In this document: positions 1 through 64,000 of the stretch, piece by piece | Layout: every line of letters starts with the position of its first letter | How positions within the stretch are numbered: position 1 is the stretch's first letter | Source: Terebella lapidaria | Lineage: Eukaryota > Annelida > Polychaeta > Terebellida > Terebellidae | NCBI GenBank assembly: GCA_949152475.1 | Contig: OX424564.1 | Coordinates: 11,656,001-11,720,000, forward strand | Reading direction: 5' to 3' | DNA: 64,000 bases | The notes under the pieces: model-generated | The model's database searches: none | What the model saw: only the letters and a program-made list of their open reading frames with translations | What the model was told of the DNA's origin: nothing | Made by a program: the position numbers and the translations under genes

Positions 1-3000
1 AAAGACTACTTAGTAGTCCGTAGTTTCCAAGGTATTTAGCGGCCAGTGATTGCAGCATTGTTTGGCCACCTGTCTAAGGCTCATGCCTCATATCCACTCT
101 GATACCAGAACCAGAACTCCGTCCTGTGCAAACTCTACTGTACAGACAAATGATTCCACGGTGTTTGTGATTCGACGCACATTTTCCAACTTGATTGGGG
201 GTTAAAATTGTGTGGAATTCATATCAGTTATACGTTCCATAAAAGTTCATATTCTTCGCTCTGACTGCACCATAACCTTCACGTACTTGTGTCTCCAGAT
301 AGCAGATATATTATATTTTTTCTTCAACATCACACTTTTTGAAATAAATATATGGTAATAGTGCAGCATTGTATACAATTTGAAAAAAATCAAAAAGGCC
401 CTTGAAGCATTAATTTATTAACAGATCGGTTTAATTCAAATATAAAAATAGGTAGAATAATTTTCAAATTCTGCTACGAAAATATGACTAAAAGGCTAGT
501 TTAATATTGTATTGTGGAATTATTATAAACGTATGATGTTGGCCTCTTTCGAGGGTGAAACACAATTCTTTACGACCACCCATAGTTCCATTGAGAATGA
601 ACTCCACAACGCCATTGTAATGAACGAAACGGACATGTACGTGCTTCATGAAAGTTGTATCATGCCCGTGTCACAAGTAAGTCAAGTAGATGAATGGCAT
701 GCAAAGATTCCGAACCTTCAATTGCCCAATCTGACAATGCCTAATGTTTTAGTGTCTTGTGCCTGGGCAGTAGGCCACAACAAACACGATCGGTGAAATG
801 TGTAGAACGAGTGTCGTTTGTCGCGTCAAGTAGTACCGCATGCAAATTGAATGGATATTGTACGATATGTTTATTGTTGAACATCTTAGACACTATCACA
901 CCATAAAAGGGGGCAGGGAATGGTCTTAATATTTAAACGGTGTTGCCATTCACTGGCAAAAAGACAGTTATCTTTAACAATAACCCTTCCTTGGTGAATT
1001 AATAATTGTTTTCGCTCGAGAGATTCGACTACTGGTATTCAGAATTAGCAATGAAATGCTCCATTTCTTCTCTGTGTTTTATTCAAAGTGAGAACGGAAC
1101 CTGGATTTTTTCATTGTTTTATTTTCCTCTTGTTGTTCTATAAGGGGAATAAGAACACAAGCTTAAGGATCAGTTGTAATGAGTGGGATATTCCATATAT
1201 TAGTTTCTCTTTGAAAAATTTATGCAAGAATGTAAAAATACGAAACGAATGATACTAGTATGACGGATTAGCCCCTTCTTCTTATTAACTTAACTATTAT
1301 TATTATTATTATTATTTTTTTTTTATTCGCTGGAGGGCATGAACAAAGATGAGAAAAACGTTGATATGTGAATTCGGCCTAATGGAAGCCCTTTCAAATC
1401 TCCTGTCGACGTTCGTTTTTATGACTATTTCCTTGTTAACAGTGACATCAAGGAGCGATGGGGTGGAACCAACAATAAAACACCGATTCCATCTCGTGCT
1501 TATGTATTGAAAAGGGGAGAGAGGAAATACTACCGCTCCTCCTCAGTCCTGTTATTTCGTGTCATTATCAGTGGCCAAACATTATCGACTGCTTGTAAAC
1601 AGCAGAGAGACGTCCGCATAGACCGCGTAATTAACGCAACTCGCCGAATCTGTTTCAGGTTTGGAGGAGATTTTGGGAAATCCACATGTGTTTCTGGTCG
1701 GATGTAGACGAGTTACACGCGACTGGAAGCAATCAATCTCCACCGAGTGCTTAAACCAAATTATTTGTCCAGCAAATTGTTTATGGCCATTGTTGGCGAC
1801 CGTTTTTAAAGAGCGCGGAGCGGGTGACAGTTCTCCAAGGGGTCCCCGCGCTCTCTGCCCCGCCCCTCCGCGTACGGCCGCGCGGGGGTCGGGACTCCCG
1901 GACCCACCGTGCCCCAGTATCGTAGATAGAACACCACCACCCTTCAAGTCCCAGGCGGCGGGCGGATAAAAAACTTGTCCGCAATCTTGTCGTTCTCACC
2001 CTCGGTCGAGTGTCGGCAACTTAACTTGGATTGTTGACTCTCACCGTGGCTCTAATTTCTCCTGCCGTCGCTACCCCCTCGATAACACTCCCCCCCCCCC
2101 CCCCCCCCCTCGCCAGGAACTTCCCGGGGTCTTGTTTGAGAAGTCTCGGTTGCTTTTTGTGGGCAACAACGAGTTATGGAAAGGGTTATGCAACTCATCC
2201 ATGCAGTCATAATTGGCGGTCGGCTGGAGGACTTCTGTAAATAGGGTCTAGACCTTCAAGAGAGACAGTTCACGGAACGAATTGCCGTGTCAAATTACAC
2301 AGTGACCCATTACTATTCATGTATATGCCAAGAGAACAGGCCTCAGAACCACAGTTGTTATGCAAATCAGCCACAATTGCCCTCGTAAAAACAATATCTG
2401 GGATAATGTCAACTGGTCACTGTCATAATCCATGATAGCTTTCTGGCACCAAACGTCCGGTTCATTGGCCACTTTTTTGTAAAGTTGTTGCCATTTTTGT
2501 TATTTTCCGGACATTAAATTATAACTGGTTGAATGAGCCGTTTGAAAAAAACTACCAGACATGTAGATGAAGCCAAAATTGTCTAATTTAAAAAAAATCT
2601 ATCAATCAAACAATCAATCACTTCATTGGCGAATTCATACAAGGTATAAACTTACTAACACAAAACATGTAACACATTATACATGTACAGTATGCAAGGA
2701 CATACCATCGGTGTCTTCTAATGGAGTGTATCGTTGTATCACACAATGATATTCGGCATTTTGAAATATATTTCAACTTAAATATACTCCAACTTACTGT
2801 TGCTTAAATATACTTAGGTTGGAAGGTTAGAATATTTCTCCGTGAACCCACACCAACGAATATGTCCGAACGTGTTTTGTGTTAAGTAAAATGTCACTAT
2901 AGGGTCAAAGGATATCAAAATAGTGACCAACTGTAACATTTAATTAACCCATTGGTGTGAATGGCTTTGATTTGGACATATTGCTAGCCATAACAGTTGT

Positions 3001-3059
3001 ATATTTTACGACGTTTAGCAAGTTGCGATGAATTTTAGCGGCAAGTATCACCCTGGTGC
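1..3059. other. Upstream intergenic region, no gene recognised
   Basis: No open frame here looks like a real gene. A 95-codon frame at 512-796 has no recognisable domain and no convincing splice context. A GC-rich patch at about 1800-1990 ends in a TATA-like GGATAAAAAA at about 1960 and could be a distal promoter or enhancer, but nothing proves it. A run of about 19 C lies at 2090-2109 and a short AT-rich ATT triplet run at about 1292-1320. Confidence 0.5.
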
Positions 3060-3145
3060 CAAGCCGCGGATCGAGCCATATAAAGCCGTATAACCAATGG
3101 GGACAGGGAATGTGCTCTCCTGTGTCCTGATTGGCTGGTTTACTC
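3060..3145 (+). promoter_or_regulatory. Putative TATA/CCAAT promoter of the homeobox gene
   Basis: The sequence CATATAAAG lies at about 3077-3085. It is followed by a direct CCAAT box (ACCAATGG, about 3091) and an inverted one (GATTGGC, about 3129). The next long open frame on the same strand is the homeobox gene, whose ATG is about 430 bp downstream, which leaves room for an ordinary 5' leader. The assignment rests on motif and position only; no transcript start is visible. Confidence 0.45.
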
Positions 3146-3512
3146 GGATCGATGGCATTCTGGGACTTGTCACCCTGCCATCCTCGCCCCTAAATAACCA
3201 AGGAAACAGGCGGGGAGACAATTAATTCCAGAGGGTGTGTCAAAGTTCGCAGATGCACTTTCTTTAAAGGTCTTTACCTATTTGACTCACTACCACAAGT
3301 GGTCCATAAACTTCTCGCGTGAAACTGCTACATTTGTAGTGACACGACTTCTGTTTGAAAGTTGTTTGATCGACATTCATGCTGTTTCGATTTGCTGGAG
3401 TCACTGTGAGAAAAGGGACAGCGTACATTATCGAAATGAACTAAACCCAGGTTACATATACTTACAGATTGGAATTCTTTTCCATTCATAAGCTGTAAGA
3501 AAACGGGACACT

Positions 3513-6500
3513 ATGAATCATAACGAAAGCAAAGCATCATTGCCCCATGGATCAAGTAAATTCCTCTCTATATCTGATATATTGGGCGCCGACACCTCTG
3601 GACATTTGAACAGTCATGACAAGACGGGAAACATCAAGGAGGAGGAACACCAGCGATTCCAAAGTTCACACAAAACCGTGGAGAACAAATTCAGCAGAGT
3701 GGGACCGTGTTCCGTCAGCGGTTCAGCTCTGATTAACAATTCCCCAGTCGCCACCGACCGCGCACTGACCTGCCAGAACGTAACCCCTGGATCCGATGAC
3801 TATGACGTTTCACGCCCGCATGTGACGCGGTTTCCAAGGGAACCGCCGCATTCGGGATCCACGCGCGCGGGCGATTACGTCGTGGATGCGACACGTGGCG
3901 TTTTCCCCCATTTCCCGGGACCACTCGCTGGCAGCGCTCCGCTGGCTTCCATGGCAACGAAACCGGACGACTTTATGAGCACGTTCGGTCTAGGTCTTGG
4001 AGACCTTGGAGCGCTACCTCCCTGGGCCAGCTACAACCCGTCAGTGATCACCAACCAGCTTCTCGGACTCACAGGTCAGTTGACGAATGCTCAGTATGTA
4101 CAACTTTATCGTTGGCCCATATATTGTTGAAAAGCATGAATTATGAGTAGGCCTTACTTGCCAATGACGTAGAGATCTTTCTTGGGTTCAGGCATATGAC
4201 TGGTGAATTTTTAAAGCTCCATCAAGAATAGTAGAGTCAAAAGCTATTGGATTTATTCCCCGTATATAGCCTACGCTATATATATAGTCTACCATATATT
4301 TTTTTAGAAAAAAAATCAAATTTGATTATATTCATTATGATCACAACCGTTTGTGCAGTTTGCGTGCTCAGAAATATTGATAATTGATGATATCCTGAAA
4401 AAACATCCGTGGATGTATATAAAAGATTATAATCTTAGACAAAGCTCGATTTGCATTGAATAATAATGCTCCGAATATGGCCTGTTTGCAATAATATCCG
4501 CTGGTTCCATTTATCCCGTATTTTTACAGTACCACACAATGACGCATCCTGTGCATTAATTTTAATAGCTCTTTTTGTGCCTTTTGCTGTGGTTGCATGC
4601 AAGTACATAGATACACCGTATGTAAATTCATAATACATAAATTCTCTTCCTGTACATGAAGTGGGAAAAAAAATTAAGAATCGATGCATCCTTTGTGTGT
4701 TTCATCTTGCCCTGTACAGATTTTGTATCGTGTAAAAGCTTTCGGTTTAGTAGAATAAAATATATGTGCAGTAGAATAAAATATGCCCGATCTACGTAGT
4801 ATATTTCCCAAGTGTAAACATGAAACGTTTATTATCCTTGTTACTACATAATCTATGAATAAAACTTTATAGTTGATATGTCAGTGTGGTTGTCACTTTG
4901 TCGCCACAGTTTATAAATGTCGATATAAATCGCAAAATAACTAGAGGCTTCCGGTCGCCTACGACCGCTTGGGTGTATCCCCGTAGCCCCATCATCCCTG
5001 CCGCCCTATATTTTACTGATATGTGTGAAAAATTAGAGCAAGGGCTAAAAAAGATTACCAGAGAAATGTAAAACCTTAACATGCTTAAGCCAAAACAGTT
5101 TTTTCCACCAAAATTGCTGTATTGACCTTTCAAGGTCATTGAAGGTCAAATTCAAGGTCACCACTGAAATCACTGCATATGAATTCCCATTTCAACATGT
5201 TCGATAAGATAACGAAATTACAGCCATTTCAAACTTTTCATCAAAAGTTATATTTCAAATGAGAATATTTGACAAACTTGGGTTCAGGTTGAAATCCAAA
5301 GCAAAAGTTGACCAATACTGCAGTTCAAGATGACGAAATTGGAGCCAGAATATTATGTGCCAAACATGGTCTCAAACTGAAATGCAAAGTAAAAGTTGAC
5401 CAAAACTGCATTTCAAGATGACGAAATTGGAGCCAGATCGAACTTTTCACCATAAGTTATATTGTAACTCATAATCTGAGGCAAATTTGATTTCAAGCTG
5501 AAATTCAAAGTAAAAGTTGACCAAAACTGCATTTCAAGATGACGAAATTGGAGCCAGATCCAACTTCTCACCATAAGTTATATTTTAACTCACAACATGT
5601 GCCAAACTTGGTTTCAATTTGAAATTCAAAGTAAAAGTTGACCAAAACTGCATTTCCAGATGACGAAATTGGAGCCATATCGAACTTTTCACCATAAGTT
5701 ATATTTTAACTCATAATATGTGCCAAACTTGGTTTCAAGTTGAAATTCAAAGTAAAAGTTAACCAAATTTGCATTTCAAGATAACGAAATTAGAGCAAGA
5801 TCGAACTTTTTAACTGGTATTATGTGCCAAACTTGGTTTCAAACTGAAATGCAAAGTAAAAGTTGACCAAATCTGAATTTCTACATGACGAAATTGAAGC
5901 CAGATCGAACTTTTCACCATAAGTTTTATTTTAACTCATAATTTGTGCCAAACTTGGTTTCAAGTTGAAATTCAAAGTAAAATTTGACCAAAACTGTATT
6001 CCACGATGACGAAATTGGAGTCGGATCGAACTTTAACCACAAGTTATAATTTAACTCATAATATGTGCCCAATAATAAAAGTTCCTGACCCTAACTATAT
6101 TTATTGTGCTCAATAATAGACTTAACTAGCCAAATTAATGTTAAATTATTCAGTAATATCAATGATACTTCACGATAAAATCACGACTGGACCCAACCTT
6201 TTCCTCATTGATCCCATGCAATAACAAATGCCCCTTAATACCTTAACCATTTTTATTGTGCTCAATGATAGACTTAACTAACAATATTAATATTAACTTA
6301 TTCACGAATATCGATGATACTGCAGCCATAAAGTCAGTACTGGACACAACCTCTAATAATAATAAAAATTGTTAAAAAATGATAAATGTTCCTTTGCCGA
6401 ACTATTTATGTGGCCAGTAATAAACTTAACTAGTAAAACTAATGTTAAACTATTCAAATTTATGTTAACTTATTCAGTAAAAGTAATCTCTTCACACAAA

Positions 6501-7878
6501 ACCATCAACTGTAAATTTGTACACATGTCCAGTGTGATTTGTTTGCAGATATCAACCAAATGGAATGATCATAGATCTCAAACTGGATATTTCACCTTGT
6601 TGTAATAAGTTTTCTCATAAGCTTATTACTATTTATTCAATCTTTCCGAAAAACATGCCTGTTCAATATTGTAGTGATTCCTGTAAAACTACTCCTAGAG
6701 CGTTCACAAGCCATGGGTTGCTATGGCAACCAAAATCGATAGGTGTCATGATCTCACCATAAGACAATCATGTCCATATAAAATATTATCAAAATCGGTT
6801 CAGATTTGCAAGCTGTAGCGCGTTCACAAGAAAGTGTCTGCACACGCGTAAATCCATGGTATCCGCCGAACTTTGTTCGGGGGATACAATAATTTAAGAA
6901 AGTCAAGTGTTTCAGTCTCTGTACACATAACAACATCCCAGTGTATCTCTCCTTACAGCCCCGAAACCAGTGGGCCGCAGATTGCGCAAGGCCGGAGTGG
7001 ACAGGAAGCCGAGACAGGCTTACTCCGCCAAACAGCTGGAGCGATTGGAGGACGAGTTCAAGGTACCTATTGACAGGGCTACGGGATACTGATGTATCTG
7101 ATTCGTACATCATGTAGGCCTAAATCCAGAATCTTACTTTACATCCTACAAAATATGCTGCGATCTATTTGGATGCGATCTGCCGTAATCTGGATGTAAA
7201 CTTTTCTCATATAAAATGAAGCAATACGATTTTCATGATGAAACATAGAATTGTCAAATTATGAGCAAATTTATACATATTGAGGAATCTTAGTTTCTAT
7301 AGATTCCTTTATGTTTCCTACACAGACAGACAAGTATCTGAGCGTCAGCAAGCGGCTGGAGCTCTCCCAGACTCTGGGCCTCACCGAAACACAGATCAAG
7401 ACATGGTTCCAAAACAGAAGGTTCGTAAGTACACAAGACACAATCATGTCAAATCACGTGATCCCTGGTATATAAAAGCTATCTTTATTTCGTATTTATT
7501 ATTATTACTCTTTTACTAAAAACCAAAAAAAAAGTGCATATATACATGTTGTATTTTTTTTTTCTCGAAATCTTCTCGGAAGTTCACTTGAAAACATTTT
7601 AGGGGACTCTTCATTCGCTTTCGTCATCCATTCAAAATCGATTTGGCATTGACTTAGTTGTGAACTTATTGATGGGCCTAGAGTTGACATAAATCTATAC
7701 AATGTTTGTCCACTGGGATGATGACAGGACGAAGTGGAAGAAGCAGATGACGGCGAGGATGAAGATGGCACAGAGACAGGGACTGTGGCCGCCATGTTGG
7801 AGTCCCGCACTCGGTCTTCAATCTCCCTCCGGATTGGCTCTCATGCCATCGACGTCATACATGACGTCAGTCGTCTGA
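3513..7878 (+). CDS. NKL-type (ANTP class) homeobox transcription factor, possibly Msxlx/Nedx-like
   Basis: This is a predicted nuclear DNA-binding transcription factor of 303 aa. Coding exons are 3513-4074, 6959-7062, 7326-7420 and 7728-7878; all junctions have GT/AG borders and matching phases. Near the N-terminus (residues about 17-25) is FLSISDILG, an EH1/TN-like motif of the kind that recruits Groucho repressors. The homeodomain starts at [20 protein letters not shown] in exon 2, continues in exon 3 through the recognition helix with W48, F49, N51 and R53, and ends in exon 4 with TKWKKQ. Introns fall after homeodomain residue 21 and inside codon 53. Gln6 and Tyr8 replace the usual Thr6 and Phe8. 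The C-terminal tail after the domain is short (about 40 residues). NKL membership is inferred from the [13 protein letters not shown] helix with TKWKKQ; the Msxlx/Nedx assignment is from memory and tentative. The ATG chosen is the first one before the EH1-like motif in the long open frame. Intron 1 holds a Helitron-like element. Confidence 0.88.
4941..6889 (-). mobile_element. Helitron-like (Helentron-type) non-autonomous element, copy A
   Basis: Read on the minus strand, the element starts with TTGTATCCCCCGAAC at 6889 and ends at 4941 with a stem-loop (CGGTCG, loop TAGG, CGACCG) followed by 11 bases ending in CTAG. The flanks are A on the 5' side and T on the 3' side with no target duplication, as Helitrons are known to leave. 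It matches the ends of copy B at 33923-35574. The 5' end carries a second hairpin (GTATCCGCCGAAC paired with GTTCGGGGGATAC). No protein is encoded, so it must have been moved by enzymes made elsewhere. It occupies most of intron 1 of the homeobox gene and ends 70 bp before exon 2. Confidence 0.75.
5310..6070. repeat. 121-bp minisatellite inside Helitron-like copy A
   Basis: About seven diverged copies of a unit of about 121 bp, recognised by the anchor GACGAAATTGG (5420, 5541, 5662, 5783 and others). Each unit also carries AAAGTAAAAGTTGACCAAA and a TTTCACCATAAGTTATA segment. Internal tandem arrays are a known trait of Helentron-derived elements such as HINEs and the Pearl elements of molluscs. 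Beyond it, at 6080-6520, are shorter repeats containing CTTAACTA. Confidence 0.8.
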
Positions 7879-8543
7879 AACAGAGACAAAACGTGACAAT
7901 TTCCTTTGATACTTATGTCATGATACGCACATAATGAACTTGGAGAGCTTCAGCGTCGATTTTGTGTTTGGACTATCGTAATACTCTTTTCGGTTCAAAG
8001 TATTATTCAAGTATTCATGTACATTTATAAGTATTGTATGTAAAGCTATATTAGAAAGTATTGACTAGCTACTGTGTGTGTTCCTAGTTGTAACAATTTC
8101 CAGTATTATTGCACAGTAAAAAAAAATATCTGAGATTCAGAAAAAAAAACTTTAAGAAAGAAAATAAATCTTGGGAGAATAGCAAGTATGGTAAATCTAA
8201 TTTTTAAGCCTTAATTTTCTCAATGCAAGAACTAAATATGAGCGATTATTCCTAAGAAAATCTAGTTTTGGGAATTTTTAGAGATCTTATTTTCTTGTGA
8301 ATAGAATGATTTACAAGAATTCAAGATTTTATTTCCAGAAAGGAGCATATACGCATTCAACCAAGATAACTCGATCTACTTTTAATCTAATTTCTAGCCA
8401 TTTTTTCTAGATCACAGTTTCTCACAAGATTTTTTCCAACAAAAACAAGAAAATCTTCTTAGTGTCAAGATTTTATTTCCTGAAACAAGTCAAAAAATTA
8501 TTTTATTTGAACAACAATGAACTTGAAACAAGAAGTAGTAAGC
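7879..8543. other. 3' side of the homeobox gene, no further gene
   Basis: This is probably the 3' untranslated region followed by AT-rich repeat-like DNA. An AATAAA at 8163-8168 could serve as a poly(A) signal, but it lies inside a purine-rich stretch with many AAAATAA and AAGAAA runs that continues to about 8510. Nothing else can be supported. Confidence 0.4.
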
Positions 8544-8658
8544 AAATACTGCATTGTACTGGGTTTTATTCCGCACGGGTCCTTTCACGGAGCACGAGTT
8601 TACGAGTGCTCCGCGGAAGGACCAAGTGCGGAATAAAACCCAGTACAATGCAGTATTT
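8544..8658. mobile_element. Perfect-arm palindromic MITE-like element
   Basis: Two 33-bp arms (8544-8576 and 8626-8658) are exact inverted complements; each begins AAATACTGCATTGTACTGGG on its own strand. Inside them a second, nearly perfect pair centred on CGGAGCAC and GTGCTCCG extends the stem, so the whole 115 bp can fold into one hairpin or cruciform. It resembles short DNA-transposon derivatives, but no clear target duplication is visible. Confidence 0.7.
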
Positions 8659-9817
8659 GATTTATTATATGTCTACAATAACGTTTTTCAGTACTAAAAG
8701 ATGACGTCAAATCACAATGGGTGACGTCATAGTAACGAATTCTGACCAGTGCAGTAATGACAACAGTGCAATACGGATATTTATTGCACTCGCCAAATTA
8801 CATTGAATAAGGAAGGAGCGCACTGATGAGAAATATATTAAGAAAAAATATCTCACTTTCCGTGAATAATCTAGCCATTCTCCTCTGGTGAGAAAGTAAA
8901 TCTTATTTTCTTGTTTTGGAATAACAGGTGGCTTCTGAAATTGAGAATTGTACACACTTGGTTTGAGAAAGCATTATTTTACTTGCTGTAGCAATGTATG
9001 TAAGGTCACACTTCAAGAAAACCACAACTAAATATCAAAATATACCGGCCATGCTGATCCTAATAAGTGCTAATGTGAAAAAATCTCAAAAAGTATACAT
9101 AATATTATTCCAATGCAACAATCGTGAATATAATACCTCCTATACTGCCATTATACATGTCATGTGCCAAAATACAAAGTGAAAAACTTTCACGTTCTCA
9201 CAGAAAGACGTGGCACCCTTGGCCTGATTAAGGTCCATACTTCTATCAGGACCAATATACAGTATGTTGGATTCGTACACGTACATGCATATTGTTTTGC
9301 AAACATAAGAAAAAAATAGCACCAAGGGTGCTGTAGCTTACCGGCAGATCATGAGAATTGCACAGAGCATCGATTTTCCAAAGTATAAATTGTTATACCA
9401 TTGTCAAAATATGTTCGTAAATGTTGCCGAACACACATTTTCTGTATGGACTATGACACGAATTTAAGTTACATCTTGAAAGTTTCTATGTCAAAGTAAG
9501 AAATAGTGTTTCTCAGATTCAAGCCGATAGATCTGGTAAGCAAAATGCAATAAAATTGTTTTTTTTTTCGAGTAAGGCTGTCAGTGTCTGTCTGTAAGCA
9601 ACATACATCACGAGCCATCACGAATGTTGCTGCTTTGCCAGGCCGCTGCCTCAGTATTTGCATAAGGAGGGAGCAAACAGTTTCCTCCTTTTCATCTGAA
9701 ATCAAAATATTTTTTTCACCTTTTAACATGGTAAAATTGCAGTTACAAATTATATATGCACTGTACACAATAAAAATTACAAACCAGTGAAATCTAGGTT
9801 ACAATTTGCATGTACAA
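8659..9817. other. Intergenic region, no gene recognised
   Basis: AT-rich DNA without a plausible coding frame. Two TGACGTCA palindromes (about 8701 and 8722) resemble CRE sites, but they lie beside the palindromic element rather than near a promoter. Confidence 0.4.
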
Positions 9818-10442
9818 CTAGACGTCAAGGCCTAAAGATGCCTTGGAGGCATTTCGATGTTAAGACTGATTTATAATATCCAGGGCGACGAACCTGTTTC
9901 GCTGTACGACGCACCACTTCCTAGATATAGACGAAAATGAAATCCCTGACACCCTCTAGGCATCTTTGGCCAGTGCAACGAGTCCGAAAATAACGTCCGG
10001 TTTGCTCTACAATGCACCATTTCCGAGATATCGACGAAAACGAAAAATGCCGACTCGGCAAAAAATTTAGTTCAAGGTCAAAGTTCATCCAAAATACCCA
10101 ATAGATCAAGGATAATGACCAGTTTATCAGTGACACAAAATGATAATCACAGATAAAAAGAACAAAAGGTGTTAAAGGCAACAAATGGCCATCATAACCA
10201 ATTGTCATTCTGGATCTGAATAATGGGGGATCAGCTGGGAATGAAATTGCCCACTAGATTGTACATGTAAGCCAAGGTGAATTTTTGGTCAGTAGAAATT
10301 TGATAGTATTGTAATAATGGTCGTATTATCAAACAAGGTAACATCAATTTTTGATGCTTGAGTCTATATTTCGGAGGCGACAGGGATGATAGGGCTACGG
10401 GGGATACACCCCAGCGGTCGTCAGCGACCGGAGAGCGTCTAG
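9818..10442. mobile_element. Composite of two Helitron-like 3' ends facing outward
   Basis: On the minus strand, a 3' end lies at 9818: the palindrome ATGCCTCCAAGGCAT is followed by about 20 bases ending GACGTCTAG, then T. It matches the 3' end of the large element at 42081. On the plus strand a second 3' end lies at 10442: stem CGGTCG/CGACCG, then GAGAGCGTCTAG followed by T, matching copies A and B. Between them, 9880-10070 holds one diverged inverse copy of the 147-bp unit found at 39.8-42.0 kb. The two ends belong to different families, so one element probably landed in or beside the other. Confidence 0.6.
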
Positions 10443-13411
10443 TTTTAACTGATAAATATTAGTACAATACAATCATGTATTGTTGACTCCATTAATAGAA
10501 GTTTCTGCGCTTAACTATTTTTACTCTGGATAGTAATGAAGTTAATTAGTAAACTCAATGCTAACTTTTTCAAGAATACTGCTGTTATAGCCAGAAGAAA
10601 ACTCTCTGCTACTCCTGACCTGAAGGACTTACATGTATTACTCTCGACTGGGGACAAAACTATTGGGGAGGCCTCACTAGTAAATCCAAAATGTCTTGGC
10701 AATCGACCAATTTGTTCACCATGGCAACGTAAATCAATAGGTGTCAAGACCTTACCATCAGATATGTTTCCATGAAAAATTATCGAGATTGGTTCTCCTA
10801 AAATCGTGAAAATAGAAGATTATTAATGGTGAAAAGTAATGGAGACCAAAATTTTTTCCAAAGGGTGAAAAAAAAAATCACCTAGAAATAGCCCAAAATG
10901 GATAGTACTGCGATTTGAGGCAACCATTTTTTTTTCTCCGACCCGTCAAAAATTCAAAAAGGCCGCCACTAAGAGACCGGCGATTCTAGGGGAATCAAAC
11001 TTATACACGTCACAAAGGTACATAAGAGGAATATTTTTTAAACAAAAATCTCAAAACTGATCAGACTGTTTCTGAGAAAATGGCCGTCAAAGTTCAAAAT
11101 TGAGCATTTTTCGACAAAAATGGCCGCCATTTTGGAAAAATTAAATCAAAGGTCAAATTCAAGGTCATGAGAATATTCGGCATATATCAATTCCTATATT
11201 GCTTCACAGTGGGAGCTTAGTGGACTTAACTCCTGGAACTCTTCAAGACAGTACAATTCTTGGCACATAATATCTCTCTGCAATCGTTTAGGCCGCTGAG
11301 GCCAATTTACACATTCCACACCATATATTTAACACTCAAGGTCATCTGAGGTCAAGCTCAAGGTTTTATTCTGTGCCATATAGGTATTCTATATGTCCAT
11401 AATGCAAACATAGCTCTACCTACAAGCATTTCATCTGCAAAGGCAAATTTGGGCATTTTTTACTGTAAAAGGCTATTTTGACCTTTCAAGGTCATCAAAG
11501 GTCAAGTTCAAGGTCACCACACAAGTCCCCCTATATGACTTCCCGTTTGAAAGTGCAGCTCCCCTTATGAAGGAAAAAATCTAAGTTCAATATTTTTTTC
11601 AAAGGGTGAATTTTTTTTTTCTCCTGAAAATAACCCAAAATGCGCTTTGGGCAGAAAAAAAATTTTCCGTCAAAAAATCAAGATGGCCGGCGCACGCAGG
11701 CAGGAGATTCAAGGGCAACTAAACTCATACACATCATGGAGGTACATCAGAGAATCCTTTAAAACAAAAATCTCAAAACTGATCAGCCAGTTTTCGAGAA
11801 AACGGCCACCAAAGTAAAAAATTGGCCATTTTTCGACGAAAATGGCCGCCAAATGAGCAAAAACGATTGAATAAAAAAATTAGCCAAGAGGCTAAGGAAG
11901 GTTACCGGACAAAATATGTTTTATAATTTAGATCTCAAAACGCTCAATTTTAGCCATTTTGTCACCTGACCTTGAAGTAAGGTCAAATCCAAGATCACGA
12001 AAATATACAACATATATTATTTCCCATATGTCCACAATGGATTCCTATGCTGCAAGGTCGATAATAAGCGAGGTATTAGCAATTTTGTGAGTTGACCTTG
12101 AAAATGAGAGCAAAGGTCAAATTCAAGGTCACGAGAATATTCAGCATATATCACTTCCTATACTAGTATGTGCACAATTGATTCCTGAGCTGAAAAGTCA
12201 GAAAAAAAATATCAAAGCTGTTGATACAGCTTTCCTGAGCTGTATCAACCAAGATATCAGCCATTTTGTGCTCTGACCTTGAAAATGAGGTCAAAGGTCA
12301 AATTCAAGGTCATCAGAATATTCAGCGTATATCATTTCTTATATGTACACAATTGATTCCTAAGCTGTAAAGTCAATGATAAGCGAGATATTGGCCATTC
12401 AGTCCTGTGACCTTGAAAATTAGGTCAAAGGTCAAATTCAAGGTCGTGAGAACATTCAGCATGTAACATTTCCTATATGTCCGCAGTTGATTTCTAACCT
12501 GTAAATTCGATAATAAGGGAGATATTAGCCATATTGACCTGTGACCTTGAAAATTAGGTCAAAGGTCAAACTCAAGGTCACGACAATATTCAGCATATAT
12601 CATTTCCTATATGTTCACAGTTGATTCCTAAGCTGTAAAGTCGATAATAAGCGAGATATTAGCCACTTTGTCCTGTGATCTTGAAAATTAGATCGAAGGT
12701 TGAATTCAAGGTCACGACAATATTCATCATATATCATTTTCTATATGTCCACAAATGATCCCTCAATATTAAGTGAGATATTTGGAAAAATGTGTCTCAT
12801 TTTAAAGCATAGGAGAATATAACATGGGAAAGTCCCAATTTGGCCGAGTTTGGCAACGAAAAGAACAGGGGTATATATATGAGAAGTGTTTTGCATCAAG
12901 ATGAAAAAAAAAGTTACTGAACTGATTCTGAAGAAACAACTTTCAAAGTCCATAATTTGTCCTGTAACCTTGAAAATTAGGTCGAAGGCCAAATTCAAGG
13001 TCACGATAATATTCAGCGTAGGCTATATCATTCATATATGTTCACAATAGATTCCTAATAGATTCAATAGATTCAATAGATTCCTAATCTCTAATCTCAT
13101 TATTAAATGAGGTATTTGGGAAAATTGTCTCCCATTTTAAATCATAGGAGACTTTAACATGGGAAAGTCCCATTTGGGCCGAGTTTGGGCCACTAAAGTC
13201 AGAAATCGGTCTTTTTTTGTCAAAAAAATGGCCGCCATTTTGAAAAAAAATCGAAAATCAAATAACTAAAAAATAACTCCCTTTTGAAATATTTTTAGGT
13301 ATTTTTGAACAAAATTTCACAAAGATTCGATTGTAAGCTTTAAGGATGCACGGACGACGGACACAACTCCATGGCAATATAGGTTATCGGACCTATGGTC
13401 CGGTAATCTAA
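10443..13411 (+). mobile_element. Mobile DNA with a minisatellite and a possible Helitron-like 3' end
   Basis: The first 350 bp resemble internal parts of copy A (CCATGGCAAC context at about 10722 and TCAATAGGTGTCA after it). From 10830 there is low-complexity DNA rich in ATGGCCGCCA and AAGGTCAAATTCAAGGTCA. The right end at about 13388-13411 has the hairpin CGGACC-TAT-GGTCCGG followed by TAATCTAA, a CTRR-type terminus as in Helitrons. The following base is A rather than the usual T, so the boundary is uncertain. No coding frame is credible. Confidence 0.45.
11930..13060. repeat. Minisatellite with AAGGTCA-rich units
   Basis: About seven to eight diverged copies of a unit of roughly 120-135 bp. 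Each contains TGACCTTGAAAATTAGGTC, then GGTCAAATTCAAGGTCACGA, then ATTCAGCATATATCATTTCC and a segment ending GCGAGATATTAGCCA. The AGGTCA half-sites look like nuclear receptor half-sites, but they recur as part of the repeat and are not by themselves evidence of regulation. Confidence 0.7.
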
Positions 13412-14316
13412 AAACGAAAAAAAAAACGGCTCTGGGTATAAGCCCAAGGAATGTTTTTAGTAAATTTTCAGAAAAAATAATCAAGGCAAATAAAAGTTAT
13501 TTGCCGGACGGACGGGCTAATCCATGCCTCAAACTGGGAAACACCCGGGCGCCGTGCACCAGTTGCCTTGCAAAATAGATCCATACCAGTAATGCCACAG
13601 TAAGTCGATCTATATGGATGATAGGCCTACTGATAGGCCTACTTTTTACCAAAACATACTTTTCAGGTTATACCGAACCTTTGATCCACATTTTTAGCTT
13701 ACTGGCCCATGTCGTGGTCGTCTAGCCGTGGTCGTCTAGCCCGCCACCGGCTCCCGTCCACCCCCCCCCCCCCCTCCCCTCGCTCCCCCCTGTCTTTGAG
13801 CCTCGTTTTGGGTGCTCTGATCCCACGTGCCTGCGCACGCCAGACTGCTGCAGCAGACATTTGCCAATCGCTGAGCCTGATACACGGCCGGATCATCAGA
13901 CATGATGACGCGCGTTTGATCGTTTTCTAAAAATCGCCACAGAATCTACGTAACAAAAATATTGATGTATACTTACGGTTTAATGTTTCCGCTATGTCAT
14001 GGCCAAAGTTTTGAACAAGATACTTGAAAACATCCGCCGATGTCCACTGATTCACGTTTTCGTCTGCCATCTTGCTGATACACTTGATTTGTGATGAGCG
14101 CGTGCGGTTGCTGGATCAGCGCATGCGTTGATGTCACGTGTTAAAATATCTAGTTTTGAGAAAATTTATCTTATTTTACGTTAAATCTAGAATCTAGTTT
14201 AGACCTAGCGTATTCCCGCGCATACAGGCGCATGCGCCTATAAATGAAACAATGCCTTTTTGGGCACACGCGGATTTATAATTCTGCCTCATATATAGGC
14301 ACATGCGCCTTTATAT
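13412..14316. other. Intergenic region, no gene recognised
   Basis: Contains a C-rich run at about 13762-13785 and a GC-rich stretch to 13880. Two open frames here (one per strand) are both products of this composition. At 14220-14320 there are repeated GCGCATGCGCCTATA-like words that lead into the palindromic element. Confidence 0.4.
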
Positions 14317-14818
14317 ATGGTAGGCCAAACTAGTCAGAACTGAACTTTGTTGCGCGCAATAAATATGGAATTATATCGCGCAGTAAATCAACCAATCAAG
14401 TGAGGTGATTTATATCGCGATCAAAATATAGTTATGTCACGCTATATGTCAACCATTCATAACCCGTCTTTAATGCGCGATGCATTTCAAATTATATTTA
14501 TTGCGGGAATGAAATCATAGGTTGTCATTGGATGACTTACTCCGCGATCTAAATCAAATTGTACCGCGCCATAAAACACTTTACGTGATTGGCGGGTTCA
14601 CTGCGCGATACAATTCCTGAATTAATGCGCGCAATAAGTATCCTTAAATCTGTCGCGCATGAAGAGACGGTATATGAATGGTTGGAATTAATGCGCGATA
14701 TAAATATATTTTGATCGCGCCATAAAACACCGTCCATGATTGGTTAATTTATTGCGCGATATAATTGCATATCCATTCCGCGCAACAAAATTTACTTATG
14801 ACCAATTTGGCCAACCAT
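14317..14818. mobile_element. Palindromic MITE-like element studded with CGCG motifs
   Basis: The outer ends are inverted copies: ATGGTAGGCCAAAC on the left and ATGGTTGGCCAAAT on the right (read inward on the minus strand). The arms stay alignable for about 200 bp each, both running through TTTGTTGCGCG, TTATATCGCGCA, TAAATTAACCAATCA-like words and CGCGATCAAAATATA. CGCG or GCGC words occur every 20-40 bp in an otherwise very AT-rich background. AT-rich flanks make the target duplication unreadable (TTTATAT on the left, ATTTATA on the right). Confidence 0.7.
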
Positions 14819-14832
14819 ATTTATAAGGCTCT

Positions 14833-17000
14833 GCGCGGGGCGGGTTTGCTCGCGCGAGCCGCGGGTCCCTCAGCCCGCGGTGCGGTGCGGGGCGGACATT
14901 GACTCCAACATTGCGGTGCGGGACGGGCCTGAAGTTTGGAGACTGCGGTGTGTGGGTGGGCAATCTATGGAATTCCGGTGCGGCCACGACTTGCGAGTGT
15001 CGACATGCGACTTGCGTGATGTGACTTACGTGAAGCTCCACGACTTGCGACATGCGTCTTACAAGTTGCGATATGCGTGCTGTGACCATGTTGACATGCG
15101 TTATACGACATGCGTGTTGCGAGTTGCCTGTTGCGAGTTCCGAGTAAGCGAGTTGTGGGCTGGGTGTTGAAATTTAAGATTTCTAGCGGTTTTAGAATAG
15201 AAATATTTTTTTTTGGCGTCCACGATCGGAACAGACCGAGGAACAGACGTTGTTGGCTTTGAACAAACTAGACTCGGATCTCCCAGTATGTATGGAATTC
15301 CGGTGCATTGACGACTTGCGAGTGGCGACTTGTGTGTTGCGAGTTGCGTGTTGCGACTTGCGTGGGGCCTCTTGTGAGTTGCGTGTTGCGAGTGTAGTGT
15401 TGTGAGTTGCGTATTATTCGGCGGTGTTGAGGTTTTTGTGCTATTTTGAAATTAGATGCATGCTGTCTACAGTATGCTTGGTGAAAGATAAAATCTGCAT
15501 CACCGGTAATTGAATTGTTTTTATATAATATATATTGTATTGTATACATGTATTGTAATTGTGATACAGTCTGTGACACTGCCACAGTGATTCACTAAAA
15601 TCACCTCAGATATCTCTTTATGACTTGATTCTTGCCAATTACTTTTGAGCATTGAAATATAGTTAAAAGTGTCTGACTTATGTGGAGAAAATATAATATA
15701 TATAGGGTCTGGGCCAATATGGGATTTTATACTACCGCGTTCGCTATAATCATTTTAGCGAACGCGGCCTACTATATTACAATGACTGCAATATATTCCC
15801 ACACAAGTCGAGAATGATGCAAACTGGCATAGGCTTATGTCCCACATTTTCCAAGATCGCATCAGAAAAGAATTTCAGCTTAGGCCTATAGTCATCATTG
15901 CAACCATTGGCATAAATTTCTTCACAAGAATGTTCTTTACATTGAGCGCATTTCACAAGCACTGGTTCATATGAACTAGTTCATATGAACCAATTCATAC
16001 GAACCATAGAAAAGGTTCATATGAACTGGTTCAAGTAAAAGTTAGACCAAATCACAGAAAGTTGAACCAGTGGACACTTGGACCTATAACTGCTCAGAAT
16101 TTGTAGAAGTAAAGACAATTGCCCATTGTTCACATGAATGGTTGCTATGGGGATATTTGCTATTTTAGAAAGTCAACAATGCATGTAGAAGTTCCAACAT
16201 TTGAGAAGTGGTTCATATGAACCTGCACGTTTCACAGGAAAAGTTCATATGAACCAGTTTGTATTTGGTTCATCTTTTTGAGATTTGGTGCAAGTTTGAG
16301 ATTTTTGGTTCAACTTTTTGGTCCAAAACATGAACCAGTTCATATGAACCTGTGACTAAGAAACGCGCTCATTGATCAAGTTCTTCCATATCAAAATGTA
16401 CCCCCATATTTTCAGCCCAAAAGTGATCGGGAAACTCGTGAATCGTGATCAGGTTGACCCGAAGGTTTTGCAGAATTTTCGGAATTTTCGGATCACGCAA
16501 GTCGCAACACACAAGTCGCAACACGCAAGTCGCCATTTGCAAGTCGCGGCCGGCCGCACCAGAATTCCATAGTTCAAAGCCATCAACTTCTGTACTTCGG
16601 TCTGTTCCGATTGTGGACGCCAAAAAAAGATATTTCTTTTCTAAAAAAAACGCTAGAAATCTAAAATCTCAACACCCAGTCCACAACTCGCTTCCTCGGA
16701 ACTCACAACAGGCAACTCGCAACACGCATGTCGCATAACGCATGTCACCATAGTCACAAGGCGCATATCGCAACTTGTAAGACGCATGTCGCAAGTCGTG
16801 GTACGTCACGCAAGTCACATCACGCAAGTCGCAACACACAACTCGCAACTGGCATGTCGCCACTCGCAAGTCGTGGCCGCACCGGAATTCCATAGCAATC
16901 TGATGTCAGGTGCGGTGCGGTGCGGGCTCATTTTTTGTCAAAGGACCGCGTGGGACCGCACCGCGTAGGACCGCACCGCGGCCCGCATACAATTTTTACA
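14833..17000. repeat. Very long inverted repeat with decamer-array arms
   Basis: The left arm (about 14965-15420) and right arm (about 16495-16895) are inverted copies that align over about 430 bp with roughly 90 percent identity by eye. Each arm begins CTATGGAATTCCGG at its outer end, then runs through dozens of degenerate copies of the decamer GACTTGCGAC, a CTGGGTGTTGA segment, a TTTTTTTGGCGTCCAC segment and a GGAACAGACCGA segment. Outside each arm is GC-rich DNA made of TGCGGTGCGG (14870-14960 and 16905-16985). The spacer of about 1.1 kb holds the GTTCATATGAAC palindromes. No protein is encoded; it could be a fold-back transposon or the product of an inverted duplication. Confidence 0.75.
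15965..16349. repeat. Cluster of six GTTCATATGAAC palindromes
   Basis: Six perfect copies of the 12-bp palindrome GTTCATATGAAC begin at 15965, 15979, 16015, 16211, 16243 and 16338. There are also near-copies such as AATTCATACGAAC and scattered GGTTCAA half-sites. They sit in the loop of the long inverted repeat. Whether they are protein-binding sites or decay products of an old tandem repeat cannot be decided here. Confidence 0.7.
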
Positions 17001-17120
17001 ATATGATGGAGTTGTGGAATAAAATCGTGGACGATTTTCTTGTGACCCAGTGATGTCAAGACCCATATACATATGTTCTATGTGTGTATTAATGTCATAT
17101 CATATGATATATATGTACAG

Positions 17121-17339
17121 GGCAGTCTGGAAGTCCAAATGTATTCTACACGTAAGTTTGACAAACGTTTCCAATCATATGAAATAGAAGAACCAGAAAA
17201 TCCTGAAGGTTTAATCCTCGTCAAGTCATCTGACCTTCTTGATCACAAGCCCTATTTTGTCATAACTCTGGCAGACAAACATTACGTACCAGTCTGGCAT
17301 GATATGACAGACGTGGCAAAGATTTATGTAGATTGTTAA
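17121..17339 (+). CDS. Possible orphan terminal exon, unknown protein
   Basis: An open frame of 72 codons and a stop follows a good splice acceptor (ATATATGTACAG). Its composition is protein-like: it contains RFQSYEIEEPENPEG and the end LADKHYVPVWHDMTDVAKI. No partner exon, promoter or known domain could be found in the flanks, so it may be an exon remnant of a gene or element that was moved here. It is not recognised as any family. Confidence 0.3.
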   Translation, partial: GSLEVQMYSTRKFDKRFQSYEIEEPENPEGLILVKSSDLLDHKPYFVITLADKHYVPVWHDMTDVAKIYVDC

Positions 17340-20300
17340 TGAGTGTCATAATGGATGATGAAACTACCATTATCACCAGTATATATACAAATGATATACC
17401 GGAATAGCTGGTACATAGTCCTAAGCATTATGTTCTACGTGTATATAAGCTCATTGTATTCGTTGAGATACTGCCTTAATTTTGTCACTCGCATGTAGTT
17501 GTGGTGCCACTGTTCGTTCACTAATCATTGCATGACATAATGGGCGATGACAACTACTATAATGATATACAATGGATGCTAAGCACAGTCAGACTTAAGC
17601 ATGATGTACACATGCAAGCTCCCTGTATTTGTTAAGATATTCTCCGAATTTTGTCACATGTATAGATACATTGTGGTAATAAATATTCAAAACCAAGATT
17701 TATTGTCTTTTAGTTTGATTACTAGTATACAATATACTGCTCAGTATACATCCCAACTTGAATCTACATATGGAAATATGGTTGTTTTGAAAGGGTACTC
17801 TCAATTACTGAAGAGAATACTTGGTACACGACAATATATATGTAGTAATTTTAGCGACTGTTACTCCCGTCCCTCCCGCGCACTACACATTTCCACAACA
17901 AACATTCATTCTACATGACTTACATACAGGACAGGTACATACTATACGATCACAAGCATAAACTCCATGTAGTCATGATTACACACACAGGTCAAACCAC
18001 GCACCTGCGGCCCCACTTGTTCAGTACACTCGGCCCCGTTTACTCGGCCTTGACCTTCACATGCACTGACTTCTAAACATAGAACTTGACACACATACTC
18101 CACACATCACGTGCACAGATACAGGCATTACAAGTATTGACACGAGCCGGGGAAACCCACTTTCCCGGTGACATCAACGCATTGCAGCATACATTCGACC
18201 AATCACAACACCGCATACACTTGGCGGGAAATTACACAAGCACATGATCCCTCGGCCCCAGTTATCTGCGCAGTTTAGTAGAAGTGTTCAATGAAGACGG
18301 TCGTGTTTTATATTGTAACAAGAAGAACGGCCGTGAAAGTATAAGTGAATATATAAAGATATACTGTGGATATACGTGATTGAAGATATAAGAAGGACTA
18401 TAATAATAGGAATATATTCGACCGGGAAATCACCGACGTAGGTGTGAGCGGCCCCGATTGTGGTGTGTGTGTGGACATCAGCATTATCGCCACAATAAAC
18501 AGTTTGAATTGAACTGCCGGCTTTTTGGTCTGTTTGCACGACATTACAGACACTCGGCTTGATACGGGCCAAAGAACCGTATTCTTCACATATAATATTC
18601 CCTTGGATATTTCACATACAAACAGGGGAGCTAGGCAAACGAAGACATACAAAGAAGAAACAAATTAAATATGACACTAGAGTAATACGATTTAGTGTAT
18701 CAATTAGTGTCAAGGATATATTCACACTGAAATCACAAATGCAGAACAGAAATGAATAAAATTACAACAAACCAGCATGGGTGTTATACAGAAACCAACC
18801 AAATTACAAGAAACATGTATATAGAACTGAATGACGTGTATTAGAATTTGTGCACTATATAGGGTTCCGGTGTAGCTATAGTGCAAGCAGGCGTAGTGGT
18901 TGATATGAAAGAAAGCACTTGACCTGAAAAATAGATGGCATGTAGGGAAAGTACTTCAAGTACACGTACAATATACAATAATGCATGCATGCATAAACAT
19001 CTGAATGTACCAGTGGTATATATACTGTTCTGTGGGTATATAGATTCAAGATATCACACTTTCTTGAATATTATCATTTTTCTCAATAAATCAAGATTAT
19101 CAATCCAGAATTTAGACATAATATCTGTGCTATCTTGCTTTGAGAAAATTACAAGCAAACCACTCCCATTTTTAGATAACGGGTTCAGCATAGTAACAGA
19201 CAAGAATAAAAATCTTAAATTGTATTTTATTTTCTAATAGTCTGAAAATAAGATAATATTTTTTACTGTGTGATATGTATATCGAATATGAAAAACCAAA
19301 TCAATAAAAAAGACCCCAGGGTCTGAGCAAGTTTCTGGCTAGAAGTTAGTCAATGCTCAGGAAGGCAACCCAAATGAGTAAATGCAAACCATCTGAGTGT
19401 TCCGTGTACATGCTAAAGAATCTTATATGACGTCTCTTGGTCACTCAAAGTCAAATTCATAGTCAGCAGCAGAGAGCTAGCATATGACTACGAATATAAT
19501 TATGCTCTCAATTGGAAATTAAATGGCATCGTTCTGTATATTCTAACATGCGGACACTTCTTCAACATGGGAAAACCCAAGTGGCAAAAAATTCGATATA
19601 GTGATTCAAATCCGCCGGCAAAAAACATAGGCTTATTTTCGTAAGTAGTTAATAAATTAAACTGTTTAAGAAATTAAGTAACTAGCCATTGTTATGGAAA
19701 AAAGGTCATCCAAGACAAAAGCACACCTACCATGCCAGCATATATGACTATACTAGTATGACCCCACTTCAACTTTAGGTCATAAACTGGTGCATTTTCC
19801 TTCAACATGGAAAGTTCCCTTTGAGCCCTATAGGGTCAAATGGTAACTTCTAGAGATTTAATCAAACCGACCAGCATACATCGAGGAGCTATTGGTACAT
19901 GTTGTTGTAGAACAAAACCCACTAGGCTAAATCAGTTACTAGACAGATTTGTTCATTGGATAAAATGTGGTCATTTCAAAGTCACCAAGAGATAACTCCC
20001 TTATTTGCATTAATATGCTCCATATCAGACAAAACCTCCATTTAGAGCACTCGATAAGATCTACAAATGAAGTCAATTTCACAGACACCATTCTATGGCA
20101 AACAGAGACAGTCAGCTATGTCTTCAGGCGGCCAATCTGCAGAGGCGAATCTACAGATGGTGATGATGTAGAAACAACATTGATATTGAGCACTTAGCAT
20201 TATCACATTTTAAGGTCAGGATAGGACGTTTATGGATACCTGACCTACCTCTAATCTATCTCCAAAGAGCAGCGTGTTCATTTCAGACCTAGTTTGACCT

Positions 20301-20993
20301 TGATGTCGACCATTCAAGGTCTTCCAAAACCTCATTGGTGATTTCCTTCCGGTGTATCTGCAACTGTTCAGGCCCCGTAATACACATGTACTTACAGTAG
20401 GCCTACTCCTCATGGAGCATGGTGCCAATTCCGTCGACTGAAGCAAAACAGTAATCACACGTAATATTGTGGTGGTAATTTTTCTAAAATTTTAATAAAG
20501 ATCACATTGCTGTCATGTTTACTTCTTAGTAGACCCTTTACCCAGAACAATCTTCACATTTTTTTGCTGTTGTGAAAATGGGCATTTTAAACCCATGCCA
20601 TGCATTTTAAACCCATGCCATTTTCAATTATGAAGACTTATTAACAGTAGTTTCTCATCATTCATCATGCACCAGTACTCAGGTGTATACTAGTAATAAA
20701 ATCATTATCTACGAGCATATACGTATCTTTAAACACAATTGTAAACAGATGACTATCGCTTGGTACCAAAAGTCCAAATTACACATACTGAGAGGGACAT
20801 GTAATATCATCGTAGGTCAAGGTCAAATGCACCGAAAGATCGATGCTCCAAAGAACTCCCTGTGAGCCTGTTTCCATTAATGCATTACAAGTAGCATATC
20901 CGTTTACACGAATTTACACAAGAGTTATGTCTCCAGAAGTGAATTAGTCCGTTTGAGGTCTGCAATGGCCTTGATATTGACGACTCAATGTCA
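17340..20993. other. Intergenic region, no gene recognised
   Basis: Mostly AT-rich DNA without coding frames. A CCAAT- and GGCGGGAA-bearing stretch at about 18150-18260, followed by TATATAAAG at about 18352 and AATAAA at about 18495, looks like a compact promoter-plus-poly(A) unit. No second copy is present to support a repeat family. TATATA and TACTAGTA words are frequent. Confidence 0.35.
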
Positions 20994-21044
20994 TCTGATC
21001 AATTTTACATCTGTGACTCGGTCAAAGATGTAAAATTGATCAGA
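20994..21044. repeat. Perfect 19-bp hairpin
   Basis: TCTGATCAATTTTACATCT at 20994-21012 is followed after 13 bases by its exact inverted complement at 21026-21044. The perfect pairing makes a strong stem-loop if transcribed. No gene lies near enough to give it a role as a terminator, and it is as likely to be a tiny mobile-element remnant. Confidence 0.6.
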
Positions 21045-21204
21045 TTTCTTCTTCCACCATAATATAATGAAACCTTTACCTGTATCTGTAACTATTTTAA
21101 TAGAAAGCAATCTCTCCAAATACAAGTACAAATGTAAATTCATCGCGAAGTTTCAAACGATTATAGGCATATTGATTGCATGGTCTAAGGCCGGGACACC
21201 CTCT

Positions 21205-21628
21205 TAACGTAGTCCGCTACAAACAGGGAGGTAATGTAAAGTCAAAATTCGAAAGTTTTATCTTGAATATTTTCTCTTCAAAATAACATATATTATAGAG
21301 TAACTGATCAGCATTCTGATACTGAAAAGAAAATAGGGGGTCACCGTGCTGGTTTCTTCGACATATTCGATCAAAAATCACAATCATTTACTAAAATGAC
21401 TTAATTTATGGTATTTTTACACATTTTTTTGCCCATATTCACATCTTGCATCGTGTTTTCCAAGAGAACGGATACGGTGACCCCCTATTTTCATTTCGGT
21501 TTTAGGATGCTGATCAGTTACTCTATAAAATTTGTCATTTTGAAGCTCTAGATTTTGTTAATACAGTCATTTATTCTGAAAAACTCTTTGACCCCCTCCC
21601 CTCACTGTTTGGAGCGGACTTCCTTAAG
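21205..21628. mobile_element. Palindromic MITE-like element
   Basis: Inverted arms meet around 21410. The outer parts pair GTCCGCTACAAACAGGGAGG on the left with its diverged complement on the right. The inner parts pair TATAGAGTAACTGATCAGCAT and GAAAATAGGGGGTCACCG at 21297-21350 with their complements at 21478-21535. It carries no coding sequence. Confidence 0.6.
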
Positions 21629-21649
21629 ATCTTTATGGAATCCCGGGTA

Positions 21650-21990
21650 TGGAATTCCTATAAAATTCCGGTCACGACACCAACTTGTGGCTTGTGATTT
21701 TACAACTTGTGAGTTGCGTTTCCATAATAAACTGACTTGTGAGTTAGAACTTGCGACAAGGGATTCCATACTGAACAGTATTTCGATTTGGGAAAGCTTC
21801 TCACATGTCACATCTCGTGTGTCACAAGAGATGCGACAATTTTTATGGCGGTCATGACTTCAACTTGTGACTTGAGATGTGACTTGTGACAAGCTTTTCC
21901 ATAATAAACTACTGATTAGTATGTCACAAGTTCAAGTTGCAAGTCACAAGTCAAAAGTTGATGTCTTGACTTGTGACTTGCGATTAAACA
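21650..21990. repeat. Decamer array beginning TATGGAATTCC
   Basis: This starts with TATGGAATTCC and continues with degenerate copies of GACTTGTGAC and its complement, in both orientations. It is the second locus of the same decamer family seen in the long inverted repeat at 14.9-16.9 kb and again at 63.3 kb, but with TGTGA replacing most TGCGA. Confidence 0.6.
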
Positions 21991-22239
21991 GTAGTTTAGT
22001 ACGAAAAGGTCACCGGAGAAATGTACAATAATGTGATTTCCTATCCCTCCATGATAATTGATACAAACTCTACATGTATCTGCAAGTCCATCCAGCCATG
22101 CTGCACAGCTGCGTGGACACTCTTTCGTTTTGAGTAAATCACAAGTTTTCAAAGCCCTTTTTATTCAAGTTGAAAAAAAATCACCGATTTCTTTTTCTAA
22201 ATGAAACTGAAAAGATCAGTTAGTGAGGACTAGCCCCAC

Positions 22240-23720
22240 GTTATTAAGATGCAAAGCTTCAAAAGGTTCTATCGAATGGTCTCGGAGGAGAAGATGTTTG
22301 AACATTTTAAATTTTTGGACGATTTTTGTCGAAAATTGGCCGCCATTTCGAAAACGAAATGCGAGAATAAAAAATTTGCCTAAGGACCTATTATAGGTTG
22401 CCAGAGAATGATAAATTGACAGAGTCGAAGAATTCTTCAGCTGAATGGCCGTTTTGAGGTTTCATTTGAAGATGCCATGGAGATCAGTTGGTAGGGCTAT
22501 CCCGTAATAACGATACACACGTACAGTTTCAAGAGATTCCTTCGAGCGGCCTCAAAGGAGGAGACGTCTGGAAAGTCCAGAACTGAGTGTTTTTTGTTGT
22601 TGTTAAAATTGGCCATCATTACGAAATAAATGCATAACTAAGCAAATTGTAAAATACATCCACCAGACTCTTGATGTATTCTTTATCATTTTGTTCAAAA
22701 ATTTCAGATATATGACCGTAAACTTAAAGATAAACAAAATCCCATTTTGTTGGAATAATTTTCTTGAGAAAATGGAGGAGAAATGCAAATTTTGAAACAT
22801 TCGATGGTGGACTTCTAGAATTACAAAAATGCAAATTAAACAAAATCGGCATTTTTTTCAAAGTTAAAAACATTTTTGAAGAGGAAAGTCAAAATTTAAA
22901 TGAAAAACAGTGTGTGGTCACGATCCTACATATATATTATCAACATACAAAGTTTGGGAAGATTCAATCAAGTGGTGTCGGAGGAGAAGAAGTTTGAATA
23001 TTGGGCGTCCAAAATGGGCGTTTTTCGACACAAATGGCCGTCATTTTAAAACTGATCCCAAAAACAGAAAATGGCTTTGTTCTTCTAGTGTCCATATGTG
23101 TTTTGGTTTAAATTTTCAGAAAAAATGATTGTAAACTTTAAAGATAACGAAAACAAGAGTAGTTTTTAAAAGAATAAGGTGGAAATCTCCAATCATATGA
23201 ACACGGTCAATCATGTTCGGATGCGTCACGATTGACCAGCGTGGTCAAAGAATTCCCCGACTGGGAGGAGAGAGTGAAACAGATAGGGAAATCCTAAAAC
23301 AGGAAGGAGTAGTTCAAAATACAAAAAAAAATATCAGTTGGTGGGTACTAGATATTCCATTAGGCGTTCTTGGAGGAGGAGACGTTTGAATATTCTGGCT
23401 TTTTTCAGTAAAAATGACCGCCATTTTGAGAATAATGCGAATATTAATAAAAGCCAAAAAGATCAGCTCTCTTGCAGTATTTCTTAGATTCAAAACTTTT
23501 TTTCTAGAAATGTTTTTTTTTTCAATTATCAAAAAAAAAGTCAAACAAAAACTAAAGGAGAAATTCAAAATTCTGAAAAGATCTTTTTGTGAACACTATC
23601 CAATCCAGTGGTCTGGAAGGAGAAGACTTTTAAATATTACAATTACCAAAATTGGGCGTTTTCCGACAAAAATGGGCGCCATTTAAAAAACAATGCGAAA
23701 AAAAAAATTCCATTTGAAAT
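22240..23720. repeat. Diverged tandem repeat with GGCCGCCATTT core
   Basis: At least five diverged units of unequal length (roughly 270-400 bp) can be followed by an ordered set of words: a TCNNATGG/AGTGGT segment, GGAGGAGAAGANGTTTGAA, TTTTTCGACAAAAATGG and CCGCCATTT, then poly-purine. Units start near 22260, 22530, 22960, 23350 and 23600. Similar words occur in the mobile DNA at 10.8-13.3 kb. No coding frame is credible. Confidence 0.55.
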
Positions 23721-24433
23721 AATTTTCAGTGTATATTGTGTGCAGAATTTCAGAAAATTTTACCGTGAGGTAGGAGTGAACTTTACTCTGTCAAAAGGCG
23801 ACGTAATTCACATCAAAACGTATCAGATGTCGTTCTATTACGGAAGTGTAGAAGGGCCACCTGTGAAACTTTATCTTCTTAAATTCACGACTCGATAATA
23901 TCGATTTAATAACTCGATGATTTCGACTTAGTATCTCGATTATATCGACTTAGTATCTCGATAATATCGACTTAGAAACTCGATCACATCGACTTAGGAA
24001 CTCGACTTAAATCACACCGCATGATGTATACTAGTAGTCTGCATGTCCATATACATATGAGAAAACAAAAAAATAAACATTACTAGTTATTTATGATGTA
24101 GGGTCAAAATACTGTTTATAGAACTCTAATATATAATTGATATTTACATCAGAGGGGAAGTTTTCAATTCAGATATCGTTTATTTCAATGTTCACACGTG
24201 GACATACACCCCAATTGACACATTCGTTATTGGTTACCCAAGTACATTATATACATGTACACATGGGCTGGACAACCCTGATATATTAAGTTGGTATTAT
24301 CGAGTTAATGAGTCGATATTATCGCGTTACTAAGTCGGGAAATAAACAAAAATAAAGTTTCATAGGTGGTCTTCTACGCTTCCGTAACGCTTCCGTCTCC
24401 GATAGTATTTTTTACATACTTTATTTCGTTTTT

Positions 24434-25085
24434 ACGGTGGCTGATAAACGACAAGGCTAAATTGTTTTTGGGAATTAAATCCACCCTGGTAGAAGTGGAG
24501 CTAACTACCTGGAGAAAATGTCTACATCAGCGGAGGAAAGGTTAAATCCGGGGAGGAGGAGATGAAATCGTCACGCGCACCGCGCTGTTGGAAGTCAGCC
24601 ATCATGATGTGGAATCGTATGGATGAAATTGGTTAGATTCCTTGTTGTGCTATGTGCATTAATCTTTCCTGTGTGTATTTAACATTTTCTCTGCGGATTT
24701 AACCTTTCCTCCGCGGATGTAACCTTCCCTCCGCAGATTTAATCTTTCCTCCGCGGATTTAACCTGTCCTCCGCGGATTCAACCTTTTCTCCGCTGATTC
24801 AAACTTTCCTCTGCGGATTTAACATTTCCTTCGTGGATTTAACCTTTTCTCCGCGGATTTAACCTTTCCTCCGCAGATTTAACCTTTCCTCCGCGGATTT
24901 GACCTTTCCTTCGCGGATTTAACCTTTCTTCCGCAGATTTAACCTTTCCTGCACGGATTTAAACTTTCCTCCGCGAATTTAACATTTCCTCTGGAGATTT
25001 AATCTTTCCTCCGCGGATCTAACCTATCCTCCTGGTGGATTTAATTCCCTAGAACAATTCAACCATGTCGTTTATCAGCCACCGT
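24434..25085. mobile_element. Nested fold-back element carrying a 20-bp minisatellite
   Basis: The ends are inverted repeats of at least 50 bp: ACGGTGGCTGATAAACGAC is exact at both ends, followed by a diverged stretch that includes GGGAATTAAATCCACC on both sides. It lies between two of the ATATCGA-family ends, so it is probably nested in that element. Its interior is nearly all minisatellite. Confidence 0.7.
24645..25030. repeat. 20-bp minisatellite, about 18 copies
   Basis: Units read TCCGCGGATTTAACCTTTCC with single-base variants. A few copies in the opposite orientation (AGCGGAGGAAAGGTTAAATCC) occur on the left at about 24530. The unit is self-similar to the left arm, suggesting that the array grew from part of the element. 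Confidence 0.75.
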
Positions 25086-25584
25086 ACGTTTTCGTATTGA
25101 TACTTCACAACATAAACATTCAGGCTCACACATATACATGTTATTTTCGTACATGACAATGCAACATACATTTACATACACGTTCTAATATGCCTGCGTA
25201 CTACATATCTTGTAGCATAACTAAGTCGATATTATCGAGATCGTACGTCGATATTATCGAGTTATTATAAGTCACGAATTTAAAAAAAATACTCTTTTGC
25301 CTTTTCCACGTTTAAGTCAATATTATCGAGATACCAAGTCGATATTATCGAGTTATAAAGTCTATATTATCGAGTTACTAAGTCAGGAATTTCAAACAAT
25401 AAAGTTTCATGGTTGGCCCTTCTATGCTTCCGTAATTATACTGAGTAGGCTACATGATAGATGCTGATTATTCATTACACACTTAATATATAGGCTTAGG
25501 CAAATGGATAAAGTAAATAAAATTGAAGATATCAAATTAAATCGATGATGCAATACAGAGAAAATAGTTATCATTCGTTCGAAG

Positions 25585-26065
25585 ATATTAAAGCCGGGAA
25601 TTAAATATTAAAACCTGGAATTAACTATTAAAACCTGGAGTTAAATGTTAAAACCGGGGAATAAATATTACAACCTTGAAATAAATGTTCAAACACGGAA
25701 TTAAATATTCAAACCTGGAATTCAATATTCAAACCAGGAAATGTAAATAAATAGATCTATTACAACCTGGAATTAAATATTTAAAACCGGGAAATAAATA
25801 TTAAAATCGGGAATTAAATAATGGAACTTGGATTAAATATTTCTTGGCTTTGATGATTATTTTCCCGGTTTTAATACTTAATTTCGGTTTTTAATATTTA
25901 GTTCCAGGTTTGAATATTTAATGCCCCGTTTGATATTGATTCCGGGTTTGAATATTTATTTCCAGGTAGTAAGCCTAATACTTATTTCTTGGTTTTAAGA
26001 TTTAATTCCAGGTTTTAATTCCCGGTTTTACTATTTAATTCCGTGTTTCAAATATTAATTTTCCA
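25585..26065. repeat. Head-to-head minisatellite of AAAACCTGGAATTAAATATT units
   Basis: The left half (25585-25840) repeats TTAAAACCTGGAATTAAATA; the right half (25860-26060) repeats the complementary unit GGTTTTAATATTTAATTCC. The two halves can pair over more than 200 bp, which makes a large imperfect palindrome. No coding sequence is present. Confidence 0.7.
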
Positions 26066-27023
26066 AGGAGAAAAATCAATAAATCATTCTCCAAACAAAA
26101 TATGTAATTCCAAATACAACAATTGAATGTCCCTTGTTATGTTATAGGCTAACGAACGTGGCACTTCTCGTATGTATTTACTAATACCAAAGTGATACTT
26201 TGGCCTGAGGTTGAGTATTCGACTAGAAAGATCCTCTAGATTAATTTTTCTACATGCCAACATCGTTACAGGTGTTTCCGGCCCGAACATTGACTTTCCC
26301 GCCCTGTGACGTCATTTGTGGACGGCGCCATCTGGCGAATGAATAATTAGGTCAAGTGGAAGACCGCGCGAGATTTGGCGCGATTTCTGATATTTGGCGC
26401 GAAATGCAACACTGGTGTCGGAGGCCAACATGTGAATATTTGGTAAGAAATTGTGATTTTCTTCATAATTATGTGGCGAAGCTTGTGGAATTTGTTATTC
26501 ACACAATCTCTTGAGATTATGGATATACAGGGATGTCAAATTCGGCGTTGAAATGGTGTAAGTGCAACTGTCTAATGCGACAAAGTTCTGCCGGCTTCTG
26601 AAGAAATTTCGATGTGGTCGACAATGGCGGACAGTCGCAATGTTCACGCATGTTGTGGGATGTGAGTGGAAGTGTTTCACGTGTATTTTCACATCCCCAT
26701 GTGTCGAGATAAATTCTAGATCTAGGCTATCAGTAGTATATCCCCATTGTTGATAGATATATTGAAAAAACAAATTAAATGAGCTAAAATGCTTGAGCTG
26801 AAAATCAAAACACAATACTTCGAAGACGAAGTCTCAAGTCGACTTTTTTTTAAGTTTGGTACACTCTAGATTCTACGAGCCATCTGTCCTAAATTCGCAG
26901 CATCCCAAAATTCGCCAACTCGATAGATCTATTATCAGAAATTAGAAGCTAGTTTTGTGGAAAATTAATTACTGGAACAAAGATTGGATATCAGAGTTGC
27001 GATTGACGTTCAAACTTGTTAGA
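26066..27023. other. Intergenic region, no gene recognised
   Basis: Contains a CG-rich stretch at about 26290-26420 (TGACGTCA-like word, GGCGCCATCTGGCG and three TTTGGCGCG words) that may be an old promoter. No credible open frame follows. Confidence 0.35.
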
Positions 27024-27030
27024 CTCTAGT
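27024..27030. repeat. Target site duplication, left copy
   Basis: CTCTAGT directly abuts the left end of the transposon and is repeated exactly at 33084-33090. Confidence 0.85.
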
Positions 27031-30000
27031 TAGGGAGTTCATGTCATTTTTTAATTACTTCAATATAACTATCTAATGTATATAAACAGATAGATATAGT
27101 CTTCTGGTTCAATAAACTTTTTATTTCATGAAAATCGGATGAATGCAACTGGAGTTATGAGCATTTGAATGTGCGAACCTCAAGTGGATTAACGGGAATA
27201 TTACACAATATATATAACACTGTTGTAGCGGCACCATTTTTTCAACATATAGGCAATAAATAATAGAAAAACAACCATATCTTCCCTCAAACATAACCGA
27301 TTTGCATAATTCTTTCAACTAATTGTTTATGGAACTATTTGTAATAACATATGGGGAAAAATGTCATGATTTAAAATTTCAAAATGGCTGCCAAAATCCA
27401 AGATGGCCGACAAATCAAACATATCCAAAAACACCAAATTTGACGCGATAACATGACGTCATTCAAAGTACAACAAGGCAGCTAATTTTTTTACCAATAA
27501 GATAATTCAGATAAAACAACAATCCATACCTAATTATTTAATGTAAAATACTGTATATCATCATTTTGTTAGTGTGAAAAATACAAAATGGCCGCCAAAA
27601 TCCAAGATGGCCGACCGATCATAACATACAGAATAGTATATTCAATGATGGAACATGTTCGCACTTAAACACATGTAACTTGCTAGAATCAATGATAATG
27701 AAGTAATTGTGAGAGATAATACATAATAAATATGAAATATTGATGTGCCAATGTGTCAAAATAGAACATATTGTCTCAAAATCCAAGATGGCCGCCAAAA
27801 ATGTGGATTGAAATGACACTGCGTCACACAAACGCATACACGAGAAATCAAAAACTGACAAGCGGTAGCAACAATGCGGAACGGGTACCATACTGTATTT
27901 TACAGGATAGAATTAAATATGATTTGTTGCACATTAAATTAATTGTTGTTGTAGTTATTGAAAAGTTGTACACAATGAGAGCACAGTACAAGCAGCCTCA
28001 CCTAACATGTATAGCATTTTCAACTCAAGCTTCATACATCCTATTTATACATAATCGTAATGGGTACGAATCGCAAATTTGACAAAATACAACTGGGTAT
28101 AATTAACATGATAAAACAGGGTGCTATAACAAATGACTGCCACATGTATGTGTATAAACAAACAAATAAATAATAAATAAAATAAATAACTAGCATATGA
28201 AATGATCATCGTGATAACATGTGCATGGTCATATCGCATTTACAGAAACATTTGCAGGTACATATCACATAAAATCATTTCAATCACGTAAATACCAACA
28301 AATGAAATTTTCAGGTATCAAGCAAATACAAGTCTCCTTTAGATAAATCAATAAGGAGAGGCATTGACCACTCGTCAGTGGGATCTTCTTCATACACAAC
28401 AATATATTCAGTATGCTTTGGTGATTTTACAGCTTTGTCTGCAATTCTCAATACTGTAGCCTTGTACCAAGAGGAGCTGTTCGATTCTGGATCAGAACAT
28501 AAGTGGTTGATGGTTTTTCCCACTAACAGGTCTGGTTCATTCACATACTTGTCCATGTCCTCCTGTTGTCTTTTGATGACTCGTTTACGTCTCGACTCCA
28601 CAAGTGTCTTTGTGAGTGCTGCTTTTTTGTCTTGAACATGTGTGCGGATGTCATCTAAACTCCGCATCTGCAGAGCATTTGTGTTCGTGCGTGCTGTTGA
28701 AGATACTGGGTTGAGTTGAAGCACTTCCCGTATATTATCGGTAAGTTCATCGAGTGAATACGCCTTGCCGCCTTTACTCTTATTGAAAAGTTCACGTGGG
28801 CCGGCAGAATGGAGAACAAATCGGTGAAATCTGAGTTGTGTTGAGATAGCTTCCATGGCTTCTTTTGGAGTGAGCGCTGTTATTTTGCGTGTTATATCAT
28901 CATCAGAAGTCCACACACCTCCGAGGTCGGCCACTTTGTTTGTTAGGTCCACATTTTGATCATAGGCTTTCTTCTGTTTTTCCTCTTTCTTCTTCTGTTT
29001 TGCTTTCAAGGCTTCCAGTTTGGCAATCTTCAAAGACCGTAGCTTATCCGCATATAATTTCTTAAGACTGACAGCATTTCTCCTTGCTTGGTCGAGTATG
29101 GTATCCTGATCCTTTCGCATTGTGAGCCACTGGCTTGTTTTGTTATTTAGCCACATAATGTGTGCCTCAATGCACAATGTAGATGCATGTGGTTTCATGC
29201 GAATTAATAAGTCAAGTGAGCCCATATCCCTTTCAGAAATGATGTTGTGTTTGGGAACATTGGTGGCTTTCAACTTCTGGTCTTCATTTGGGGTCCAATA
29301 TTTGCCTCCTGGAAGTTGATCTTTGGCTTGTCTCTCCAACAGAATAAGTAATCCATTTAGAACAAGTTCCAAGGCCATTTGTGTGTAGCAGTTCAACATC
29401 ACATCATCAGATTCTTGATACAAAGACTTGTATATCTCATCTCGTGTTTCAAGGTCCTCAGAGAAGAGACATGATTCCTCCAATAACGGGGTTGAATCCT
29501 GAGCCCACTTCTCCAAACTGTCACGCATGTTCAACAGGTGGTGATTCATCGACAATATGTCTCCAGAGCGTTCACACAGTCGCCAAAAGGGTCCAGTAAT
29601 TTTCTTGTCAATAATGCCTAAAGCACGCAGACCAGCCACATACACTTTTTGTTCAACATCAAAATGTACTGACTGTAGCAGTTCATTAGGCTCGAGCCAG
29701 CAATCCAGGAAGTCAGTGATATGATCACGGTGGTAGTACACTGCTCCTGCATTGTAGAACAAAATATTCAATCGATTGCCAATATACGTGACCAACTTGT
29801 TTTTGATTCCTTTTTCCCGCAGGTACGCTTCCCAGGCACTGGCAACACCAGCTTTATCACTGCCACGTTTTGTGAAAGCTTTGCAGCTCGTTCGGGTAAG
29901 GCGGGCTGCACCACTTTCAGATGATTTGAACGAATGGGGATTCCGACCGACTGCAGCTTCACTTTCGAAGAGCTTCAGACACTTGTCCGCCTCGGGTGCC

Positions 30001-33000
30001 ATGTTTCCAACAAGATGCAACTTACAGAAAAAATTACACATTTCAGAAAGCTTTTGCTGAACACCAGAATCCAGGTTACTCCAGTTTTCAACTGATGTAG
30101 GTAGAACGGAACTTCTAAGTTGAGTGACGGCATCGTTGAATGTTGCGCATGTGGGTCCCTGGTCTGACATAGTGGCTGTGAACGACGACAGAAGCTTAGC
30201 AGCGTGCTGTTGCTTCTCTTCAGATGACCCAGAAACGCTGTCTGCGATTTCATCGATGGTGTCTTTGAAGTCCTGTATTGTACATATAGATATATATTAT
30301 AAACATGATGATTTACATGATATTGGTAAATGATATCTGTGATAGAAAGGTATATTAGGAATATGAGAGAGAGGTTTACTATTTCCCCATACATGTGATA
30401 TTATTACCTCCAATTTACGTGTATAATGTCTGTGATCATTATACATGATGTTGTTATACATATACTTTCACACATAATAGTGTGATTATCATTGGGTTTA
30501 GATGTCTTGTTGTGCAATTTGTTGATAATTTAAACATGTATATTTTATTGTTATACATTTTACAGGAAAGTTGTTATTATACAAACTATTTATTATTACT
30601 ACACATATTATGTACCGATGATTACCAAAGTTGCAATTCTTGTACCATTTATCATATAATTTTAATGTTTACCTGCAGTAACGCATCTGTTTTGCCGCTC
30701 GGCATTTCTGACAGTCCAAGGGTTACCGTTTCACCTGGTGAAATAAAATAACTAGTAACATATATTTTGATATAAAAGTTGTATCGAATATATTCCACTC
30801 AATATACAAAATATTGACCAAACAAGCTACCGACCATATTGCAAAATAATAAACCACTTATTCATGATCTGAATATACTTACCGGATGACAAACTTGCTT
30901 GAAACCCTTGATAGTGTGAATGGAATTTCGAGGTTGCGTCTTGGTGCAGGCAATTGCCGACCATGCTGGTTGGGTCAACTCCCGAGAGAAGAGTATTCGC
31001 CAGCTGTTGGTTGGCAACCATCTTTGCCTCTACCATAAGTCTGCTCAACACTCCTTTACTGGGCAAAGACTGTGGTATTTTGCCCACCAAGTTCTGCAGA
31101 ACAGTACGGATCACACTGTTAACTTTGTTCATGCTGACATTGCAATCGGTCAGCAACGTCATGATTGTTTGTCTAACTTCATTTGTGTATTTCCCGTCAT
31201 GAAATGTCTACACTATATCACCTTCCATTAAACTGTTCAGTTGCTCAAGGTCCCGGATTTGTTTTTTGCATCGCCTGATTTCCTCTTCATACCTCAAAAT
31301 CAATGCATTGTTTTTTTCAACAGAGTCTGATTCCTTGGTTATTGCTTTCTGGAGACACTTTTTCAAGTAGGATTTTTGTTTCAACAAATGGAGTTTTTCC
31401 CTGCGAAGACTTGTGATATCCTCAGCTTTTTTGTTGATTATTCCTTGGTGGTTAACAATCCTGTGCTTCGAATTTTTCAGTTCAGCTCGGAGCACTCTGA
31501 CATTGTCCTGAAGTCTTTTGATTCGTTTATTCACATTTCTTGGGCAATATTGTGACAGCTTTGATTTCATTGTAGCCAACTTTTCAGCAATCTCCTTGTT
31601 TTGTGTACGTTGCTTTTCGTATTTTTCATGCCATGCTCTGCAGTCCTTCTCCATTTCTTGTAGCACATTGTTTGAAATTTTGTACTTGGCCTCGAGAATA
31701 TCAACCTCCTTCTGTAGATCTAAAATCTGATCTATGTCACTAAATTGTTCTTCATTCCTGTTTCGCTTCACTGCTTGCTTTGTTTCTGGAGTTATGTTTT
31801 CGTTAGTGTTCCTTAATGTGGCTGTACAAACAGGTGGGTGAAAAACTGCTGACAGTTTTCGCTGTAACTGAGCATGTTTCTTTTGACTTTTTAGTTTGTC
31901 CACAACAGAAATAACATCGTGAATTTTTTTTCGAAGTCTTTCAGAGTCACATTCCTGGAATTGAAGATGAAGTTTTTTTATCTGTTCGGCACATTCCAAA
32001 TTAGTGGCAACTGTTTTTCGGACTGTGACCAAACCTCCGACAGTCAGTAATGGCTCTGACCCTGTGAGATAAGAAAGAAAATCATTTCAGACAAATTAAT
32101 CATCAATACATTTTTTGCGTGTCAATATTTGCATCAGAATCCTGAATCAAGAATCAACACAACAAAAAAATTGGGCAGCACTCTCCCCCCCTAGGCGCAG
32201 GCCAGCAAGATTTACCCCCCTTCCCCACTATTCCCCCACACAAATACAACAATGTCGGATCATCAGGCAAAGCACTACTATCATCACTAGCCAGATTCGG
32301 AGATAAATAGTCCCACAAAGCTTTAATTTCGCTAAAATGTCACAGTAGACTAGATATATTAGAATCAAATTCACAACACTATCACTTGAAATTGAAAGCA
32401 TCAGCCCGAGTGGCATTTTCCTAGTCGGCCTGTGTGGGCGATAATATGGCGTTTTGACAAAACGTCCTCAGCTTGCGCGCGTCTGAAATTACACTACTTT
32501 CGTTTTCGTTTTTTTCTAGTGGTGAATTTGGCTCTACTAGCTAAATAACTGTACCATTATGATGACTAGCATTTATACTTTCCTACTGGTGTTCCGCAAG
32601 TTTGATTTCTTACCTTTTTGGGTGTTATTTTGCAGATTTTCAGCCATTTTCCAAGATAGCGTCGCTCGTGGTTGTCATAGAGATATCGCGGAAATTCCCG
32701 AATATTCTCGAGGTGTTTCCGAGTCTGATCATGTCTCTTTTTAGTGATTTCTGACAGTTTTTCCCGTCGAGAAAACGATCGATACAATGTGTGTAAACAC
32801 CAGCGGCCGCAAAAAACGTGCCCAATTCCAGCGAGCGCAAAACGTCACGACTTCGACCCCGTACTTTGAAGTTCACACATTCCTTGCACAGTAACAGTTT
32901 GAGCTATTCACACAAATTAAACACCAGAAGAAAGAGAAAACAATACTGATTTCAACGATAATTTTATTATTTGAATATGTTGATAAATACTGAAGTAATT

Positions 33001-33083
33001 ACAGTTTGAACACAGTGTGTTTGCTTGACAAAAAACAAAATCGGTATTTTCACGTAATTACGTCACGTGACTTGAACTCCCTA
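27031..33083 (-). mobile_element. Complete cut-and-paste DNA transposon with 7-bp target duplication
   Basis: The left end starts TAGGGAGTTCATGTCA at 27031; the right end, read inward on the minus strand from 33083, starts TAGGGAGTTCAAGTCA. That is 15 of 16 matching bases, with a further TAATTAC shared just inside. Immediately outside both ends lies the identical 7-mer CTCTAGT (27024-27030 and 33084-33090), the target duplication made on insertion. The element is 6,053 bp and encodes its own intron-containing transposase on the minus strand. Between the transposase stop and the left end are three ATGGCCGCCAAAATCCAAGATGG repeats (parts at about 27385, 27585 and 27785). The TAGGG end and a 7-8 bp duplication recall hAT- or P-like groups, but the protein was not placed in either. 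Confidence 0.88.
28311..32647 (-). pseudogene. DDE-type transposase of the transposon, five exons, one premature stop
   Basis: Exons on the minus strand are 32647-32614, 32061-30883, 30734-30673 and 30272-28311, with GT/AG borders and matching phases; the reading frame totals about 1,078 codons. The start (MAENLQNNTQK) was chosen because its phase fits the next exon. A long coiled coil fills residues about 30-290. DDE-like acidic motifs are HQDATSKFHSHYQGF (about 390) and SDQGPT (about 460); a Glu in WRLCERSGD (about 650) is a candidate third residue. A Lys-rich helix follows near 870. The C-terminal 70 residues (VGKTINHLC through YIVVYEEDPTDEW) look like a Tudor-like fold. A single TAG at 31210-31208 (codon 296) interrupts the otherwise open frame, so this copy is probably inactive unless the base is a sequencing error. 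The protein was not matched to a named superfamily. Confidence 0.75.
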
Positions 33084-33090
33084 CTCTAGT
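33084..33090. repeat. Target site duplication, right copy
   Basis: CTCTAGT directly abuts the right end of the transposon and equals 27024-27030. Perfect identity suggests a fairly recent insertion. Confidence 0.85.
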
Positions 33091-33922
33091 ATCGTTTAAA
33101 TTACAAGGCCTGAAATACACGGCAAATTTGGGAATGCAGCAAATTTAGGATGGATGGCTCGTATCATCCGTATGCACAGTGCTGTATTGAATAGATCTAT
33201 ATACTTCACTATGCTGTCTGAGTCAATGGCTGGTATGTGTGTAGAAATAATGAATGGACAGTTCGCATTATTTTTTTTTCATAGAAATCTCCAACTAAGA
33301 CTGCAGCGATATCGCCGCAAGGCAGCTGCATCAACTAGACAAAGTGCAATTTCGGGAATACCTGCTGAGGACCGCAGGTCCGAAAGACGAAGTGCCTTGC
33401 ATGATAAAATGTGTACCTCGATGTGAACGAAATCTATTCGCCGTTTGACGGCTAAAAACTTGGTAAAAACTAACGGAAATTACAGCTAAACTTACCAAAA
33501 TGGCAAGCATAATCATTTAAAAGTTATCTGTGTTAAAATCGTTGATTCATTGTGTTTTACAAACATTTTCAATCGTTTGAAGTAAACCGGCAAAATCAGG
33601 CAAGTTTCTCGCTTCAAATCTATGGCGGTTTCACCATTGCCTTGAACTCCATGACACAGAAATCCGGTGTAGGATCAAATCGAAACGGAAAACATATTGC
33701 GTAATGCTAAACAACATGTACGCGACACTAAGTCAGTTTCGATTTGATTCAACAGCGTATAAAACTGCCATTGAATCGAAGTGAGAAAGTTGCCAGATTT
33801 TGCATCTTTGGTTCAAACGATTCAAGATTGTTGGTAAAACATAATTAATCAGCGATTTTAGTGTAGATAACAACTTATAAATGATTAATTTATCATAGCC
33901 ATTTTGGTAGGTTTAGCTGTAA

Positions 33923-35574
33923 TTGTATCCCCCGAACAAAGTTCGGCGGATACTATGGATTTGGCTTCGTCGTCCGCGTCCGCGTCCGCGTCCGCGCCCG
34001 CGTCCGCGTCCGTGTCCGCGTCCGCAGAGATTTTCTTGTGAACGCGCTACAGGCCGCAATTCTCACCCGATCACCAATATTTTTTGCAGGCACATATATA
34101 ATGGTAAGATCCCGACACCAATCGATTTTGGTTGCCGTGGCAACTGAATTGGTCGTTTGGGGACACATTTTGCATTGAAAACAGCCTGTTTGAGACACAT
34201 GGCTTGTGAACGCGCTACAGGCCGCAATTCTCACCCGATCACCATTATTTTTTGCAGGCACATATATTATGGTAAGATCCCGACACCAATCGATTTTGGT
34301 TGCCGTGGCAACTGAATTGGTCGTTTGGGGACACATTTTGCATTGAAAACAGCCTGTTTGAGACACATGGCTTGTGAACGCTCTACAGATTGCAATTTTT
34401 GACGAATCTCGATAATATTTGGAAGTGTTGTTGGGAAGGGCTGTCACACGAAACCAATCGTTTTTTAGAATGATCATATAAATATTAATATGTTACCAGC
34501 CTAACTTATTACAGAATTTTGAAATATCCATTTTGACATGTACGATCATTCCAATAGCCTGTACAGTGGAAGGTAATGACACTGGTTTCTTGTTTAGAAT
34601 GGAGAACTGAAGTTTTCAGTGAAAACAGGACAATATTACTGAATAAGTTAACATTAGTTTTATTAGTTAAGTCTATTATTGTCCACAATAAAAATAGTTA
34701 AGATGAGAAACGTTTATTATTAAGCTCAACAAGGTAAAGGTTTTGTTCAGTACAAATTTCATGGGTGTAACTGAATAAGTTAACATTATTTTTAATAGTT
34801 AAGTCTATTATTGACCACAATAAAAATAGTTAAGACAAGAAATATTTATTATTAACTTCAACAAGGTAAATGTTCTGTCCAGTACAAATTTCATTGGTGT
34901 AACCGAATAAGTTAACATTATTTTCACTAGTTAAGTCTATTATTGACCACAATAAAAATAGTTAAGTCAATTATTGACCACAATAAAAATAGTTAAGATG
35001 AGAAATATTTATTATTAAGCTCAACAAGGTGAAAGTATGTCCAGTACAGATTTCATGGGTGTACTGAATAAGTTAACATTATTTTTACTAGTTTAGTCTA
35101 TTATTGACCACAATAAAAATGTATTACATGTATTATGAATCGAAATATAACTTATGGTGAGAAGTTCAATCTAGCTCCAATTTCGTCATCTTGAAATGCA
35201 TTTTTGGTCAAATTTTACTTTGAATTTCAACTTGGAACCAAGTTTGTAAAATATTCTGAGTTGAAATATAAATAGGTGAAAAGATTGATCTATCTGTATT
35301 TTCGTTATTTTATCAAACATGTCGAATGGAAATTCATATAAAGAGATTTCAGTGGTGATTTTGAATTCGACCTTCAATAACCTCGGAAAATCAGTGCAGC
35401 AGTTTTGGTGGGGAAAAGAAAACAGTTGTGACTTGGGATTTAACATTTCTCTGGTAATCTTTTTTAGCCCTTGCTCTAGTTTTTCACACTTGACAGTGAT
35501 ATATTTGGGGCAACAGAGATGATAGGGCTACGGGGGATACACCCAAGCGGTCGTAGGCGACCGGAAGCGTCTAG
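33923..35574 (+). mobile_element. Helitron-like (Helentron-type) non-autonomous element, copy B
   Basis: The 5' end is TTGTATCCCCCGAAC with the same GTATCCCCCGAAC/GTTCGGCGGATAC hairpin as copy A. The 3' end is a CGGTCG-TAGG-CGACCG stem-loop followed by GAAGCGTCTAG at 35574. The left flank is GCTGTAA and the right flank TTTCC; the intact opposite arm of the host element reads GCTGTAATTTCC (complement of 33475-33486). Insertion was therefore between A and T with no duplication, as Helitrons do. The interior has a duplicated segment of about 180 bp (34040-34215 and 34197-34375), short arrays containing TAAGTTAACATT and AATAAAAATAGTTAAG, and about 150 bp of the 121-bp unit. It is 1,652 bp and non-coding. 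Confidence 0.85.
33965..34024. repeat. CGTCCG hexamer microsatellite
   Basis: About nine copies of the hexamer CGTCCG (with one CGCCCG and one TGTCCG) lie just inside the 5' end of Helitron-like copy B. The corresponding place in copy A lacks the expansion. Confidence 0.8.
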
Positions 35575-35738
35575 TTTCCTTTAATTTTCACCGTGCTTTG
35601 AACTTTAAAACAGCGAACAGATTTCATTCACATTGAGGTACACATTTTATAACTTCATTCATTCATTTATCATGCATGGCACTTCGTATTTCGGACCTGC
35701 GGCCCTCAGCAGGTATCCCCGAAAGACGTACTTTGTCT

Positions 35739-37157
35739 GCATCAAACTGCACAGTTTTTGGAATGTCCTGCATGATAAATATGCCCAAATACTTTGATCA
35801 AGATTTCCACTTTTCCCGGCTAGGTGCCAACCATCTAGACAAACAATTTCGTTTTCTCTGAGGGCCAGAGGCCCGAAGACGAAATGCCTCCCGTGTTAGA
35901 ATTCTGCTGAATTTCCGACTTTTTGAGTCTGCTCTAACTGGCTAAAAATCAGGAATGGTACTCGCATTCTTGGTCAGAGGTGGCTCATGGTGTCTATAGT
36001 CTACACTTCCTAAATCCAATGAAATATCCACTTGTTATCGTGTTTATCCTCACAATTCAGTGTTCTGAAGCCGGCATGGATACTTTATTAAACAAATTCC
36101 TTTCTTTCAATACCTGTCAAGTGATGTCACACGCGCGTGCACTTGAGGGAATCCCCTCGAAAATGACACGAGTGCACGCAGAGACTTCAGTTCACGGAAT
36201 AAAATAGTTCCCGGCTTCATTTCCGTTTTGTTCACTGCTTGCAGTTGAATCACAGTCTGAAGTCGAGGAAGATGTAAAACACAAAACCTCGAGTGGCATG
36301 ATAAATATATCAAAGTAAACTTGAAACGAGAAGTTGGAAACTTAACTTTTTTCAACTCGAACTGTCAACTCGAATTGACGAATTCCCTGACCTTGCAAAA
36401 AGGATTCAACCCACTGTATTACATAGTTTCTGATGTTGTGTCAGTCTGAAGGTGTCGTACTGTTGAAATTATTTGCCTGTGTCAAATAATGACAGCTAGT
36501 AGTTGCCATACACTACGATTCAGGGCCATGTGTTCGTTTAGCTTTCTACTCAAGAGTGTCACATAACCACACAGTCGATAGACATACTATTTTGGTCATG
36601 GTGGGGCTAAGGCTAGCCTAGGATCTGCTAGGCATAGCATATATCTTACGGCATTGTTCCAACTGATCAAAAGCTTAATCGCTCAGAATGGTTTTCCGAG
36701 ACGAATTATCCTGGAAGATATTGTGTCCTGTCGCAAGCAACCGATGAAATAAGTTCTGTGTGAAGTTTTCAAACTATTTTTGGTAAAATGTAGGGCTTAC
36801 ACGAGTACTAGTTGACGGTTACAAAAGGTTTCTAACCGTTTACTCATGATTTTCAAGAAGTGATCGTAATTTTTCAGTAACTCTTTGTTCTCAATTTGTT
36901 CGTTGTTGTTTTTAATGCGATCATTGTCATTAAATGCTTCAGTGGATGCAAGATCAATTGTTTCATCAACTTTCGAGGGTATGAAGCTCTAGTAAAATGT
37001 ACGCCGACCAATCGAGAGATCAATCATATTGAGAGATTTTAACCAGTTTATCAACATATTTTCAGGCCATCTCTAAAACCATGCATGCACAAAACCACAT
37101 CTCGAGCGGAGCCATGCGAGTACGTTTTTGAGTGATGGCGCTTTGCCTGGGTTTTCG
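35739..37157. other. Intergenic region, no gene recognised
   Basis: One more Helitron-like 3' end candidate is present on the minus strand at about 35835 (hairpin GGGCC-TCT-GGCCC then TTTGTCTAG), but the base after CTAG is A, so it is weak. No coding frame is credible. Confidence 0.35.
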
Positions 37158-37166
37158 TAACCGGTT

Positions 37167-37414
37167 AGTGTTCGCGAAAAACATTTAGCCACATCAGACA
37201 AAATGTGACATTTCCCTTTTACATCAGACCATGAATGGGGCAATTGAAAATTTACGGGAACAGCAAAATCTGATCGATTTTTAACCGCGATATGCAATGA
37301 AGCCATCTGGAGCAATCATCAGACATTTTGACTGATGTTGGGTCACGAAACACCGGACATTAGGAATTTACATCAGACAAGTCTGATGTAAATGGTGTTT
37401 TTCGCAAACACTGG
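37167..37414. mobile_element. hAT-like MITE with duplicated TAACCGGTT
   Basis: The left end reads AGTGTTCGCGAAAAAC; the right end, on the minus strand, reads CCAGTGTTTGCGAAAAAC. The word TAACCGGTT flanks it on both sides (37158-37166 and 37415-37423), an 8-9 bp duplication as left by hAT elements. ACATCAGAC words occur inside both arms. At 248 bp it is non-coding and must depend on a transposase made elsewhere. Confidence 0.7.
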
Positions 37415-38221
37415 TAACCGGTTTATCAGGAACACATTTTGCAACCTTGTATTCCAGCCCCAAACTCTTCATTCTACTAGTAGTCAAATTTCCGTCTTAA
37501 ATTTATCTGAATATTCATAGCTAAAATTGAAATCTAGAGTATGTTTGGTTTTGTTGTATATATTGTACAATATTTGATTATTACCAAGATTCAGGAAAAA
37601 AAAATAAATAAGATGGTAAATTTTTTTACTGTGTTCAGCGTACCAAATTCTTGCAATACGTTGTATTTACAATGTATCAGTCATGAAATAGGGGTAAAAC
37701 AATGTGTCACAAATCACAATATCCAGGAATTGTCCATGAATTGTAACACATGACGAAAAAAAAAAAAATTGCTCACCTTTTGTACAAAATTATCCATCTT
37801 TGTATATCCAGTGATAAAAAAAATTGAATCTCGTCATATTCCCTCCCATGAAATAGTGGTATTCACTGAAGTATATTCTTTCTTAACTCTTATCAGAAGA
37901 GTTTCTTTTAAAGTTCACAATGTTTAGTGCCAGTCACCACTGGTTGGAGTGTGTGATTTACTGCAAATAACTAACACATGTAGATTTGTTGCTTGAAAAG
38001 ATCAGCTCTGTTCGTTAGCATGTACATAGCAATTAGCTGCATTGTTGTATGTAACAACTGCTGTCAGCTGCAGGGTTTTCCTAATTAGTAAATGCTGATT
38101 GTACTTTTGCTGGTTGAACCTATTGTTATGGTTAGGTGTTAGGACTGGAACCCTGCTGGCAGTTAACTGTAACTTTGAATTGTGCTTGATTAATACCTGC
38201 AATTGACACACTGACTGTCAG

Positions 38222-38229
38222 TATATAAG
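38222..38229 (+). promoter_or_regulatory. Possible TATA box of the giant gene
   Basis: TATATAAG lies about 100 bp upstream of the first coding ATG (38328). An upstream ATG at 38284 in another frame would precede the coding start if transcription begins here. A good splice acceptor at 38323 (GTATTTGCAG) alternatively implies a non-coding first exon further upstream, so the promoter position is uncertain. Confidence 0.35.
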
Positions 38230-38327
38230 CAGTGCTGGTAACTGCTGTGAAATCATTCAGCTCCCATTTAGCAAACAAGCAACATGAATTTTAACCAAAA
38301 AATTACTTTTGTTGTATTTGCAGAAAA

Positions 38328-39051
38328 ATGGTCTTTCACCTCAAGAGGATTGGGCCAGAGGCCAGCCGTCCTGAGAGCTCCAATATCATTTGGTAAATAT
38401 ATAAGTGTTCACTGTACAAAATATCACAAATTAAACTATAAATATACACAGATCATTGAAAAGCAAGAATAAATGAAAAATGTATTTGAATTTAGATCAG
38501 ATTTGATAAATGAATTCATACTTTGTGCATAAGGGCACAAACAGCAGTAATCATGCGAATATAGGGTTTGGGCATATATTCTATAATATTAGCATCTTCT
38601 TTACAGCTTCACGAAAAATGTGACGATCATTGGACGCAATGCGAAGCAGGCCGACTATGTGATCTGCAGCAGTGACTACGAACAGAATGCGTTCATCAGC
38701 CGTAGACACTGTCGGGTCAGGCGTCATAGCAACACCCACAAGGTCATCGATGACAGTCGTAATGGTGTCTTCATCAATGACATCAAAATCTCTGGTTTGT
38801 ATCATTCTCTCTCTAGAAAATAACCGTCTAACTTACTGTTTTCACTCTCAAGTGGGTCAAAATGTCTATGCCAGAATATTTTTTGCCTGAATATAACAAA
38901 AAAACAAGGAGTTCATTTCCTGTCATACTTGCCTTTGTTAGGTGAAGCCGAGCTGTTTGAAGGCGATACTGTGACGTTCGGACACCCCAATGGTGAAAGG
39001 CTTGTCCCTGGGACTAGAGCAAGACAACCGGACTCAGAATACCAGTTCATT
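38328..39051 (+). other. FHA domain (exons 1-3 of the giant gene)
   Basis: FHA domains bind phosphothreonine peptides. The domain starts MVFHLKRIGPEA and shows the hallmark residues in order: Gly-Arg in IIGRN, Ser-Arg-Arg-His in FISRRHC, and Asn-Gly in SRNGVFIND, then EGDTVTFG. The pattern LFEGDTVTFG followed by SEYQFI resembles the FHA domain of TCF19 more than that of MDC1, as judged from memory. The introns that split it have phases 2, 1 and 0. Confidence 0.85.
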
Positions 39052-39439
39052 GTAAGTTTGGGTCAGAGCATCGTTCACTCTGAACTACTAGTGTATGGAT
39101 GTGGTATGTATTGTGGATCTTCAGCGATAGAACGCATGCATAAAAATGTCCATTTCTGTTTGATCAAAGTGGGTGTGATCTGGTGAAAATCTGAAGCCCA
39201 TATCACAGCCCATGCTTTGGTCAAATGGCGAGGATTTAATGACAACAAAGATTTCAGCTTATTCTTTGGAAGAACTGTGTAGGTGTTGATGATTTGGCTG
39301 AGGCGGCTGTGAATTACTTGATAGCTTCAAATATTGGTATCACAGCCCGCTTTGGTCAAAACACCACACCAAGATTCATCTACCGGGATGGACCAGGAAT
39401 TAAGGCATTTCGGCAGAAATGCCTTTATGGTTTTAGCAG

Positions 39440-39480
<41 letters not shown>

Positions 39481-42400
39481 CTTCTTCCGCCACTTTTGGT
39501 TTCCGGACGATAACTTTAGATTGCCTTGACGGATCCTTGTCAAATTTTCACCGCAAGTCAGAAATGATATGAGGAAGAACCCTATTCTTTTTGAGCCGGA
39601 TCGGAGGTCCGTGAGGTCCGTGAGGATGAAATCAAGGCTAATTTTAAGACTTGGTTTCCGGACGATAACTGGAAAAATATTTATGCAATAGTTGCAGAAC
39701 TCTGCATGGAGGTTCATATGCCACCAGGGAAGAACCCTATTGATTTTGGGATCGATCCGTCAAACGACCTTTGACCTAGAGGTCAAAATAATTTTTTGCT
39801 GATTCATCCTTGAGGCTTCCTGCATATCTCGGAAACCGTGCGTCGTAGAGCGAAACGGACGTTATTTTCGGACTCGTCGCCCTAGACAAACATCTCTAGG
39901 GTGTACTTTTTGTTTTGATCCGGCTCCGAGGTCCGTGAGGTCCGTGAGGATGAAATCGAGGAACTTGGTTTCCGGACGATAACTCAAAAAATATTCAGGC
40001 AATAGTTGCAGAATTTTGCACGGAGGTTTATATATCACCAGGGAAGAACCCTATTGATTTTGGGATCGATACCTCAAACGACCTTTGACCTAGAGGTCGA
40101 AATAATTTTTTGCTGAGTCATCCTTGATTCATCCTGCATATCTCGGAAACGGTGCGTCGTAGAGCGAAACGGACGTTATTTTCGGACTCGTCGCCCTAGA
40201 CAAACATGTCTAAGGGGTATTATGGATGAACTTTGACCTTGACCCGAAATTTTTTTGCCGAGTCGGCATTTTTCGTTTTCGTCGATATCTCGGAAACGGT
40301 GCGTCGTAGAGCGAAACGGACGTTATTTTCGGACTCGTCGCACTAGACAAACATGTCTAAGGGGTATTATGGATGAACTTTGACCTTGACCCGAAATTTT
40401 TTTGCCGAGTCGGCATTTTTCGTTTTCGTCGATATCTCGGAAACGGTGCGTCGTAGAGCGAAACGGACGTTATTTTCGGACTCGTCGCACTAGACAAACA
40501 TGTCTAAGGGGTATTATGGATGAACTTTGACCTTGACCCGAAATTTTTTTGCCGAGTCGGCATTTTTCGTTTTCGTCGATATCTCGGAAACGGTGCGTCG
40601 TAGAGCGAAACGGACGTTATTTTCGGACTCGTCGCACTAGACAAACATGTCTACGGGGAATTATTGATGAACTGACCTTGACCCGAAATTTTTTGGCCGA
40701 GTCGGCATTTTTCGTTTTCGTCGATATCTCGGAAACGGTGCGTCGTAGAGCGAAACGGACGTTATTTTCGGACTCGTCGCACTAGACAAACATGTCTAAG
40801 GGGAATTATGGATGAACTTTGACCTTGACCCGAAATTTTTTTGCCGAGTCGGCATTTTTCGTTTTCGTCGATATCTCGGAAACGGTGCGTCGTAGAGCGA
40901 AACGGACGTTATTTTCGGACTCGTCGCACTAGACAAACATGTCTAAGGGGTATTATTGATGAACTTTGACCTTGACCCGAAATTTTTTTGCCGAGTCGGC
41001 ATTTTTCGTTTTCGTCGTTATCTCGGAAACGGTGCGTCGTAGAGCGAAACGGACGTTATTTTTGGACTCGTCGCACTAGACAAACATGTCTAAGGGGTAT
41101 TATGGATGAACTTTGACCTTGACCCGAAATTTTTTTGCCGAGTCGGCATTTTTCGTTTTCGTCGATATCTCGGAAACGGTGCGTCGTAGAGCGAAACGGA
41201 CGTTATTTTCGGACTCGTCGCACTAGACAAACATGTCTAAGGGGTATTATTGATGAACTTTGACCTTGACCCGAAATTTTTTTGCCGAGTCGGCATTTTT
41301 CGTTTTCGTCGTTATCTCGGAAACGGTGCGTCGTAGAGCGAAACGGACGTTATTTTCGGACTCGTCGCACTAGACAAACATGTCTAAGGGGTATTATTGA
41401 TGAACTTTGACCTTGACCCGAAATTTTTTTGCCGAGTCGGCATTTTTCGTTTTCGTCGTTATCTCGGAAACGGTGCGTCGTAGAGCGAAACGGACGTTAT
41501 TTTCGGACTCGTCGCACTAGACAAACATGTCTAAGGGGTATTATGGATGAACTTTGACCTTGACCCGAAATTTTTTTGCCGAGTCGGCATTTTTCGTTTT
41601 CGTCGATATCTCGGAAACGGTGCGTCGTAGAGCGAAACGGACGTTATTTTCGGACTCGTCGCACTAGACAAACATGTCTAAGGGGAATTATTGATTTTGC
41701 CGAGTCGGCATTTTTCGTTTTCGTCGATATCTCGGAAACGGTGCGTCGTAGAGCGAAACGGACATTACTTTCGGACTCGTCGCCCTAGACAAACATGTCT
41801 AAGGGGTATTATGGATTAACTTTGACCTTGACCCGAAATTTTTTTGCCGAGTCGGCAGTTTTTGTTTTCGTCGATATCTCGGAAACGGTGCGTCGTAGAG
41901 CGAAACGGATGGTATTTTCGGACTCGTCGCCCTAGACAAACATGTCTAGCGGGTATTATGGATGAACTTTGACCTTGACCCGAAATTTGTCGACATTTTT
42001 TCATTTTCATCGATATCTAGTATTATAAATTATTCATCACACCGAAATGCCTCCAAGGCATCTTTAGGCCTTGACGTCTAGTTGGTGAGTGAAGACCGAT
42101 TGTTGTTAACAGTTGAAACGTTCTCAAGCAGGCCACAGCGACTGTGGTGTGATGTTGTCAGACATATCACAGCCCGCTTTGGTCAACTTGTGGATGTTAT
42201 TACATCAAAATAATGTTATAAAGTTAAATGTAGATGTAGTTTGTGCTGCAGTACACAATGTGAAAAGTTAATATATATGAAGTCAATGTAGCTGGTTCAC
42301 ATTGATTCAAGGGAAAAAAAAATTCAGAAATTTCCGAATTGTTCAACTATGTACATGTAATCAATTACATGTTTGTCAATGTTAAAGAATGTTCTACTGT

Positions 42401-45400
42401 TTAATTCCCAGTGTCTTGCAATATCACAGTGATTTATTATCACCTACTCGATGATGTGCTGGTCGTCTGACCAGAAGTGGTTGTGATGTGTTGTTTGGTC
42501 CATATCACAGACCGCTTTGGTCAACATGATCAGCCAATTTGCAGCGTATTTTGTAGGTCAAACTTGTGCATTGAAGAACTGAACTGTGGTCAATGAAAGA
42601 ATAAAAGTATATTGTCGATAAAACTGCAAGTAGACTGCTTTCAATAAAATTTATTACTCACAACTTGCTTCGTTCTGTAGTATGGTTGAATATGTGTGCT
42701 ATGGATTTGCGAGTGCCTCGCTGCGTTGATGTTGTATTCCAAATTGTCTCCTATAGGTTACATTTGAAGTTTCTGACTGTTCTTACCTACATTATATCAA
42801 GCTTTATTTATCCAAACATCTCGACACTCCTCTTGGCAACAGTTAGTCTGTACTTATGTACCAGTATCTTAAACACCGAATGTAGATGAAATTGTCTTTT
42901 AAAGCTTGTGACATGAATCATTGAGGGTTCACCTGCTTGCTGCCAGCAACCAGTGCATTCAATATCAAGATAAAAGCTAAATATTTAAATGTAAGGAACA
43001 AAGCACGAGTTGTAGTACATGTGGTGAGGCCACATCAATCAAAAATGACGGTTTATAATCTTTCTGGCCTTGAAAATTTTTGAATTTTTAAAAAATGAAT
43101 CTCGATAGAACAGTCCATAAACGTGATTTTGGAAAAGACTAGGAAAAGTGCACTTGAAAAAAAAAAGTTAATTTATCACACATAAGATCGTATGTAAAAT
43201 CCTACAGCTTTGGGAACACAGAATTTGGCTAAATTAATTAATGAACCAACTATACTGCTTGGTGTTGCCTCCAGAAATGAATAAGTAAATGTGATTAGGG
43301 GTAGTAATTAGCATCTCAAGATGTACATCTTGTACTGGTAGGTGGAGAGATGTACCTGTGGGCAAGCCTCTGGTTCCATCACCACGCCAACAAGACAGCC
43401 ACTGGATGTTGTAGCTCATAGCAACTTGATGCCACCTCCGTCCACACCCGTGGTACCAGCATCCCGAAATCTACAAAGTCCAGCACAGGGGAAAGAACAC
43501 CCGAGAACTTGCAACGTTATCAGGGAAAATGCAAGGAATTCAATGTTGTCAGCTTGCGCATCACCTGGTGGTAAAGTGGCAGAGGTTTCTCGAGTTGAGG
43601 GGAGTTCTGAGAGGCTCGGAGAACAAATTAAGACTGATACTCCTGAAAGCAGTGCCAGGTCAAACAAGTTGCGCCTTGGTAGAGCGAGCGACAGGCCACT
43701 GGAAGGACCTGAAGATGGTCCAGCTGCATGTGATGTATCTGGACCAATCTATGAAGACAAGGAACCATCAGTGTCTGAGGAGAGTGTGTCGAGTCAAGCC
43801 AATTCTGAAGTAATGAGTGAAGCTCAGCAGCAGGTGCTTGCTGAAGCAAAGAGACGTATGACTGAAACTTCCAGTGATGTCTCAAATACAATAACACCTG
43901 CCAAATCTGTCACAAAAAAGACATGTGCACCCAAAACAGAACAGCATGTGACACCAGCGAAAGACCCAATGTCTTCACCGAATGAAATGGTCCCTGATTG
44001 TGAGAAGCAAGGGCATGAAATAGAAGCTAATCAGTTAACTAATGAACCGACATTGAGTGATTCAGAAGTTGCACGAACAACATCTACACAAGAAGTCAAA
44101 CTTTCATCAATTGATTCAGAATTTGAACAAAAGCCAACTGATTCTGGAGATAAACAGATGTCAACTGAACCAGAATTAGCTGAGAAGCAAAGTGAACAGG
44201 GAGTTGCACAAGCATCAACAAAACCAGAAGATGAACAGAAAGCAACTCAACCAGAAAAGTTGACCGAACCAGAAATTGTACAGATGTCGACAGAACCAGA
44301 CGTTAAACCGATATCGACTGAACAAGAAGTTAAACGAAAGTCAACAGAACCAGAAGTAGAACCGAAAATAATTGAGGTTAAACAGTTGTCCACTGAACCC
44401 GAAGTTGAACAAACGGCAACAGAGCCAGAAATTCAAAAACCGCCAGCTGAACAAGAAGTTAAACAGACAACTGGAGCAGAAAAGTTGACTGAACCAGAAG
44501 TTGTACAAATGTCGACAGAAGTTGAACAGATATCGACTGAACAAGAAGTTAAACAAGAGTTAACTGAACCAAAAGTTAAACTGACACCAATTGAGGTTAA
44601 ACATTCACCAACTGAAGTTGAACAGATGTCAACCGAATCAGATGTTGAACAGACGCCAACTGAACCCGAAGTTGAACAAACGTCAACTGAACCAGAAGTT
44701 GAACAGACACCAACTGAACCAGAAGTTGAACAGACGTCAACTGAACCTGAAGTTAAACAGACAGCAACAGAACCGGAAGTTGAACAGACACCAACTGGAC
44801 CAGAAGTTGAAAAGACGGCAACTGAACCTGAACTTGAACAGATGTCAACCGAATCAGATGTTGAACAGACGCCAACTGAACCCGAAGTTGAACAGACGTC
44901 AACTGAACCTGAAGTTAAAGAGACGGCAACAGAACCGGAAGTTGAACAGACACCAACTGAACCAGAAGTTGAACAGACGGCAACAGAACCAGAAGTTGAA
45001 CAGACACCAACTGAACCTGAAGTTGAACAGACGGCAACAGAACCGAAAGTTGAACAGACACCAACTGAACCGGAAGTTGAACAGACACCAACTGAACCAG
45101 AAGTTGAACAGATGTCAACAGAACTAGAAGTTGAACAGAAGGCAACAGAACCGAAAGTTGAACAGATGTCATCAGAACTAGAAGTTGAACCGTCGAAAAC
45201 TGAACCAGAAGTTGAACTTACGCCAACTAAAGCAGATGTTGTACAGATGCAAACTGAATCAGAAATTGAGCATATTCAAACTGAACCAATTGTTGAACAA
45301 GCGTCAACCACACCAGAAGTTGAACAAATGTCGACAGAACCAGATGCTGAAGAGATATCGACTGAACAAGAATTTAAACAGAAGTCAACTGAACCAATAG

Positions 45401-48400
45401 TTGAACAGTCACCAACTGGACCACATGTTGAGCAAATGCCAACAGAACCAGAAATTCAAGAAACGCCTGCTGAAAACGAAGTTGAACAGACACCAACTGA
45501 ACCCGAAGTTGAACAGACGGCAACAGAACCGAAAGTTGAACAGACACCAACTGAACCGGAAGTTGAACAGACGCCAACTGAACCCGACGTTAAACAGATG
45601 TCAACAGAACCCGAAGTTGAACAGATGTCAACTGGACACAAAGTGGAACAGACGGCAACTGAAACAAAAGTTGTGCGGACGGCAACAGAGCCAGAAATTC
45701 AAACGACACCAATGGAAGCAGAAGTTGTGCAGATGTTGACGGAACCAGTTGTTGACGGAACCAGTTGTTGAACAAATATCAGCTGAAGCAACAGTTGAAC
45801 AGATGTCCACTGAGCCCAAACGTGAACAGTCGCCAACTGAACCACAAGTTGAACAGACAGCAACTGAACCGGAAGTTGTACAGACAGTAATACAACCAGA
45901 ACTTCAAAAGACGCCAAGTGAAGCAGAAGTTGAACAAATGCTAACTGAACCAGAAATGAACCAGACATTGACTGAACCAGACGTTGTACAGATGTTGACA
46001 GAACCAAAGGTTGAACAGATGTCCACCAAACCAGAAGTTGAACAGAGACCAACTGAACCTGAAGTTGAACAGGCGCCAAGTGAAGTTGAACAGATGTCAT
46101 CAGAACCAGAAGTTGAACAGTGGCCAACTGAACCAGAAGTTGAACAGACGCCAACTGAACCAATAGATCAGTCGCCAACTGAATCAAAAGTTGTACAGAC
46201 AGCAACAGGAGGACCAGAACTTCAAAGGACGCCAAGTGAACCACAAGTTGAACAAACGCTAACTGAACCAGAAGTTGAACAGATGGCAACAGAACCAGAA
46301 GTTGAACAGATGTGGACAGAACCAGAAGTTGAACGGACGCCAACTGAACCAGAATTTGAACAGACGTCAACTGAACCAGAAGTTGAACAGACGTCAACTG
46401 AACCAGAAGTTGAACAGATGTCAACTGTACCAGAAGTTGAACAGACGGCAACAGAACCGGAAGTTGAACAGACGCCAACTGAACCAGAAGTTGAACAGAT
46501 GCCAACTGAACCAGAAGTTGAACAGATGCCAACTGAACCAGAAGTTGAACAGATGCCAACTGAACCAGAAGTTGAACAGACGCCAACTGAACTAGAAATT
46601 GAACAGTCGCCAACTGAACCAGAAGTTGAACAGACATCAACTGAACCAGAAGTTGAACAGCAGTCAACTGTACCAGAAGTTGGACAGATAGCAACAGAAC
46701 CGGAAGTTGAACAGACGGCAACTGAACCAGTAGTTGAACAGATGCCAACTGAACCAGAAGTTGAACAGACACCAACTGAACTAGAAGTTGAACAGACGCC
46801 AACTGAATCAGAAATTGAACAGTCGCCAACTGAACCAGAAGTTGAACAGACGTCAACTGAACCAAAAGTTGAACAGACGTCTACTGAACCAGAAGTTGAA
46901 CAGACGGCAACAGAACCGGAAGTTGAACAGACGCCAACTGAACCAGAAGTTGAACAGATGCCAACTGAACCAGAAGTTGAACAGATGCCAACCGAACCTG
47001 AAGGTAAACAGACAGCAACAGAACCTGAAGTTGAACAGACACCAACTGAACCAGAAGTTGAAAAGACGGCAACTGAACCTGAAGTTGAACAGATGTCCAC
47101 CGAATCAGATGTTGAACAGACGCCAACTGAACCTGAAGCTAAACAGACAGCAACAGAACCAGAAGTTGAACAGATTTTACCTGATCCAGAAGTTGAACCA
47201 GTGTCAACAGAACCAGAAGTTAAACAGATACCAACTGAACCAGAAGTTGAACTGATGTCAACTGAACCAGAAACTGCAATCGATAGAGAAACGCAGCCGA
47301 GGTCATCTGAACAAGTTGATGCATTAGAAGTGCAAAAATTACAGGGTGAAGATGTTGAGGATGTGACTCAACCATATATACAAAGTGAATCAACAACAGC
47401 TGAAGGAGAGAAGGGAGTAAGTGAATGTCTATGTCAAGAAGCTGTACAAATAACTGAACCTGAAGAATTAGAAGCAATAGAAGTTGATGTACCAATGCAA
47501 ATTGAGCCTGAGCTGCTGTCCTCAACAGTTGACAGAGAAGAACGGCTGACTTGTGACAAGCAAGAGGAAGTAAGAGAAAAATTTATATAGCCCGGTCAAA
47601 AATAATATTTTATGATTAATTGCTAAATAGCTTCCAGATTTTGTTATGTGTATAATTGCATATTTGACGCTGTTCTTCGTTTCGTATCACGAGTGAAAAA
47701 AAAAACCCAAAACATACAAGTGATTTTAGATCATTGTTACATTTAAGTGTCCTAGAAAAAGGCCTAAATTAACTCATGTATGTTTCTGTCATTATCAGGT
47801 GACCTCGAGTTCATCCAAAAGCCGGGCCCTTGAGAAATATGCCAGCTCCATCATTGTACCCGCCACCTGTGATACCGCTGCCTGTGATCAAACGGGTAAG
47901 GAGAATTCTTCTGTTCCTTATCCTAACCCTGGTGCTAATGACTGTGATAGAGAAGTAGAGACGACTGTGGACGATTGCCTGCTGGTCGGGGCAGGTAGTT
48001 CTCGAGGGCCTGTCGGAGTAGAGAGTGAAGAACGTGTACAACTCACTGATTTAGACGATTTGTGCAATGTTGGAAAAGGTCCTTCATCTGAAGTTCATCA
48101 CCCACAACAAGGTTTGGCTGTTGGAAGTGCAGAAGTACGGACTTCAAAGATACTCACTCCCAAAGTGGACAGAACAGATCCATCTGTTGATGAAGTGGAC
48201 AGAACAGATCCAGCTGTTGATGAAGTGGACAGAATAGATCCAGCTGTTGATGAAGTGAACAGAACAGATCCAGCTGTTGATGAAATGGACAGAACAGATC
48301 CAGCTGTTGATGAAATGGACAGAACAGATCCAGCTGTTGATGAAGTGGACAGAACAGATCCAGCTGTTGATGAAGTGGACAGAACAGATCCAGCTTTTGA

Positions 48401-51400
48401 TGAAGTGGACAGAACAGATCCAGCTGTTGATGAAGTGAACAGAACAGATCCAGCTGGTGGTCAAGTGGACAGAACAGATCCAGCTCTTGATCAAGTGGAC
48501 AGAACAGATCCAGCTGTTGATGAAGTGGACAGAACAGATCCAGCTGTTGATGAAATGGACAGAACAGATCCAGCTCTTGATGAAGTGAACAGAACAGATC
48601 CAGCTGTTGATGAAATGGACAGAACAGATCCAGCTCTTGATGAAGTGGACAGAACAGATCCAGCTGTTGATGAAATGGACAGAACAGATCCAGCTCTTGA
48701 TGAAGTGGACAGAACAGATCCATCTGTTGATCAAGTGAACAAAACAGATCCAGCTCTTGATCAAGTGGACAGAACAGATCCAGCTGTTGATGAAATGGAC
48801 AGAACAGATCCAGCTGTTGATGAAGTGGACAGAACAGATCCAGCTGTTGATGAAATGGACAGAACAGATCCAGCTGTTGATGAAATGGACAGAACAGATC
48901 CAGGTCTTGATCAAGTGAACAGAACAGATCCAGTTCTTGATCAAGTGAACAGAACAGATCCAGCTGTTGATGAAGAGGACAAAACAGATCCAGCTGTTGA
49001 TGAAGTGAACAGAACAGATCCAGCTGTTGATGAAGAGGACCAGACAGATCCAGCTGTTGATACAGTGGACCGAACAGATCAGACTGTTGCTGGAGTACCC
49101 AAAGTGTCCATTGAAAAACCAGATGAAGAGTTGGCCAGAGTTGGTCCAGTTGATTCTGTTACAGAGCCACATGATAGCACAATATTGGTCGAAGATGAAC
49201 CAACAACTCCCCAGTGCAGTCAGCTCCAGCCTTCGTCTTTGGAGAGGAGTCCTGAGAAAGTTCATGCCATGTCTCTGTCACCATCTGTGAATGAGAAGCT
49301 ACGTAAAATGCAAGAACAAGGAGCGAGTACACTGCCGGAAAAGTTGACAACTACTCCAGAATATTTACCAACTCAACAAGTCCAGTCTGCCAAAGAAACA
49401 GAAAATACCGGTACCACAGAAGTGAATAAGTTGGCGATGAAATCGCTAGAGAGTGTACCTGTAAAGAAGCTTGCCCCAAGTGATGTCAAACCTGCTGTGA
49501 AAGCCGAGATCCCCACAAACTTTCAGGGTGAGGCTTGTCCTGGTGTTCCTAATGTGTGCAAAACTTGCAAAACCGAGATGGCCGACACCCCAAAAGGCCA
49601 GAAGAGGTCACGGCACAACTCCGCTGAACTGCCAAGCAAGAAGGTTTGTCTGGATATCTCACTTTCTCTCGGGTCCATCAGAAGTCCCGGCATTCGGCCT
49701 CGGCTTGCGTTCCCTGTCAGTCCAGCTCCAACTATCAGTCTGGTACATCAGCTGATCAATGAACCAGAACCTGTGATAGATGTAGAGGAACATCAGTTCA
49801 GCGATGCCGATTCAGACGAGGAACTGACGTTGAGAATGTCTCACTCAATTCACGTGAAGAAAGAACTTAGTGAGACCACCCAGGCATGTCCAAGTAGTGA
49901 TTCTAACAGTGGACGAAAGAGGAAAAGGAGTGATGAGGAGCAAGTTCTCAGCAAAAAGCAAATAGTTGATGCATGCGTTCAGACAATATCTGACGACTTA
50001 CCAGAATCAGAAAATAAATGCAAGGCCGAGACTCGACCTACAGTCCAACCTCAAATGCCTACATCGCTTGCAATTGAAGTTCCACCTGAAACACAGATGC
50101 CAGCAGCTCGGCCTGAAGTAGCAGCAAGACCAAATGTGCAATCACCGATCCAATTGACGCCTAAAGTACACACACCAAGCAACACGAAACATCACATTGA
50201 TCCTGATATGAAAGGTTCAGATGAACCTGATCCTGATATGAAAGGTTCGAATGAAACAACGACAGGAGCTGGACGAACACAGTCCGAAATGCAGGTATCA
50301 AGTGAAGACGAAGCTGGATCTGATGTACAACTACAACCTGACATTCCAGCTTCATCAGACAATGACACTGAACAGGAGGCTACTACTGATGTGCAAGGTC
50401 CTGCAAAAACACAGACACCGTGCAAGTCTGAAGCTGAGAATGAGCTGAGCAATTCCGCTGTGTGTTACAAACCATCAGTCCAGGGTCAACCACGTAGTGA
50501 CATACCAGCACAGCCTCGAATACAAGTTCAGATTTACGATGTACAGCTCATGACATCAGGAGCACAGGCAGTGCCATCGAAAGTATCGCAAGAGGATGTA
50601 CAAGCACGATCTGAACTCCTTCATGTCCCCGCCGTACAAGAAGTCCCAAAGCACCTTGAGAACATGTCAAGTCATGCATCAAGGCTGGATTCCGATGTGG
50701 AATCACTGCATCTCGTCTTTGATGCGTCACAAGAGGACACCACCGAATTGGCCCCGTCCCATCGCCTGCAAGAAGTGGACGTTGAGAGCCAGGATGGTAG
50801 TGATGAGGAGTTGATGGAAGGTATATCTTGGCTTCCTGACTCGCAGCACGACACAAATGATCCTGGAGTTGAGATGCCCAATGTCTCAATTCCCAAAGAT
50901 GACTTGAATGCCACCACAGAGGCAGTGGCACAACTAAACAGCAGCACTGACAGTGTCCATTGTTTGGATTGTGGAGAAGATGTACCAGTCGAGGAAAAGG
51001 AAAACCACATTCACCCCGATGAGGACTTCGTGGAGTATGTCGACTCTGTTCCAAGTGATGTAGTTGATGTATCCAAGGCAGTGGACCACTTGGAGTCAAT
51101 TACAATGCCAAAGGATTCTTCTTCGCCACGTTCGCCGTCATCAAGTCGTGGTATTGTGTCATCTGAAACAGATGTACATGTAGATGTCACAAAACAATGT
51201 GAATCTGCATTAACAGAGCCTGAAGAAAGTAAGCTGGATGATACCGCTATCAGGACAGAAACTAAGAATGAACAGCCCTCTGGTCTGTCAGACGATGGAA
51301 ACAAAATCACTGCACAGAAAACAATTGATGAAAAGCTTCCTTCACGATCTGCTGATGAAGTGGATGAAACCCCAATCGAAGGAGAAAAGTCTGCATCACC

Positions 51401-54400
51401 ACAAAGAAATGTTGAAAGAAACCATGCGAAGAACATGGATTCTCCACCAGTGGATCTACAGACAAGACCTGCTACCACTGGAGTCCAGGACCCTGAACAA
51501 ATTCTCTGTGAAACAGGTGACGGTGTTAAGCCAGAAATGTCAGAAGGCTCGATGCCAGAAGCTATGCATTGTGCAGATGGAGAAGAAGAACAAACAAGCA
51601 TCTCTCAGACATCGGTTCCTGACAGCCAACAGTTGCAGGCTCAGAACAAAGCAGACCTTGCCACAGACACACTTTGCAGTACACAGGATGTCCTCTCGCA
51701 AACCTCGACCACGGATGGCTTGGATTTGTACCTGGAGCCCACACAGAAGTGCCTCAGCAGAAGTGACAGTGATGCATGTCAGCTCTCCCAGGAGTCTACT
51801 CCTGAGGACATGATTCTCCACATAGAGGCGACACAAGTACAAGACACTGGCGAGTTGGCATGTGGGGAGTCCACAGGACAGTCACAGGAATCCGTAGATG
51901 TTGGTTTGTTCGTGGAACCAACACAGAACTCCGAAGACATGAATGAAGCCAATGTTGATAAATTTGGGAAGGTGGGGAAAGATACAGACACCTGCGAGAT
52001 GGCGTATGAAGAGTCAATCGACCAATCTCAGGAGTCTGCCGATGTTGGTTTGTATTTGGAACCTACACAGAATTCAGATGACATGAGTGAGGCCAATGTT
52101 GATAGATCTAAGGTGATGAAAGGTATGGACACCCCCATCTCTGAGGAAGAAGATGATGAAAATACTGCACCCCAAAGCGACGTGCTTGATTCTGATGAAA
52201 AAGAAGATATCTCGGGAGCAGAGCTAGTGTGTGAACCTGTGCATGTTTCTCCAGAAGTCGACGACCACACTCCCAGTCAAGATGAGCCTCCACCGGAAGT
52301 TGGTGGAGCTACTGCAAACACACGGGAATGTGTGTCTGTGGAGCCACTGAATCCAGCTCCACCACAACATGGGCTTCAGATTTCCACTTCAGTAGCCGAA
52401 GGAGCTAGTTCTCACGATCAGACAACTGGAGACATCAAGTCATCGCTACCAGAGCAATCACAGCTGTCAAGTGATGAAAATATCGACCTTTTCTTGGCTC
52501 CAACACAGTCAGCACAAACGGCAGAAGAATCTTTTGTGTCACAATCAGCTGAAATAGCCACTGACGAGTCAGAAAGTGCTAAACAGCAATCAACGAAATG
52601 TCTAACGTCTGATGTTGAAGTTGAACACTTAGCAAAGTCAGAGCTGTGCAGAGCTGACTCCAGTGCACTGGTGACAGTTTCTGGAGATACTGGTGGTGAG
52701 GTTGATCCTTCTCAGTCGTCAACAGATACAAGCTTGTGTCTGTACATGGAGCCCACTCAAATCAGCAAGGTCAATAACAGCGAAAGTGATGAAAAACGTG
52801 TAGGTGACGAGTCGGATGTTTCTTTGACACCTACACAAACACGCGACGAATCTTGTGGCCATGATGACACGGTCGAGTCCATAGTGTTTCCAGCTAGTCA
52901 ACTGAGTAAATCAGCCAGAAATACAAGTGAGGCGACAGTTGAAAACAGTAGCATGCAGAAGATAGCTGTTGCGGAATGTGAGTTTTCACAGATGTCTGAG
53001 GAAGAAGATGGTCAATCAGGGAATATCCAGGCAATAATTGACACGTTGGAAAATGAATTTTATCAGCCACCAGCTACTGGCAAGAGTCAAGCTACAAAAG
53101 ACTCAATATGCCATGACGAGGCTGGGGATTCAAGCAGTCTAGAAGTTTTGGATGATTCCCCAGAAGTAGAAGCAGGTAATGAATCAACTGATGATCATAA
53201 TGAATCCACTGACCTTGATAAAACTTTAGAAGCCAACGGAAATCCATGCTCAAAGATGGGATTTGTTGCGGATTGTGTGGAATCAGAGTCGGACGATGAT
53301 CAATTGTCACAGGTGATCCCACATCTCACAGAGTCTCACTGGATAAAACCACAGGGAGGCAGCAAGGACATGCTGGACGATGACACGATCATCATTGAGG
53401 ATGGTGATTGCCCTACAGATACACTGAGTGATGTCAGTCCAAGTGCCAAGATCTGGACTAAAAGTGTCATGGCCAATAAGCCAAATAGCTGGGAATCTGA
53501 TGATACTGATGTCGACATGGGCCATAAACGTGTGAGCAATGAGAGAAACAGACGCCTGTCAAGACAGCCGAGTGATGATGAATCAGCGGCTACTGACACA
53601 GAAGTCCTGCTTGTTCCCAAACTGAAACGTGTTGCTGAGATCACGGCCGATTCGAGTTTTGGCTCCGGGGAAACCGACACAGACAATTTGCCGAGCCCGA
53701 AGACTGCGCCAGCAAGAGATGAAGCAGGATGGGAATCGCAGGAGACCGACACTGATGATGTCCCTCTGAGGTCTGATGAAATCAGTCTCAAAAGTAATGC
53801 AGAGTACGCTGGTGGAGACGGTGATCGGAAAGTCCTGAAGAGACGCAGAAGTCCCACCCCAAAGAAGCAACGTTGCCATGGTGATCAAATAAACGTGACC
53901 CCACAGAGTCCTGGCAAAAAAACAAAACGATGCCTGAGTCTTAGCAAAAGACGCCGTGTCACTGTCGAGATGTCACAGAGCATCGAAGAGACCTCCAACG
54001 AGTCTGTACCAGACAGCCCTCGTGACGTATCTGATAGTGAGGAAGACAAAGGTCTCGGTAGGAATGTAGTAAGTTAGCACCCTGTTTACTGCACACAATC
54101 CCGCATGGTTCCTGCACCTCTCTTTCACTCATCTTTAGTTAAGGCTCTTTGACTTGCAGGGCAGGTGGTGCATGGTAAGTTTAGATTATATTTTAATATT
54201 ATATTCCAGTGCAACACTGGATTTGACGAGAAATGCAATGTTAACTGGTTGGGAAAAAAAAAATAACTGCATGGTTAATAAGTCAATGCATCAATAACAC
54301 ACAATGACAGCAAGGATCACAACTTCTAATAATGTACACTTGTAACAGTCTAGGATTTCAAGTAAGGGGCATATTTTGTGACGAATGAAAGCATTGTTTA

Positions 54401-57400
54401 ACATTGTTTAAACATTGAATAAATATTTGCTAATCTGTAACTATATATGTATATATATGTGGAAGATGTCTTGGCATTCAAGAAATTTGATGTACTCGTA
54501 GTATAATTTAGATTCATTTGCTGAATTGCAGGTGCCACTGAGCCAGGAATCATTGCGTCAGCATCACCGGAATACGAGCCGAATGAGTATGAGCCAGTAG
54601 TGAGATCTCAGTCCCCGGAGTATGAACCTGTAGATACTGCATGCCCAACAACGGAAATTCTCAACAGCAATTCTGTCAATAGCGAGGACAGTAAAAATTC
54701 CTATGTAAATAGTTCTCAGTCGGTGGATATCAGTGATGACGAAAAATCCAAACATTCCTCTGAATCATCGTCCGTGGACGATTCATCGTCCGAGGATGAT
54801 CAGGAGCATCTCGACGTAGACGAAGAGTCTGCATGCGAAGGATATTCATCTTCAGATCGTGAGGTTTGTGCCGATGATTTTGACGATGATGATGACGAAT
54901 ATTCTCTGCCAGATATCGACCATATAATCAGAAGTGTAGGGAACACATCTGATGAAGATGACGATGATTCTCATGATAAGGATGAGTCACTCGATACCAA
55001 TAATCTGAGTGATACAGACAAATGCACTGAACAACCCAAAGAAGATGAACTTGACTTGAGGAAATCCAGTGCAGTGTTGCAAATTGAGACTCAAAGAGAT
55101 ACCAAGAAAGCAATCGAGTCGGTGCCTGGGGATGATGGTACAAGTCCAGATTTCATGGAGAGTGGAACTCTGGATTTCGACAGCGACTATGACAACAGCT
55201 CCCAAGACAACAAAGATGGTGACAGTCGTGGAAGTGATCCCGACATTTTCTCAGGCTGTGAGGGGCCCAACACCTCAATACAAGCTGCGAGTCCTGACTG
55301 CCCAAGGATCGTGGGTGCCTCTTTGGGAGATGAATCCAGTTACTTCAGAGAGACGGCCGAAGACTTTGATGACCTCCCAGGCAGGTTCCCCTAATCTACG
55401 AAATAGTTTCATTCTACAGTGAACACAATTCTATGAAGTATATCTGACATGAATAACTTAAGTCATTCAGTATAGTCAATGGATTCACGTTTTATTTGCA
55501 GGTTGCTCTCAGGCCCCAGAACGGAAGGCATCTGTTAGCTCCATCCTGGCCAAGATCCGAGCAAAAAGACGTAAGACCCAGGAGACTCTTCTGACACCAA
55601 AAACTGAATCAGAGCCACAAGACGTCAGTGCCCACAGCTCGCAGGAGACGCCAGGTGGCATCACGGGTGAAGGGAGTGTCACGAGACGTTCTCTGATTCC
55701 GTATGAAAGTGACATCATAGCAGCCGATAATCATGCTAGAAAGTGAGTATACGAAATGATATTCAGATCGGTGCAAATATGATTTCTCTGTCAAACTCAA
55801 TCTAATAAACTGAAAATATCTTAATATTTCCCTTCGAAAAGAAGAAATAAATGTGGAATGTTTTCGTCAACTCAGGTCCAATTCTATACTGCGACAACTG
55901 ACGGCAACATTGTGCAGCCAGCCACAATTGAATGTTCACGCAAGAGTCCAGGCTTGGCAGTGAGTGTAAAGCTTCTCGGTCATCTAATGAGTTGCCGACT
56001 ACCTTTCTAACTAACATTAAGTGCAAACTAGAGTTGATTTCAAAGTTTTTCTATTGTGAATGAATGTTAGATCAAAAATATTCTACGATGTAACAGAGCA
56101 GAGGTGGAGAGTCTGCGAGAGAAGCTGCTAATGCCGCAGACGATTATAGCGGTGGTCGGTGACACAGGAGCGGGTAAGTCCAGTCTGATGAATGCGCTCC
56201 TCGATCATGCGGACATCCTCCCCACATCCGGCATGCGAGCATGTACAGCCGTCGTCGTGGAGATCACAAACAACCGTGTCAACAAAAACTACGAGGCCGA
56301 CATAGAGTTCCTGACTGAAAAGGTAACATATTGTAGGGCTCATGGATTGTAGATGTGAGTCTATGACTGTATGCTCTGACACAAATGAAGCTTTGTTTGA
56401 GTCATCTAGGATACATGTATGTGATGTGAACTGTCCGTGATCTCATTTTGTTTTCGCTCACAAGGAGTGGATTGATGAGCTGGATCTGCTGCTGACAGAG
56501 CTGAAGGGTCACGATGGGCAGGTCAAGGCGTACCAACCTGACCCCAAGTCTGAGGCTGGGGTCGCCTGGAGTAAGATCCGGGCTGTCTACGGAGTCTTCA
56601 AGGACGGTGTCACCCAGCAACAGTTGTCCCGACAGAACAGGACTGTCACACGCTGGCTTAGCAAAGTCAAACATATCAGTGTCACATCGGTAAGTTAGAT
56701 CATGTTCTCTACATGCCGGTTTCTTGGATTTTAAATGTTTTGCAGGTTGAAAGCCGACTGTGAGTCAGTGCTGTAGGCTTCCTGCCAAGCAAATGACCTA
56801 TATCCAGTGATTTAGCTGAACATCTCCTATGGTGCAAACTTAATCTTGTATCTCCACAGCCAAAGAGGTTTAGGCAAGAAATAGACCGGTACATAGAGTC
56901 TACAGACATGGGAACCGGCGGGGATTTCTGGCCTATTGTGAAGCATGTCAAGATCCGTATCCCCAAGTGTGAGGTCTGTCGTAGTGGAGCCACTCTGGTG
57001 GACCTGCCGGGAATCCGGGACTCCAACGCTGCTCGAGACAAAATTGCTAAAGATGTATGTTCCTGTCACAATTTCACAAATATTTTATCATATATGATAT
57101 CAGTCACTTCACGAAGAGCTTCAACTTTCAGTTTCTGAAGAACTGTACAGCGGTGTGGGTCGCCGCCAGTATTCACCGAGCTGTGGATGATAAAACTGCC
57201 AAGGACCTACTTGGTGAACACTTCCGCAGGCAGCTTCTGATGGACGGCCAATACGGCAGCATCTCCTTTGTCTGCACCAAAACAGATGTCCTTGTGCCAT
57301 CAGAGATCATCCAGTACGTAAAATTACACTTGTTCATGAGATCACATTGTTCAGTCATGATATTCCTTCATGGTGACGAGTTCTGTTCTTGACAATGCAT

Positions 57401-60400
57401 TTCAAAACTATGTTTGTCCCATATAGTAATTATTTCCATTGAAATACAGCTATGTACCATTTGTTCATCTAGCGGCCTGCGTCTGGGCCCGGAGGTCGAG
57501 CCTCTAGAGGCAGAGATCGCTGACCTCGAGATGGAAGATCTCCAGGCTAAGAAGGAGATGGACGAGATTGCGACGGAGATCACTGAACTTGAAGAGGCCA
57601 TGGAGGAAATGGAGGAGACTCTCACACAGCCGATAGAGGTTGGTGTCATTAACACTGTGGTGGGATTAGTTAGTTATGAATAGTTGCCTAGCTTCGAATA
57701 ACGGGTATTTGTTGAGTCAACGTGAGAGGAAAAAATGAGGCACGGTGCATATTCGAATGATCTCGAATTTTACTTCGAGATCAACGATGACCACGAGGAC
57801 TCATTAGCTGAAGACAGACAGGCTCTGACGGATGTACGCGGCAGAATCAAGGATCTCCGCAGAGCACAAACAGAACTCAACGAAAAGGTTGGCTTCTCAT
57901 TTGTTTGCATTTTGCCATACAACAGTAACAAGTTGATTTCTGGAACTGAATACAGTATCACAAAATGGCAAAACAATATGTTTGATATTGAAGACATTTT
58001 CAATCAGTTTGTAACTGTACCTTTCAGTCTGTCCAACTGATTGCTAAGATTGAACTCAAGACAAAGGATATCACTGCTGTGTGCGCCAATGCACGTAATG
58101 AATACTCCAAGACGCAACTTCGAAGAGATTTCAGAGCAGGGCTAAGAGTAAGTTAATATTGAATCCATCATCAAAAATGCTCTACTGTCAAACCTTTAAA
58201 CTTTAAACTAAAGAGAATCTTGTGTCAGTTGCAATAGAATTGTTCAATAATTGATATGGAACTTGTATGACAGTTTTATGCACCACACTATGCTGACAGG
58301 AGATGAAACGCCAGGCTGGAGTCCTCTCTGAGGAGGAACTCGAGGAGGAGGACTTTGACGATTTGCAGGAGGAGGATGACGATATTGCACAGACCGTGGA
58401 AAACCTGCAAGTTTTCTGTGTCAGTGCCCTTGAGTATCTGAAACTCAAGAAAAAACTCCCGAAACAGGACGGCTCCCCGCAGGTTTGCAATGCTTCTCAA
58501 TAATAACATTCTGAATCTATAGGACACTAGTATCTATTTCGAAGTATGAATGATTTTATGGATCTGTTTATGAATCTTTACTTCTCTAAATATCACTTCA
58601 TTGTGATCACCAGGTTTTCAGTGACATAAAAGACACAGGCATCCCCTGTCTGAAAGAGTTTGTTGATGAACTGACTCGCAGACGAAGGGTGGAAGGTACC
58701 AAGCGTCTTACTCGCTGTATTGGACAGACCGTTGTGGACATTCTCAACTATCTGACTGATGAGGGAACCAAGGTAATGTATACGTGTCTGTTGATTTTGT
58801 ACTACAAAATACACAACATGAATAGTTGACACATTTGTTGATAGGGTGCTTGTTGTCAATTTGAACCCTAAACATTCTGCAAAACAGGACCATTCGATGC
58901 GAGGGAATGCCAAATCCATTTTCATCCAACTCCTTGAGTCGCTGAAAGTGGAGCAGATTGGTGCAATCATTCAAGATGCCTCTACAAGGATTGACACTCT
59001 TTTCAACACAAGTTTGAAACCGAAAGCAACGGAGGGTGCTCAGAATGCAGTCATTTCTGCTGTGGACACTTCCAACAAATGGGGCTCAAAGGTAGTGTTA
59101 AAAATTCCTATACTTTCAATCAGGTGTTGCAAATTGTAATTGACGCTGTGTTAATAACATTTATTTTGCCTATAAAAGGTCAACAAAGAGACGCCGAGTG
59201 CCGGTGGATTGTATTGGGCAACATACAAGGCTACAGTCAGACGTGAGGGGGTCTATAAATCACCCAAGATGGGCCCCATTGATTTCAATGAAGATCTCGC
59301 TGGTCCGATGTATGCTTCTATCACCATCGTGTGGGATCGGGTTTTCAAGTATGTATAAATGAGACGTAGAGATTGCATCAATAGTATCTCATGCAAACAC
59401 TCAACAATCATCAGATACTGTAAACCCCTTTAATTTCGCGGCCGTTTTATTTCGCGTTTTCATGATTTGGACATATTCGCGGCCGTTTAATTTCGCGTTT
59501 TCTGTAACATGCATATTACTGGTAACGCATTACAGAGGTCATTACCAATGACATACTCACTATGCAACCCAACAATTGGTAAAAATACTGACATGGACAC
59601 AATTGTATCTTTATTATACCTATTTTACCTTTATTTCCTGGCTTAGTAAACATGAATTGAATACAAACAGTCACAGTACAATATTACCTACATACAGTAA
59701 ACTTGGATTTGGCTACTGGTTTTGTTATGTTAAATGTACAACATTATTTGTTCTTCTGTTCCATACCACACACATTGCAGTCAATTTCCGAATCAACAGC
59801 AGATTCAACCACATTAACCATGCTCATTATTAAATATATTCGCAAATCAAAATGCGGTTGACCAAAAAAATTTGCGCCCAGAATTAATGGCCGCGAAAAA
59901 TTAAGGGGTTTACAGTATGCACAGTTGAATCTCATTCGTTTGACTTCGCACTCCTCTTTCAGCTCGTACTTGAACAACATCCTGGAGACGGCGAAGCGAG
60001 CGCTGATCCTGGCTCTGCAGAGATTTGGTTCTGAGATGGAAGGTCGTCTGACATTTCTCGGTGTGAATGCGGACCGAGTGACCCGTGTCCGCCAGCAGCA
60101 GATTGTCAGCGCCACCAACAAGGTACAATATGAACTCTACCAATGAAAGCATTTTATCCTTTAAAGATGGGTTGCACCTTTTAAAAACAGAAAAAAGGAA
60201 TGCTGATTATCCACAGAAGCATTCTGATACCTTGTCGTTGACTTTGCAGCTGACTGACACGATACAAACCTTGCGCCAGTACATCACTGATCAGCAGCGC
60301 GAGGTTAGCCGAGTCATCACTCCTACTGTCCAGGTTTGTATCTGGAACAATTGTCTGAATGGATATGGCTCTACATGTCTTGCATCACATGCTGCTCAGG

Positions 60401-62024
60401 AATATACTTGGCTACACTTTACTTAGTTTTTCGAGAGGTGTTGGGTACAGCAACAAAACAAGAGTTGTCTGTGTGCTTGACAAACAGCTCATTATTTGTC
60501 TCCCCTGTGCAGGACAAGATGAGGTCGGTATATGAACTGTGTGCTATGGAATCCGGTCCTGGGACATTCAACCGTATGAAGATCCTCATGGCGAATCATG
60601 TCAACAGTCAGAAGACCGTGATCTTTGATTCAGCATCAACACAACTCCTCAGTAAACTCCTGGAGCTACAGGTTTGTAGAAATGTTTTCAACGGTACATA
60701 GATAGTCTGTGATGGCAGTTTCTATATAAAAACTTTGCTCAGTAAGTACCATCATTTCAAGTGTTTGTTCAAATACAATGTTGAACAGAATGAGGTGGTG
60801 ACTCACTTGCAAACTGTCTGCGACCGAGTTTTGGAAGACCTTGCTGCCCTCTATGAACCACTTTGGGAGGCTCCGAACAACACCCAAATCCTGCGGAGTA
60901 GCTACCTGAAAGGTTTATCTCAAATGAACCAGAGTTTCTGTACAGTGTAAATGTGGTTGCTGGTTGCCTTCTCTCCCTGTCAAGCTGAATAATGTTTCTT
61001 CATGTTGATTTACAGATATCATGGATGCGAGTAGTCAAGTAGCTGAGCTGTACAGAGAGCTTGAACTGGAGCACCATCCAGAGTATGCAACATTATCCTC
61101 TCCAAGACTTCCTCCCCCTGAAGACGGCGCTGCAACCACAGGTCCCAAAGTCGCTTGCATGGCCCCAACAGTGGGGATGGTAGCCCCTCAACCAGGGTCG
61201 TCTCAGGGAGTCTTGCAATTTCCACATCAGGTCGTGAAGGAAGAGGTGATTTATAGCAAAGCAACAAAACCGCACTCAAGGAGCTTATTGGTTTCGGGAA
61301 TTCCACCGAAAAAACTGAAAAGTGAAACACATACTGCACCGGTTTCCCTCGCTGGAATGCCGCATGGTTCCGAACAGGCTTCAGATCGAAAACCACTGAG
61401 TGAGTTGCTCGTTACGTCGAGATCAAACCAGAGTTCTTTGAGGGATTCAAAAAAGCCAACTGTTGTTATGCACAATGGGATTCCTGTTGTGTTGATGGAT
61501 GCTTCTGGTAAATTAGCCAGTCTACAGTCTATACCTGGAGTCTCAATACCAAGTGTGCCAAATGTGACACAGTCCACGCTACCACAAAGCAGCAGTCGCA
61601 AATCTGCCGCTGTTGCTCAGCCAAGTACCCATTTGGCGCAACTTTCCGGTGCAATCGCCCAGAAGGTTGTCCAGCAGTCGCAGGGATCTGGTCGACCATG
61701 TAACCAGAAACCCGGAACCAGCGCCGGACGGAAAGGGGGACCTCGTCTCAAGATGCAGCATCGCCCAATGACCTTGGTCAAGACGGAACCAAAATCACCA
61801 GACAAGAAGAGGAAGAAACCTGCTACTTGTGAGTAAATTACTTGGGGAGCTAAAGCTAAAATACGAGCAAAACTCAATTTGATATCGCTCATGAATTTGT
61901 GTGTAAATTGTTTATATTTGAATCTCACTCCTCAGATAATGACGTGGTTGATCTGGTGACTTCTTCAAGCGATGACAACTCTTCAGATGATATTCCAACG
62001 CTGAAGAAATACAGAAGGAAATGA
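38328..62024 (+). CDS. Giant FHA / acidic-repeat / SLIP-GC-type GTPase protein
   Basis: Twenty-four coding exons: 38328-38392, 38607-38794, 38942-39051, 43342-47569, 47799-54057, 54532-55380, 55502-55742, 56097-56322, 56465-56689, 56860-57054, 57132-57313, 57473-57638, 57780-57887, 58028-58147, 58300-58482, 58614-58772, 58888-59091, 59179-59348, 59963-60122, 60250-60333, 60513-60671, 60789-60912, 61016-61828, 61936-62024. Phases match at every junction; the 57780 acceptor is least certain. The product is about 5,096 aa if one 16-bp duplication in exon 4 is disregarded. Order: FHA domain (1-121, with IIGRN, ISRRHC and DDSRNGVFIND), 9-residue repeats (to about 1,490), 10-residue repeats, PTQ and SDTD-like motifs, basic nuclear signals, acidic exon 6, then a dynamin-like GTPase (about 3,976-4,755) with GDTGAGKSS, DLPG and TKTD, coiled coils and GTFNRMK, then a tail with a SUMO-interaction motif. 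The GTPase part has about the length of human SLIP-GC (NUGGC), which is known to limit AID-related DNA damage. A DNA-damage scaffold role is inferred. Confidence 0.82.
39384..42081 (+). mobile_element. Helitron-like element with internal satellite in intron 3
   Basis: The 3' end is the palindrome ATGCCTCCAAGGCAT, then CTTTAGGCCTTGACGTCTAG at 42081 followed by T; an inverse copy of this end lies at 9818. Near the 5' end at about 39394-39418 is a hairpin AAGGCATTTC-GGCA-GAAATGCCTT followed by a run of about 40 T. The exact 5' boundary is uncertain. Two diverged units with GGTTTCCGGACGATAACT (39500-39670 and 39960) precede the satellite. No protein is encoded. Confidence 0.65.
39800..42016. repeat. 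147-bp satellite, 14 units
   Basis: The anchor CGTCGTAGAGCG occurs at 39841, 40155, 40302, 40449, 40596, 40741, 40888, 41035, 41182, 41329, 41476, 41623, 41744 and 41891. Nine or more of the intervals are exactly 147 bp, one is 145 and one is 121. The central units differ by only a few bases (CGATATC versus CGTTATC, TATGGATGAAC versus TATTGATGAAC), showing recent homogenisation. Each unit contains TTTGACCTTGACCCGAAA and GCCGAGTCGGCA, a 12-bp palindrome. Confidence 0.92.
44030..47275 (+). repeat. 27-bp coding minisatellite (TEPEVEQTP units) in exon 4
   Basis: Roughly 110-120 units of 27 bp, consensus GAACCAGAAGTTGAACAG plus nine variable bases, encode TEPEVEQTP-like nonapeptides. The invariant core is TEPEVEQ; the two residues after Q vary among TP, MS, TA, TS and MP. 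T-x-x-E (TEPE) fits the CK2 consensus, so the whole region could be heavily phosphorylated, although this is inference. The middle (46360-46600) is nearly identical unit to unit while the ends are diverged. Confidence 0.9.
45739..45770 (+). repeat. 16-bp tandem duplication that shifts the frame in exon 4
   Basis: ACGGAACCAGTTGTTG occurs twice in direct succession (45739-45754 and 45755-45770). It is not a multiple of three or of the 27-bp unit. The frame upstream runs into TGA at 45769-45771, whereas the frame downstream is open to the splice donor at 47570. With one copy, the two frames are continuous. It is either a loss-of-function allele or an assembly error in repeated DNA. Confidence 0.85.
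48164..49093 (+). repeat. 30-bp coding minisatellite, 31 units, in exon 5
   Basis: Thirty-one consecutive units of 30 bp encode VDRTDPAVDE with substitutions at positions 1 (V, M, E), 2 (D, N), 8 (V, L, G) and 10 (E, Q). The third-codon and second-codon differences are interspersed, which suggests partial homogenisation. It is unrelated in sequence to the 27-bp repeat of exon 4. Confidence 0.92.
51711..52852 (+). other. Cluster of EPTQ-type motifs in the giant protein
   Basis: Seven copies of a short motif are spread over about 380 residues: LDLYLEPTQ, LHIEATQ, VGLFVEPTQ, VGLYLEPTQ, IDLFLAPTQ, LCLYMEPTQ and VSLTPTQ. TQ is the consensus target of ATM/ATR kinases, and in MDC1 phosphorylated TQ motifs are bound by the FHA domain of RNF8. 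Adjacent QSQES and LSQES words add SQ sites. The function here is inferred by analogy. Confidence 0.7.
53485..55025 (+). other. SDTD-like acidic motifs and nuclear localisation signals
   Basis: The motifs are ESDDTDVD, SAATDTEV, GETDTDN and QETDTDD (53485-53765), and LSDTDK in exon 6. CK2-phosphorylated SDTD motifs in MDC1 recruit the MRN complex through NBS1. Basic clusters KRRRSPTPKKQR, KKTKR and SKRRR at 53830-53960 are probable nuclear localisation signals; GRKRKR at about 49912 is another. Confidence 0.65.
56097..60912 (+). other. SLIP-GC (NUGGC) type GTPase module
   Basis: Dynamin-superfamily signatures: G1 GDTGAGKSS, G2 Thr in ACTAVV, G3 DLPG, G4 TKTD. A charged coiled coil (exon 12, EITELEEAMEEMEE) follows, then a stalk-like helical region with NKWGSK, GGLYWATYKATVRR and GTFNRMK, which recur in SLIP-GC-like proteins as far as I recall. 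The length of about 780 residues is close to human NUGGC (796 aa). The module lacks its own start codon with a normal leader: its first exon is in phase only with the exon upstream. Confidence 0.8.
59418..59915. mobile_element. TA-duplicating MITE in intron 18
   Basis: The ends are inverted: CTGTAAACCCCTTTAATTTCG on the left and CTGTAAACCCCTTAATTTTTCG (minus strand) on the right, with TA at both flanks (59416-59417 and 59916-59917). GGCCG-T-TTAATTTCGCG words recur near the left end. The TACTGTAA type of end with TA flanks is typical of Tc1/mariner-like miniature elements. It is non-coding. Confidence 0.75.
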
Positions 62025-62545
62025 ATCCATCACATTTAGGGAGGACTGTTAGTTATATGATGTTGTGAAACACCTATTTATCCAGGATTGTATTGCATGA
62101 TGCATGTTTAGATGCATATATATTCTAGTCTGTCGACAAATAGTTTGATAGATATCATTGAATGTTTCAGCCTTTTATCCTGTTACTTTTAGCCACATAA
62201 TGTACCATGTGTACACGTTAATTGGAGCTAACTTTGCGTATTGTTTGAATTAGACCACGGTAATTATGCTCTGAACAAAAAATTAATGATTGTAATTGTG
62301 TATTGAAGAAAATAGACAAATACAGACACATATTTTCTTGGAAGCAAAATGTGTTTTCTGTTTCATGCTACTGTTATATGTGAATTTACCTGATTCATTC
62401 ATTCAAAGTTATGTTTTCCTAACTGTAGCAAATTGTTTTTGTTGAGTTACATTGTGCAATGATTTATGTAGTTTTTGCGTCCCTGAAATGTGCTATACAG
62501 TGTCTGCCATTGTATGGAAATAAATGTTATTGTCATATTGATGTT
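62025..62545 (+). other. 3' untranslated region and poly(A) signal of the giant gene
   Basis: The stop codon at 62022-62024 is followed by AT-rich DNA without coding frames and by the hexamer AATAAA at 62519-62524, then TGTT-rich DNA as expected downstream of a cleavage site. No other poly(A) signal of equal quality separates the FHA exons from the GTPase exons in exon-like context. Confidence 0.6.
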
Positions 62546-63310
62546 GTTTGCATTTAATACAACATATGTTCTCAAACAAACATTGTAGTAATCCATCATT
62601 TATAGGACTTGAAAACAGCAAATTACCATATCAAAAACTTATGATAATCAACTTAATTGTGATATATGTTATAAGACCACTCAAAACCAGAACTTTCTTG
62701 AGGGTGTATAGGCACTGCAGATCTAGCACACAATCAAATATGATAATGGTACTGCATACTAGTACCAAATTAGTTTGCTTAGAATTTAAAAAAAGTTTCG
62801 ATGAATTTTGTTGAGCTTTGAAAAAAAGTTTTGTGCAGCCTGGATGGATGCAGATATGACTTAAGTTTGCATAATTGAGGGATAGGAAATCGCATATTAA
62901 AGCTTCATTAGAGATTTCGAATTTGACCTAGGATGACATTGAGCCATGGTTGAAATTGACAGATTCATTGGATTCTTACACAACATAACCGGCAGCCCTA
63001 ACGTTACTCGAAGATAGAGCTTATCGGTTTATTATGAACTTGTAGAAGTCAAATGGTTGCATTTTAACCTTGAATCTGACCTAAGATGACCTTCAATGCA
63101 CAATTAAACTGTTCACCAAAGAAGTGTAAATAAAGTGATCTTTGAAGACGACTCTTGGAAGATAGGACATATTTATGTGGACTATAATTATGAACGTACT
63201 GAAATCTCGGGGACTCGAATTCAAAATTATGTCCACAAATATGCATAATGGTGTTTGTATGCAACACTAGATAGGAGCTGATATACTAGTAGATGTGGTT
63301 AGTACACCAC
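62546..63310. other. Downstream intergenic region, no gene recognised
   Basis: AT-rich DNA with a few TGACCT words (62925, 63070) similar to those of the mobile elements. No credible coding frame. Confidence 0.4.
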
Positions 63311-63700
63311 AGTATGGAATTCCCATTACGAACTGTGAGTTGCGACCTGTACATTGCGAGCTATAAACTGATACAGACATATGACCTGCGAGCTATGACT
63401 GCGACCTGCGAGCTAACACCTGCGAAGTAAAACTGCAAGGTACTGTAAAATGCTTAATTTTGGTGGATGATTTATTTGGCGGTAGGGGAAAAACCGCCAA
63501 ATTAAATCGTCCGCCAAAATAACTAGATATGATGAGAAATATATGGGGTTAAGAAACCGCCAAGTTAAATATCCGCCAAATAACGTGGGGCTCACAACGG
63601 CCCAATTTGATAGGTGCCAAAATTAGTCATTTCACAGTAAAACGGCGACCTGCGAGGTACAAACTGCGAGCTCACGTTACAAACTGCGACCTGTGTGCAA
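63311..63700. repeat. Decamer array of the TATGGAATTCC family, split by a MITE
   Basis: It starts with TATGGAATTCC (63313), followed by degenerate GAGCTA, TTGCGACCTG and TGCGAGCTA words that resume after a nested MITE at 63640. It is the third locus of the decamer family in the window; here the core is TGCGACCTGCGAGC. Confidence 0.6.
63443..63637. mobile_element. TA-duplicating MITE nested in the decamer array
   Basis: The ends are CTGTAAAATGCTTAATTTTGG on the left and CTGTGAAATGACTAATTTTGG on the right (minus strand), with TA flanks at 63441-63442 and 63638-63639. Repeated GCCAAATTAAAT and CCGCCAAA words lie inside. It shares the CTGTAAA end type with the element at 59418 but differs inside. 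Confidence 0.7.
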
Positions 63701-64000
63701 CACAATACAACTTAAATATTTGGTAGGTCTATATACATTCTCCATATTAAACCATGGATTATTGTCCTATACATTACCTCCATAATACTACATGGGTAAC
63801 CCTATCAGCCCACTTAAATTAGGCTCCCCCATAGAGAAACCTCTCATATGGGGAAGAATAAAGAATGACCCCTCCCCGCCAACTTCCTCCATTCCCTATT
63901 CTCCTTCCAGAATTGGGAACAGCCACACTTTTATGCCTACTCTGATATATTTTCTAATTGTCGTCGTTGGATTGATCCAACTTTATTGTAACTTGGAAGG
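63701..64000. other. Right edge, no gene recognised
   Basis: No coding frame, repeat end or regulatory motif could be supported in the last 300 bases. Confidence 0.4.

What the first reader, a model, noticed from the sequence alone, without database searches (positions are those of the whole stretch)
38328..62024. One gene joins an MDC1-like phosphopeptide scaffold to a SLIP-GC-type GTPase
Seen: FHA exons, repeat exons, TQ/SDTD-rich exons and GTPase exons lie on one strand with compatible phases at every junction. The GTPase's first exon has no good start codon of its own and fits the upstream exon in phase 2 (residues ...DNHARK then AEVESLREK...). Known: MDC1 has FHA, TQ and SDTD motifs and long repeats but ends in BRCT domains; SLIP-GC is a nuclear GTPase linked to limiting DNA damage by AID. 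Inference: the fusion ties a SLIP-GC-type GTPase physically to the DNA-damage response, a Rosetta-stone hint for the function of the poorly understood NUGGC family.
Basis: partly seen in the sequence, partly recalled or inferred. Interest (0 to 1): 0.92.

Follow-up and report, generated by a model that had tools for sequence, protein, structure and literature searches.

The report
FHA scaffold fused to nuclear GTPase
One very large animal gene appears to join a phosphate-reading FHA domain and a long phosphorylatable tail to a SLIP-GC-type GTPase; if transcripts confirm it, a little-understood nuclear GTPase would sit in the same protein as parts typical of DNA-damage signalling.

Summary
The parts are real. 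The + strand carries an FHA domain (Pfam 2e-14), about 3,860 residues of repeats and disordered sequence with an S/TQ-rich part, then a dynamin-type GTPase (Dynamin_N 7.3e-17, DUF7605 8.7e-19) with G1, G3 and G4 motifs. One gene is favoured: exon 8 is coding, has no in-frame ATG, and ends at the best-scoring GT donor of the model in the phase the GTPase needs. "Compatible phases at every junction" is overstated. A 16-bp tandem duplication shifts the frame in the repeat exon (stop 45769-45771). Exon 7-8 needs a GC-AG intron or weak donors. Two AATAAA lie in intron 8. "MDC1-like" is analogy only: no BRCT in the parts scanned, 0 of 25 TQ are TQxF, one exact SDTD, and no MDC1 chain among 14 PDB matches of the FHA. 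A possible missed exon lies at 55876-55959. Conservation could not be tested: no eukaryotic genomes were available. Best reading: a phospho-regulated FHA-S/TQ scaffold tethering a SLIP-GC-type GTPase, a new architecture pending cDNA.

The parts
38328..38392 (+). Exon 1, ATG in AAAAATGG context, start of FHA region
   Evidence: donor TTG|GTAAAT
38607..38794 (+). Exon 2, FHA core with IIGRN (38626), SRRHC (38698), NGVFIN (38761)
   Evidence: Pfam FHA 5.7e-11 for the ORF 38593-38823; residues
38942..39051 (+). Exon 3, end of FHA
   Evidence: spliced exons 1-3 match FHA profile 1-67 of 67, 2e-14
43342..47569 (+). Exon 4/5: low-complexity exon with 9-aa repeat TEPEVEQTP (27-bp unit, 98 copies by TRF); frame broken at 45771
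45730..45771 (+). 16-bp tandem duplication that shifts the frame; TGA at 45769-45771
47799..54036 (+). Exon 6 (end 54036 or 54057): 10-aa repeat VDRTDPAVDE (48163-49096, 31 copies by TRF), TQ cluster, TDTD-like cluster, basic NLS-like runs
51738..52838 (+). Cluster of seven hydrophobic-x-[PA]-T-Q motifs
   Evidence: 6 by regex against 0.2 expected, 0 of 500 shuffles (pattern chosen after seeing the sequence; the seventh, MEPTQ, added by eye); coordinates
53502..53756 (+). Acidic DDTD / TDTE / ETDTD / ETDTD cluster (CK2-like, recalled)
54532..55380 (+). Exon 7: acidic/Ser-rich, the one exact SDTD (55008-55019); GC donor CAG|GCAGGT
55502..55742 (+). Exon 8: bridge exon, no in-frame ATG; donor AAA|GTGAGT phase 2
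55804..55851 (+). Two AATAAA hexamers (55804, 55846) in the intron between exons 8 and 9
   Evidence: counter-evidence
55876..55959 (+). Candidate missed exon (84 nt, phase 2 in and out), adds SNSILRQLTATLCSQPQLNVHARVQAWQ before AEVESLREK
   Evidence: on the best path of a crude exon-chaining script; acceptor 4.3, donor 2.0; coding score weak (0.09) and lower than another open frame (0.20)
56097..56322 (+). Exon 9: GTPase G1 GDTGAGKSS (56158-56184), G2 region ACTAVV (56239)
56465..57313 (+). Exons 10-12: G3 DLPG (57001), G4 TKTD (57276)
   Evidence: Dynamin_N 7.3e-17 on the spliced protein
57473..60912 (+). Exons 13-23: coiled-coil-like stretch (by eye) and C-terminal region with DUF7605
   Evidence: DUF7605 8.7e-19; phases
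61016..62024 (+). Exons 24-25: Ser/Pro/Lys-rich tail, VKTEPKSP (61777), KKRKK (61804), VVDLVTSSSDD (61944), stop at 62022-62024

Best explanation
The window holds one large animal gene (about 5,000 codons in the model) whose product is an N-terminal FHA domain, a very long disordered acidic scaffold with an S/TQ-rich part, and a C-terminal SLIP-GC-type dynamin-like GTPase with a nuclear-type tail. Most likely mechanism (inferred): ATM/ATR-type kinases phosphorylate the PTQ cluster and CK2 the TDTD-like cluster. The FHA domain binds such phosphothreonines in the same or a neighbouring molecule or in a partner, which concentrates the GTPase at a nuclear site, where GTP-driven self-assembly of the dynamin-like part builds or dissolves a higher-order assembly. 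Shown here: domains, motifs, frames, candidate splice sites. Inferred: one transcript, phosphorylation, FHA ligand, nuclear site, assembly.
For: FHA profile covered in full after splicing exons 1-3, with the recalled phosphate-binding positions present. Dynamin_N 7.3e-17 and DUF7605 8.7e-19; G1, G3, G4 present. Exons 7 and 8 are coding in the predicted frame (0.27/0.48 and 0.43/0.42 bits/codon with two training sets) while introns 6, 7 and 8 are negative in all six frames. No ATG in exon 8 in frame nor in the exon 9 frame upstream of its acceptor; exon 7 has one, at 55155. The exon 8 donor scores best of the GT donors in the 23 junctions (5.1; next 4.9). One gene beats the best two-gene path by 1.6-5.6 bits over nine settings and beats two paths with a placed break by 3.6-8.4 bits over two settings, before any penalty for a gene break. 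In exon 6 after the repeats: PTQ-type 6 against 0.2 expected, [DE]TD 7 against 2.4.
Against: Frameshift in exon 4/5 as sequenced. Exon 7/8 needs a GC donor or weaker GT donors: forbidding GC costs the one-gene path 8.4-11.4 bits (two-gene paths, which also use that GC donor, were not run without it). Two AATAAA in the 354-base intron 8 against two in roughly 3,900 bases of the other introns counted (intron 3, not counted, has two more). The exon 9 acceptor scores 1.1, sixth lowest of 23. The exon-chaining script is crude: on the GTPase control it recovered 11-25 of 30 splice sites and added 4-13 others, by intron cost, and it also adds a 15-base exon (54160-54174) that I did not adopt. A test for one amphipathic helix across exon 8/9, joined without the candidate exon, failed (8125 of 10000 shuffles as high). 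TQ and SQ are depleted, not enriched, in exon 4/5 (4 against 18.3, 1 against 9.5). No homologue could be compared.
Confidence: 0.6

Rival explanations
1. Two neighbouring genes: an FHA/repeat scaffold that ends at exon 6 (stop 54075-54077), exon 7 (stop 55392-55394) or exon 8 (stop 55744-55746, inside intron 8), and a SLIP-GC-type gene whose first exon lies in the same stretch.
For: AATAAA at 54418, 55804 and 55846; out-of-phase GT donors at 54069 and 55385; an ATG at 56131 just before the G1 strand (its context, C at -3 and C at +4, is weak) and one at 55155 in exon 7.
Against: Exons 7 and 8 are coding in the frame that leads into the GTPase; no in-frame ATG in exon 8; two-gene paths score lower, though on a crude script; starting at 56131 would remove everything before the first strand of the G domain.
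Confidence: 0.22
2. One locus with two products: the full fusion and a shorter scaffold made by intronic polyadenylation in intron 8, or a GTPase-only form from an internal promoter.
For: Good in-phase splice out of exon 8 together with two AATAAA in the same intron.
Against: No transcript data; hexamers also occur by chance in A/T-rich introns.
Confidence: 0.12
3. The fusion is a decayed or mis-assembled locus: the frameshift in the repeat exon is a real lesion, so only an FHA plus part of the repeats is made.
For: 16-bp tandem duplication and TGA at 45769-45771, no good bypass among the introns examined.
Against: More than 2,000 codons of exon 6 and the GTPase exons stay open and the unique part of exon 6 is codon-biased (its 0.49 is with its own training set, 0.27 with the GTPase set), which does not look like a dead gene; repeat arrays are common sites of assembly error or polymorphism.
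Confidence: 0.06

Closest known systems
SLIP-GC / NUGGC nuclear GTPase (Richter et al. 2009 and 2012, J Biol Chem; seen only as reference-list entries)
   Same: Dynamin-type G domain and DUF7605-type region (that NUGGC carries DUF7605 is recalled)
   Different: FHA domain and nearly four thousand mostly disordered residues in front; tail with SUMO-like motifs (whether NUGGC has such a tail was not tested)
MDC1
   Same: N-terminal FHA, TQ cluster, acidic Thr sites, long repeats
   Different: No BRCT found, no TQxF, repeats different and acidic, FHA not like that of MDC1 in the tests made
TCF19 and NBS1 FHA domains
   Different: No PHD finger or BRCT found here; recalled letters, so a lead only
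DUN1 FHA (PDB 2jqj)
   Same: Best PDB sequence match of the FHA (E 0.0018)
   Different: Kinase, not a GTPase

Membership tests
MDC1 | N-terminal FHA domain | tested here: met
   Pfam FHA 2e-14
MDC1 | C-terminal tandem BRCT (reported for all 119 metazoan MDC1 surveyed, PMC11014961 passages) | tested here: not met
   No BRCT hit in spliced exons 8-25 (E up to 1), in the exon 4/5, 6 and 7 ORFs (E up to 0.1) or in the two downstream ORFs scanned; the model stops at 62024. Intron 3 and other ORFs downstream were not scanned
MDC1 | TQxF motifs | tested here: not met
   0 of 25 TQ in the model
MDC1 | SDTD repeats (vertebrates; reported absent from invertebrate MDC1) | tested here: inconclusive
   One exact SDTD and four related acidic sites
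MDC1 | FHA of the MDC1 type | tested here: inconclusive
SLIP-GC / NUGGC-type GTPase | Dynamin-type G domain with GxxxxGKS, DxxG, TKxD | tested here: met
   Dynamin_N 7.3e-17; motifs
SLIP-GC / NUGGC-type GTPase | DUF7605-type domain (link to NUGGC recalled) | tested here: met
   DUF7605 8.7e-19, profile 3-181 of 183
SLIP-GC / NUGGC-type GTPase | Orthology to vertebrate NUGGC | not testable with these tools
   No eukaryotic protein or genome collection; prokaryote and viral scans confirmed no relative
SLIP-GC / NUGGC-type GTPase | Nuclear localisation | not testable with these tools
   Only basic runs that could be NLS
TCF19 | PHD finger with the FHA | tested here: not met
   No PHD hit in the scanned parts

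The most novel reading that the evidence does not exclude
A PIKK-regulated GTPase scaffold: a single protein in which FHA recognition of ATM/ATR-phosphorylated PTQ sites drives self-association, and the tethered SLIP-GC-type GTPase remodels that assembly at damaged or foreign DNA, exposing the ancestral partnership of the NUGGC family.
Probability: 0.25. Interest if true: 0.85.

Novelty: new variant of a known kind. Interest (0 to 1): 0.6.

Why it matters
What SLIP-GC GTPases bind in the nucleus is, as far as I know, open, and no paper in the held library has both SLIP-GC and FHA in its text (0 papers; subscription journals are mostly not held). A natural fusion names testable partners: a phosphothreonine reader and an S/TQ cluster. 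Of 62 papers that name NUGGC or SLIP-GC, the 40 listed look by title mostly like expression or association studies, so a concrete experiment for the family would be useful.

Tried and rejected
Rejected: MDC1 membership (no BRCT found, no TQxF). Rejected: a bypass intron around the frameshift (385 in-phase pairs in the stretch examined, best -3.8). Failed: a helical-continuity test as support for exon 8/9. Weak: synonymous-change tests on the repeats. The 27-bp array (72 units) is ambiguous between + frame 0 (0.34 synonymous) and one minus frame (0.38), and the 30-bp array (30 units) has 0 synonymous of 42 codon differences in frame, as in a recent expansion. Weak: the SIM count in the tail (1 against 0.3 expected, 143 of 500 shuffles); PsiKxE in the tail stands out (3 against 0.4, 1 of 500 shuffles), one of 63 motif-by-region tests. 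The region counts leave out the first 122 residues of exon 6 and the FHA part; its motif lists cover the whole model except that the TQ list starts at exon 6. No Rfam match at gathering scores and no tRNA by ARAGORN in the window. GTPase against the PDB: 19 sequences up to E 10, almost all ABC transporters (best 0.074), and Slr0869, recalled as a bacterial dynamin-like protein, at 0.15. Searches for relatives in prokaryotic and viral contigs used six short peptide patterns each and confirmed none. Paper searches for SLIP-GC with FHA (0 papers), dynamin with FHA fusion (2 papers, not relevant by listing) and DUF7605 (0 papers) gave nothing. Structure prediction was not used: a spliced protein is not letter-for-letter in the window DNA.

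The 5,104-residue model used for motif counts joins the two frames of exon 4/5 and so reads about ten residues around 45740-45771 twice; protein positions are model positions. Splice scores use a generic consensus matrix from memory. The first run of the GTPase join had exon 14 off by one base; one search corrects it.
Full report
What is there. The + strand from 38328 to 62024 carries coding exons that can be chained into one gene. Exons 1-3 give a complete FHA domain: the ORF holding exon 2 alone scores 5.7e-11, and the spliced exons 2e-14 over profile positions 1-67 of 67. The residues usually needed for phosphothreonine binding (recalled: R, SxxH, N) are in place. Exon 4/5 is a long low-complexity exon with about 98 copies of a 27-base unit (TEPEVEQTP). 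Exon 6 has about 31 copies of a 30-base unit (VDRTDPAVDE) and then 1,644 residues with 13 TQ (7.5 expected), 21 SQ (12.8 expected) and seven hydrophobic-x-[PA]-T-Q motifs within 365 residues, followed by a DDTD/TDTE/ETDTD/ETDTD cluster. In exon 4/5, by contrast, TQ and SQ are rarer than expected (4 against 18.3 and 1 against 9.5). Exon 7 is acidic, exon 8 a bridge. Exons 9-23 encode a dynamin-type GTPase (Dynamin_N 7.3e-17; DUF7605 8.7e-19), and exons 24-25 a tail with VKTEPKSP, KKRKK and VVDLVTSSSDD.

One gene or two. For: exon 8 scores 0.43 bits/codon in the frame that enters the GTPase, against at most 0.311 for the 508 open frames found among 5000 background segments, while introns 6-8 score below zero in all six frames. 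Exon 8 has no in-frame ATG, and exon 7 has one, at 55155. The exon 8 donor scores highest of the GT donors in the 23 junctions. A simple exon-chaining script prefers one gene by 1.6-5.6 bits when the break may fall anywhere and by 3.6-8.4 bits for two placed breaks. Against: the script is crude on its control (11-25 of 30 sites found, 4-13 extra sites), the exon 9 acceptor is below the median (1.1 against 2.4), exon 7/8 needs a GC donor (CAG|GCAGGT) or weaker GT donors, and intron 8 holds two AATAAA. I put the one-gene model, including the versions with a shorter isoform or a damaged repeat exon, at about 0.75.

The frame is not open throughout: a 16-bp tandem duplication at 45730-45771 creates TGA at 45769-45771, and no plausible intron was found to avoid it in the stretch examined. 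This may be an allele, an assembly error or a lesion. A further exon, 55876-55959, deserves a test: it has a fair acceptor and donor (4.3 and 2.0), keeps phase 2, and would supply residues before the first G-domain strand. Its coding score is weak (0.09), another open frame of the same stretch scores higher (0.20), and a resemblance of its W-containing segment to the stretch before G1 in fungal relatives is recalled only.

MDC1 or not. In the survey read in passages (PMC11014961) all 119 metazoan MDC1 proteins analysed had an N-terminal FHA and a C-terminal tandem BRCT, and invertebrate ones had only TQxF repeats. Here no BRCT was found in the parts scanned and 0 of 25 TQ are TQxF. The FHA finds DUN1 first in the PDB and no MDC1 chain among 14 matches up to E 10. 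So it may work like an MDC1-type scaffold but is not an MDC1.

Mechanism. The anatomy suggests a phospho-regulated nuclear scaffold that carries its own GTPase: kinase sites in the middle, a phosphothreonine reader at the front, a self-assembling GTPase at the back. Only the anatomy is shown. SLIP-GC's co-expression with AID in germinal-centre B cells was seen in passages of later papers (PMC10912573; PMC9654647); the original papers are not held, and their further findings on DNA damage are recalled.

Limits. No eukaryotic genome or protein collection was available and the species is unknown. Conservation of the fusion, the strongest test, could not be made.

Noticed in passing
window 45730-45771: 16-bp tandem duplication inside the 27-bp repeat exon shifts the reading frame.
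   Followed up: yes
window 40138-41988: 147-bp tandem array (about 10 copies) in intron 3; a minus-strand ORF at 9921-10253 shares its translated motif FLPSRHFSFSSISRK, so the repeat is found elsewhere in the window too.
   Followed up: partly
window 3492-4130 and 7404: Possible homeobox gene fragments: an EH1-like FLSISDIL motif (name recalled) and a homeodomain recognition helix ([10 protein letters not shown]). The first ORF has no Pfam hit; the second was not scanned.
   Followed up: partly
window 28311-32086, minus strand: Long ORFs (661, 126 and 292 aa) with no Pfam family above its cut-off; perhaps a lineage-specific or mobile gene.
   Followed up: partly
window 61777-61976: Tail with VKTEPKSP (recalled as a phosphorylation-dependent sumoylation pattern) and VVDLVTSSSDD (SUMO-interaction-like, recalled); PsiKxE is more frequent in the tail than in shuffles.
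   Followed up: partly
window 56746-56759: Possible 14-nt microexon with fair splice sites between exons 10 and 11, out of phase with the acceptor used; the chaining script picked it in all four control runs.
   Followed up: partly
window 54160-54174: Possible 15-nt in-phase microexon between exons 6 and 7, on the best one-gene path of the script.
   Followed up: no
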